Source: Asterochloris sp. CNOR1
Lineage: Eukaryota > Chlorophyta > Trebouxiophyceae > Trebouxiales > Trebouxiaceae
NCBI GenBank assembly: GCA_963969365.1
Contig: OZ017748.1
Location: forward strand, 3,035,001-3,099,000
DNA length: 64,000 bases
Direction: 5' to 3'
The notes below the pieces were generated by a model, which saw only the letters and a program-made list of their open reading frames with translations, was not told the origin of the DNA and ran no database searches. A program made the position numbers and the translations under genes. Shown piece by piece: positions 1 to 64,000 of the stretch (within the stretch, counting starts at the first letter, position 1; every line of letters begins with the position of its first letter).

Positions 1-64
1 TTGTTGAGCAGCATCAGAAGCCGCCTTGACCACAGACGTGCTTGATTGCAAACCTGCGCTGCAG

Positions 65-3000
65 GGGCCTCTTTGAGCGGCACAAGCTGCTGCTGTCGCT
101 CCAGATGTGTGTGCGTATACTCCAGAGTGCCTCCCAGATCAACAATGAGGAGTGGCAGTTCTTCCTCAAGGGCGGCATGGTCTTGGACCGCTCCCAGCAG
201 GCCAAGAACCCTGCCCCCGCCTGGCTGTCAGAGCTGGCCTGGGACAACATCACAGAGCTGGATAGCCTGGCCAGCTTCAAGGTGGGCCTGTGCTTGGCTG
301 CACAGCTGAGAACAGCAAGAGGCTCTCTCTCAAACTGTCTGGTAGGGCTTAGCATACATGCATGCAAACTGCTGCATATTCAAAGGGATGCCACGTCATT
401 GCTGCCTCTCTGCAGGGCGTTGTGGCCAGCTTTGAGGGTAGCACAGGGCAGTGGGAGGCGTGGTACAGGTCCAAGCAGCCCGAGTCTGCAGAGCTGCCTG
501 GGGAGTGGGAGACGAAGTGCAGCGAGCTCCAGCGTATGATCCTCGTGCGCTGCATCAGGTGCGTGCGGGCCTTACAGTTTGCACAGGTTTAGCAATCAGC
601 TGCGGCCATGTTGGAGGCCACAGCATGTGCAAGCACCCTGCCCACCATGTGTTGAGCAGTCCTTAAGCCAGTGTTTGCTGCAGGCCACATGCATGACCAG
701 ATGCGGACAGTAGCCGCCACATTGCTGCAGCCCTGACCACGGCTGCTTTGCTGGCTGGTTAGCCCCATGATCTGCACCTACAAGTGCATTCACTGCTGTG
801 GCTGCAGGCCCGACAGAGTCATCTTCGCCGCAACCACCTACGTGGCCAACGCACTCGGCCGCAAGTTTGTGGAGCCCCCCGTGCTGGACCTGGGGGAGAC
901 TCTGGCAGACTCCACGCCCCTGTCCCCGCTCATCTTTGTTTTGTCCGCAGGAGTGGACCCCACAGAGATCCTGCGCAAGCTGGCCCAGGAGAAGGGCATG
1001 GGGGACAACTTCTTCACTGTTGCGCTGGGGCAGGGGCAGGTGGGTGCTGTGTGGGGCTGACTGGGAGGCAGGGGCCTGTGGTTGCCCTCAGAGGCATGGC
1101 AGACAGCCCCTTCGCCACTGCACCTATGACAGCAGCAGGTGAGCGCCATTGACGCTGGCTGGAATTCAGCACAGACACGGAGCCGCCTGCTGCCTGCTGG
1201 TTGCGGAGCAGAGGCACGTACGTGCGTGGGCCGCAGGCTTATGGTGTTCAGCACAGAAACGTCAACAATCGGTGCCCGTCTGACTTTGCAGGCGCCCATT
1301 GCGACCAAGCTGATCACTCAGGGGATCAAGGAGGGCAACTGGGTCTTCCTGGCTAACTGCCACCTGATGACCAGCTGGCTGCCTGCGCTGCAAAAGATCA
1401 TCGAGGGCTTTGAGGTCCAGAAGCCACATGCCAATTTCCGCCTCTGGCTCAGCAGCAGCCCCAGCGAGCAGTTCCCCATTGCCATCCTGCAGCGTGGCAT
1501 CAAGATGACCACAGAGCCTCCCAAGGTGCTGGCATGCTGTGTGCAGCTTGCTGGCTGTAATGAGGGGAAGTATCTGGGTGGCCTTTGCAGTGATCACGAC
1601 GCTGTGTGTGCTGCAAGCTCCCTTCAAAGTCCAGGACGTGTAGGCTGCCTCAATGTGCTGTTTATTTACATGTTGTCGTGAGCTGCAGCGCATGCTGGCA
1701 GGCTCACAGAGTGGTTAAGTTGTCTGCAGGGGCTGCGTGCTAACCTCTTACGGCTGCTCAACACCATCAGCGATGAGAGCTTCAATGAGTGCAAGAAGCA
1801 CGTTGAGTACGCAAAGCTGCTGTTCTCGCTGACCTACTTCCACTCGGTGCTGCTGGAGCGCAGGAAATTCAGGGCATTGGGCCTGAACATTCCCTACGAT
1901 TTCAATGACACTGACTATAAGGTGAGGGCACACACCTCATTAAGTATAAGAAGAAACCTTGCTCCAGCCTGTCTTGGGGGCCCCTGGGTGGCTCTCAAAG
2001 GCACCCAGATTGGCAAGTGCTGTGGCTTGCTGTGTTGTGCAAGCAGCATGATCCTGGTCTAATGTCAGCTTGCCAGGGGCTGCTGGTCCTCAAAGCTCTG
2101 ACTTCAAGCACTGGTGTTACAGAGCTCAGGTGCCTGCACATGTGATGACCGATCTGCAATATGTCTGGACATCTGCAGGTGTCAGATGACCTCCTGAAGT
2201 CCTACCTGGACAGCTATGTGCAGACACCCTGGGATGCCCTGAAATATCTCATTGCAGAGGCCAACTACGGTGGCAGGGTCACAGACGAGCTTGACAGACG
2301 GGTTCTCAGCTCATACCTCAACAGGTGGGGCAGGCCCGGCAGCTCGCATTGTCCGCCTGCACTGAGTGTGAACCGCGTGTCTCGCCAAGCACCCTGCCCA
2401 GCCGGGCCATCAGCCTGAGGCCAGCCTGCTGCTGTTGGCATCTGCTTGCACAGTGCCGAGCTGCAGGCCAGCATGGTGCCTTGATGGCCCTACCATGCCA
2501 TGAAGAGGCTTGACGGCTGACTGGCTGCACGCCTGCTGCAGATTCTATTGTGAGGAGGCGCTGAGTGTGCCCAACTACTCCTTGTCCCCACTGCCCAGCT
2601 ACTACATCCCAGACTCTGCATCCCTGCAGTCCTACAAGGTGGGGCTCACAGCCAAGGCTTCAGCAGTCTCCTGGCATATGTCCCTGACTGATTTGCGGGC
2701 AGCCCCTTGTCACTGCAAGCTTTGCCAGAACGCCCATAGCTTTGGGGTACTCTTGGGTAATCTGTGTGTTGCCAGTCATCTGTCGATTGCTGTTTGACCA
2801 TTTCTGCTTCATTCACGTCTGGCAATTGTCGGCCTCATTTGTGACAAGCAAAGAATCTAAGCTGCTGCCTGTGCCCTGCAGGATTACATCGGCACCCTAC
2901 CAGCAGTGGACCGACCCGAGGCCTTTGGACAGCACCCCAATGCAGACATTGCCTACCAGATTGAGGACAGCAAGGTGGTGCTGGACAGCCTGCTGGCCCT

Positions 3001-5175
3001 GCAGCCCCGGGCAGCTGCAGCTGTGGGCGGCAAATCGCGAGAAGAGCTGGTCATGGGCATTTGCAATGACCTCCTGGAGCAGGTGGGCTTGACAGGATCT
3101 CTTCTGGCCCATAGCAAAGCCAGGCTCGGGGCCTCACTGGTCCTTGGACACAACCCCAATTGAGCTGTTGGCCTCTTGGGCAGGTATGGCTTTGCTGTTC
3201 TGCAGCGCAGCCAGGCAGAGGGATTAAGTTTGCGGGGAGCTGCATGCTTTGCAGGCAACAGATGGGTGTCCACACGCAAAAGGGCCACACACAGGGAACA
3301 CCTTGTCTTGGGGCTCAGCCAGGGCAGGGCTTTGTGGAGGCAGCCGGCTGCCAGCATCTTTAGTGCTCTGCGCTGATCCCTTTGGCTGCAGACAGCTGCC
3401 CGACATTGCTGTGCTTGCTGCTGCCACTTTGGCCGGCGTCACTCTGCCTGCACATTGCCTCCTGGCAGCAAAAGGCATGTCTCATTCAGTGCTGGGCACT
3501 TGACCCTTGTACCTCAAGGCCACCACCCAAAGCCAGGGCGTCCCCTCCGTGTCGGTATCAAGAGCCATTTGCAGGGTCCGCACAAAGCCATCACAGCCTG
3601 CAAATCAGGCCAAGGCTTCCCGATTGACGCTTTGCATTTGTGGGTGGCAGGTTCCTGCGCCTTTTGACCTGGAGGCCATCACCAAGGCCAAGGCCAGCGA
3701 CCCTTCCGCGCTGCACGTGGTGCTGCTCCAGGAGCTGGAGCGCTACAATGCGCTGCTGGCCAGCATGCGCCGCAGCTGCAGCGAGCTGCAGAAGGGCCTC
3801 AAGGGTGTTGTGGTCATGTCAGCCGACCTGGACGACATTGCCAATGCGCTGTTCGCCAACAAGGTGGGCCTTCGCGCAAGATCCAGCACCACAGCCCCTC
3901 TGCAGCAGGACTGGATGCTGTGGTGTGTCTGCAGGTGCTGTGTTGCTGGACACCGCAGCAAGGGGCCTTGCAGCCACACTTCTGCAGTCGCACTAGCCTA
4001 TCCTTTGCAGCTGCACAGCTGCCTGGCACCTCAGCAGATGCCAGGAGCCTTGCAAAAGCTTTTGCCATGAGTTGTTCAGCCTCCATGCCGCCTGCTGTAA
4101 GTAACTAATACATGCATACATGTCGGTGCAGATCCCTGCGGCCTGGCTGAAGGCCTACCCCAGCCTCAAGCCCCTGGGAGCCTGGATCCGCGACCTGATG
4201 GCTCGCCTGGACCAGCTGAGCAAGTGGGCCAATGGGGACTACCCTGTCGTCTACTGGCTATCGGGTTTCACCTACCCCACCGGCTTCCTGACAGCTGTGC
4301 TGCAGGCAAGCCTGCCTATTTTCAACAGCTAATACAGGGTGTCCTGCATGTCACGGTTAGTGGCCAGGGGCACACTTTAGGAGCTTTGCATCAGTCAGCC
4401 TGCGGCCCCACAGCCCCCTGCCTGCAGTCCTCTGTCTGTCTGCCCGTGAGCCACAGGAGCTGCTCCTCCTGCAGACAACGGCCAGGCGGAGCGGCATCCC
4501 CATCGACAGCCTGTCCTTCGAGTACAGCGTTGTCAATGTGGAGGAGCAGGAGCTGCAGCAGCCACCCAAGGAGGGTGTCTATGTCAAGGTCTGCTCTGCC
4601 CCTGTCAGCCTTACATGCATGCGCCAGCAAGCTGTGTTGGACCCACTGTGCACCTGTCAGCCTCAGCTTCACAGAAGGCTTGCAGCTGTGCAGCAAATGG
4701 GCAGCTCAGTTGCTAGCTCTCTGATCCAGCAGCTGGCAGCATGCAACCATGCCCGTGCCGGCCGCACCGAAAGCCCAGCAGCCCAGCAAACAGAACACCA
4801 GCAAAGCTTGCACGCATTAGTGCCGCCAGCAATCAGTTGAGCGCTGGAGTAGGTTCCAGCCAGTCCGACCCTGTCTGGCTTTTGCAGGGCATGTTCTTGG
4901 AAGGTGCCGGGTGGGACCGGGACAATGGGTGCCTCTGTGAGCCCAATCCAATGGAGCTGATTGTGCCCATGCCCATCATGCTGTTCAAACCAGTAGAGAA
5001 CAAGAAGAAGTCTCAGCGGAGCATCTACACCTGCCCACTCTACATCTATCCCCATAGGACTGGCACCAGAGAGCGCCCGTCTTTCATGATCAATGTCGAC
5101 CTGAAGTCTGGCTCAGCAGAACCAGACTTCTGGATCATGCGTGGCACTGCTCTACTGTTGTCGCTTGCGCAGTGA
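65..5175 (+). CDS. Axonemal dynein heavy chain, DNAH2 type (C-terminal part)
   Basis: Motor subunit of an inner-arm ciliary dynein. Only the C-terminal 749 residues are in the window; the gene begins further left. I read 12 exons: 65-281, 416-558, 808-1039, 1292-1525, 1730-1921, 2179-2324, 2542-2638, 2882-3082, 3651-3863, 4132-4305, 4475-4588 and 4888-5175 (stop TGA). Frames close exactly. The protein covers the end of the AAA ring and the dynein C-terminal domain: WDNITELD, VFLANCHL, IKMTTEPPKGLRANL, FHSVLLERRKF, TPWDALKYLI, EAFGQHPNADIAYQI, WLSGFTYPTGFLTAVLQ, LEGAGWDRDN and a final RGTALLLSL. These match human DNAH2 better than other heavy chains I can recall; the Chlamydomonas counterpart would be the 1-beta chain of I1/f dynein (DHC10), by inference. 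The intron at 4306 starts with GC (GCAAGC). The stop lies 92 bp from the convergent NDC1 stop. Confidence 0.93.
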
Positions 5176-5267
5176 TCACTGTCTTCTGCTTCTTGCTTAT
5201 AGCCCATCAATATCAGATGAAATTCAGTTCCAGAAAGCAACAAGCAGGAGACCTTCAGCAAAGTGGC

Positions 5268-8188
5268 TCATGAGGTTGGGGCGGCAGACTTCTGGCTGCC
5301 TTGAAGGGCCTGCTGCAGCCAGTTCTGCCCAACACGCAATCTCTGCTCCCCTGTAGGCTGACGGTACCAGTAAGCTGCTCTTCTGAGGGCAGCTGCCAGT
5401 GGTCCATCAAGTGTGAGCCCACGGTCATTTGTATCAGACCTCAACCTACGCTTATGAGCATCAATGAGATGCAAGACGATACATGGCACCAAACAACACA
5501 GGAATGGCTGACAAACCAGCAGGTGCCCTACCTGATGCCTGCGGCTCCCAGCAGCGAGCCCAGCGGCCCTGACTGAAGAGAGGAAGCCACGCCTTCTGAC
5601 ACAGAGACAGGCAGGGTGACTGCTCCTGAGGTGCGACCTGCAGCAACAGCAGCAGCAAGGATCATGCAGCAAGCAGCAGCATGGTGCCTGCACCCTTCAA
5701 CAGAGGGAGGGGCTGCCTTACCAAGCGACATCATGTCGCCGAGGTGCTGGTACTTGAAGGGCAGCAGAGGCCTGCCGTTGATGGCAGACCACACGTTCCA
5801 GGCCACATAATCAGCCTGCTGGAAGGCCACCTGCACCACAACAGCACTTTCTACACCTGGCAGTGCAGTAGAGGGCACAGCAGCAGGAAGTCCATTCACT
5901 GTGCTCCCACCAGGAATTGCTGTGATGTCAGGCTCCCACGAGGCGCACCTGTGCAGTGGCTGGCAGGACCTCAGGCGTGAGGTCAAGATCTGGGCCAGCA
6001 ACATCTCCCAAAGCGAACACACGGCTGTGGTTGACCACCCGCAGGGTGCGCTCTGTGCGCATGGCCCCCTTCTGGTTCTGAGGGAAAGGCAGCGACAGCC
6101 TGCGCTCTGACACTTTGGTCACAGGCCCGCTGCCTGCTGTCCACAGAACCAGGTCAGCTGCCAGGCTGCGCTGCTGCTCGCCAGGCAGCTTCAGGGAGAC
6201 AATCCGCTTGTCAGTGTCGACCAGGGATGGCTGCGGCTGGGCTGCCTGCTGGGGGCTCTTCTTGATGCCACTGACCTGCGCAGCCAGGCTGTGGTATCAG
6301 CAACATTTATAGCTGTTGAGCACATACAGACCACATGCAGAGAAAAGCTGCTGTAGCCCTGTCGACCTACGTTCACCTGGAGGAAGGCACAATGTCAAGT
6401 TTCAGGTGATGCAGCTCACCATGGCATTGTACACGATCTCGATGCCCTGCTTCTGCAGCATCTGGCGGGCAGCATCCACCTGCCCAGGTGGGCAGCCCTC
6501 CAGAATGTCAGGTCCTGCAGGCACAGCAATCGCAGTCAGCCTGGCTGCCCAGCATGCTTGAAACAACCACCATCCTGCTACCAAGACTGGGGGCTGAGCT
6601 CCACAAACACAGCCTGCCTGTCCTGGTGCATTGCTGCTGTGCTGAAGTTGGGCATGGGCACCGCAGAGCCAACCCAGACAAATGCCTGGCTCTCATGCAA
6701 CCGCAGGCTCAGTAGGTCAGTCCAGAACAGCACATTGGGTGGGCGACGGAGCATCCCGAATGTAGCAAGCCCATGTACCCACCTGCTGTAATCAGCTTGA
6801 CCTGGCCCCGCCTGCCCAGGCGTTCCTGGACGGTTGTGGCAAGCTCCACTCCCGCGTACCCAGCCCCAATCACAGCCACCTCGGCGGGACGGGGCTGCCG
6901 CTCCAGCACCTGTAAGCGTGCCTGGGCCTGCAGTAGCACCAGCAGAGGCACTTCACAAACATGGCAGGGGTGGCCTCTGGGCAGCCCGATCGGCGTAGGT
7001 CTGCAAGGGCAGCAGCAAAACTTCTCGGAAAAACACGGCAGGGGTCTGCCAGCTCCTATGCCGATCCACGAAGGACCCTTCCCTTTTGCGACATTGCCAG
7101 CGGAGCACAATGGGAGTGCTGCCGCCATCACGCCTGAGGAGGCTAACGATGACCCCACCAGGATGGCTACCCACCTTCATGGCATCTTCAAAAGAGCAGA
7201 AGGGCACGGCCAGCTCCTTGACCCCCTCGATGCCAAAGGTGGATGTCTCGCTGCCCAGCGCCAGCACCAGCCAGTCGTACTCCACCACCTGCCCGTCCGT
7301 CAGCTTGACCTGACCGCCGCCAGCACTGCCGTCCTGAAGAGTGGCTGTGTCTGTCTCCACAGAGCTGACTGCACCCTGCAGGCCGGCAGGCAGGGATCCA
7401 GCAGCCGCTGAAGAGGGGCATTGTAACAAGAAGGGCCAGCTTTGCAGCTGCAACCTGAGGTAGCAATATCGCAACAGGCAACGTTATGGCAGGAAGCCAA
7501 GCCAACAGAACACGTTGTAAAGAGAGCAGCAGTGGGTGCCTGGCACCTCACACCTGTCAAGACTGAAATTCATGCCTGTGCAAAGCACCCTTGGCAGCAT
7601 GTTGGCAGGGTAGAAGCCTGCCTGGACAAATGTGATGGAGTAGGGGGCCAGCAGCTGCCTGAAGGGGGGGGCCACCTCCTCAGCCTGAGCTCCCCCATTC
7701 AGCAGCTCGTACAGCAGCGGCTTGAAGACAAAACGCTCGTTGCGGTCTATGAGGGTGACCTGCAGCGGCAGGGCATGCAGCGTGCTACAGCAACGGCACA
7801 CAGGGGGTTAGACCTAAAAAAGCTGCAGGCCATGCAGGCTGCTGCCAAGGGGAAGAGGTAGGCTGCAGCAGGCCATGCACAGGCTGCTTGCAGCACTGAT
7901 GTGCACCCAACAAATGTTGCCCCAGCACACAGAGGCAGGCATGGACCACAGGCAGTACTTGCCTGCGGCCGCTTGTTGTTGGGCCAGAGGAGGTTCTCCA
8001 AGCGAATTGCCGCGTACAGGCCGCCGAAGCCTCCTCCGAGGATGCAGATGCGAGGGGGTGCGCCCGGGCGATTGCCTGAGTGTACAGAACCTGGTGTCAG
8101 GTACCTGTGAAGGAATCATGCCGTGGGGTGGCATACCTGAATACGAAGTGCTTTCTGGAGCGGAGGCTGCTGCTGCCAGAGTCAACAT
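5268..8188 (-). CDS. NDC1: Type II NAD(P)H:quinone oxidoreductase, NDC1-like
   Basis: Single-polypeptide flavoprotein that passes electrons from NAD(P)H to a membrane quinone. Arabidopsis NDC1 reduces plastoquinone and demethylphylloquinone in chloroplasts. Nine exons on the minus strand: 8188-8137, 8075-7963, 7759-7622, 7375-7175, 6927-6783, 6514-6420, 6275-5949, 5830-5694 and 5445-5268; total 461 aa. The first FAD motif is ICILGGGFGGLYAAIRLE and the second dinucleotide fold is VAVIGAGYAGVELATT. Also visible are RFVFKPLLYELL, DWLVLALGSET, FALGD and LPATAQVAFQQADY. Its order and spacing follow Arabidopsis NDC1. The ATG chosen (8188) gives an N-terminus rich in Ala and Ser with no acidic residues before the first FAD motif except one Glu; it is short for a transit peptide, so an upstream exon is possible. 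The intron after 7963 has a GC donor, and the one after 7622 may also. Start of the last exon could be 5445 or 5439. Confidence 0.9.
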
Positions 8189-9560
8189 GGTTCTGCTGCC
8201 TGGACGATTGCCATGCCTGCCAGATCTCCATCTGTGGAGGGGCTGGCGCCCTGCAACACATAGCACTGATCAAGAGAACTCTGCCTGACAACGAAAATGA
8301 GCTGCTTCCACCTTCCTCAAGGGACTAGAGAGTTGCTGCCTGGTGCGATGCACTCACTAGATGCAATGTGGCTCAAGATGCCCAGCTGGTGGTTGCAGTG
8401 ATGCTGAATGACGCTGAAGGTCCTTCCAATCCGCGAACATGGCACGTTGAAGTTCATGGCGTGTCCATTCAGTTACAGGTCAGGTAGGCTCTTGGCGTCT
8501 TACTTTCTGGGCTGCATGGAGCTTTGGCCACTGCCCATTGGAGTTCACCTGAGCCCCATTACCCTGATGCTCATCGCCAAAGGTTAACATGTATTCCTTC
8601 TGCCTTTGACCTCTCTCTGATGCGCTGAGCAGCAATTGCATTGGTCTTGCCCTGCGCTGCCTGCAGGATGCCTGGTAGCATGTCGCTAAGCAGCGCGATC
8701 TGAGCTCTTTGGCATCCTTGTGCAATGGGCAGCCTTGGCAGGATTAGCATGTTGTGCGGCACAAGCCGGCAAGGGCAAGAGTGCTGAGGTGAGGGGCTGG
8801 TCAAGTCTGCGGCCAAGCATCCCAGGCGGGCCACCTTGCTGTGCTCCATTGGGCCATCCATAAGGATGCAGTGTAGGTGGATCAATGCGGCAGTGCAGCT
8901 GCTGGGTTGTCTCCTGGCGGTGCTGCTGTGGGCAGCGCGGCAGTCTCTTCTAAGTCACCCTGGCAGCATAACACTCCATTTTCAGGTAGGCGTCCCCGTA
9001 GCAAGCACCTTGTGGAGCTCAGCAGTGTCATGTGGGACGTTGTGCATATTGTGACTGTATCAGTCCTGTTCACAGTGGTAGTTCACGTCATGTGATGTCA
9101 GCATAAGACAGACTGGTGTGTGTATCAGTGCCCTGGTGCATGATGCTGAGGGTGACATGCATCAACCAACTTGAGAGCTTTGCATTTCGTGGCAATGTGC
9201 CAAGGCATGCAATGTGCTTCACCGGCGGAAGCTTGCCTATGTTTGGACGACTAAGGTGGTGCCATCTCAGCTTGCTGCCAGCCTGCTGCCCTGGCGCTGG
9301 TTGGCTTCCTCTTTTAAAGATGTTTGCCTTTTCACTTGGAAACAGGCATGTTGCTCTTCAGCCGCCAAAACAGCAGCAAACCCAGGGTTTTGCTAGGTTG
9401 CGGGAAACTAGTGGGGCCAATTTTGCCCTTCGGAAGGGAAACTCATTTACAGCTAGTGAACCCACGTCGACTGAACTGTTCTCACCCGTGTGACGGCGAG
9501 CAGGGATTGTCCTTGCACCCAGATCAGACTCTTTTACTCACCGCGTGCGTTTGGGGCGTG
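8189..9560. promoter_or_regulatory. Divergent upstream region shared by NDC1 and nitrate reductase
   Basis: About 1.37 kb separates the NDC1 start (minus strand) and the nitrate reductase start (plus strand). I find no credible coding exon here; the open frames lack family resemblance. The promoters and 5' UTRs of both genes must lie here unless upstream non-coding exons extend further. I could not identify a reliable TATA box or regulator site by eye. Confidence 0.45.
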
Positions 9561-12500
9561 ATGTCTCCAGGGAGGCTTCGCGACAGCGTTGACATTGATA
9601 CAGCCCACGGCAGCCAGGATGCAGCACATGCGCTCAAAAAGAGTGTCCGCCAGCAGGGGACCCAAGGAGCATCTACCTCAGACTGCACCATCACTTGGCT
9701 CTCTGGGTCGCCTGGCCCCATTTTCGAGGAGCTAGGTGAGCATTTGTCAAGCCCCATATGAGCACATGCATGTGGGCTGTCCATGTGACCAGCCTGGCCA
9801 TGTGACTTCACAGCTAGCAGGCGTGCATCCTAGTCTCAGCTGTGCAGAAATGCATTGACACTGTTGCGTGCAGGGGAGAAGGAGCTGCATGCCACCGTAA
9901 CCGATGTAGACCCAAAGGATGCAGTGACACCCGACAACTGGGTGCCGCGGCATAGGGATCTGATCAGGTATGTGTGCCAACTTACATGAGGTTTCTCTCA
10001 TGGCTCTGCCATGCATGGCTATGCAGCGCTAGAGCCTGTACTTCATTATGTGCAGGCTGACGGGGAGGCATCCCTTCAACTGCGAGCCGCCGCTGCCCCA
10101 CCTAATGGCCTCTGGCTTCATCACGCCCACCTCGCTGCACTACGTCAGGTCAGCTGTGGACGGGGTTGCCAGCACCTGCCATGCTTGGTCAATGTCCGTA
10201 CGATCAAGCCGAAGAAGCCCGCCACCCTCTGTCTGAGCTGGCCGGCCTCACCTTGCATCATGTTCCTGCATCGTGCAGGTAAACAGGGCTGCCTGCCACC
10301 AGATAGCTGGTGCATGGGGTGCTTATGTGAGCAGGCCAGCCTGAGCGAGCAGCATGCTCCTCTGTGCAGGAACCATGGGGCAGTCCCCCGGCTGTCGTGG
10401 GAGACCCACCAGCTCACTGTGGGGGGCTTGGTGGAGAAGCCCACCACCTTCAGCATGGATGACCTGGTGAAAAAGTTTGAGGCCCACACAATCTGCGTCA
10501 CGCTGGCCTGCGCAGGGAACCGGCGCAAGGAGCAGAACATGGTGACCAAGACCAAGGGCTTCAACTGGGGGCCCAGCGCCACCTCCACAGGTGCCAGCCA
10601 CTGGATGCCTGCTGGGCACGGAGCGTCTGGGAGTGTGCGTCTGTTACTGTGCCTTCATCTCGGGTCCACCACCACCTTCCTCCACAGCTGGACTGCAGCC
10701 TGCGATTGTTGCAGTTGCCGCAATGGCCTCCACTAGGGTCCCAGCGCCACCTCCACTGGGCCACACTGGTCAGCTGCACCGCACAGCATGGCCTGAGCTG
10801 CCCGAAAGACTGGCTAGGATTTGCACACTTCAGCGAGCATTAATGGTGCCTAGCACCACCTGTAGAGCACTACAACACACTGCCAGAACCCAGTCAGCCT
10901 GCACAACACAGGGCACCCCATGGCTTCGCAGCGCTGACTCCAGGCATTTCTCAAGCTCAGCACTACCTGTGTTGGCAGGCCACTCATAAGCTGCAGTGTC
11001 TGTGTGTCAAAGCCCAGCCTCCACTGCCAAATCCTGTGAGCACTGGCAAACGATGAGCGGGTGCGTTACTGCGCTTTCAGCAGGCAGCTCATCAGTCTGC
11101 CGCACATGCAATCACCTGGAGTGGGGTGGACCTAGTGAATGTCCTTGGAAAGTGCCATGCCTCTGAGGTGGTTGCCCCCAGCCTCCCCTTACTTTGCTGC
11201 GCTGGCAGGTCCCCCTTGCCTGCTCCTGCAGGCGCCTGGACTGGGGTGCGACTTGTGGACCTGCTCAGAGCCTGCAAGGTTCGCAGCTACAAGCAGGGGG
11301 CCCGCTTCGTGCACACAAACGGCGTGAAGGGGGAGCTGCCCCAAGGGGACGGAACCTATGGGACCTCCATCCACTACGGCATGGCCATGGACCCTGCCAG
11401 CGATGTCCTCGTGGCCTACATGTACAATGGGAGGCCCTTGGCGCCAGACCACGGCTTCCCCGTCAGGATCATCATCCCAGGGTGCATTGGTGGCAGGATG
11501 GTGAGCGTGCAATCCCAGGGGTCGCTTCAGTAAGGTGTTGGCAGCATCGCGTGCTGGAGCCAGGGCATGGCCCCCTGACTCCAAGTCACAGTTTACATGT
11601 TGGAGTGATCCTCCTGGCAGCAGAGTGGTGGGCGGCTGCTGCTGGAGCCCTGCATGCTGCAGGCAGTGAGGTCGCACATCATGTCTTTCCCCTTGCTAAA
11701 ACTATGCAGCATGCTGGGTGGCTGGCCAGGTCCAGCGCTGCATGCTGCAGCTGTTGCCCTGGTAGAGCAGGCAAGATGCAGCTGTTCAAGCCCTTGCAGT
11801 GTCCTCAGTGGTCAGCAATGCTGGGAGAGCAGGCCTGGGCAAGCCCTGTGCTGATGTGCGTTGTGCGCAGCCCTTCACAAATGGAAGCTAGCAAGACGCA
11901 GCAAGCACTCTTTGGCAGCTCTTCTCAGAAGGCGCTTTCAATGCTGCGCAGGTGAAGTGGCTGCGCACCATTGAGGTTCTGGACACTCACTCCACCAACC
12001 ACTACCATCGCCACGATAACAAGGTGTGTGAAGTTCCTCACTTACACTGGTTGCTGGGGAGTGTTCGTTGCTGAGCCACTAGCATTGGTGCAATGCATCT
12101 GACCGTGTGCTCAACTGCTGCAGGTGCTGCCAGCAGGCATCACTATGGAGATTGCTAATGCAGAGGGTGAGGCCCTCAGAACGTTGCTATGTGCTATCAG
12201 CTGTTGCCACCCGGCCTCCACCAGTTGTAGCCCTCAGCCCTTGTCAGTGAAGTGCTGCCCTGTCTTCCGGCTGCCTGGAGCAAACAAGCAGCTGTGGGTG
12301 TTGCAAGCCGACCTTGCCAGACACGTGATGGCCAGCTTGGCAACTTCGTGGGCTGGCGGGTGACTTGTCTTGGCCTGGCTGCCTCATGGACTTGCATGGC
12401 ATAGATGAGCCCACATGGCAGCACATGATCCCCCCTGCCTGCAGGATGGTGGCAAAAGGAGGACTTTGTCATCAACGAGCTTAATGTGCAGTCTGTGATC

Positions 12501-15500
12501 ACCTCGCCTGGCCATGACGAGATCATCCCCCTCACACAGGAGAAGTACACAGTCAAGGGGTATGCTTATTCAGGTGAGCTTGCATGCCAGGGGATTCGAG
12601 GTGTCATGCAAGGCCTGGGGCGCATGCAGCTTTGCTGCCGAGCAGCCATGGCTGGCATTGCTGCACCTGTGGCCCATGAAATGAATGTCACTCTGGCCGC
12701 ACCTGCAACCTGTGGGCTTCCAAGCTGCCAAGGATGAGTGCTCATGGGCTGCAAGGCAGCTGTTGCCAGCCACTTGGGGTTGGCTTCGCAGGGCCTGCAA
12801 CCTGATGACCACAAGCATCTGTGTCTGGATCCTCACGCGCCAGCGACCTGTGACGGGAGACCAGACCGGCTGTTCATTGCAGCTGGGACTGACTCCCCAT
12901 TTGGGGCTGCAGGTGGTGGCCGAAAGGTCATCCGCGCAGAGGTTAGTCTGGATGCTGGCCAGAGCTGGCTCATCAGCAACATCATCCGCTTTGAGGAACC
13001 TACAGAGTACAACAAGCACTGGTGGGTCCTTTGCCAATGTGTGATGCACATGCCAGCTGTCCTGCTTCACCTTGAGGACAGGCACCAATGCAGTCTGTGG
13101 CTGCCTTGCAAGGGTCTTTCTTTGGGTGCTTCCGCTCAGCAACAAGCACTGCCAGCTTGGCAACTCTGCGTGCGCATGTGCGCATTTCAGAGAGCTTTCA
13201 TGACTCATGGATGCCTCAAGCATTGGCGGGTCTCAGGCTGCGTTCTGCACAGGCGCCATCAATCGTTTGAGAAGCCCGCAGAGTGCAACAAGCATTGGTC
13301 AAGCAGGCTGCTGGGCATGCCTGCGGGGAGCAAGACTTCCTCCTGTCTGCCCGCGTTCTGCGCTGCTCACATGCACGCATGCTGATGCTGCAGCACTCTC
13401 TGCTGCAGGTGCTGGGTGTTCTTTGAGGTGGATGTGCCAATTGTGGACCTGTTGAGGGCCACCGAGATGAGGAGTCGTGCTGTGGACGCCAGCAACAACC
13501 TGCAGCCAGACAAGTGAGCTGAGGGTGGCCTTTGCTGCATCTGCTGTGCACAAGGGGCCTGCGCTGTGCTTAACAGCTGACAGCTGCTGGCCCCACAACC
13601 ACACAGAGCCTGTTGCACTTGATGAACAGGTCTCCTGCTGCTTGACATTGAGCCTGTTGTGCGTACTTGACACGTGCTCACAAGCCGTGTCCTGCAATTG
13701 CCCAACATGGTGAAGCTACTGAACAATGCCTTTGATCCCTGTGCTACAGCTTGACGTGGAACCTGATGGGCATGCTGAACAACCCGCACTACCGCATCAA
13801 GACAAAGCCCGAGAGCAGCCAGCAGCTGGGCCTGGGCATCCACTGCGAGCACCCCACCAAATCTGGTGGCGAGGCCGGCGGCTGGATGGAGAGGGAGATG
13901 CTGGCCAATGCTCCCCCCGCTGCAGAGGTGGTGGTCAGCAGCGGGCCGGACACCAGCAGGCTGCCCACCTACTCGCCTGAGGAGGTGAGCCTGCGAAGCC
14001 AGGCTGGGCTGATGCAGTGCAATGCATGCTGTAAAGGTGTGAGCATTAGGCTGCAGCTGCTTACAAAGGTGGATGCGGCTCGGCCGCGACGCACTGGTCT
14101 TCAAGCTGGTCACATGGATGTGGTTGTGCAGCCCAGTGCATGCTCTGTCTGCTGAAACCTTATGAGTCCTGTTCCGCCATGTGCCTCCAATTCCTGCCTG
14201 CAGATCGAGAGGCATGACAGCCATGAGTCGTCCTGGTTCATCCATGACGGCAATGTCTACGATGCCACCAAGTTTCTCAAGGAGCATCCAGGTCGGATCA
14301 TGCTGTTGGCATCTGGGGTGGTGAATGGGGTTAGCTAAGGGTGTAGGGCCGCCCAACCAGGGACTGCCCTTGAAAGCATGTTTGCCCTTGGCATGCAGTA
14401 GTTATGCAGTCAGCGGCACCCCTGTTGCTGCGCCAGTTACCAGGGCCACCTGCTCCCGCACTGAGGTTTGAGGCAAGCAGCCGCACTGCTGTGATCCCAA
14501 CCTGCAAGCCTTGGGTCATAGAGCCGTGCTGCTGCACCATATGTGTAGGGCCCAGTGCCTCAGGCCAAGGAGCCTCTGTATCGACGCCTTATGCTCAGCA
14601 AGCAGCCACTGTGAGGTGCATTGCGCTTGTGTCATGCCGTCTGCTAGGATACTTGGGTTCACTTCACATATGGGCAGATTGCGCATCTGCCATGCTATCT
14701 GCTGTGTGTGTTGCCAGTATGCTTGCTTTGCTTTACACAGAGAAGCAAAATTGTATGTTGGTCTGGCACAAGACTGTATGCTGCTGACAGCTGCCCTGCT
14801 GCTTTGTTGTGCACTTAGCCTTGCCCAGCACAACAATCCCACAGCAGCCTGGCAATCACTTGTGTTGCTGCAGGTGGTGCCGAGTCCATCCTCATCGTGG
14901 CTGGAGCTGATGCCACAGATGACTTCAATGCAATTCACTCGGCCAGGGCCAAGGGCATGATCAAACAGTACATCATTGGCAGGGTCGGGAAGAGCACGGG
15001 GGGAGATGGCAAGCCAGAGCAGGCGCCTGTGGACAAAGAGGTCAGTCCCTGAGCTACACATGTTGCGGTTCAGGGCTTCTCGTCTCTGGTTTGATTGCAA
15101 ATCAGGGCACCAGCAGGTCAGCGTGGGCGCCTGCGGACATCGAGGTCAGTCCCTGAGACAGCACAGGTTTTCTGATCTGAAGGACCCATTGAGATGAGGG
15201 TTGCCTGGCAGCTGAGATACCATGTGCACCTGCCACCAGCTCAGATACTTCAGCCTTTCATAGGGGAGCGCTGAGACATGTTGAAGAATCATGACTCAAC
15301 AACAACCACAATGCCTGGGTGCAGGCAGCACAGCGTCCTGCTGTTTGACGGTGTACACCGACTAACATTCATGTTTACTGTGCAGAACAAGGAGGCAGGG
15401 GCAGAGCTGATTGCGCTCAACCCCAAGAAGAAGATCTCCTTCAAATTGGCTGAGAAGCATGAGCTCAGCCACAATGTGCGGCGCTTGCGCTTTGCCCTGC

Positions 15501-17686
15501 AGACGCCAGAGCACCGCACAGGGCTGCCCGTAGGCCAGCACATGTTCTTCTATGCCAAGGTCAGCAGCAGCAGCAGCATGCCTGATCATGAAGCTGCAGC
15601 CTGCCTCCCAAGTTCCACTGCCGCAGTGCGCCTGTTGCCATTGGCCTTGTGCGCTGCTGAGTGATGCTGAAGGACCCAGCAGAGCTGCACTCACACATCA
15701 GCTTGCTGTGTTGTGAGCCTGCTCTGACAAGACCCTGCCTGCCTCTGTACAGTGCAAGGCCCTGTCTGCCTCCCAGTGTGCTGCGCCTGTGTTTTCACCT
15801 GCCTGCTGCCCCCAGCTGAACTCGCCATGTAGGTTAAGAGATGACCACATCTGTATTAATTGCATGCCCCCTTTGGCCTTCAGCAATTTGGACCATGCAT
15901 GCCAGACCCAGCATGGACACTGTATGGCACCTTAGATGACGTCTGCCTCCCCCCTGCTGCACGCAGGACAAGTAGGGAGGCCAGGTTGTGTGCTTACATC
16001 ACCTGCTGTGGGCCCCCTTCCAGTCAACTCTACATTGCCCCTGCCCAACAGCAGCTGAACATTGCCTGCCCATTGCTGTCTGCAGGACAAGGGGGAGACC
16101 ATCATGCGCGCATACACTCCCACCAGCAGTGACGACGATCTGGGCTACTTTGACCTGGTCATCAAGATCTACTTCTCGAACGAGCACCCCCAATTCCCAC
16201 TGGTGGGTGCTGAGGCTGCTTGTGGGGTAAATGGAGGGCAGGGTGGCAGATGTCTCATGTGCCTTTGTTGTGGCAGAAGGACGGGGGCAGCGGCAGGTGA
16301 CTTTCTTAGCATGTGGGGCTGCGCGGTGCTGTTATGGTGCTGGCTGGGAGCCAGTGGGTTCCAGCTTGCTTAGAAGCGTCACACAGGGTCAGAAAGAAAC
16401 AAGGCATATTGCAGCAGAGCTGTGCGTGCATTGAGGAGGCGTAAGACCACCACACGCACATCTCACAGTCATCTCAGGCAGAGCTCTACTCACCCTCCTG
16501 CCATTGCTGCTTGTGGGCTGGCCGAGCAGGTGCTGATCTAGGTTTTGGATATCAGAGACACAGTGTCTCTCCCAATGTGCCCTACGCAGCAAGTGCCGCT
16601 ATCTGCAGTTGAGGCCAGCCGTGCTGCAGGCTGCCTTTGCCAGTACCCATGCCTCTGTGCCCTTGGCAGCAGTCGTAACTGCTTGGCTGCCTGGCTGCAG
16701 GGGGGGCGCATGACTCAGGTGATGGAGGCACTGAAGGTTGGCGACTCAATGGAGGTCAAGGGGCCACTGGGCCACTTCATCTACCAGGGCCGCGGCAGTT
16801 ACAAGCACAGCGGCAAGGCCGGCACCTGCCGCCAGCTGAGCATGATTGCTGGCGGGACGGGCATTACGCCCATGTGGCAGGTCATCCAGGTGACGAGTCT
16901 CTTCTTTCTTTGTTGTTGTCATTCACCTGCTTGCACCTGCCGCCCGCTGGTGGGCTTGCGTTGGGGAAGACCCTCAGCAACACTGTTGCCTCAGCCACTG
17001 GCAGTGGCCGCTGCTGTGGGGCAGCAGTGCTTGGGTCTGCATGGCACCACGCTGCTGGGACTTTTCAACAGGCAGGCAGACGTGCCTGCAGTGCATATGC
17101 ACTGCCGTGCCACACCCGCTGCACCTGCCACTTGCACCTCCACCAAGCTCCCCAGGGAACTCCTGCTGCTCAGCCTAGTACCTGCTGAGGCAATTCGCAG
17201 CGGTGTCTGAACAGGCAGCTTCCTAATGCTCAAGAGCCCCGGCTCTGCATGCTGTACTGAAGGACAAGTGGACTGTAGGTTTTGAAGCCCCCTTCTGCTG
17301 ATGCGCAAAATAGTGCCCACAAGACCAGTCTTGGCTGACTTTTGTCCTGTGCCGACGTGCAGGCAGTGCTGAAGGACAAGGAGGATTACACCCAGATGAA
17401 GCTCATCTTTGGGAATCAGACGGAGGACGACATTCTGCTGAAAGAGGAGTTGGACACATTGGCCATGGACGCCCGCTTCTCGGTCCATCACGTGCTGAGC
17501 AGGGTCAAGTCATGGTCTGGGGGCAGCACAGGCAGAGTCACTGTGGATCTGATCAAGGAGCACTGCTTCCCTGCGGGTGACGACACGCTTTGCCTGCTGT
17601 GCGGCCCCCCAGGGATGATTGACGCCGCCTGCAAGCCAGCCCTGGACAAGTTGGGCTACTCCCCAGAGCACATCGTGGTCTTCTGA
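9561..17686 (+). CDS. NIA: Nitrate reductase (NADH type, complete)
   Basis: Cytosolic enzyme reducing nitrate to nitrite, the first step of nitrate assimilation. Seventeen exons: 9561-9735, 9874-9967, 10056-10148, 10370-10590, 11232-11500, 11952-12023, 12124-12166, 12445-12573, 12913-13021, 13409-13513, 13750-13984, 14204-14291, 14874-15040, 15386-15559, 16086-16202, 16701-16889 and 17363-17686. They give 867 aa, normal for the family. The molybdenum-cofactor domain carries the ligand Cys (near residue 168) in TLACAGNRR. The cytochrome b5 domain runs from about 516 with haem ligands in EHPGG (His 543) and NAIHS (His 566). The FAD/NADH module, from about 601, shows [15 protein letters not shown] and CGPPGMI. 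The start is the first in-frame ATG giving a typical short leader; an in-frame upstream extension exists but lacks an ATG nearby. Several introns hold degenerate copies of neighbouring exon ends (see findings). Confidence 0.95.
10737..10760 (+). repeat. Degenerate copy of nitrate reductase exon 4 end inside intron 4
   Basis: The end of exon 4 (about 10568-10591) contains CCAGCGCCACCTCCAC just before its donor. The same 16 bases recur at 10741-10756, 168 bp downstream, followed by TGGG instead of the donor. A weaker match to the start of exon 5 (CCTGGACTGGGGTG) occurs near 11114 as CCTGGAGTGGGGTG, about 120 bp before the real acceptor. Read directly from the sequence. Confidence 0.6.
13264..13301 (+). 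repeat. Degenerate copy of nitrate reductase exon 9 end inside intron 9
   Basis: Exon 9 ends with codons for [11 protein letters not shown] (about 12990-13022). Inside the following intron, from about 13265, the sequence encodes [11 protein letters not shown] in an open frame. At DNA level about 28 of 34 bases match. The copy lies about 274 bp downstream and its donor is lost (GGTCAAG instead of GGTGGGT). Confidence 0.7.
15126..15157 (+). repeat. Copy of nitrate reductase exon 13 end plus 5' splice site
   Basis: Bases 15022-15053 span the end of exon 13 and its donor (GAG then GTCAGTCCCTGAG). Bases 15126-15157 repeat this 32-base stretch with three mismatches, 104 bp downstream and wholly inside the intron. 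The copy keeps an intact GTCAGT, so it could act as an alternative donor. Confidence 0.8.
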
Positions 17687-19119
17687 GAGCGCACTGCGGG
17701 GTGCTGCCTCCAGGGGCGGCCTTAGACTAGCAGTGATTGCTTCCCTCTTACACGACGGGGTCCTCTGAGAGGCTGCTGGGCACCAAGCAGCGGCAGCCCC
17801 TTCTGCCAGTTCACACAGTCTCTGAACATCATTGAGGACTTGTAGGTTTGTGCACTATATTGAGGGCTTGCGTGTGCAGTACGAACTCACCCTGCTACAT
17901 TGAGCCTGCTGTTTTGGTACTGAGACTTTGGTAGCTGCCAGACACATTCTTTCATGGCAATGTTGCCATGCAATGTTCCTGCGAGATCTGATACCACTAA
18001 GCTTATTTGAACTGCAAGCTTTTGACGCAGAGCCTGTGTCACTTTCAAAATATATACATCTCTATACGTAGACATCTTGTGAAGCACAAGGTGATCTGTT
18101 GCTTGCCTGGCAGCATGCTTGTGACCAACTTGCTCAGGTAATGCTTGCTCTCTCAAAGCTTTGTGGCCAGTCAGAACACGCAGACCATTATAAAAATGGC
18201 TCCCATTGAGTGGAGGACCACTCAGAATGGTGATGTTGAGTGAACACCACCACACCAGGCCAAGTGACTTTCAAGATGACCTTGAGACAGTTGCAGCTTC
18301 AAGCCTCAGTCAAGATGCCATGGGAAGCATCAGAAAGTGGTACAAGACTGGACAAGCACAAGCCTGTCAAAGAGAGCGAAGCAGGCATGCCACGGCCAGC
18401 CGGTGGGTTTTGCATCTGCATGGTGGACTCATCCTCATCCCTATGCCCTTCCCTTGTACTCTTGACAACCCGCCTTGGACCGCCCTTCGCAGGCTGCTGT
18501 GGTATAGAGGCACGCTCTACTGCAGCAGAAAGGCTGTGAAGCTGCACACCTCAAAGCAGCAGACAGCTGTGAGGTGGAGGGCCCCAGTCAACTGTGTCTT
18601 TGGCCCTGGAGCCATGCATGGCCACTCGTCAATGGGTACATGGCTGCTCAGCATAGAGGCTGCGCTGCTCATGTCAATCTTTGCAGGGCTCACCAAAGCC
18701 CTGGGCAGCAAGATGCATGCTGACAGTGTGTGCAAATCAAGACTGTACTCACTGGGGTCACTGTAGCCCCAAGCATGCACAGAGTGACCGAGCAGGCTGC
18801 TTGCAATTGACCTCCAACATGAAATCAGCCATTTAAGAGGGGCCTCACCACCAGCAATTTTGATACCCCGTACCACCCCTTCAATCTGTGATGTGTCCCC
18901 AAATAACACAGGGTGCCTGTGGGCTCATCATCAGCTTTGATAAAGGAGCACTTCAGGGCTTTTATCTTTGTGTAATATTAATTCTGCTTCACTTCTGGGT
19001 CTGTTGCAACCCTCGCCAAAGTGCCAAGTTGGCATTTTACCGCTAATCTTCAAATTGGCGAGATCTGTGCAAGACATCCGTGACCTCTGTTGTGTCCACA
19101 GATTCCACAAAATCTGGGT
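17687..19119. other. Intergenic region after nitrate reductase
   Basis: About 1.4 kb with no recognised gene. It is AT-richer than its flanks in places (around 17990-18070 and 18960-19060). It should hold the nitrate reductase 3' UTR and the promoter and 5' UTR of the next gene. A possible 5' UTR intron ends just upstream of the next start (acceptor near 19101). Open frames on both strands (for example 18206-18766 +, 18517-18909 -) resemble nothing known to me. Confidence 0.5.
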
Positions 19120-22100
19120 ATGTCCAGCCCACCTGAGCTCTTTGATACTCCGCCATCCGAGAAGTGGGGGCAGCAGGTGAGCTTACGTTGTTCCGGTGCA
19201 TTCCCAAGGGCCTCGACATGAGCCCTCACATACAGTTGCGAATGCATGCAGGCCACTTCCACCCAGCAACCCAAGGAGGGAGATGCCTTAAGCAGGCAGG
19301 CTGCACAGCAGACTGTCAGCACAACGCAGCTGTTCTCTGGCGAGCATCAGGTACACAGTGACATACGCATTATCTTGACATTCTGTTGAACCTTGCTCTG
19401 CCTGCCCATGCAGGTGCCAACCCACGCTCACGAGGAGAACGGGCAGAGGCACATGGCACCATCTGAGGTTGGGGACGCAGGAGGAATGCAAGGGATTGGC
19501 GTGACATCAGGCACCCAGCAACTCTCTGGCCCGTCCAGCGGATGGCAGTCCTTCTCGGGTACACATCAGTGCTTGAAGCTGACGACCACATGATTTTCTA
19601 GCCTTTGGTTGCCTGTTATGATGCACTGCTTGGCATGCAATGTTATACTTCTTGTCTATGTCCTGCAGCTTGGCCCGTGTAGTGGCTGTCATGGCCCCAT
19701 TGTGCGTCCCCTGAAAGCATCAGGCATAGCTCGAATCCAGTTTATGGGGATCCAGACCCCCGAACCGGCACCTGTGCTGCTGCTTGACAACATGCTGACC
19801 GACCCAGAGCAAGCTGCCCTGCATGGTGAGCATTCAACCCACAGGTCTGCTGCCTGCAGGCACCGGCATTGAGATCCCTCCCGCTCTGACCATCTCCCGT
19901 GAGCAGGCAATGCCAGATGTCAGCACAGCCTTGGCGCCGCTGACTGGTGAGGCTCCCGTGGGGCCCCACGGCAAGGATGTGAAGCAGGCGCTGGCGCCTC
20001 TGACTGAGATCAGCGGAGGCGTGGACCCTGCAGGTGAGGGTCTCCAATACGATAGAGGGGCCTGATAGAATTGAGCAGAGGGGTGATTCCTACCCTGACC
20101 AGAGGCCTGACGGTGCTCAGCGTGTGAGGAGCCAGCAGGTAGGCAAGGTTGCAGCTCAACTATGTGTGCCGAGCAGGGCAGGGCAGTGGGCCTGGGGCTT
20201 TTTTGCTTGGCCCAACATGCAGCCCATGCTGTCTGCAGGCGTGGCTCCAATGTCCGAGGCCTATGGGGTGGGCGCTAAGCAAGCGCTGGCCCCTCTGACT
20301 GAAGGGCGCGCGGCACCACCGGGGACAGCCCATGCTAAGAGTGTGGAGCCACAAGCCGCAACTGGGGGTGCCCCTCTCGGGAGCCAAGCTCAGGTGAACC
20401 TAAGAAAAGACGTGCTGCAGCACACGGGACGCTCCTGCTCCACTGGAACAGCAATTTCATGCCTGAGTGCCTGGCTGGCAAGGGCGGCTGACAGCATGGG
20501 CCAAGGCAGTGGAGCCTCAGGCTGTGACGAGCCTTGCTCTAGGTGCTGGGGGCAGTGTTCAGAGGCGCTCGAGGCAGATGCGCAGCGTCTCTACAAGGCC
20601 CTACGGGGCTGCAGACTGATGATGGCAGACTTTCTGTGCCTGCCTGGCACTCTGGCGACGGCACAAACACGTCTGCATGAAGCAAGTTGTATGCATCAGA
20701 GGAACTTGGTACAGCATTCCTTCAGGAGACTGTCAGCATTGCAATATGTTAAATGACCCTGAGGCTCACCCTTGCAACGCTGTATAGCCAGCTGCACTCA
20801 TCAAGCAGTGGCCTGCACCCGGTCAGTTCAACCCATGCTGGCGAATGTGTGGGGCTCAGGCTTGGCAACTCAGCATTGCAAGCTGCCCCAGCGCTGAAGG
20901 GCCGCTGGCCCCTTTGGGGGACTGACTGCCTGCCTGCCTTCAGGAGACCGCCTCAGTCCCCCGCGCCGACACGTGAGCTGCTCAGAGGGGGGGCCACATG
21001 GCTTTGCAGCTCGCCATGTGGCTGACAGCACTCCGGCCTGCCTGCAGGAGATCGCTTCAGCCCCGGCTGGCGACTTGTCTGGGGCTGACTCCCGAGAGCC
21101 AGCAACTTTTAAGCGCTGGGCGCCCGAAGGGGGCAGCGCAGGAGCATCCGGCGGTGGGCCCACCTCCAGCGGCAGGGTTGTGGACAAACAGGGGAGCGGG
21201 CAGCAGGAGGGGCTGATGCAGCGCGTCATGCAGCAGGCGGTGTATGTGGAGCAGCAGGTGGTGGCCAAGTCCAAGCAGCTGGTGGACAAAATCCTGTACG
21301 AGGAGGTCCCTGTGGTGAGCTGAGGCATGAGCTTAGTGCTGGGGAGCGTTCCGTTTAGGTGTTCAGGTGACATGATCTATGCTAGACGGGAGGTGTCTTT
21401 GCTGACGGCTTCTGTCTGCATGCGAACACTGCTCCATCTGTAGGGTGCCAGTGGTGAGTCAGAGGCTGGGATGCCCTGCGCAGCACCGCACTGATTGAGC
21501 TTGCCGGTTGTGGGGCCCTGTATGGTGAGCTCCTGCATGCAATGATGCCTGGTGCATGTCAACACTGTGCCTCAAATGGTGGTGCAGCATTTTAATGCAC
21601 TGGCGCAGCACTGCACTGCGGTGCCTCAGCAGGCACTCAGTTTGTCCACCTGCTGACCTCCCAGATGTCCACCTCTAGCGGCTGCCTGCACCAATGCTGG
21701 CTCAGCTGCCTGTCTGTAAGCTGGCTTAGCAAGCTGCAGCTCAGACACAAGACAGCCTCACAATGCTGCAGGACGAGTCCGGCCAGGTCATCGAGCAGGG
21801 TCCGCGCCCAGCCAGTGGGCCAGGCATCCTGGAGCAGGCCAAGGAGTATGTGGGGCTGAGTCCCAGGAAGGGGGTGGCGCCAGGCACCACAGGTGCAGCC
21901 GAGGGGCCAGGTACAGGGAGCCGGGGCCCTCCAGCCACGCAGGTGAGGAACAATGCAGATCATCATGGGCGTTTGTTGTAGGTATGTGGGACACGACTGG
22001 GGTCCTCTTGTGGACTGCCTTGCTGTGGGCTTCAACAGGCACCTCCTGAACAGTCACAGCTGCCAGATGTGGCGAAGTCCCAGTGCCTGCCAGACGCTCA

Positions 22101-24745
22101 GGTGAGGTCGTCTCGAACCCCCATTGCTGTGTCCTCCTTGGGCCTTGATTTGGTTTCTGAAGGTAGGCTACTCCGCAGTGGCCTTTGTCAAACTGTCCCT
22201 GAGCACTGGCAGTCGGTAGATGTGGCAGTGAGCCAGGGGCATCAGCCAGGCATTGGAACATCAGTCAGGGCCTAACCCCACCTCACCAGCTTGCTGTGGC
22301 AGCAGTCAGCTCCTCAGCAGCCTCAACGGTAAGCTGACATCGCATGGCAAGCCAGCTGGTGCCTTGGAATCTGTGGTACTGTCTCACTGCCTGCCTGCAT
22401 CACTATGCTCACAACAAGGCTGCCCACTGCAGGGGTTCAGCAATGGCCGCCTGCCGCCCAGCGGGACTGGCAGCACAGACGTGTCATCAGCAGGCGGCAG
22501 GCAGCGGGCTGGTGGGGTGGCCAGTGCAGGGGCCTCGTCAGCCAGCACCTCGCCTGGCCACAGCACCGGCGCCTCGCCCCGGCAGAGCGCCGCCCAGCAG
22601 GCAGGGGCAGGGACTGGGGTGCGGGGGGCGGGACAGGTCCCGGACGCTCAGGGGCAGGCCATGCTGAATGCAGCAGAGCGGGCGCCGGCCAGGCAGCAGC
22701 AGCAGGTGAGCCAGCTGCAGCTGCACACATACACTACAGACCTGGGCCCTTGTAGGTGCAAGCAGGTGGGCGGCAGGCTAAGCGGCTGTGAAGGGGCTGC
22801 TCTGCAGCCTGCAGGTGACCTTGTGCAGGTGCCAAGGACAGCAAAACATTGCTTGTCACAGGCAGCAGAGGCCAGCTCTGACAGGTAAACTCATGTTGCA
22901 GATCGGCCTCAATGCGCACTGCCCCTGATGGACCAGGGGTTCCAGGCACTCAGTGGACAGACTTCAGGACTAAGGGTGGCTGCGTGTGTGGGGCAGGCTG
23001 TGCATGTCAATGCCAGACGTCAGCACGGGCTTCGCAAGATTTGACAGCATCAACTGCAAGGCATATAATACCTCTGCTGCAGGCTGTACAAGCCTTGCAG
23101 CCTAGGCACAGGAACATCATGGGCGCGGGGGACCTCAAAATCACAAGTGCCCCCCACATGCACTACCATTCTTTGCAACTTTGACAGCCTTGACCATGTG
23201 ACTCTTATGCTGCTGACAATCTATTCTGCCCACCCAGTGCTTGACACCATTAGGGGCTACTAAAAATACCAGCACCCCAACCACAGCCTCACCTGTTTGT
23301 GGCTCCCAAGCTGTTACTGGCTCCAAAGAGCACAAGCACCCCACCTGCAGCCTTGACTCTGTTGCTACGGATGCCTGACTCCCTGCCACAGGCAGTGCGT
23401 TCCTTGCCGGAGGCAAGTACAGCCAGCACAACAGCGGCGGGCGCAGAGGCCCCCAAGCACAAGCACCCCCACTTGCACAAGATTGGGCAGAAGGCCCACG
23501 TCGTGCGCAAGGATTATCAGGATCCAGATGAGTCCAAGTTCCATGAAAAGGAGCTCAAGGGCAAAAAGGGGGTGGTGGTGAGTGCACTATGTTTGGGGTT
23601 GCCGGCAGGCCAGGGGGGGCGCTGTTCCTGCACCGTTGACATAAATTTGCTTTTACCTCTTTCGTTCAAAGGCAGATTAGCTGGCTTTGGCAGGCTGTAG
23701 TCTCAAGCACAAGAAAGGCATATGCTGAGATCTGCATGCAGAGAGACAAATTCCCGCAGCATAAGCTTAGAGGTGTGCAGCCCAGGCAGCAGCACAGGCT
23801 CAGGGGGTGGTGATGAGTGCAGTTGGGTAGGTTTGCGTGCAGGAGGCATGATGAACCCAGGGCACTGCAGCACAGCTGCTTGTGAGGGGAGACATCCTGC
23901 AGGCTTGGCATGGGGTGGACATGCTTGTTGCTCCTGCATGATGGCTGCTCCAGCATGGTGAGCGAGGGACAGATGCGGTGGTGGCCCACTGCTAACTTCA
24001 GATGCAGGAAGGCGGCCTTCAGCAAGAGTTGTGCTGCAGCTGGCTCACTGGCTGCCAATGCTGGCCAGGGCCAGACAAGCTGATGTATGTGCTGCCTGAT
24101 ATGGGGACCTGATGAACACTGGCAGATTGCTGTGCTTATATAAAACGAGCACATGAGCTTATCTGCACTTCTGCCCCGCTGCCAACATAATGCTCTAACA
24201 AATGTCTCTGTCCTGTGTGCAGACGCCAGCAGGACCAAAGCCAGAGAATGGTGATCTGGTTGTGGATGGGCCTGTAGGAGGTAAGCTGTTGCCTCGTCTG
24301 TTGCTGCTACATCACAGGTTCTCTGGACAGGGCACATAGTAGGCATCTGGATTTGAAGGCCTAGCTGCCTACTGCTCTCTGTGACCCTGGGCACCCAGTC
24401 CTAGGCCTAATATCCCCCTGCAATGTTGTGGGCTCTGCAATGAGCCCTAACACCTCTACCTGGTTCTCACTAACGTGCTGACCTGCTCACGCAGGCACGC
24501 CCCCAGATCCCTATGCCCCTCAGTCTGCAACCAAGGACCAGAAAGCTGAGCCCCAGACAGAGGGCGGGGGTGAGGAGAGTGACTTGCAGGCCGTCAAGGG
24601 TGCACAGGCTGCAGATGCTGCTAACGTACACACACATGACTCGAGGCATCCAGCCGTGGAGGGGTCAGGCACAAGCTCAACCGCCTCTGAATCATCAGAG
24701 AAGAGAAACTTCAGGTCCAAGCTCAAGAACAAGCTGCACCTATGA
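19120..24745 (+). CDS. Disordered, LEA-like protein of unknown function
   Basis: I do not recognise a family. Supported exons with consistent frames: 19120-19176 (start MSSPPELFDTPPSEKWGQQ), 19414-19558, 19860-20033, 20239-20393, 21048-21314, 21772-21942, 22039-22101, 22433-22705, 23392-23577, 24223-24280 and 24495-24745 (stop TGA); one or more exons between 22706 and 23391 may be missing. The protein is Gly/Ala/Ser/Pro/Gln-rich and mostly disordered. Exons 3 and 4 repeat a KQALAPLTE-type motif (TALAPLTGE, KQALAPLTE, KQALAPLTE). Amphipathic stretches include YVEQQVVAKSKQLVDKILYE and ILEQAKEYVGLSP. A His/Lys-rich segment (KHKHPHLHKIGQKAHVV) and a basic C-terminus (RNFRSKLKNKLHL) follow. Composition resembles late-embryogenesis-abundant or dehydrin-like stress proteins, but that is only an analogy. 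Its stop lies 238 bp from the convergent Ran stop. Confidence 0.65.
20931..20975 (+). repeat. Upstream degenerate copy of an acceptor and exon start
   Basis: The real exon starting at 21048 reads CCTGCCTGCAG then GAGATCGCTTCAGCCCC. About 107 bp upstream, around 20931-20975, is CCTGCCTTCAG followed by GAGACCGCCTCAGTCCC. It looks like a diverged duplicate of the acceptor plus exon start, here on the 3' splice-site side of the intron. Confidence 0.55.
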
Positions 24746-24983
24746 ATGCTTCAGTCACAATGATGCTTTCCCTTGTGTTTCTTGCTTTCTGTGCCATGTC
24801 TTAACTCGATTGATGGTGTCCCCACATTAAAGGCATGCCCCACTACGAAGGTCAAATCGCATCAAACTCCAGTTGCTTTCTTGAGGCTTGGTCAGGCTGC
24901 ATGCATTGAATTAGATGTCATCCTGTGGTGTGTGACCGAGCAATCAAAGATGTGCACTACGCTTCTTCAGACACCCAGCATGA

Positions 24984-27379
24984 TCAACCATCGAGAAGCT
25001 CATCATCGTCTGCATCTGGCAGGGGCATGGCAGCAGCCTGCTCCAGCTGCTTCTCATACTCTTGCTGCTGCTGCTGGTCGACCTGCACCTCAGGGGGCGC
25101 CAGCGCCACCTGCTCGACAAAGTGCAGGTTGGGGTCCCTGCAGGGCAGCAAGAAAGAGAGTCTGAACACTTTGGCAGGAGCGCAAGGTCAAGGTCAGGGT
25201 TGCTGCACAATTGGAATGGGACAGGGGATGTCTGAGATACAGAGGGACTGCAGAGCAGCAGGATCTAGACTTGAGTGACTGGCTGCTGCAGGGTGGGATT
25301 GGACTGAGTAGCAGGATGAGACATGGACGGGGCTGTGAGGTAAACAACCCCAAGTGCTCATCCTGTCAGTCTTGTGCGTCTTGGAGGTCAGTCTGCAGAA
25401 GGGGGCTGCTGCAGTAGAGCAGGGGGGCCTGTTGCCATTAGGGTGGGCTGTCAAGGAGAAGATGCGCAACAGCAACCGCAGCCAGGGCACAGACTTACCC
25501 AACCAACTTGCGTGCCAGGTAGAGGAAGGGCTTTTCGTAGTTGTAATTGCTCTTTGCGGATATCTCGTGGTACTGTAGGTTCTTTTTCCTGTGGAAGGTC
25601 ACCTGCAGGCACCAGGCAAGGTCTGCAGAGTGCTGCAGCAGTCCCTGCAGAGTGTACTGTGCATCTCTGTGCCATCACAGGTGACAGGGACACTCAGCAT
25701 GCCAGTGCTTTCTGAAACGCTTGTCCTGCACAGTGCAGCTGCTGTAGGCCGTCAGGATGGGGCGGCATTGCTAGCTCATGCCCTCATAAGAACAGGCTTG
25801 GCAGGACCGCCACTGCCACACCTGACGGTGCTTGCTGCATAGGGCTGGGAAGCGCAACACCACATGCATACCAGGTGCACAGCATTCAGTGGGGCTGGTG
25901 GTCACCTGCTTGGGCTTGACCTGGCGGTTCTTAACATCCACCTTGTTCCCACACAGCACGATGGGGATGTTTTCACACACCCTGCACACAGCGCAGAGAG
26001 ACACAGTCATCAGCACAGCATTGCTGGATGGGAAGCTAGCTTGGGACAGGTACACAACTGTATCACGTCACATGTGCTCCTGAGCACTGTGCATCAGTAC
26101 CAGCATACGTCGTCGAGAGAGAGCACGGCCATACATGCAGAGACTAGCCCCAGCAGAAGACTTCCACAAATTGGTGTGTGATCGTACAGGTGCTTGCCCA
26201 TGCAGCGCATGGGGCAGCGCACGTGCACCACTGACTGACCTGCACAGATCTCTGTGCCACGTGGGCACGTTCTTGTAGGTGAGGCGGGATGTGACATCAA
26301 ACATGATGATGGCGCACTGCCCATGGATGTAGTAGCCATCCCGCAGGCCTCCAAACTTCTCCTGCCCTGCAGCCAAATTTTGAGGACCTCCAGTATGTCT
26401 CTGTGCGCAAGCTTGCCCATACCTCAGCACTTGGAACGCTGCAGGAGTGTTCGTACGCACAAGCCCGCTGAGGCCAGACAGGCTAGTTGCAGTCCAACAC
26501 ACCCTCTGAAAAGACACCCTTGCCTGGCTGGCTGGCTGCTAGCCAGCAAGGTGTCCCTGCGCACAAGCAGCCCCTGGCACCGCCTGGCTGGATGTGCAAG
26601 CAGTGGTTTCACCTGCCGTGTCCCAGCAGTAGAACCTGAGCTTGCCGCGGTTTGTGGTGAAGTCCAAGGGGTGCACCTCCACACCGATGGTGGCTGCAGG
26701 GCACAGGAGGTGTCACCTCTGGCAAAGCCTGAGCAAGCCGGATGTCATGTTGAACAGGCAGACAAACAGCAGTGCAGCACATGGAGTGCTGTCCCTCTGC
26801 CAGCACGTGTCTCACCCAGCGCAAGAATGTTGTGCCTGTCGTGACAATCACCACCTCCAGGACAATCTCAGCATGGCAGCTTCCGAGCAAGCAATTGCTC
26901 CAGCATTCGCAAATGAAGAGAAATAGCACAGCTCAGCAGGCAGCCAGCATACTCACGCTCATACTTCTTCTCGAACTCTCCAGTCAGGTGGCGCTTGACA
27001 AACGTGGTCTTGCCTGCACCAGGGGTGAGGCTCATTGATCAGGTGGTCAAAGGGCACGGCAGCCTGATCTGGGAATTCTCATGCCTCAGCAGCCAGGCGG
27101 GCTAGCCATCTGGCACCATGCGCCATGCACGCACAGGCACGCGCCTGCATCAGGAGCCTGAGCCATCACCAGCATAGCATTGCTGGTGTGCACACCTGTG
27201 CCGCCATCTCCCACCAGCACCAGCTTGAAGGAAGGCACGCCCTCCGGAGTCTGCTGCCCAGGAAGAGCCTGCAAAAGGCGATCTGGGAGTGGGCCAGGTG
27301 CCATCACTGGGCATTAGTCCAGGCAGGACATGCTAAGGTGTGCAGCAGCACACGAGGGCAGCCATGCTCCTCTTACCAT
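24984..27379 (-). CDS. RAN1: Ran GTPase (nuclear transport)
   Basis: Small GTPase driving import and export through nuclear pores and spindle assembly. Eight exons: 27379-27377, 27268-27196, 27013-26957, 26693-26613, 26366-26240, 25981-25906, 25602-25499 and 25137-24984; total 224 aa. Motifs: P-loop GDGGTGKT, switch [19 protein letters not shown] and [29 protein letters not shown] and the acidic Ran tail [12 protein letters not shown]. There is no C-terminal prenylation Cys, as expected for Ran. The first coding exon contributes only the ATG: the codon is followed at once by GTAAGA, and exon 2 opens with [20 protein letters not shown], exactly the normal Ran N-terminus after Met. The gene is convergent with the LEA-like gene and divergent from the small plus-strand gene near 28100. 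Confidence 0.95.
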
Positions 27380-28098
27380 GGTTTAAGGCTGGCTGCTGCC
27401 GCCAAGAACACTGATCCGATGTCACAGCTGCGCAGATCTGCAGCAGGAGAGCGCGAAACAGTGGCCACACTGGCTGACGATGCAGACTCAGTCCAACTTG
27501 ACCAGAGTTTGAACAGCAAGCAATGCAGAGCCTTGCAGCCTGTAGGCCGTTGCAGTCAGAGGCTCACTGAGCCTGCTACTAAGCAAGCTCCGACAGTCGG
27601 TAGTTTTGGTGGGGGGCTGCAATGCCTGGCAGATAGTGGTGACATTGGCAAGCACCCACAGGTGAGCCACATGCCCTGATGGCCTGGCAGGTTGGGTCTG
27701 CCCGCCAGATGCATCTTCTCGGTCACCGTGTAGGTGAACCCCTGCCCCAGAAGAGGGCTTGCTGCTGCGGCCCATGTCCCAGCCTGCAGCAGGGCACAGC
27801 CTGCGGCCTCCAGTGCTGCGCTGGCCTCAGCCAGTCAAAGGCAACCTGTTGTACAGAGCTAGGAAGTGAGTGTCAGCTTGCTGTATGGCAGGCTGCTGGC
27901 TGTTGTTGCCTCATGATCCACCTCATGGCCATGCCGCTGTTTGTTGCGGCACAAGCACTCTCATTCTGCTCAGCAGCTCACACTGCTGTGCTGAAGGCGT
28001 CACTCTCTAGCTGCTACCGTTAGCCCCAAGCATCTACCTCTCCCCCCATGCTGCTGGCCATTGTTTGCCGTGCACAATCATCTTTCTGTTTGCTGCAG

Positions 28099-28285
28099 GT
28101 GGCTGGAGCTCAAGTGGTTTCAGTATGAAATTACTTTTGGGGTGTTTATCTTTGATTCCCGAGAAAAGGTGGTGGTGCACCTCGTCTTACTCCTCTTCGT
28201 CGTCCTTATCAACTGGGGCCTGTACAAACAGGTCCAGAACCTGCACCTGAACAAGACCGCTTGGGGCCACTGGCTTGAATGGTGA
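28099..28285 (+). CDS. Serine palmitoyltransferase small-subunit-like protein (partial model)
   Basis: An exon opening after a CAG acceptor encodes WLELKWFQYEITFGVFIFD, then SREKVVVHLVLLLFVVLINW and a short tail ending at TGA (28283-28285). Plant small subunits (ssSPT) have the same plan: a short W-x-x-x-K-x-x-x-Y-x-x-TFG N-terminus, a D/E-R pair and one membrane segment. They bind and activate the LCB1/LCB2 enzyme that starts sphingolipid synthesis in the ER. Alignment implies only two or three residues precede this exon, so the first coding exon is tiny and must end in phase 2. I could not place it; it should lie in 27380-28050. The GGTGAGC at the stop could alternatively be a donor, giving a longer tail. 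No family motif is diagnostic in so short a protein, so function is tentative. Confidence 0.6.
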
Positions 28286-28920
28286 GCACCGGTGTGGCTA
28301 CCAGCTTGCCTGTGCTATTGCTGCCACAACAGTCAAGCCTCCTGCCTACCGCATCAGAGAAACGTGCCATTCTGCTTGACGAGACCAGGCTCCCCTGCAG
28401 TGTATCTGAGTTGCTGCTTGCTGCAGGCGTTTCAGTCGTTCCTGAGCACGTCATGTTGGCAGCTGTTGCCCCCTGACTGCTGTGAATACATGCCACGCTA
28501 AACCCATGCTCATCCCCCTGCCCCTGCTGACACTGAGTGCTTCAGCTTCAATGAGCTGACATTTCTGCATGAGGACTGCGCTGCAACTTCTACAACCGTG
28601 TTGACACTGGCTGCATGGCTGCACGGCTTCAGTGCTTGGTAGATGCTGGGCCGCCAGACTTCTTTGCGAAGGGGTTCTCCCCATGCGTGCTCTGCAGCCA
28701 CACAAATGTTAACAATGTCAGCATGCTGCTGACCAGTGCGGGAAGCTCTGACTGTTTGCAGCTGGTTGCAAGAGCATGATGCCATGCGTTCGCTTGAAAG
28801 GGCAAATGCAGGTGGTAGTGCGCACCGCTCAATGAGAACTCCCTAAGCAGTACACAGCGCCTTGGCAGCCTGCAGGCCCTTGCTGGATGCATCACTTCCC
28901 CACAGCAGGTACCTCAGCCA
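28286..28920. other. Intergenic region between convergent genes
   Basis: About 630 bp between the ssSPT-like stop and the CFAP144 stop. It should contain both 3' UTRs. I see no further exon, RNA gene or repeat. Open frames here on the minus strand are not supported by any family resemblance. Confidence 0.5.
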
Positions 28921-29803
28921 CTAGCCCAAGAGCTTGCGCACCGTGCAGTACTCATCAGCATAGGCTGTCACATCACACTTTGTCCGGTTGTATTGGAACA
29001 TGGGGTGCCCTCGCTGTAGGGGCTTGTAGCAGAAGCCGTACTCTGTGTTGCTGGTGGGGGGCAGCTTGAAGGTCTCATTGGGCAGCTGCAGCAGACCATG
29101 GATGTTGCTGGGGATGCGCAATTTCTTTTGTTTGCTTGGGGAGGGGGGCAGGGGGGGATATGGGCGTCGGTCTCATGATGGCATGGGCCCAACTCTATGC
29201 AGGCGGGTACGCGCAGGAAGGCCCAGGCAAGTGTTCTCAGCATGCGGCTTGGCAGAAGGCATAGTCGGTGCCCATCTGCCCAGGGCAGGCAGCTTACCGG
29301 GTGCCCAAGGTTGTCCCACCTCACCTGTGTGCTTATCACGGCGGCTGGCTCCATATTGCCAGGGGGCAGTACAGATGGTCTGCAGGCACCTACAGGAGCC
29401 GCAGGCCAGCACTAACCTCATGTGTGTGCTTGGCATTGCAGATGGTCTGCAATAGCTTTGTGGCCTCCAGCATGTCCTTTCCATCCGTCTGCTTCACAAA
29501 CTTGGGCACCATGCGATTTGGCTTGGGCGGGAGGATGTGCACTGCAGCAAGCAGCACAGCTCGGCAGCTCAGGAGGTCAAGGAAGCTGGGGCAGGCGTTG
29601 ACAGAGGTTGATCACTTTTGCTGGGGTTTGGCACGCTGAAATGGCTTGAGGACTTGAGCTGAGAGGCCTCCTTTCTGCAGTGCTCTCGCCATATCTGGTT
29701 GCGTGCTACCTGCAATGCATTGGGAGGCTGAGCTTGGGCAGGACGGCACAGTCCTAGCAGACAATGCTGGATTTACCTCATCTGTGTGCTTGCTCTTCTG
29801 CAT
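28921..29803 (-). CDS. CFAP144: Ciliary microtubule inner protein CFAP144 (FAM183 family)
   Basis: FAM183/CFAP144 proteins bind inside the doublet microtubules of cilia. Five exons: 29803-29777, 29709-29616, 29541-29417, 29324-29298 and 29124-28921; total 158 aa, with phases matching at every junction (one intron splits an ATG codon as A and TG). The order of features follows human CFAP144: an early basic helix (IWREHCRKEASQLKSSSHF), a VRWDNLGHP segment matching the human WHDNLEEP, then EYGFCYKPL and a C-terminal DVTAYADEYCTVRKLLG matching DITMYKAKMWSL. A loop around DGKDMLEATKLLQTI is longer than in human. An in-frame ATG also exists at 29908, but the divergent SOUL gene starts at 29913, so I prefer 29803. 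Identification rests on remembered family pattern rather than a search. Confidence 0.75.
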
Positions 29804-29912
29804 GATGTCCAGCGAATGTAGCTGTGACCTTGTTGGACCCCTTATTTGACCTAAACCGCTAGCTGAGAGCCACGCCACTGCCTCAAGCTCTGTTACAGAG
29901 AACTGCATCAAT
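29804..29912. promoter_or_regulatory. Compact divergent promoter between CFAP144 and the SOUL gene
   Basis: Only 109 bp separate the two preferred start codons, so both promoters and 5' UTRs must be packed here or overlap the opposite gene. No clear TATA element was found. Confidence 0.45.
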
Positions 29913-32278
29913 ATGAGATCCTATTGCTCAAATCTGGGCAATGCATCGCAGCAGCAGTGGTGGCCATGTCGACCATGCAATGGCAGGAGGACAGCCAGCA
30001 GCATCCGTGCATCTGCTGAGGGTGTAGGAGAAACCTCACAGACTGGCCAGTACGAAGCTGCAAGCTTTCGCAGGGGCCAAGCTTCCAGCAGCACAGCTCT
30101 GGTGGTGTCCCCAGCAGCAGCACCAGCAACGACGCAGGGATCAGCAGGACAGGCAGTCCTTGAGGAGGCCAAGCACTTTCTCACCGAGGAACTCGGCCGC
30201 ATCTTCACAACAGGGGTGAGAGGCCTGACCTGGCTCAAGCTGATTCCTTTATGTCAAAGTAAACACTCAGAGGGCTCTGGCTGTATGTGCAGAGTATCAC
30301 CAAGAGCAACTACACACCAAACTTCTCCTTTCAAGACCCTATTGTGAAGTATGAGGGCATCAACAGCTTCATCTTTAACATTAATGCCCTACGGACAGCC
30401 TTCAAGATCACCTTCAAGCTGCAGCATGTGGAGGTGAATGGGCCCTCTGAGCTGCGGGCCAGGTGAGGGGTTTTGTGTTTCAGCAGTCTGGCTTTGTCAC
30501 CTGCAGGGGGTTGATGGTGCTCACCTATCAAATTCATAGACTGTCAGGCAGCAGGGCCATTGGTGCCTGCCAATCCTTTGATTTACTGTGAGCAGGCACA
30601 ACTGATGTGTGTTGGCAAGAGGAGATTCAGCTTCTCACACACAGTCCCATGGATTGTATAGGTGGAGCATGCGCATGAAGAGTCGCTTCCTGCCATGGCA
30701 GCCAGAACTGGTATTCAGCGGCAACAGCTATTATGCTGTCGACAACCTTTCTGGCAAGCTGCTCAACCAGCGAGATGTGTGGGACGCTGTGGCAGACAAC
30801 GGCTTTCCCTCGGTAATTTCTGACATCATGGTCTAGCTTGCATCACATGCAACCGTCAACCTTTCTGCTCCTTGTCATGGGGTCGTATCTCAGATGGGGA
30901 TCCCAGGCACTGCATTCCCAGTGTCATTGCCAACATTCCAATTCTCGAAGAGCTTTGGAGTGCTTGCCTGCAGGCGGAGGGCATTGCTCATGTTGTGCAG
31001 CAGCTGACCAACCTGCAGACAGTTCCCAACCTGGACACCCCAGAGTACAGTGTGCTGAAGAAGACAAAGGTGTGCAGGCTGACAAAATGCTCTGCTCACA
31101 ACAGTCTTGAATGGCTGCTGGGCTAGCAGGGTCTGGGGCAACATTGGGCTTGTGCTGGCTTGTGAGCAGCCTTCGTGTGAGCGCATGCCAGGCAGCCCAA
31201 GCAAGCATGCCTCACCGGCTGTGCATGTTCCAGGGAGGCTGCATTTAATCAGAGGGAGCTGCTGGTGCATGCTGCTGAACAGTGGCAGAGTTTAGCAGGT
31301 AGCCTCTGAGTGGTGTGCCAGTGCCTGAGCACTGCCTGCAGGAGTATGAAATCCGCCAATACTCCCCCTTCTTGGTGGCTGACACCAGCATGCCCAGGGG
31401 CAGGGGCCCTGCAGCGGGCGAGGGCTTCACAGAGTTGGCCAACTACATCTTTGGTGGCAATGACAGGTGGGCAGCAGTGCCGCATTTCTGTGCTGGGAGA
31501 CTGCACTGCTGACCAGCTGGACTGCAGGCTTTGAAGCTGTGCCATTGGGATACCACCAGCACAGGTTCACAGCCACACAGCCTCATCAGCACCAGTCAAT
31601 GCCCATGCTCTGCAGCTCACCTGTCTTGGTGTGTGGGCCAGGTTCTGCATGGCATCCAAGAGATGCACACGCTAATGCTGTGGTACTTGACCTTGAAGTC
31701 CTACAGGACTTGCAGATGCACCATCTAGAGCCTTCCTATGACTGCAGGTCATCGAAGATGGAGATGACCACGCCAGTCTTCTCTACTGCTGGGCAGGGGG
31801 AGGTGGACTCCAGAATGGAGTTCCCCATGGAACGGAAGTTTGGGCAGGACGTGGAGGCTCTGCCACAACCAAATGATGCCAGGCAAGCCAGCGTTGCTTT
31901 TTTGTTGCAGTACCATCGCCTGTAGGAGGCCTCACAGGCTACAACACTTCGGAGCGAAAAATGTCAAGCTTGTTATGGCCATTTCCTTAATCATCCTGTC
32001 TTCAATGCTCTGCTGCCCGTCACCCAAGGCTGCTGTTGGTGCTGTGCAGGGTGCAGAGGAAGGGCAACAAGGGCGGCATTGTCGCCGTAAGGTCTTTCAG
32101 CGGGTTACCCTTGGACTGGCAGGTCCGTGACAACGAGCGGCGTCTCAGAGCCGCGGTGCTGCTGGACGGCTGCAAGCCCCAGGAGGGGTATAAGCTGGCA
32201 CGCTACAATGATCCCTTCACTCTGCCCGGTTTCCGGAAAAATGAGGTCCTCATCAGGCTTTCTGACTACCAGATCTAG
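29913..32278 (+). CDS. Chloroplast SOUL haem-binding protein with DUF2358 domain (HBP5-like)
   Basis: Seven exons: 29913-30215, 30293-30462, 30662-30812, 30974-31069, 31342-31466, 31748-31882 and 32050-32278; total 402 aa. Residues 1-70 are rich in Ser, Ala, Gln and Arg and lack acids at the start, typical of a plastid transit peptide. A DUF2358 (SnoaL-like) domain follows (HFLTEELGRIFTTG, YTPNFSFQDPIVKYEG, AFKITFKLQHVEV, RMKSRFLPWQPELVFSG). Then comes the SOUL domain: YEIRQYSPFLVADT, FTELANYIFGGND, KMEMTTPVFST and a C-terminal YNDPFTLPGFRKNEVLI. This two-domain order is that of Arabidopsis HBP5 (At5g20140), a plastid haem-binding protein proposed to act in tetrapyrrole handling. The intron after 31882 has a GC donor (GCAAGC). 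Confidence 0.9.
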
Positions 32279-32520
32279 TCTGCACTAATACACCTCTGCC
32301 TCCCCCCCAACCAGCCCACTGATATGGCCTGTCCAGCTTGTGGCGCGCCAGTGAAGCTGAGGGCCCATGGCTTCCATTCATGATTTGATTTATGGCTCTG
32401 CTGGCTGACCGTTCCAGCCTAATTAATCTGTGTGAAGGCGTCCAACCTCTGCAACAGGCTGTAATAGTCTCTCGATTGCATTCTTGGAAGCTGTTTCCCC
32501 AGATCATCTGCGTATTCATC

Positions 32521-35500
32521 ATGACGAGCACAGCATCGCAGCGAGTCGTCTGTCCCCCGGAGAAGTTCGTCGCAGCTGCCAGTTCAGACATCCTGCAGGA
32601 GTTGCAGTGTAGGTGTATGCAGGACTGCCTTTGTCACATTCAAGGACGCCTCTGCACAGACAGCAAGCCCCTGAGAAGACTGCTTGGCACATCTGCCCAT
32701 TGTACACATGCATCACTGCTTTTTGAAGAAGATGGTGCCCTTGCAGACAGCTTTCCAGACAACACAGCAGATCTGCAGGAGCTCTTCAAGCTCCTGGAGG
32801 GCACATCTCATGTGGAGCATCAGTCAGTCAGCAGGTAAGCCTGGCGCTGACAAATCTGCTACAAATTGATGGCCCATGCACCAGAAATCAAGCGCTGCCA
32901 TCCCACACACAGCCTGGCAGGCATAAAAGTCTGGCCAGCCCTGGAGCAAGACTCCAGTGCTCCTGATATCTAACAAGACGACCATGCCTTTCAACATCGA
33001 GCTGATGGCAGCAAGCCACCACAGACTGCCAGCCCTGACACCACCAAACTTGGACACTGACTTTACCTATGAAGTCAGCCATGCAGAAACCTGCCAGGCA
33101 GCCTGAAGCTTGCCCCCACAACTTTTGTATGCAGGCGCATCAAAAACAACTTTCGGATCTTTTCAGCCGCTGCCTCAGGCAGGTCCCTGCCCACAGGCAG
33201 GCATGCAGACGCAGTCACAGACAAGGTCCTGGACGAGCAGGAGCTGCAGTTCTTGGATGACTTTCAGGATGTCATGCAGTCTGCGCACTACAGGCTCATC
33301 ACGCAGGACGAATGGGACACAGCCCTGGCAGAAGAGTTCACGGTGCGTTTGTGAGGCATGCAGAGCACTCCCGCTTGGTGCTGCAGCTGGCGACTCAATT
33401 ACAACCCTGGGTGGTGTTGCTGCACTCAGGAGGGGCAGACAGCTGTGGCTGGTGAACAGCAATGGCTGAGAGATTCACTGCGCCTGCGGCCGTCAATGAC
33501 TTGGGAGCAGAGCCCTGCTTTCCAGTGCCCATGAGCAGCATGTGAGCTGCTGTGATGCGTTTGCCCCTTGAGCAGGCTGGCTGAGCGTAGCTGCAGCTGC
33601 TCTGTCAGGCACCAGAGCGTTTGCTGCATCAGGGACCAATGCTGCCCTGTTGCCAGCAGGCCACTGCCCTCCTGCTTTCTGCGCCCTGCCGATGACTCTA
33701 CACATCTTCGGGCTGATATTAGGATGTGTATTGCCTTCCCCCGGCAGTTCTCGATGCCAGTGGAGGTCCAGTGGAGCATCTTTGACGGCAGCCTGCTCAG
33801 GCGCTACTGGTCCCAGCATGCAGCCCAGCGCAGCAGGGCAGCTGACATCACAGACAAGATCCTGGTCTTCCACAGGGGTGAGGCATTGGCCTGCTAAGAA
33901 CCACATAGGAAGCCATGCCCAGGCAGTGGAGCATGATCCGCAGAGTGATCAGCATGCAGCCAACACGCTCCTGCACACTCCTCCTGGTGCAGGTCAGTCG
34001 CATGCGGTCAGCTTCAGGCATACATTCTGTGTGTAGCCTTACCGCCTTTCTTGGTCAGCAGGGTTGCAATTGCAGCATTTCTGTGCAGCAGGGCTGCAAC
34101 TTCAACTTCTCTGAGCAGCAGGACCCTGTACATGTTAGCCAGCAGCCTTCAAAATGCTTCACGCCAGCATGGTCCTGAATTGCTGCAGGTGTGAAGACTG
34201 TGCGGGCGCAGGGCTCCTACATCATGGACAAGATTGACTTGCTGACAGGGTACCTCATCTGGAACCCCCTGTCAGAGCTGCTGGGCAAGGTCATGGGCGC
34301 CCAGGCCCAGTCACAAGCCGAGAAGGTGCGCCCAGCAGGGAGTGGCTGTGTCAGCAACTCCAATGAGTGAAAGCTGCTGAGTAAGGTGTAGGGTTTCAGT
34401 TCCGTCCCAGGCAGGTGCCAAGCCTCCTCGCTGAGACTGGCAGCCAGTCACAGCTCTCCTGAGGCTGCCACACATACTGCAGCAGTGCCTGCTTTCCAGG
34501 CAGCAGCATTTCCCATCGCACGTGACACTGGGCGCTGCGCCTAACTGTTACAGCAGGACGTGAGCCAGGCTGCAGGGGTGGTTGCTGCTGCTGCAAAAAG
34601 TTGAGACCGCTTGTGCTGCTGGGCCTTCTTGCCATGGGGTTGATCTGGCAGCTGGGGCTGACCCAGCTTTTGTTGCTTCCTGCAGCTCTCACCCATGACC
34701 AACGCCAATGAGACCCGACCGCAGGAGGTGCAGCTTACCACACAGAACACGCGAGCACGCAGAGGCAGTCTGGAGCATGCCAATGCCAAGGTGAGCTGTT
34801 CTCACTGGGCTGTGCAAATTTTGCATGCCGCCCTGTTGCCTGGTTGCATTGTTGACGTGGAGGAGGGTGGGGGCCTCACTACAGCACTGTGGGGCACAAG
34901 GGCAGCCTGGGGCATGCCAGTGTCATAGCAAGTTGCTTTCCACACAGCATCATGGAGCCCAACATGCTGCAGGATGCTTCTGACTGGGGCAGTCTTGGAG
35001 TGGGGCCATGTTACCCCTGCCAGAACAAGACTCCTTCTCGCCTTCATGCCTTCCCGCCACGCTTCGCAACCTGCTGCTCAGCTCAGGCTCAGCCGCGGGA
35101 CTACTGGGTTACGTAGCAAGGCCTGTACCTGGTTGTCCTGAATGCCTCTGGAAACATTCCACTTATACCCCTCCAACCTCTCCGCATCGAGCACCCTTCG
35201 TGGCCCCTGTAGGCGATCCTGAGGCTTCACATGCAGCCAACCCAGGCGTTTACTAAGCTCTCCCCCTTAGCACATGCGCTTTGCCTTGTTGCAGGTGGTC
35301 CAGAGGGTCACCCTGCAGGCCATCATGCCCGATGCAGCATCGGTGATCAAGAACCTGTTTAGGACGTTGACCATCCAGGAGCCCACCTTCAAGGATGTGG
35401 TCATCCTGTATCGCCGCAAGCCTGACACAGGGGGAGGCTCTGACGAGAAGGACCCCAAGGCTGAGTTCAACCAGGTGGGCAGGGTGTCGCTTTGACTCCA

Positions 35501-38500
35501 ACTAAGCAGGCTCCCTGCTATCACAAGGTCGTGCGCCCCTTGCCCCAGAGGAGGCCCCTGGTGAGAAGATCTGTCAAGCTGCATCTGGCAAGGTCCACCT
35601 GAAAGACGTTTGATGGCTGTGCGAGCATGCAGAACCTGCAGGCAGCATGTCATGCTGAGCAGAAAACTGCCTTTGGGGTGGCGATTGTTGACTTCTGTAA
35701 CAAGCCTGTCAGACCACAGCCATTTTCCAGATGGCCCTGCTGGCCTAAAGCTCTCCAAGCTTTGGAGCATAGAGATCAAGGACTGCGCTGTCTGCTGCTG
35801 TTGCTTGGCCAGGATAGGGCAGCCTACCTTGAGCGCACCTGCTGGCTGCAGTAAGCCATGCTGTCATGTGCAACGGCCTGCAGGTGACTGGCACCCCTGT
35901 GCTGATGCTGCACCTTGCTTGCCTGGTGGGCAGCTCGTCAGTGACCCCAGTTGTGTGAATCCCCTGCTGCAGGACCTCGCGAGGCGCAACCTGGTGATAA
36001 AACACTTTGCGGACATCCCCATGGCCGACGCTGAGATGATCTTCCCCGATAAGCGAGTGTGAGTGCGCTGCCTGCATTGCTGCTTGGCAGTGCCCCCCTT
36101 GTGCGCTGCAGGGAGCCTGCAATCGTTGCACTTGTCATCTACATGAGCGCTGGCACACTCCTCATGCAGTCAGCCCCTGCAGGCCTCTCAGATACCTGCC
36201 AGCTGTGGGCTGTTCACATCTGCATCGGCGTGACTGCAGCCTGCTGCAGTCAGCCTGTCTGGGCAGCATCCTGTGCTTCTGGCATGAATCCTTTTCCTGT
36301 CTTAGAAGCCAGGCTGACCAGCCCATACAAATCCCACAGGCGGAGCTGAGCCAGTCTGCCGCCTGCAGGTACATCAAGCCCTTCATTCTCATTCAGCTGG
36401 CAGTGACAGTGGTGCTTGCCATTGTCACGGTGTTCTCTACCCTCCTGCAGGTATGTTGCTGTGTGGCACAGCTGCAGCTGTGTCTATAGGGCTTACACTG
36501 CCTCCACTGTGGCCTCAGTTGCAACGCTGCTGCACTCTGCACTGGGAGGGGTCTCAATCAGTCGCGGCCGGCCGCAAGGGAGCCACGCAGCCACTGACAG
36601 CCCAGCCCTGCCTCTCTGCTACACATCCAATGGTCTCATTGCTGTGATGCAGCTGACTGCTTGCCTGCATGACAGGTCAGCACGAGAGCAGGCTCTGCTG
36701 GCCAGGAGCCCCCTGCTGTGCTACCTTTCTAGCTATGACCATGACAATGACTTGGTGTGCGTGCAGAACAAGGTCAGCATGAGCCTTATGGGCACGCTGG
36801 CCTCTGCAGTGCTCGGGCGCGCCTACCAGGTCTATTACTCAGCCTCCCTGACCAAGCAACGCATCCAAGATGATATGACACGCAGGCTGTATGAAAAGAC
36901 GGTGAGGCGTGTTGTGTGGTGTGAGAATTGTGCTGGCTGGTTCTGGCTGTGGCACCAGGTTGTGAGCTGCTGGCGGCCACCTGGGACACAGTGGCTAGAA
37001 GCTGCATGGGATGCTTAAGCAGTCGGCACTTATGTGGTGTCCCTAGGCATTCGTGTTTGCTGCTCTGCGGCTGCAGCAGAAAAGCACAGTTGCAGCTGCG
37101 AGCAGGCAAGGCCCTCAACCCTGATGCCTTGCACCACATGTGATGCTGCCTGAAGGGGACCAGTCTCTTGCAAGTGCAGAGAGGCTTTCATTGCACCAAG
37201 GTGCTGAAACATGTGAGGCTGCCTCTCCTGAAAGTAGTCCTGTGGTGCATCTTGTCCTACTGTGTGCAGCATCATGGGCAGAATTGCTTGTATGCTTGCC
37301 AAGGTCAGCGCTTGGCTGTCCCACTCTGAGAGCTTCTCTGTCGTGCCCGCAGCTGAATGCCCAGGAGGCTGTCATTGCTGACCTGCTGGATGAGATGGCA
37401 GAGCAGCGCCTGAAGGAGGAGCTGCTGGCCTATGTGCTGCTGCTCATGCATGGTGAGCCCTTTGTGGACAGGTGCCCCGGCAGCTTATGTCCTTGGCCAA
37501 AGAGCTGCACAAGCTGCTGGTCTAGATTCACAGTCAGTTACCCTTGCACAGCACGCCTCACTTGTCATTGGCATCTACTTCAGACATGGTGAACCCTTCC
37601 AGAGATGCAGCTGGCTGAGCGTGCTCCACCCCTTCTAGGGTGCCCCCACTGAAAGCAGTTGGGGTTATGTGCTGCTGCTCAGACATGGTGCACATCTGAG
37701 ATCTGATGCAACTGGCTTGGTGCTGCATTTCCTGCAAGCTGCTACCCACACATGGTGACTCTTCTCTGAATAAGCCAACAGGCAAATCCCCTCTCGACCC
37801 GTCTTTAGAGACTGACCTGGGAGCAGCTGACAGCAATTTGGCACCACATCAGGTGCAAGATTGCGCATCAGCAGTGTACCGCTGAGTCTTCACCCTGAGG
37901 TTTAAGCACTCAGTATCGAGCAATACCTGAACTTGGACTACTTGAACTAAGCCCATACTTGCAGGCGACCAGATTACCATGACGAATCTGGACCACAGGT
38001 GTGAGGTGTGGCTGTCAAAAACTTTCGGACTCTACCTGGACTTCGCCATTGAGAGCACCCTACCCACCCTCGTGGAAGAGGGGCTGATACAGGAGCAAAA
38101 ATCGGGGAATGAGGTGATGCTAGCCATCAGCGCACAAGATGTGGCGCCTGCACATCTTAGGGCATCAGCCGCACCATCTGGTCATGGTTGACCTTACCGG
38201 CAACAACTGCACAAGTCCAGGGGACACATGGGCCTGTAGATGCAACCATGCAAGGATGGCTCTGCAGGCACTGAGTGGATCACTTTGACCTGCCTTGCTC
38301 ATGCTTGGTATTGTTGTTGTCTGCAGCCAGCTGTTGCAGTCAAGCAGCAAGATGATGGAGCACAAGTCTGTTGCGAGGTCAAGCTGCCTTGCTGTACACT
38401 GGACTGCTGCACATGGAGTTGCTCAGTGGAAGAGGCTTGCTGTTTGTCTGCGAGCAGCGATGAGGCTGGCTTGCTTCGTGTGAAGTTCCTGCGCCAGTGC

Positions 38501-39724
38501 GGCCAGCCAGTGTGGGCAGCAGCTGCGTGCTACAGCTTGCACAACAAGCGCAAGGCAAGCAGCAAGCGCCACCTGCTGCTTGTCCCACACAGGCAGCACA
38601 GTCTTAGTGGGCAGCCTCCTGCTGTTCTTCTACGCCTGAGTTGCTGAAGTGTGTCAGCAAGGCAGCACAGCTGCCCCGTGCTGGAGCCAGACATGTGCTT
38701 GTCCCAATGTGCAGGTGCTCCTCCAGGCCCAGCCACTGTCCAAGGCTCTGCAGACGCTGCATCAGAAGTGGGCACGCCTGGGACGCGACAAGCAGGTGTG
38801 CTCAGCACAAGGGCTGCATTGATCGCACTGTCCAGCTGCCTGTTGTGGGCTGGTGGCGTACTACCTGCATGTGTGCTCAGTACAAATGCATCCTGCTATC
38901 CCGCACCTGCTGGCTTCTGCAGTGACCTCCTGGCTGGTGGCGCCTGCTCTGCTCTGCAGCAGCCCTCCAGTTGTACCCAGTGGCTTGAGTCAGAGGGTAC
39001 ACCACTGTTCCTCGAGATTGCTATATAATATTTCCCCTCATTGCACAGACTATGTTGGTCTGTGAAAGTCTGCTCTGCCTGCAGGTGGACAGTGAGCAGG
39101 TGGACAGTGAGCAGGCCAACCTTGCTGCCCAGCATCAGCCACCAAGTGGCGGCCCAGAGGGTCAGGATGTAGAGGTGAGCCTGGCAAACACACTGTGACG
39201 ACGGATGATGCCCATACTTCCAGTCCTGCCTGCACTGCGCTGTGCACATATGCCTCTTATGACTCCCTTTTGATGTGGCACATCTTGCACAGACTGCACA
39301 GAGCATCAGCAAGTGTCACTGTCATGCTGCCTGTCACGCCATCGCTGAAGGTCAGAGCACCTCCTGAGCAGGTGCAGGCACCCTCTGCACCTGCACCTCA
39401 GCTTGATGTCAATGCTGACTTGGGCATTCTTTGCCGCAGCTGCAGGCAGCCGCACCTGCTGATGTACAGGGACCTTGCCAGCAAGGAGGATCAGACAATA
39501 CGTGCTGACCTGTGTCTCTCACGCTGCAGCTGCAAGCAGGCCCCCCTGCTCAGCGCGTGCCGGCAGCGTCTTCACTTCCAGTCCAGATCGCAGGTGGGGA
39601 GCAGGAATCTCAGGACCGCCCTACTTTGCCCCCCTCATCAACCTCTGACTCTAGTGGCTGCGTCACCAAGAAGTCCAGTTTCATTGGGAAACTGCTGCAC
39701 CCTCACCACCACAAGACCACGTGA
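32521..39724 (+). CDS. TMEM143/DUF3754-family membrane protein
   Basis: Function unknown; human TMEM143 is annotated as mitochondrial. Exons with matching phases: 32521-32834, 33135-33342, 33748-33877, 34189-34325, 34686-34790, 35295-35474, 35973-36058, 36369-36450, 36767-36901, 37353-37452, 37965-38113, 38715-38795, 39085-39174 and 39530-39724; at least 663 aa. One exon between 39175 and 39529 may be missing, and the first exon may hide an intron. DUF3754 features: HRGVKTVRAQGSYIMDKIDL, FKDVVILYRRK, KHFADIPMADAEMIFPDK, a membrane segment FILIQLAVTVVLAIVTVF near residue 390, a second hydrophobic stretch SLMGTLASAVLGRAYQVYY, and a C-terminal HRCEVWLSKTFGLYLDF followed by LSKALQTLHQKW. The tail is low complexity (VDSEQVDSEQ) and ends basic. 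The intron after 37452 carries repeated copies of the exon end (see findings). Confidence 0.8.
34056..34123 (+). repeat. Short tandem repeat, 30-bp period
   Basis: CAGCAGGG begins at 34056 and 34086, and CAGCAGGA at 34116. The intervening bases are partly conserved (TTGCAATTGCAGC versus CTGCAACTTCAAC). It lies inside the intron before the exon at 34189 of the TMEM143-like gene. Confidence 0.6.
37581..37765 (+). repeat. Three intronic copies of a TMEM143-like exon end and donor
   Basis: The exon ending at 37452 finishes CTGCTCATGCATG then GTGAGCCCTT. Copies follow in the intron at 37581-37598 (CAGACATGGTGAACCCTT), 37666-37690 (TATGTGCTGCTGCTCA then GACATGGTG, 23 of 25 matching the exon at 37431-37455) and about 37748-37765 (CACACATGGTGACTCTTC). 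Spacings from the exon are about 136, 235 and 303 bp. Confidence 0.7.
39085..39114 (+). repeat. In-frame 15-bp tandem duplication (VDSEQ twice)
   Basis: Two perfect adjacent copies of GTGGACAGTGAGCAG start the exon at 39085 of the TMEM143-like gene and add VDSEQVDSEQ to a disordered tail. Confidence 0.85.
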
Positions 39725-41121
39725 CATTGCCGACAAGGGCAGCAGCAGGCTGAGGAAGGTGCAGCACCCTCACCACCGCTGGATTTTTGACCGTGTTGAC
39801 ATGGCCAGCAGCATGATGGGAAGCTGCTGGATTGTGACAGCATCGCTCGCAAAGACCTGACCGCTCCAGTTGATGTTGCACTGCACCCTTCTGTCTGTAT
39901 CTGTACCTTGGCAGCCTGGCTAGCCGGCCCTGTCTGTCCAGATGTGCTCATTGCTCCAAGGTTCAGCAGCGGCAGTCATTCCAGTCCCCCTTTTACAGTT
40001 GGCAGTGAGACGACCTTTGCAAATCTCTCCTGTGTTACTGGAATTTGCTTGAGCAGCACAATACTTCATCCATCAGCAACTTAATCAGTGCCAGCTGTTG
40101 ACGCCCAGGAACCTAGTTTCTGGCAGCAACCTGTGCCAGTAGCTTGGACAGAACGTCCTCCACCGCTGCTGCCCAGCAAAGTGCTATTGTCACAAATGCA
40201 CTACACATTGTCACTGCTGCGCCTCCATTGATGGCAGCTGCAAGTGTGCTCCTCCATACATTGTATCATCAGACACTGCACAGACTGCAATTGGAGCACC
40301 AGGCGTTGTGGCCCCAGGCCCCTCCTGCAACTGCAAAATGTCTGGCTCCGAGCTGTCTGTGATGAGTTCCAAGGACAGCTTCACAAGCTTGGCTGTGGCA
40401 GCCTCAGCAGCTTCCTTCCTGGCAGCACTGTGCTGCTCATGCTGAGCAGCATCGATGCGTCAGGCGTTGTGCGACAGGGGGCCTCCCTGTTGTTGTGACC
40501 ACTGTAAAGCCTGAGTGCACCCTCAATAAGGTTCACTGAGGATTTGATGCTCGCAGCGACTCCGGCAGCTGCAGAGTGGGCCTTGCAGCCAGTGGAAATG
40601 CACACATGTCTGTGCAGCATGCTGCGACCCACTGGCCAGGGCGGAGCAGTCCGCCGCAATTTGAATCCTTTCTGTGGGCCTGTCCAAGCAATTGGCTGAA
40701 CGCTGCTGCTCAGGCCTGCTCAGGGTGACAAGCACCGTGAGCAGTTTTTGCCATCGCACAGGGGAAGCCATTGTTGCAGGTCTGCAGGTCACGATTGTTC
40801 ACTGTGTGGGCCCAACAAAGATGATGAAGCTCTCAGACATTGCAGTGAAGTGGGCTCACCTGTGCTGCGCCCTTAGGGCCCTCCACAACACATAGCCCAT
40901 CTCGCCCCTATATGCGCTGGTTATTGGCGCGTCGTCTGTATCGATGACATCGCCAATTGTCTTGTTTGTGGGTTTGCTTTTTGAGCTGAACTTCAGTATC
41001 CTGACCTGGATTGCTTTCTCGGCAAGACCCTATTTGTCAAGCAAAGCTCCTGTCTGCGCAACAAGCACCCGGGAGCTTCTCCCACAAATTGATCAGCCTT
41101 GCCAGGCACCTGAGAGCTAGC
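39725..41121. other. Intergenic region between TMEM143-like gene and FIS1
   Basis: About 1.4 kb with no recognised gene. Plus-strand open frames (40144-40362, 40244-40498) and minus-strand ones (40381-40792) have no family resemblance or convincing splice context. It should contain the 3' UTR of the upstream gene and the FIS1 promoter. Confidence 0.45.
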
Positions 41122-42147
41122 ATGGACGCTCTGCCGGTCGCGGAACCCCATGTTGTCCAAGCAACACAAAAGGAGTATCTCAAACTGCAGAGAGAAGATA
41201 ACAAGGAGGCAAGAGATGCCAGATTCAGGTGGCTGCCTCTGCTGAGCTGTCCAGTGATTGCTGCCAATGGGACCTTTGGCATACATGTGTCCTGTCAAGC
41301 TTTGCTGCCTCCCAAAGCATGTCTCTTGATGAAAACCCTTTAAAGCATGGTTGCAGGTTTGTCTGGGCTCTGGCGCACAGCCAGGACCGGGCGCACAATG
41401 ATCGAGGCCTGCAGCTTGCCACCAGCATGCTGGAGGACAAAGACCAGGAGCCTCAGCAGACGCGCGACCTTCTCTACCTGTCTGCGCTGTGCCAGTACAG
41501 GCTAGGCAACTACATGACAGCACGGTCCCAGATTCAGGAGCTCCTGAAGGTGAGCTGTCTTAGAAGAGGCCCTGATCCAGCCAAAGGAGAGAGGCAACCT
41601 TAAGGTGGCTGCATAGTTCATGGGCCCTTCTTTCCATCAACCTGGCTTCAGAAGGCAGATGGCTTGAGTCAAGCTCATGTAGGCTGCCTGCTGCTGTCAA
41701 GTTGAGAGGAGGCATGTCTTGACCAGTATTGTCGAGTTGAAAAAGATCTGTCCTCCCCTGCAGCAGGCATGCCCGGTCTGGCACCTCTGTGCTGCAGCAT
41801 TCTGATGGGCTGAGGAGGCAAGCACTGTGCACTGCATGTGCAGAACTGTATGTTGCTGCTTGGCTGGAGCTAAGCCCGGTGACGCAGGCTATCCACATTT
41901 GGCTCATTGCAGGAGTGGTGGGCCTCCCCCGGCAAGTTCCTCGGATGCCTAACACGTAGCTGCTCAGCAGCCCACATGAGAGGTGTGCCTGCAGGTACAT
42001 CCCCACTCACGGCAGGCAAAGGACCTGTTGAAGATTGTGGAGGACCAAATGGTGAAGGAAGGGTTGATAGGGATGGGCATAGGCGCAGCAGTCCTTACAG
42101 GAGCTGGTATCATCATTGGTGGCCTGCTGATGGGCCGCAAGCGCTGA
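41122..42147 (+). CDS. FIS1: Mitochondrial fission 1 protein
   Basis: Tail-anchored protein of the outer mitochondrial and peroxisomal membranes that takes part in organelle division. Three exons: 41122-41228, 41357-41549 and 41995-42147; total 150 aa, the usual size. The TPR-like helical bundle is visible: RFVWALAHSQDRAHNDRGLQ (plant FIS1 has RLSWALVHSR), DLLYLSALCQYRLGNYMTAR (plant LYLLAVGYYRSGNY) and HSRQAKDLLKIVEDQMVKEG. The C-terminus is the classic tail anchor: LIGMGIGAAVLTGAGIIIGG then LLMGRKR. The ATG at 41122 gives an N-terminus close to that of plant FIS1. The stop lies 198 bp from the convergent TMEM70-like stop. Confidence 0.92.
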
Positions 42148-42345
42148 GATAGCTGGCGCACAGCTCCAGCAGCAAAATGAATCCTTCTGACACCAATACT
42201 GCTGCCACTACTGCTGTTCCTATCAACCCTTCAGTGTTCTATCAGCATCACACCTGCGCCCTTGGCCCAGGTGTGGAATGTACGTCTCAGTCGCAGCACG
42301 TTGCTCTCTTATCTTCAATTTGAGCCAAGGCCTTTTCAAGCGTGT

Positions 42346-43944
42346 TCAAGTTGTCACGTCTTTGCCTGCCTCAGGGGGCTGTGTTGGAGCAGCAGGGTCT
42401 GGAGGCGTGAGTCTCTCGAGCAGTGTCTGGTCTGGGAAGGTAATGGGGTCTATGTAGAACACCTTGCCGTTCAATGCAAAGGTGCTCTGTGGGCGAAATG
42501 TCTCAGGATATGCTGCATGTTTTGGCGTGAACTGTGTCCTCTGCTTCTGTGCCAGGATTGACAGGGTCTCCACAGTCACTGTGTCACTTGCAGCATCGTA
42601 CTGCACATGCCAGGGCAGACGTACTGTCAGCACCAGCACAGCCAAGTCCAGCTGCAGAATAGTGGCTGTGACCATGCCAGCTTTCAAGCAGCAGCAACAA
42701 CATGCCACCAGATTTACAGCAGCAACATGACACCCAGTAGCAGCAGTTGTGCATTGCCGCACCTCTATATGATGGACATAAGGTGATGTGAACCAGTGCA
42801 GAAGACCTGCATACTCACCACTGACAGAAACTAAGAAACATAGGACAGAGTGCAGTTCCAGATGATGCAATGCGGACTCGAGCAGGCCAGAGGAGAGGTG
42901 TGCACTCAGGGGGGTGCTGCAGGCTGCAATGGGCTGCCTTGCCTGTTGTGAAGCAGCTGAAGGTGCACAGCATGAGGGCGATGGAGGCTTTGGCACCCAG
43001 TGTGCCCACACTCTGGGTCCAGATGATGACTGCAGCCAGTTGAGGTTTTACTTGATTGAGGTGCACAGCAAGCTGACATGCACAGAAGGGCAAGCGTGCT
43101 GTGCATAGCCTCAGTCCTGCAGATGCACCTGAACCAGCTGCCTACAGTAACGGCTGATTGCAGGCAGCTCTAGTCAAACCCCCGTACAGGTGGATGGCTC
43201 AGCAAGGCGAAGTTGAATTGAGGTGTCCAATGGCTGCCAATACTCTGCCAGTGGGCATCTGCGTGGCGGCCAAGCAGCTGCCAGGCAAGGCAATAGTAGG
43301 CGGCGCGCATGCTTACCAGGGGACAGCGTGAAAGTCAGCAAGCAACTGAAAAGGCTCAGTCTCTGCAGGCAGCACGCTCGTCAGGTCGGTCTGGGGCCTG
43401 CAGCCGAGCTGCCATGCCTCTGCCGAGAGCGTTGCCCCCACCTTGAGGCGAGTAAGCACAACTCCAAAAGGACCTTCGTAACTCAGTTTCTGGGAGGCAA
43501 CAGGGCCAAGACTGCCTGTGGTTCCGAGATCGTCTTGCTTGTCTTCTGCTGCGCTTCCTGTGAAGGAGAGGAAGACAGTCAACAATGCCAACAGCACGCA
43601 AAGCAGTAGGCAGAGGCGCCGGCACAAGCTGATGGGATATGGTCTGAAAGTCCAGCTGCACCTGAGCTGAAGTGCCGGCCATCCAGGAAGTTAGCATCAG
43701 ATTGGGAGCCAAAAGACAGGATGTGCAGGGCATGCCTCCTGCAGTGGGGCTGATGGCAGCATCTGGCTGGGCTGTGCCACGGCTGATGATAATCAACTGT
43801 GCGAGACAGGCTAGGCAGCCTCATCAATGCAGACTGCTCCAGTGCTGCTGGCACGATCTGGGGCAGCATGCCCAGAGCAGCACTGACATCCCTAAAGCCA
43901 GAGCTCAGCCTCTGCAGGCTCCTGAGTCGTTGCGCCAGAGCCAT
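42346..43944 (-). CDS. TMEM70-family mitochondrial membrane protein
   Basis: Human TMEM70 is an inner-membrane factor for ATP synthase (and complex I) assembly. Six exons with matching phases: 43944-43662, 43557-43442, 43362-43317, 43029-42943, 42830-42763 and 42651-42346; total 301 aa. The N-terminal 90 residues have many Arg, Ser, Leu and His and few acids, consistent with a mitochondrial presequence. Then LSYEGPFGVVLTRLK precedes a first hydrophobic segment (LSLFSCLLTFTLSPVIIW) and a second (KASIALMLCTFSCF), leading to GLLHWFTSPYVHHIE and RLPWHVQYDAASDTVTVETL. The end, KVFYIDPITFPDQTLLERL, parallels TMEM70 (KSLLVNPVLFPNREDYIHL). The exon of 46 bp was placed because it alone supplies the hydrophobic hairpin and correct phases. 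The intron after 42943 uses a GC donor (GCAAGG). Confidence 0.7.
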
Positions 43945-44275
43945 GATTGCTCACATGCAGAGTGGGCTGCAAGAAGAGGAGTGGTGCGCTCAAATCTGCT
44001 CCACAGTATTGCATTGTCACCCTGCTGCAGTGCCGGGGTCGGGCACGGAACAAGAGGCGCAGAGTCTATGCACGACGACATGATAGACATCGCCATGTCA
44101 TGCTCCCCTTGAGATCTCTCCACAACGGTCAATGACTTCTGAGGCTGGTGAGGCCCGCCATGAGCTGCCCATCCATGCGGGCGCATGGGGAGCTGCTCAG
44201 GAGGCCTGCACGACTTGATGTTGTCAAGTGCTCACAACACTCTCATCTGAGGTTTCATGCGCTACTGCAGGCCAG
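43945..44275. other. Short divergent intergenic region
   Basis: About 330 bp between the TMEM70-like start and the probable start of the large repeat protein. It presumably holds both promoters. Nothing else is visible. Confidence 0.4.
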
Positions 44276-47200
44276 ATGCAGCGCCAGCCAAAGCGCTCTC
44301 CCCTCGCAACGCTGCAGAACCATGGGAATACTCCCGATCAGGTCAAGCCCTCAGAGCTGACCACGAAGCCAGCATGCAATGAACAGCCTGCTGCAAAGGC
44401 TCCAGCTATGAGGCGCGCAGGGAGGCAAAGGGTGTCCCCAGCCAAACGCAAGCCAGCTGGCGCCAAGGCAGCCAGTAGAGCAGTCTTGCTGGCAGAGTCC
44501 AAGCAGGCGAGCCTGGCTGCATTAGACTGTCCTTGTGTCAGCATTCCTAGACCCATTTGCTGGAGCAGCAGCAGCAGGTGGTGCGCCTGACTGGCTGTCT
44601 GGTCCTGTTGAGCTGCAGGCAGCAGATCCATACAGCTGCCCAGCTCAGCTGCAACCATGAGCACAAAGCAAACAAGTCTTTCGTTAGCATTGCAGTAATC
44701 CTGTCAAGTTGGCAGGGCCAGAGCTCCTAGAATGTGTTGCCTGCTTCATAGTCAGCTGTCCAGCACCTCGGAGCTGTCTGCTTGACAGCTGTGCCAGGCG
44801 CTGAGGAGGGGAGATGAGCTGCACCGGCCGAACTTATCTGCAGGCCTGCCTGTGAAGCACTTTTTTCATCGGTCCTGGGATCAGCAGCAGGCCCTGCTGA
44901 GGAGGATGGAGCCAGTCTTGTCTGGGGCACTGAGCCCCTGCTGAGCAGCAGGCAGCATCAGCTTCGACATACCTGACCAATGCTGGCACCTGATGGCCAG
45001 ATCCAGTGTGACAAAGCATGAAGTCCGGCAGGTTCCAACGCCTGCTTGTCTGCTGCAGCACCGGAGTGGACGAAAGCGCCCTGCAGAAGCAGCAGCACAG
45101 GCCAACCCTGCTTCCTCACTTGCATCGAGGGACAGGAGTGCCAGCGGCCGCACTGCTGGTGGCAACACCAAGGCTGCATCTGAGGCTCCCCGCTGGAATG
45201 CAAGCGCCAAGCTGGCTCCCAAGCCCCTGGCACTGCGGCTTGGCCCCAGTGAGCGTCCAGCGCCCAGGCTGTTTGCCAACAGCAGAGTGCCAGCCGCCCC
45301 AGCAGGCGCAGCAAGGAAGGGCCCTGCAGCAGGCCCGCAGCAGGCAGCGAGGCATTGTGGGGAAACGCACCCTCAAGGGTCTGAGGCACAGGTGGAGGGT
45401 CCAGCTGCAGCCAGGCCGGCAGAGGTGGACTCAGCGGCTACAGGTCAGGCAGCTGTGGCGGGCACAGCTGCCTCAGCGCTTCTGAAGGCGACTGCTCACT
45501 CAGAGACAGCTGCAGTGCAGCAGCGCAGTGTGCAGAAGGAGTCCGGCAGGAGCACAAGTCCGGCCTTGGGTGAGCGACTGGCCATCATATCCTTGCCTGT
45601 GACCACTGGCAGGCATGACGTCACGAAGACCTCTTCCTGGAGCGTAAGTCACTGCTGTGCTCCTAGGTGACGGCCACACTATCAGCATGCTGCTAGGAAG
45701 TTGCTCCTGCATGCCTTGGCTGGTACAACAGATGCACAGCCTGGCACCTGGCACCAATAGGGTCGTCTGACTGACAGCTCCATCACCAAGTGCAGGGCTG
45801 ATGGGTGCGCTGCTTGAGCCAGCTTCATCATCAGCAGAGGCGCCAGCCCCCTCGCCCGCTGCAGCCCCGTCTGCATCCCCGCCCGCTGCCTTCGCCAGCA
45901 TGAATCCCCTGTTCCAAGGTTGGCAGGGGCAGCCCCAGGCGCCTGGCAGCACCCTGCTGCGGTGCGGGCTGCGGGGCCGCCGCCTGCATTCTGCTAAGGT
46001 GCGCGCCAGACAGCTGCGGCGCATGGGCTCGCCAGCAACACCTCAGGGCGCAGGGACGCCCCTGGACTTCTCAGACGTGCTGAACCTGGACGGAGCAGGT
46101 GCGCTCACTACGCGATAAATGACATGCACAATTTGCAGTGGTGCTGGCCGCTCACAGGAGCTTGAGCGCATGCTTGCTGCACTTGGCTGCTTTGGACAAT
46201 GCAAGAGGGGCAGCAGAATATGCTGATTGGCTGACTGAAGTTTTGCTGCAGCAAGATCCTGCTTGCAGGCTGCCCGCCATGTGCAATCAGCTGCAATTCG
46301 CTGAGCTTGCACTCATCAGTTTCATAGCCTATCTGGGAAGAGGTCATTCTTGCTGCAGGCCAGTCCCCGGGAGTGAGTGCGCCCTTCGGTAATCAGCAAG
46401 ACCTGACTCAAGGCTTCCTGCTGGACTGCTTGGAAGAGCCCAGCACTGGCAACCTGCAGAGTGCAGGGGTCAGTCGGGGCAGTGCTGCCACTCCCCTTTT
46501 TGGCATTGTCCAGCAGGCAGATGCGGCGGACCCCATCAAGAGGCCCCGCCTGTCTTTTCTGGGCGGCAGCCACACTGGGGCTGCAGCAGGCCTGCTGAGT
46601 GAGCATGAGTGGCGTAAGGCCAGTGAGGGGCTGCAGGTGGAGTCCAGCTTTGGCGCAGGCTCTGAGGCCCTGTTGCTCTCCCCGCCTATGACCTGGACGC
46701 CACTGCCGGCGGTCAGCGCTGCTGAGCTGCTCGAGACGCCTGCAGCTGTCGGTCCTGGGCTTGCAGCTGGGACCACGCGCTTTGACCTGGAGGCGCCAGC
46801 GGCTGTGGCCATCCCCTCCCTGCTGGCAGTCCAAGAGCTGTCTGCACCTGGGCAGGCGTCTGGCTCGCCTGGTGTGGGGTCGGAGGGGTTCGGAGTGCCC
46901 CTGCCTGACACAGATGGGGCATGGGCAGCCCTGAGTGCAGCCGCCTCGTCCCAGGACGAGCAGCTGGCCACGCCAGCAGCTGTGGCGCTGCTGCACGAGT
47001 TGGCACTGCAGAGCGAGGACCTGAGCCCAGAGAAGCGGGCTGACCAGGTCAACGTGCGAGCGTTTGCTGAGTCACGTCTTGGCGGACTTACTGATTGCCT
47101 GCTGTGCTCTGTGCCAGCATTGGGGTCCTCTGGGAAGCTTTGCTTGACTTTGTTAAATCATGCTCTGCCACAAGACGTGCACAGTGCCGCCTGTGAGCTA

Positions 47201-50200
47201 AGTGGCCTGTGCCCATGCATCACAGCCTCCCCCCATGTGCTGCAGGTGGCCGCCTCGCCCTTTGTGCAGCAGCTGCTCCGCACACAGCCCGAGCTGAGCC
47301 CCGAGCAAGCCCAAACGGCCTCGCTGCTGGCCCACCTGGCGGCTGCTGAGGCTGCAAGCCCTGGCACAGCAGGGTGTGGTGACGGGGTGCCCACAGGCAC
47401 ACCATTGGGAGATGCAGCAGACTCAGTGGCCCAGGCTGACACTGCCGCGCCGGCAGTGGTGAAGCCTACTGCTGAGGTTGCCGTGCAGCCCAGCGTGCAG
47501 GAGGCAGAGGCCCCTACCCTGCCAACCCCTACATCAGCTGAGGGCAAGGATGCAGCTCTGAGCACACAGAGCTGCTTCAGGCTGGGGCGGGCCCACAGCG
47601 TGCCCAGCCCCAGCTCAGCTGGCAGGCAGGCCATGGCAGTGGCCAAGGCGAGCAGCAGAGCAGCTTGTGGGCAGCAGCATGAGTACATGGCGCAGCATCT
47701 GGCAACTGCCCAGAGGCTGGTGCGCCTGGCCACGCCTATTGGTGCCGGTGCGGCAGCCCCGAGTTCCGCCTCAGGCGGCCTGGCCAAGGCTGACAGCACC
47801 CCCAGGCTGTTCCTGTTCCCTAAGCTCAGCTCTATAAGCAGCCCTGCCCGCACACCAACACCAACACGTGGGCAGGCTGTGCCTGCTCAAGGAGAGGGGC
47901 CCGTGTCGGAGGGATCTGGAGATGAGCAAGCGGAGGCTGTGAGTGGCCCGGCTGAGGCAAGCAGCCAGGCAGGCGCTGCCCCCTTCCAGCTGCTGCTGCA
48001 GCACCTGCTGGCCCCTAAGGCGGTCGTGGCGCGCCAGGCAGGTGCCAGCGCTGGCACTCCACTGGCGCGCAGCATGCAGCCGTCAACGGCTCCTGTGACT
48101 GAGCCGGTGCCTGCAGAAGACAGCCCCAGCTCAGAGCAGAGCGTTGCTGGCCCTCCCAGCAGGGCTGCTCCTGCAGCAGACGTGCTGGGCGAGGAGATAG
48201 TGTCAGGGGCAACAAGCCCAGGCGGTGTTCAGGCCAACGAGGCCAGGCAAACCCCCTTCCAGGCGCTCATGCAGCACCTGCTAGCTGGGGGCCAAGGGTC
48301 GCACCAGGCTGCTGCTTGTACCCCTCCAGCTGCCAAAGTGGCCACGCCTGCCGGCCTAGTCAGGGGAGGGATGTCTGCTGCTGCCAACGAGCAGGCTATC
48401 TGCAGTGTGGATGCTGATACGGAGGCACAGGCACCTTCCCCTCTGCTGGCAGCTGTGGACTCCTTTATGGCGGAGGCTGTACGCAGCAGTTTCTCAGGTG
48501 AAGATGGTGGGCCCCAGCCACCTGTCATGCTCGCATGTTCAGGCGGCTGCTCAGCTGAGGGGAGAGGTGCATCAAAGTTGTGCTGTGCTATAGTGCCCCT
48601 GAAGCAGGCTCGGGCCAGTCAATCCATCGCCATGCTGCTATACTGCTGCCAGCTTGTCAGGCTGATGCTTTCACAACATAGGCCATTGGCTTGGAGCAGT
48701 GAGCCAAGTGAAATAGGGCTTGCTGACTGACATGGTTTGTGTGGTGGTGATGCAGGCAGTGCAGACTCAACAACCCTGTCTGCTTCTGCGGGCACGCCCA
48801 CTGGTGCCTCAGGTCCTATCTGTGCGACAACACCTGAGCTGTTTTGCGCAGCTGAGCCAGATGTTCTGAACTCCACCCTCAGCCTGCATCCCGACCAGCC
48901 CAGCCCTTCAGCCGCCACCAGTAGCAAGTCTAGCAGCATGTCTGAGCAGGCAGGCTCATCTGCCCCCGGAGTAGGTGAGTGCCTATGCTTTCCAGCATGG
49001 TACACAGCCATGATGCTCTGGCCTTCGGCCTGTCAAACCTGTTGTTGATGCGTTGGCTGTGGAGGGGAATGCTGGGGCTGCACTGGGCCTTATGCTATGT
49101 TTGACAGCCCGTCAATGGGGACGGTGGCTGGCAAGGGGTCTGTGCTGAAGGCTGACAAGCTGTGTCCCTGCAGGGCCTGTGCCGGGGCCGTTCAGAGCTT
49201 TCATGAACCACCTGGTGCACGCTGCCTATGCCTCTCCTGGCGCCCCATCCTGCCAAGTGCCAGGCACAGCCAGGCCTGTGCAGCGCCGCAGCAGGCTGGG
49301 CATGGCAGGCTCAACCCCTGCAGCTGCAGCTCACACTGCAGTCGGCAGGAGCCCTGCCAACAGCAGCCCAGCCCACGCCGCCCAACAGCACTGCAGCCAT
49401 GGCCTTTGTGACGCCCCTGGCAGCCAGCAGCATCAGCAGCGTTGGCAGGGTCCAGGTGGTGGAGCCCAGCACCACTGGAATGCCCTTTGTGCACCCCCAT
49501 GCAGCCAGCAGCGGCGGCAGCAGGGGCCAGGTGGCCGAGCCCTGTGCTGATGCAGAGGCAGATGAGGCTCAGTCAGTGACCTCTGGACGCTCCTGGCAGA
49601 CCTCACTGAGTGGGCTGTCTCTGGCTGAGACGCCTGACAGCCTGTTCGCCACCCCAGCTGCCCACTTTGGTGCTGGCATGGCAGGCAGGGAGACCCCTTT
49701 CGCCACGCCCGCCTTTGACCTCAGTGCAGCAAAGGCCGCGTCTGCCAAGCCTGGTGTGTTCGCGGGCTCCAAGGTCAATGGTGGAATTCAGGAGTCACCA
49801 GTGCCTGTGCCTGATGAGGCCAGGTTGAGGAGCTTAATGCCAGGTCAGCTGCCGTTGTCAGTGTGGCAAAGCTTCTTGCCAAAGCTGTAGATTGCTGGCT
49901 GCACACCATTCAGCTTCTGATGCTACTGCTGAGTGTGCCATTCCCTGGCATCCAAGTGCGACCTGCGAGAGTACTGGAAGAACACATTGCAAAGGTCTCT
50001 GGTGTCTATCCTGCAGTGGATCAGCACAGCGGACTTGCACTCGTGGACAGTGATGCTGCTGAAGAGCCTGCTCTCACGCCGGATGCTGCAAGCAGACACG
50101 GCAGCCCTGCCAACGCAGCAGAGAGCCTGGCTGAGACGCCGGCAGCGTCTGACCTGCCTGCTGCTGCGTCAGCGGCCTCGCCCACCTCTGCCTCAGAGAT

Positions 50201-53200
50201 GAGCCGATTTGCTGCGCCCAGCCAGCACAGTGAGCAGGGCAGCACCACATCTGTGGGGCCCGCAGCTGCAGAGGCAACAGGAGGACCTCCCTGCAGTGAG
50301 GGGCATGGGGAGGACTTACAGCAGGAGGCCAAGGTACGCCTTCATGGGTCTTGCCAATATGGGGGGGAGGCAGATCTGCAGGTGAAGGTGACTCTGCACA
50401 TGTACCTGAGCACCTTTGAGTTGAGGCGCAACATGCATCTCTGCCAAAGCTTGAGCATCCCTTATGGTCCCTGCAGGCTGGGGCAGAGGGCCTTTGCGTT
50501 GACGTTGACCAGGCTCAGCGCTCGGCTGCTTCTCCAGATGCGAGGCTGGCCGTCCTTATGCAGGAGCTGGACCAAGTCAGGTCCGTCCTGCCTTCACAGG
50601 TGTTTGTGTTGACAAGCAAGTGCAATCTCAGGCCAAGTAAGGACGGCTATGCTGGCAGTGAGCTTGTTGTGTGTTGCAGTATAGAAAGTCATCTTCTGGC
50701 ATCAGTAGCTGCTGTACAGTGTGATCAATGCTAAGTGCAGCGTCTGGCATGCCTGCAGCAAGTCATGGCTGTGTGCGCAGGGCTGCTGGAGCCGCAGCAG
50801 AGGCTGTAGCTGAGGCTGCTGAAGCCAAACTGGCTAAAGTCATGGCTGGTTCCTGCTCCCGTGTTGACGAGGTTGCACAGGTTGGTGTCACTCTGCAGGC
50901 GGTGCTTGTATGTCAAGTGTGGCTGGCGCTTTGCCTGTTCAGCTGGCAGGCCTCATAGTGCAGCTGTGCTCACAGTTATGCCGATTGCACACTTGCTACA
51001 ACCTGGCTCACTTATCCGGCCTGTGCTCTCATGCTAGCAGCCCACAAGGCATTTTGTCAGAGGCTTGAGTCACCCTGTACAAGCTTCATGCCAGATGCTG
51101 CTCAATCAAGGCCAAGCTGCACAGAAATGCTTTCGCTGCATTGTGAGCATGCCTGTGCAAGTTCGCTGCGACCCTCCCTGCAGCTGAAGGCTGACGTGCA
51201 CAAGGCCTACCAGGCAGCTGAGGATGGGACTCAGGCCAGCCAGCAGCGAGTCAGGGCGCTGCAGGGGCAGCTGCGGGAGTCGGTAGTTGCCCTGCAGGAG
51301 ATGCACGACGTGCAGCTCAGCAGCGCGCAGGCGGAGCTGGCTAAGGCAGCCAAGGTAAGGACAGGGTGTTGAGTCCAGGTTGGCGCTTGATTTGCAGCCC
51401 CAAGGCAACTCAGGTGACGAGACAGCAAGAAGGCGAGGTCTTTCTGCTGCCATGCGATGCATCTGCCTCCATTGCACTTCCAAGTAACATAGCACCTGGA
51501 CAAGAGAGGCTGTCCCTGTGCACTCGGAGCTATGCACCTTGGCCTGCCTGCTGGACAAGATGAGGGCTCTTGACTCAAAAATGTTGATCTGTCATCATTC
51601 GGCATGGCAATGAGGGCAACAGCCCTGTGTGCTGCAGGCTGTGTGGCTGTCCATGGCAACCTCGGTTGCTAGAAAGGGTGATGCTGTCTGATCCTAATCT
51701 GGCCGATGTGGGGCTTGCTGCTTGGGTGCCTTAACAACGAGTCGCAGACTTGTTTACTGCGAAGCCTTTTGTCTGGCAGCTGGCATGTGAGCACCTCAGC
51801 TGCCTTGCTGCAAGCCACCCGGCTGTAGTGTTCAGCCTCACAGCATGCCTGGTGCAGGAGAAGGCTGAGCTGCAGGCTGCTGCTGAGGCTGCACAGCGCC
51901 AGTTGGAGGCTGCAGCTGAGGCGGCGGCTGGAGAGCGGGAGGCGGCATGCAGCAGCCTGCTTGCTGAGCTGCAGGTGAGACTCAAGGGCCAATCAAGTCC
52001 TGTGTCCTGCCTCTTGCCTGGCTGCATGCCAAACGCATTGAGCCACAGCCCTTGTCGGTGGAGTCCAATGCTGTATGCAACTCCACTGCTTCCGGCCCTG
52101 CAAAACCCCAAACTCTTTTTTCTGCTGTCTCCCGTGCAGGTTGCCTACCAACAGCTGGAGGAAGCGCAGGCCTCCGCTGCTCACGCTGTCACATTCAAAC
52201 TGACAGTTGCTGGTACTGGTGTCAGCCCCACTCATGCGACAGCAGTCACCGCCAAGCTCGCCCCCTCCCCAGCACACCAGGCACTTGAGTCCGCTGTCGT
52301 GGCAGCAGCTGAGGCCCTGCTGGCCCTGGGGTGCAACGTGCAGCAGCTTGAGGGTGTGGGCTGTAGCCCCTTGGCAGAGGTGGGCAGTGCCTTCCAGACC
52401 CTCTGGCTTCTGCTGGCTTCAGCGCAAACGAATTTAAGCCCAAACTCTACACGCTCTGCTGGAGGGTGCAATGTGGAACAGCTTGGGCATGACAGTGGTG
52501 GCAGTGAGTGCCTCCTGGGAGGGGTAGGCAGTGGCCTTGGCTGGGACTGCTGTGGCTTCAAATCCCTAGCTTCACTGACATAGTCATGCACAGCGATATG
52601 GCTGCTGCCGGTCTCGTTCCTGTTCTGGATGTCAATCTGCTGGTCAACACGGTGACAGCAGCGGCCTCTGGTGCTTGCAGGCCGGTTGCAAGGTGGCAGG
52701 GTTCTCCCCGAGCAACAAGGTGCAGGCTGTTGAGGCGATGCAGACCCCTCAGAGCTGCCGGCGCACAGCCAGCCGACTGGCCCCCTGGGAGGCAGACCAG
52801 TGGGCCGTGCAGGAGGCCTGCAGCAGCGGAGGCATCCTGGAGGCAGGCAGCCTGTCGGTCAAGGATGCTGCAGAACCCTTGCAGCTCTCACCTCTGGCGT
52901 CTGTGCTGGCAGCGGCTGATCCTGCTGCTGCTGGGGGATCAGGGCTGATGGCTCCCCCCAACACAGTAGCAAAGGGGACGAGCTTCGAGCGCGTCGGGTG
53001 CAGCCCTGTGCTGCATCGCGCGGCTCAGAGGCTGGCAGCGGCCGGGCGGAGCAGCGCTGGTGGCACCCCGCAGAGCTCCCCAGCATGGGGTACGGCTGAG
53101 CTGGCAGGATGCACCCCGCTGCTGGACAGGGCGGCTGCCCTGCTCAGGTGGCAGGCTGAGATGGTGTTGTCCCCCGGGAGGGGCCTGACCAGCAGCAGTA

Positions 53201-55733
53201 CAGATGGCGCTGCGGCACCCCACAGCACGCCGGCAGGGTCTACCCCTGCTGCCGGCGGCTGTGAGGCGCTGCTGCACAAGGCAGCTGCCCTGCTGGGTTT
53301 GACGGCAGACGCTGAGGTGGAGGCAGGCTGGAAGGAAGTGCTGGCAGCGGGGCGCCTGGGGGATGCAAACATCGCAGCGCCCCCCAACACCCCCGCCACG
53401 GGCCACATAACAGCGGCTCAGGCAGCCAGCAGCCCTCTGCTGTGGCGCGCAGCTGCGGTGCTGGCGACCAAGGCTGTGCAGGCAGTTGCCCAGCCTGACT
53501 TTGGGGTGGACTCAGCTGCACGGCTGGCTGGGGAGGCATCTGCAATGGAGGGCACCCAGGCTCCTTGCAACACGCCAGTGGCCTCTGCTGCAGCTGCTGT
53601 GGAGCAGGGCCCCCTGCTGCTGCATGCAGCTGCTCTGCTGGAGGCTGGCAGCAGTGGGGCCCTGGCTCCCCACAACACGCCTGCGGCCTCTGCCGCGGTC
53701 ACTGTGGGGCAGAGCCCTCTGCTACTGCGAGCAGCCGCTCTGCTGGAGGCTGAGCCAGGGTTTGGGGAGGAGTCTATTGCCGGGGAACTGTTTGAGGTGG
53801 GCAATGGTGCCTGTTGCTGACACTTGGGCAGCCCAACAGTTTGGCTGTCAGCCAGTACAGGTTGTGCAGACTAACTGCACTGCAAGGAGGGTACCCTGAC
53901 AGCAGCACACAGATACAGCCTGCTGCAGATCCAGCACCTGGGCTGCTTCCAGACCATTGATGCAGTGTGTGAGTTCACGTGCAACCAATATCGAAAACGT
54001 AGGAGGGACCAGCTGCACTGCCACCCACAGCAGCTTAGCAGGTCCCAGACGTCACTGACATCGCCAGAGTCCATGCAGGAGGGCTTGAAGGCAGAGGAGG
54101 GTCCAACTGCCCCCCACAGCTCCCCAGCATCTGGGCTGCTGCCCAGGGCAGGTGCCGCCGTCCTGCTGCACAGGGCCGTGCAGCTGCTGGCCCAATCCAA
54201 GACCGACAAACACAGCCATGACAGCCTGCCAGTTGCAGAGCAGCCAGCTGACGGCTCCCAGCAGCAGGTGGCGCCTGCGTTCTTTGGGGCGCACAGGTAT
54301 TTTCTCCCAAGGACAGCTCCTACCCCAGAGCGACTGGCCACCACTCTCAGCAGCAGCACTGCCGGCAGGGGCATGCAGCACAGCTTTGTTCCCAGCAAGG
54401 CAGGAACCTCGCGGCTTGCTGGCCTGGTGCTGTCAGCACGGAAGGCCTCCACTCCCCCAAGCGGGCGGCGCCAACGGGAGTGTGGCGCTGTGGAGGCAGG
54501 ATCAAGCAGGACACCTGCAGGTGCTGTTGTAGCTGATTTGCAGCCCTGTGAGCTCTTCAAGGCAGCCTTGCAGGCACATGGACAGGCAGTCACCGTTTAA
54601 CATGCCATTGGACTTGCAGTTGTGCATGCAGGGCAATCTGGGGGATGACAGCAAACATTCATCTGTACAGCTCTCAGTCATGCCCCAAGCACAGCACGAC
54701 CTGTGTATGAGTGCGATCAGGCACAATTGGTGTTAGGCTGCATCTCTAGGTGCACAAGCGTGCCAAGAGAGCTTGCACAGGCAATGTCCTGGAAGTGACG
54801 TGAGGTCACGAGTGCTGCTCTACACATGCAGTGGAGCCGAGCCCTCAGGGCGGCCAGCAGTGGGCAGGGGTGGCAGACAAGCTGAGGCAGCTGAGGCATG
54901 AGCTGGTGGTGGCCAAGGACAAGCTGAGGGCAGCCAATGAGGTAAGCTGGCTGTGCTGATCATGGCAGCACCCATGCATCAGCTGCGCTTGCTGGCATCT
55001 GGAACGGTTGGGGCGGCCCTGCCTTTGCTCTCAAACCAGCTCTGATGGAAGTATGACCAGCAGCGAGAATGCCTCATGCAGCAGCTGCTGGCTTCCTAGG
55101 GGGTGCTTGCTTGAGGTCTGGGTGCACCCTGCAGGCAGCAGCAATGACGCCTCTGCCCGCCGCAGCGCTGGCTGACGTGACAAACGTGTGTCAGACCAGC
55201 AGCCCTGCTGCCAACAATAGCCCCCTGGCATCAGTGCCAGCCCCAGCAGAAGGCCCACAGGGGTCCAGCACAAGCTTGGCAGCAGCCTGTGGTGTGCAGG
55301 TGGGGCCTTCTGCACAGGCATCCTCGCTTGTGGAGTTGCCAGATGTGAGGCCGAAGATCACTGCTGAGTCCCTGCATCTGCGTCTGCCATGCAAGGCTGC
55401 CCCTGCTGACCAGCTACATGGCATGCAGGAGGCAGCTCCCCCTGCTGCAAAGGCCCACGAGGACCACAGGGAGGCCCGTGACAGCTCTGAGTCCCCCTTA
55501 CCCCTCCCAGCAGCCCACATGACGTGTGGCAAGGTCAGTCCATCGATCTGCACATGACTGGTTTCAAAAGCTGAACAGATCTGCCTGGCTGTTTTAGAAT
55601 CTCTACCAATTCTCACTCCCCAGTGTTGCTGTAGGGTGCAATTGGCAAGATGAGACAGTCACAGGAACGGGAGTTTAGAAGGAGAGCTGCTGCTCTGGGC
55701 ATTCGCATCTCGCCTTACTTCAAGCGAAAGTAG
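44276..55733 (+). CDS. Very large Ala/Ser/Pro-rich protein with coiled coils and LLxRAAxLL repeats
   Basis: Unrecognised; probably over 2,400 residues. Probable start MQRQPKRSPLATLQN at 44276; exons before 46100 are only roughly placed (coding around 44276-44580, 45000-45645, 45795-46098). Phase-consistent later exons include 46361-48500 (probably with an intron at 47049-47246), 48757-48974, 50015-50334, 50477-50580, 50781-50880, 51184-51354, 51858-51974, 52140-52378, 52681-53798, about 54031-54520, 54832-54941, 55135-55533 and 55635-55733. Many TP and SP sites (FATPAFDL, AETPDSLFATPA) suggest kinase regulation. Coiled coils: EKAELQAAAEAAQRQLEAAA, QRVRALQGQLRESVVALQEM and ADKLRQLRHELVVAKDKL. 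Exon 52681-53798 carries the repeat listed separately. The C-terminus is basic (FRRRAAALGIRISPYFKRK). A cytoskeletal, kinetochore or nuclear scaffold role is conceivable but unproven. It could be two genes, although the phases argue for one. Confidence 0.6.
52951..53745 (+). repeat. Protein repeat array: APxNTPA ... LLxRAAxLL, six copies plus one distant copy
   Basis: Copies start near 52951 (APPNTVAKG...VLHRAAQRL), 53065 (TPQSSPAWG...LLDRAAALL), 53214 (APHSTPAGS...LLHKAAALL), 53377 (APPNTPATG...LLWRAAAVL), 53560 (APCNTPVAS...LLLHAAALL) and 53665 (APHNTPAAS...LLLRAAALL). A seventh is at about 54109 (APHSSPASG...LLHRAVQLL) in the next exon. Spacing varies from 35 to 61 residues. Copies five and six are close at DNA level, implying recent duplication. 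Each unit joins a short Pro/Ser/Thr turn to an amphipathic helix. Confidence 0.85.
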
Positions 55734-55874
55734 CCAAGCAACACAGACAGTTCTTGCATCAGAGTGCTGCATTTAATGATTTGATGGTAACTGTTCTACA
55801 TTGTGTGAGACTCCTGTGTGAAGCGAGCAGCATGAAATGCTTCTTAGGGTAGCTGCAACATCGATGAGATGACG

Positions 55875-58800
55875 TCAGCGCAGCAGATCCTGCTCAGCCT
55901 GGGCACCAGGTTTGTCCTGCCCCGCAGTGCTTATGGAGTGGCCAGTGAACATGTCTTCAGGCAAGGGGGCGCTATGTTGCGAAGAGGCCGCAGCCTCGTC
56001 AGCTGCATGATGCGTGGCGCTCTTGCTTGTCAAGGTGACATGCCGCTCGTCAACGTGACCCAGGTCCTCCATGTGGGGCACAGGGGGCAGGGCGTCGCAG
56101 TGGCTGGCAGAGTTGCTGAGCAGCTCTGAATCCTCATCGTCAACACCAGGGCTGACTGGCTGGTACAAGGTCTCAGCTGCAGCCTCTGGGGGCACAGCAG
56201 CTTGAGCTGCTGAACCCAGGTGCTGCTCAAAGCCCCTTGCAAAGGGGCTTGAGCTGGGCACATTTGCGTACTGCAGCTCATGAGCTACTGACTCTGCAAA
56301 CTCTTCGCCATGACCAATAGCAGCATGAGGCGGCCGCTCAGAGTGGCTGCCACTCTGCTGCTTGACGGCCGCCTTACTTACTGAGGTGGCGGCTGCATCA
56401 GCATCCTGTGGGTGCAGCAGCGCTGCCGCCTGCTCCTGCAGGGAGGGCTGTTGGGCCTCAGCCAGCGCAGCCCTGGCAAAATCGCTGTGGGGCTGCCAAG
56501 CCGGCTCTGCATGCTTGGGCAGGTGATTTTCCTCCGCAACAGTCCCGCTGGGCTGCCTCCGCGCATTTGCTGTCTGTGCTGCCTGCTGCTGCTTCTGCTG
56601 TGGGGCAGCCTGCACATGCACAGCGAGAAGGGTGTGCTGTCATGGTCAGGTGCAAAGCAGAGCTATCTATGCACTCAAGCAACAAGCACGACCACTGGGC
56701 TGTGACAGCTACAGGCCTGCGCCATCACAAAGGCACTTCGCACAGGAGGCTGCCCCTGGATCAAAGCAATCTCACATCGCTGCTGTGCAGCCGGCCCACA
56801 CACCATGCAGACAAGTCCTCACTTGTAGTGGCAGATGCTGCTCCTGTGCCCAGCCCTGTTCCTTCCCACCCTGCTGCTGCACAGCCCCGGCATGCTGCTC
56901 AAGGGCCAGCACCAGCGCCTCATGCCTCAGCACCAGCTCCTTGTACAACTCCAGCAGCCTGGCAACATCTCCAACCCTGAGGTCGCCAGGCCATGCATAC
57001 AGGTATGGGTGGCGCTGCTGCAGGGACCCTGCTGTGTCGGCCTGCAGCAGAGCGGCTGTGCCTGCCTGCTGCAGGTCAGCCACGCTAGGCCAGGGGACAG
57101 GTAGAGAGGCCTGCATGCAGGGGCAGCCAACACTAGGGGAGGGGCTGGTGTCACCATTGTGTTCAGCGGCCCAGATAGCCTTCCAGCCAAAGTGCCCCTG
57201 CACGCGACCCCCCCCTCCGGCATCCTTCAGGCCAGGAGCAGCTGCCTGAAGAACATGCCAGCCGAGATCTGGCTGTGTGAGACAGTCAACGAGGCTGGTC
57301 ACGAAGCCCTCGCCCAAGCTGATCTCCTGGCCAGGCAGGAAGCATGCAATGTTCAGACTCACTGTGCGGCAGCTGCTGGCTCCCAGGATGCCAACACAAT
57401 TTGGCCTTGCCTGGGTGGGCACGTTTCATGTACAATCGATCCTCTTGACCTGTGCTGCAGACTCAGATGCAACCCCAGTCTTCACCTGCCCCGGCGCTGG
57501 CCCCAAGGCCTCCCTTGCCGCGCTGTGTGGCGCCTCGCTGCTCAGAGGGGAAGGCCCTGGCTGCGCAGCCCCATGCATGGGGTTGAAGGTCATTCCCTGC
57601 CCCCCACTGACAGAGGCAGCGCGGGGGGACCCTGCACAAGGGGGCAGGCAGCACTCTGCAACACTGCTGCAGGCCGTTGCTGCCAGCCATGTGCAAGCAG
57701 CTGACTGCACCGGGAACAGGGCAGTGTGAGCTTGCACACCTCCACTATGTCAGAATGGTAGCAAGCTTGCAATTGAAGGTGCTGGAGTGCCTTGGCTGCA
57801 GTGCTGCATGCTGGAGGGGACCCATAACCCCAGCAACATCCCATGCAGTACAGGACGTCCCTTGCAGCCAGCCAGCCAGCCACGGTGCTACTGCAGGCTA
57901 CTGGCAAACCCACAGCTGTGGTCCTACCAGCTCAGCGAGGAGGACATCATGGCCCACCTGGCAGGGACGGCTTCTCCTCCTGTCCCCCTAGGTTGTCTGG
58001 TGGAGCCTCGTCTATGAGGTTGGTGGGCACATCCATGCTTGGGCGATGGGTGGGTGGGGGCACCTGTCCAGGCAGCAGGCGGTGTCGTGGGGCTTGGCTG
58101 GCTGCACTGTGGCTTGTCCCCTCTCAAGTTGTGAATGCTGTAATCAGCCAGGAGGGACTAAGCACACAGGCTGCAGTGGGCCCCTGCAGCTAATGCTGGT
58201 GCCTGGCCAAGCCACCAGGGAAGAATAGCATGACAGGGACGTCATAGCAGCACCTGCACACCAACTGGGGCATGTGGAAACCCTACCTGGTAGGTGTGGA
58301 AATCCTTCCCTGGATGCGCCCGGGCCAGGATAGGCAGACAGTCGGTTTAGCATGGCACAAAAGCTTTCTTGCAGCTGCTGGACTTCTGTAAGTCCCTCCA
58401 CGAGCTTGTCAGCGGCGGCTTCACACCCACCTGAGCATGGTCGGCGGCAGGCCAGCCTTTGCGACGCCCGTCAGTAAGGCAGACCCCAGACAGGTGTGCA
58501 AAGGGCATCTCCAGGCAGCTGTCAGACCTGTCTACTTCACTCCAGGCGCTGAAACGCAGCGTCTCTGCCCCCACCTGAGCGCGGGGGGAAGCAGCCTGAG
58601 AGGCCACCTCAATGTCGGCCACCCCAGCAGATATCATGCGCGCGACGAACTCGTCTGGATCCATGCTCAGGGATGCACTGTTGATTGTCTCTACAAAGGA
58701 GGCAGCGGAGTACTGCAGGGCAGCAGACGCGCCTGGTTGTAATGTTGCTGGGTGCAATCTGGCACCACCTTACAAAGGACACAGCAGAACGCTGCAGGGC

Positions 58801-61776
58801 AGCAGACAGGCCTATAAACTGTTGCTGAGCGCCCGAGTGAGTTCCACAGAGGAGGCAGCATAGCACTCTGCGGAGCAGGTGACACACAAATACAATTAAA
58901 AACAAATCACAGCTCAAAGCTCCGTGGACCCCCATTCACAGCTCACAGCTCAGATGAGCCGCTTGGGAACAGAGCTTTTCCCTTCACCAGCCAACTTGAT
59001 TGGGCAATGCCTCTCCTGACACCACCAGCTCTACACACGCTTTCTTCCCACACTTACTGGTGCACAATCCATAAAAGCGTCCCTGCCGCGCTCACCAGCT
59101 GGGTGTGGACGCGGACCGCCCCTGACACCATGTGGCTCTCTCACATGACAGCAATGGGCAAGACAAAGCCTTCACAGCTTGAGTGGAAGCAGAGACCTTG
59201 CCAGCCACCCAAAGGCTGGAGACACAGCAGCACAGATGTTCCAATGAACTGCTTCCCCTCTCACCAGCTGGGTGAAGAAGTATGCAGCCTCAGAGACCAT
59301 GCGGCTCTGCATCCTGAAGCGCGTAATGTACTCCAGATTGCTGGCAAGCTGGGGAGGGTTAGCATGGATGACTACATAGATCAGGACGGGCAGAAAGTCA
59401 TCAGCACCTACAGCTCAAGGGAGTAGGATCCTGAAAGCCCGTGACAGGACAGGTGCAAAGGAGCATATCAGCGACCACTGCAGCAGGAGTAGGAGACTTC
59501 GAGCACAGGGATGCATGTGCAGATCATCAGGCACCTGCAGGATGTGATCAGCAATTGCAGCACAACAGAGTGGGGTCATTGGGCGCATCTGTGTGACAGC
59601 ACACCCCCAGTGACACCGCACATTGCATGGCTTTAATCCTGCAAGCTGCTCAGGGCTGCTCTGAGGCCACAGCATGGCCGGTGCTGCAGCCTTGGAGGTC
59701 AGACAGAGGGCTGTCAAGCAGCCAGGCGTCAAGCAGCAGCACCCACCTCTACCGCCTGATCCCCGCTGGCTGGCAGCCTGGAGTAGGTTGGTGACCACTC
59801 GACAGCAATTGAGAATGCACACCAACTTGTCCCGGGGTGCCTGCAGAGATCAGAACTACTGGCATTACAGAGCTGCTCAATGTCTTGACTCAGGCTCAGC
59901 AGAACCGTGGGTGCGCAGGCTGGCCTGGAAGTCCAGGGCCCAGTGAGCTGCGCAGGTGCAACCTCACAAGACTGCAAAGTCAGCAGTGATACCAGCAGGG
60001 TGTGCAGCAGCATGGCCAGGCTGCATGGACCAGCAGGGGACCCCTGGGGCATGGGCTGCTCCTCAAGGGCTCAGCCCTGTGCTGCAGAGCCACTGCTGGC
60101 CCTTTCGTGGTGCTCCAAGCCCCATCTGCCGCCCCAGGCACCAGCCCCACCTTGTAATTATTGATCTTGTGCAGCTCCTTCATGGCCATGAGCCAGGCCT
60201 GCACGCAAGGGTCACACGCAATCAGACTGCTAAAACTATGGTTGAAAGGCAGCAGCAGGCAAAGCTGCCCCCGCAGCTGCTGCAGCTTCAACACATGGAG
60301 TATTTCAAACAGCGGATGGATTGGACTCCGCACAACTAGATGCGGCATATGAAGTGTATTACCTTTTCGTCCTGGTACACAGCGGGAATGTCCAGGTGCT
60401 CTGGGCGCACAAAGCTGAGCGCAGCCATGCGCTGCCCCAGGGCCTCGTCCCTCTCCCTGTCCAGCGCCGACTGCGCGAACACCTTGCCGTGAATCTTGGT
60501 CATCAGATACTTCTCCAGGCCCTGCAGGTGGAAGGACAATGCGCGGTGTGCAGGGAGGCACAGTGCTGACAATTGGTCATCAGGTGGTGGGTACGGGCGT
60601 TGCCAGTGCATACGCTGGCTCATTGTGCACAAGTGCAGCATCCCAGGCGCACACATTGCAGCCAAGCAGGCTCTGGCAGCGTGATTGTGCAGAAGTGCAT
60701 GTCACAGATACACATGGCAGTGGCTACGGGCCAAATTGTAGCCACTCTGTTGATTCCTGGCACAACCTTGTGCCAGCAATGCAACAGCTTTGCTTGGTGG
60801 GCAGGGAGGCAGAGTGTTGCGGGGGGTCCATGCATTTTCGGCAACTGCGGTGGCATTTGCGTCAGCCTGTGTGAACCCAGACACAGACATCCAGCCTGCC
60901 ACAGCCACATGAAAGTGGGCCTGCTAATGGCACCAGTCCACAGCTGTGGGCAAGGCAGTGCACCTGCCCATATGCAGCATGCCAGCCAGGCAGTGCCTGG
61001 CTGATGAGCTGTCGCTCATAAGCCCAGTTGACACTGCTTCACGGAATAAATGGGGCACACTCGATTGATGTCCAAGATCATGATGAGCAGCACATTCAGC
61101 CCAGCAGTTAGCTCCATGGCTGCTGCAGGCAGGAGGCTTTACCTCTGTGGCCTGTGACTGGTGCTCAGTGGGGGCATTTGCCCACACAGGATGATCCCTA
61201 AATGCGCTGTCTGACTTGGCCAGAAACGCCTGCACCAGCAGACACAGCAGGAGGGGTGGTCTCCCTTCCAAGTTTCTGGCAGCTGCTGGCAGGAGGTGGT
61301 GCAGGAAAGCCGCCTTTGTGACCCCTGTTGTTACCCCCGTCACACAACCAGTGAGTTGCGAAATATGGCCTGTCAAGTGCTCCTAGCCTAAGGCGAACAG
61401 CCCTGCACAGCATTGACATCCAACAGCAGAGCTTGCCTGCACCATCTCGCTGTCCCTGTCAGGGTCCCTCGCACGGTCATCAAAGGTTTTGATAAAGCTG
61501 CAGCAGAGGGGTGCAGGTGTGCCTGAGCAGAAATCTGTACTTGGAGGTGGCTGCATAGGAGCCGGGGATCCATGCAGATTGACCGGATGTTGGCCTTGTG
61601 ACAGCCAGCAGCACACTGCTATTGTGCATGAGTCGTGTGGGCTGCATGTGCATCGTTGGGGCTTACTTCTTGATCAGGCGCACAAGGTTGGCAGCCTGTG
61701 GGTCCTTCATCCTCTCCAGAAACTCTGAAAATGACAGGGGCTGCGTCGCTTGAGCAAGCTGACTGTCATCTGCCAT
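55875..61776 (-). CDS. VPS9-domain Rab5-type GEF with long C-terminal extension
   Basis: VPS9 proteins activate Rab5 GTPases on endosomes. N-terminal exons: 61776-61667, 61497-61437, 61229-61143, 60521-60363, 60198-60151, 59840-59747, 59407-59265 and 58712-58541. They read [128 protein letters not shown] and [17 protein letters not shown], in step with Arabidopsis VPS9A throughout. The catalytic acidic residue is in DDFLPV. Later exons extend the protein: 58430-58287, one near 58060-57960, one near 57635-57487, about 57415-56823 and 56609-55875. The tail has a helix ([20 protein letters not shown]), a Gln/Ala-rich end, and a possible clathrin-box-like NLIDE. Phases around 58287-58060 do not close, so a small exon is missing there. 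One donor is GC (after 61437). Confidence 0.85.
58692..58881 (-). repeat. Triplicated acceptor and exon start in VPS9 intron
   Basis: The real acceptor and exon start (plus-strand 58692-58730, minus reading TCTGCTGCCCTGCAG then TACTCCGCTGCCTCCTTTGT) is copied at 58771-58809 (TCTGCTGCCCTGCAG then CGTTCTGCTGTGTCCTTTGT) and again, more diverged, at about 58845-58881. Periods are 79 and about 75 bp. The nearer copy keeps an intact CAG acceptor in the upstream intron. Confidence 0.75.
59088..59110 (-). repeat. Copy of VPS9 exon 7 end plus donor inside the next intron
   Basis: On the minus strand the exon ends TTCACCCAGCTG then GTGAGAGG (donor at 59264). About 168 bp into the intron the sequence reads CACACCCAGCTGGTGAGCG, sharing CACCCAGCTGGTGAG except for position one. 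The copy retains a strong GTGAGC donor. Confidence 0.6.
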
Positions 61777-62601
61777 GTTGCCTGTAAGAGGGCCTTGGCT
61801 CACATCTACTCAGAGCCTGCTGCTGGAAACCTAATGATCGACTCTGCTTGCGTCAGGCTGATCTTCAGGCGAATACACCCAGAAGTGAAATATGATTGAT
61901 CTCAGTTGAGCCCTTGCTCTGCTTCCTTCTAGTTTGAATTGAAGCTGCCTTCCAGCAGGGGCCGGTCTTCCAATTGCATCAACTGGCTCCCTGCCAATAG
62001 TCCCTCATACCCATTGCTGATGAGAACTTGTGGAGCCATCGCACTGGAGCACCATACAAGCATTCAGGCCATGCAATTAGGACACCATGACAGCATGGCT
62101 CGATAAAGAAAGCGAGAGTCTGTGAAGTATCATGAGCCGTTGCTCCATGCAAGTATGTGAATGCCTAAAGTCTGCACAGCTTGGACAACGCAGCAGGCAA
62201 GGTCTGGTCATGACGCCTTCTGGCACCAGCCTAGGTGCCTTCCAGCCTGCCACAGGATTGCCTGCCTGGGTGCCTTCCAGCCTGCCACAGGAATGCCTGC
62301 CTGTAGCAAAGCTGAGGCACTGTTGTGTCACTGCTGGTGCAGGCGTTGGCTACAGGGAAGACTGTGTTGTGGCCCAGAGCGTTGACAGCCTGGTTCAGAT
62401 CATCATGATGGTGGGTGATACTGCTGGACGAACCAGGGGGCAGGTGTGGACTCTAGTGCAGACTGCAAAAGGCTTTCTGAAGAAGCTGTATGGTGAAACA
62501 AAGCTGCAGAAGGCTTCATGCTCCAGGTGTAATTATGCATGTCATGACAATGTTGTCTCTAGAGAAGGAGAACCATACTTGTATGACTGAGATTGCCCAG
62601 C
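61777..62601. other. Intergenic region between VPS9 and ABCG genes
   Basis: About 825 bp. It should hold the VPS9 promoter and the ABCG 3' UTR. A plus-strand open frame (62132-62590) spans a direct repeat and has no family resemblance, so I do not call it a gene. Confidence 0.5.
62234..62302. repeat. Direct tandem repeat, 35-bp period, two copies
   Basis: GGTGCCTTCCAGCCTGCCAC with the following AGGATTGCCTGCCT is at 62234-62267. It recurs at 62269-62302 with a single T to A change. Confidence 0.85.
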
Positions 62602-63603
62602 TCAATGGGCCCCGTTGCTGCCTGCAGCTGCCCCCTCAGGGTCATGCATGGGCTGGTAGCGTGGCCGCTTGGCGCGCAGGACTACAAGTGTGAGCCAGTA
62701 ATTGAACAGCATGATCTTGGCCAGGCCAGTGGCACAGCCGCTGAGGGTGCTGTCTGCAAACGAAAGCCGCTCGAGCACCTGCAGATCCACAGTAGTCAGC
62801 ATGGTCCATGAGCCGACTTCAGCCGCCTGCCTGACAATGCCATCTTTGCGATACGGGGCAGGCAACTCCAGACATGCACCTCTTGACTCAATTGGGGCAA
62901 CCATGTTCTGGATGTGACGCCGCGACAACCATTGCACTGTGAACATATACATCCCAGAGCACTCTGACTGGTGCGGTGTTTCCAGTGGTGCAGAGCCCAC
63001 AATGTAGCCCCCACACCTGCTCCCCTGACTCATCTGGCCCTGCCAGCCTCTTGCCAGCCTTGGTCTCGCTCTTGAAGGTGAGCCCTGGGAACTCATTGAC
63101 ACAGAAGGCCTCAAAGGAGTGCTTGATCAGGGAAGCCTGGGGCAGCCACCTGAGCGCGCGGGGCACATTGTCAGGGTTCTGGTAGTAACCTCCGCCGGCC
63201 ACAATGAAAATAGTCATGATGGCAGGCCCAATAGCCTGCGCTGCGTCACCTGCACAGCCCCAAGGGGTAAAAGCTGTCAAAGATCAGGATGACTCCCTGA
63301 AAGGTAGCGCCATTGGCTTGAGTGAGCGCCAGCAGTGGCACTGCAGACATATACAGCAACACAGGGGCAGACGCTGACGCATGCACCCCGCTCACGAGGC
63401 AAGCATGTTCAGTCTAGTGATGGCGCTCAGGTGACCATGGCCAGAGGCTGCCTGGGACTGTTCATTGCCACATGGATGCAGCTCATGTGTCTGCAAGCCA
63501 GAATGCATGAAGCTGACCTGTTGGGGCGATGGAGCCAACCGAGAGCCCCATCGCAGAGGCAGCAAAAGACTCCAGCACGGTGATGCCCAGGAACCTGCCA
63601 AAC
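62602..63603 (-). CDS. ABCG half-transporter, C-terminal part (ABCG7-like)
   Basis: Transmembrane end of a WBC/ABCG-type ATP-binding-cassette exporter; the ATPase domain lies off the right edge. Three exons: 63603-63518, 63249-63017 and 62778-62602 (stop). They read FLGITVLESFAASAMGLSVG, AIGPAIMTIFIVAGGGYYQN, WLPQASLIKHSFEAFCVNEF then PGLTF, VLERLSFADSTLSG and MLFNYWLTLVVLRAKRPRYQ. Arabidopsis ABCG7 has the same series (GPSLMTVFIVFGGYYVN, RWIPRASLIRWAFQGLCINEF, GEQALERLSFGG, ILMFWYSATYLLL). A lumenal loop with KSETKAGKRLAGPDESGEQ sits before the last helix. The short C-terminus ends GAAAGSNGAH. Substrate cannot be inferred. Confidence 0.88.
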
Positions 63604-64000
63604 CTGCAGGCCAGGCGGGCAAATTGTGCCCATAACAGTGGTTGGAACACCAAGTCAGCACTGCAGCGACCACAGGCAGCACTCTAGCATCAAGTGCCAG
63701 GCCATACCCCTGTGCCCAACGTTGCAGCATGCGCCACAGCTTGTCTGCTTTCACCCAGTGGTTGCAACCAGGACGATGTGAAGCCACCACCCAGCTCTGC
63801 AGCAGGACCCAGCATGCAACCCCGCCACTGGCTGTCCCTGGAGATCAGCCCAGTGAGGGGGCAGGTATGCAGCCAGACTGTCACAGCTGCCAAGCTGCAC
63901 CCTCACCCTGCGCCCCCAAACGCTGCAGCGCGGCACAGCCGCCCACTGCCTCTGCATGGCATTCCATGCAGCAATGCGCAGGTGCAGAACCACTGCGACA
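63604..64000. other. Probable intron of the ABCG gene at the window edge
   Basis: No exon of the ABCG gene could be read here on the minus strand. The next upstream exon should encode the preceding transmembrane helices and is probably beyond base 64000. Confidence 0.45.

Follow-up and report, generated by a model that had tools for sequence, protein, structure and literature searches.

Gao and Lynch are said to have found in 2009 that internal gene duplication is a common process, and related work on how tandem duplication adds or lengthens introns was reportedly done by Hellsten in 2011. Descriptions of such events concern single genes and a few species (PMC4974935, PMC2891723, PMC2812944, PMC4202315, PMC3443670). 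In Daphnia, internal direct repeats are present in 55 of 90 new introns, compared with 16.2% of established introns (PMC4202315). Chlamydomonas and its relatives are described as having conspicuously long introns for compact genomes, with medians of 198-343 nt and a driver that is likely to be ancient (PMC8226300). A genome-wide pattern of junction copies in green algae was not found in literature surveyed by titles and abstract openings, a survey that does not prove its absence. Here, we consider introns that contain copies of their own exon edges. These edge copies appear to be relics of old local duplications, which lengthened the introns and left the protein untouched.

The window is the whole stretch of DNA presented here, 64,000 nucleotides long (block W, C3:3035001-3099000). 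Together with 100 kb on C1 (block A), 100 kb on C2 (block B) and 50 kb on C9 (block C), it forms a sample of 314 kb from four contigs, or 0.6% of a genome of 56.4 Mb in 21 contigs. The chlorophyll a/b-binding family has 31 matches in this genome, and the source is therefore a photosynthetic eukaryote; it is taken to be a green alga on this basis together with an earlier note on the window. An exon-intron model was trained on the genome itself, starting from nitrate reductase exons and from splice matrices set by hand; the gene models are predictions of this self-trained finder, most of them without RNA or protein support. There are 39 predicted gene models in the 314 kb, a rough count because the finder fuses neighbouring genes, with 622 introns (median 256 nt), donors like AG/GTGAG and acceptors like TGCAG/G (the slash marks the junction). 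Pfam backs the nitrate reductase (five domains), DUF3754 (TMEM143-like) and VPS9 models, and part of the nitrate reductase model can be aligned to solved structures of nitrate reductase and sulfite oxidase; the piece of the LEA-like gene that was compared had no Pfam match. Searching a nitrate reductase exon in genome contigs gave relatives that were only prokaryotic (41 loci, which were left out of the comparisons), and viral contigs yielded none. The comparison of each edge with its own intron covered the 533 of 622 predicted introns that are 120-1200 nt long, the other 89 being excluded. Edge queries extended no more than 15 nt into the intron. The main cut was an alignment score of at least 14; a score of at least 16 defined 48 strong, junction-crossing pairs, and it should be noted that 6.5% of edge-intron pairs reach a score of at least 11 by chance.

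The earlier note on the window had proposed, from at least four unrelated genes, that introns carry degenerate copies of adjacent exon edges with their splice sites. A repeat finder, together with a plain scan along diagonals, recovered all the copies it named at nearly the same positions (two TMEM143-like ones weakly), and the scan of edges against own introns that it called for gave a clear excess over other introns and shuffles across the 533 introns. At least one edge copy is present in 64 of the 533, about one in eight in the sampled 314 kb. At the main cut, 36 of 533 donor edges and 31 of 533 acceptor edges match their own intron; for the reverse complement of the same intron the numbers are one and two of 533, respectively, and for other introns 0.23% and 0.38%. 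Mid-exon sequence matches its own intron in 2/342 cases (other introns, 0.06%), and a piece from the head of the intron matches the rest of it in 8/406 (other introns, 0.15%). The 48 strong pairs cross the junction. They come from 19 of the 39 gene models, and every block contributes: 13 in W (98 introns), 11 in A (170), 14 in B (169) and 10 in C (96).

The sequence is rich in GCTGCAG-like words, and TGCTGCAG can seed weak acceptor matches, so that chance or a shared low-complexity vocabulary has to be considered as the source of these matches. Against this stand the low rates just given for other introns of similar length and for the reverse complement. There is also the result that a single dinucleotide shuffle of the intron bodies left no edge match with a score of at least 16, and the signal depends on distance. 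Per Mb and per 100 bp of offset, the 314 kb contain 134-210 direct pairs with a score of at least 17 where the offset is 20-200 nt, and 191-210 where it is 50-150 nt, a range in which dinucleotide shuffles give 0. They drop to 0.6-3 past 600 nt, the signal fading within approximately 400 nt. Low complexity is refuted for the bulk of the matches, some of the weakest of which it may explain, and as a general account we give it almost no credence. Inverted pairs and dinucleotide shuffles remain at 0-6.4 per Mb per 100 bp in every offset bin. The local repeats are direct, without an inverted counterpart, in agreement with intragenic tandem duplication. Matches between edges and other introns at 0.2-0.4% only (edges being compared, and not whole introns) do not have the character of introner elements.

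At offsets of 20-600 nt there are 135 direct pairs with a score of at least 17. The signal extends beyond the edges: 48 of these pairs are intron-intron, 64 exon or junction to intron, 15 exon-exon and eight other. Offsets that are multiples of three account for 13 of the 15 exon-exon pairs. A long predicted exon at 53000-53750 of the window has in-frame repeats (93 nt, 81%; offset 105 nt), which probably represent a repetitive protein.

In the nitrate reductase gene of the window (all coordinates are those of the window, and the copies are on the plus strand except in VPS9), donor edges have intronic copies at 10721-10759 (original 10553-10591; 39 nt, 85%; offset 168), in which the donor GT is now GG, at 13266-13299 (original 12990-13023; 34 nt, 82%; offset 276), in which it is kept, and at 15113-15157 (original 15009-15053; 45 nt, 82%; offset 104), in which the donor is intact. 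The edge at 12990-13023 has extra weak members at offsets of 130 and 204 (scores 12.0 and 11.6). Intronic copies of acceptor edges in the same gene lie at 11102-11137 (original 11222-11257, exon start 11232; 36 nt, 72%; offset -120), where TGCAG is now TGCAA and the score of 15.0 is under the cut of 16 for the 48 strong pairs; at 15944-15972 (original 16063-16091; 29 nt, 79%; offset -119), with AG kept; and at 17246-17268 (original 17358-17380; 23 nt, 87%), with AG lost. The LEA-like acceptor edge at 21033-21064 (exon start 21048) is copied within the intron at 20929-20960 (32 nt, 84%; offset -104) and a second time at 20811-20844 (offset -229). The TMEM143-like donor edge at 37431-37455 (donor 37453) has as many as three copies in its intron, within 37581-37757, at offsets of 136, 235/239 and 302; the middle one, 37666-37690 (25 nt, 92%, score 21.2), is the sole strong one, those at 136 and 302 being weak (scores 12.4 and 12.2). 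In VPS9, on the minus strand, the acceptor edge at 58692-58734 has an intronic copy at 58771-58813 (43 nt, 81%; offset -79; CTGCAG kept) and a second at 58843-58867 (25 nt, 80%; offset -152). A donor edge of VPS9 at 59252-59308 is copied in the intron at 59083-59139 (57 nt, 74%; offset 169; donor intact), and another acceptor edge (exon start 59407) at 59537-59577 (41 nt, 73%; offset 147; AG lost).

The copies beginning at 15944, 17246 and 59537 are additional to those named earlier, as are five others. Intronic copies of donor edges lie at 23802-23821 (original 23567-23586; 20 nt, 95%; offset 235; GT now AT) and at 52453-52538 (edge at 52380; gapped, 90 columns, 67%; offset 144; ends counted by hand), and an intronic copy of an exon end lies at 34901-34925 (original 34764-34788; 25 nt, 84%; offset 137), the block ending two bases before the junction. 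A weak donor-edge copy at 38867-38885 (original 38792-38810; 19 nt, 89%; offset 75; score 14.6) is mostly intron sequence. An intronic copy at 39413-39460 (48 nt, 71%; offset -90) belongs to an acceptor edge in the same gene model, 39503-39550, which has a second member at -185 (score 12.8). None of the five arrays that Tandem Repeats Finder reported in the window lies at the edges listed, and the copies there are in this respect not minisatellites. Separately, a 35-bp unit is repeated in tandem at 62226-62303 (2.1 copies, 95% matches) within a predicted intron, and an exact 15-bp repeat (2.3 copies) occupies 39081-39115, where a predicted coding exon starts.

The exon part of the block in the 48 strong pairs has a median of 33 nt (quartiles 22-45 nt), accompanied by some intron sequence, and the median offset is 129 nt. 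The copies are one-sided. Where the neighbouring exons are at least 120 nt long, 27/342 donors and 27/347 acceptors (54/689) have a copy on the intron side, compared with 0/373 donors and 1/385 acceptors on the exon side (1/758). In the intron across the exon they are near background (2/505 and 3/503; controls, 1 and 1). Some introns contain repeated copies. In a count made with a query somewhat longer than in the main scan, a second copy (score at least 11) is present at 31 of the 89 edges with a first copy; length-matched foreign introns would give 9.4, so approximately one-third of the second copies may be due to chance. The second offset is within 1.9-2.1 times the first in nine of the 31, compared with 4.3 expected, and nine is reached in 26 of 2000 shuffles of the spacing; by the same rule, spacing is uneven in 22 of the 31 series. 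The longest series, in a single block C intron, has members at 0, 93, 195, 284, 362 and 457; others are at 152, 297 and 430 (block A) and at 79 and 152 (VPS9). The array at the block C donor 22092 (C9:1022092) is the clearest found, with six spaced members of the donor edge that are legible by eye, several of which have an intact GTGAG-like donor. An autocorrelation of introns in general gave no clear peak of periodicity.

Introns with copies are also longer, with a median of 384.5 nt as against 264 nt without (Mann-Whitney p of approximately 1e-12); the gap of approximately 120 nt is near the median offset of 129 nt. The share of introns with a copy rises from 1/112 at 120-200 nt to 15/44 at 600-1200 nt, whereas for foreign introns of the same length the share with a match climbs merely from 0.1% to 0.8%.

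It had been suggested in the earlier note that several copies preserve exon codons. Among 50 pairs with a score of at least 16, mismatches between exon and copy at codon positions 1, 2 and 3 number 118/580, 121/588 and 141/587 (.203,.206 and.240), and frame-shifting gaps occur in 19 of the 50. Preservation of codons through constraint is not supported by these values: the near-flat mismatch over codon positions implies that the copies decay as noncoding DNA, and the pattern is one of noncoding decay together with some synonymous change in the exon. Copies as coding alternatives were rejected on the same values, which also lack the mark of coding constraint expected of duplicated (mutually exclusive) exons.

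The copies might instead be functional alternative splice sites or exon ends, retained through use. The splice dinucleotide (GT or AG) is kept in 34 of 48 copies (19/26 donors and 15/22 acceptors), and among these 34 sites 29 reach at least the 10th percentile of the scores of used sites, while 13 equal or exceed the score of their original. However, a neutral simulation keeps the dinucleotide in 61-75% of copies at ages of 0.2-0.4, and the dinucleotide is thus neither purged nor protected. Well-scoring sites do exceed the simulated range for the same ages, with donors at 16/26 versus 44-58% and acceptors at 13/22 versus 28-40%, although this surplus may stem from the uniform replacement bases of the simulation. 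Moreover, the offset is a multiple of three in only 15 of the 48 strong pairs, an in-frame stop lies between the original and copied site in 29, and both the near-equal mismatch across codon positions and the frame-shifting gaps speak against exon ends in use. We regard retention through use as improbable, even if individual copied sites could possibly, judging from their sequence, serve as decoy or alternative splice sites.

A further feature of the decay concerns CpG. Between exon and copy in the strong pairs, all codon positions included, C-to-T differences are found at 16/64 CpG sites versus 30/432 elsewhere, and G-to-A at 13/65 versus 34/492. In the 48 strong pairs of all blocks, CpG sites are altered at approximately three times the frequency of C or G elsewhere, and methylation-linked decay is therefore likely; this reading of base changes would also be a hint of CpG methylation in the genome. 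A special mutator may alternatively lie behind the CpG changes. Repeat-induced hypermutation was considered and is not favoured: codon positions 1 and 2 show no overall excess of C to T (0.089, as against 0.135 for T to C).

How much was copied in each event bears on mechanism. Instead of a full tandem unit, break repair in the intron might have copied 30-60 nt of the nearby junction as a short templated insertion, and the shortness of the exon parts (median 33 nt) would suit this. To distinguish the two, the intron stretch between the copies was compared with the stretch past the inner copy, which it should resemble if the unit were tandem, in 64 of 68 pairs, the remaining four being too short. 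The whole-period match has a mean z of 0.66 (se 0.19), with p<0.05 in 9/64 and p<0.01 in 4/64, the power being low at the age of the copies. Extension beyond the block gives z of 0.85-0.90 (se 0.22) on the intron side and 0.14-0.32 (se 0.16-0.18) on the exon side; for the best 20-21 pairs the values are 0.68 (0.28) and 0.02 (0.23), respectively. For simulated tandem units aged 0.3-0.45 the mean z is 0.9-1.9, or 0.1 if indels are numerous; for simulated short insertions it is -0.05 to 0.84, close to the real value of 0.92. A simulation mixing ages of 0-0.6 gave an identity of 0.85 and an extension z of 7.0, compared with 0.80 and 0.96 for the real pairs, its matches being younger. The nitrate reductase pair 15009/15113 aligns globally over its whole period at 61%, and three chosen cases do so at 61-69%, values obtained without a control. 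The weak extension on the intron side counts against the tandem reading, and in these simulations short-stretch copying appears to fit about equally well at some ages. Templated repair is expected to yield inverted copies too, however, and the copies are direct only; the four pairs that match over the full period with p<0.01, like the surplus of doubled offsets, also indicate tandem units. The whole-period cases, doubled offsets and orientation favour tandem units; short templated insertion is unlikely as the general explanation, and single pairs may represent short copying.

With regard to age, simulated young duplications (divergence 0.02-0.1) are detected in 76-95% of cases with a median block identity of 0.88-0.97, whereas the real pairs have a median identity of 0.80. 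Given the simulated detection rates and a constant rate of duplication up to a divergence of 0.45, approximately 14 of 47 edge pairs (approximately 30%) should look young (identity at least 0.9 over at least 30 nt), and one was seen. This profile is at odds with neutral tandem duplication running steadily at a constant rate, which was rejected; the near absence of young copies suggests an old wave. An identity of at least 0.92 over at least 40 nt is found in 2/135 direct pairs, both at offsets below 36. The joint fit places 0.4 events below a divergence of 0.2 in the 533 introns, approximately 44 at 0.2-0.3 and approximately 224 at 0.3-0.45. Fitting edges only gives approximately six events below 0.05 and 767 at 0.3-0.45, and intron-internal pairs only approximately one below 0.05, with 65 at 0.2-0.3. 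Because they depend on the mutation model, the fitted counts are orders of magnitude only. The joint fit is a poor one, with 47 edge matches seen versus 26.6 fitted (lowest class, 26 versus 10.9) and two exon-middle copies versus 6.1. Edge matches are commoner, and exon-middle copies rarer, than random breakpoints would give in this fit, a point against the tandem reading. Since nearly all the copies look old, the process seems to be largely past. The habit of which the earlier note had spoken is widespread in the sample, but it seems not to be an ongoing one. A past period with a higher duplication rate, or with weaker selection against extra intron length, is a possible cause.

It is probable that tandem duplication across exon-intron junctions occurred repeatedly in this older period, the site adjacent to the exon being kept while the other copy turned into intron and decayed. 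The unit, mostly of approximately 70-160 nt, would span the junction, and duplication would sometimes recur in the same intron. The gene would then have two copies of the edge; splicing would stay with the copy adjacent to the exon, leaving the protein the same, and the second copy would join the intron with its splice site, so that the intron would gain one unit per event. The intronic copy would wear down as noncoding DNA does, whereas the exon would stay conserved. We infer one-sided growth because duplicates entering the exon are hardly seen: these would be removed by selection, and introns would only grow by this route. Most events would date from an older period, at a neutral divergence of approximately 0.2-0.45. 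The local duplication of junctions envisaged in the earlier note is in this form upheld, with its link to longer introns and its presence in about half the gene models (19 of 39) and all four blocks, and without its element of codon constraint. More tentatively, and with less confidence than in the mechanism itself, it can be asked whether a bounded past wave, with anything from approximately half an event per intron to more than one, gave much of the intron length of the lineage; many introns might then be worn arrays of their own edges, with strings of splice-site decoys.

The edge copies are of interest as a direct, countable trace of one intron-lengthening mechanism with a one-sided filter, and as a natural set of duplicated donors and acceptors for studying how the spliceosome chooses between near-equal sites. 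The scan of edges against own introns is simple and can be applied to any annotated genome. Compared with known systems, the copies share with the duplications of Gao and Lynch (2009), as these are reported, that they are frequent and internal to genes. As regards the AGGT model of intron gain, the donor and acceptor edges of one intron are alike (score at least 14) in 5/576 cases (0.87%, versus 0.17% in the control), which is far under the 6-7% of junction-to-intron copies and not what that model leads one to expect; from this small excess, a few introns were perhaps gained by tandem duplication. The potato RdRp and Drosophila cases are intragenic tandem duplications, as here (PMC4974935, PMC2891723), and the potato duplicate crosses the intron-exon boundary like the copies described above (PMC4974935); in those cases, however, a new intron arises, whereas here an existing intron mostly lengthens. 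In Daphnia, direct repeats within introns were proposed to reflect a passive drift to longer introns, which is similar to the situation here, but they were ascribed to staggered double-strand breaks and belong to new introns, whereas the present copies are at splice junctions and look old (PMC4202315). Similarly, the work on human paralogs describes tandem repeats that elongate introns and that may form new ones at the exon-intron boundary (PMC2812944). The elongation is shared; the human repeats are recent minisatellites with mean units of 30 bp, and the units here are longer and degenerate. The introns, with their median of 256 nt, are similar in length to those given for the Chlamydomonas group (PMC8226300). 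What goes beyond the known cases is the scale of the pattern, its focus on junctions and its age.
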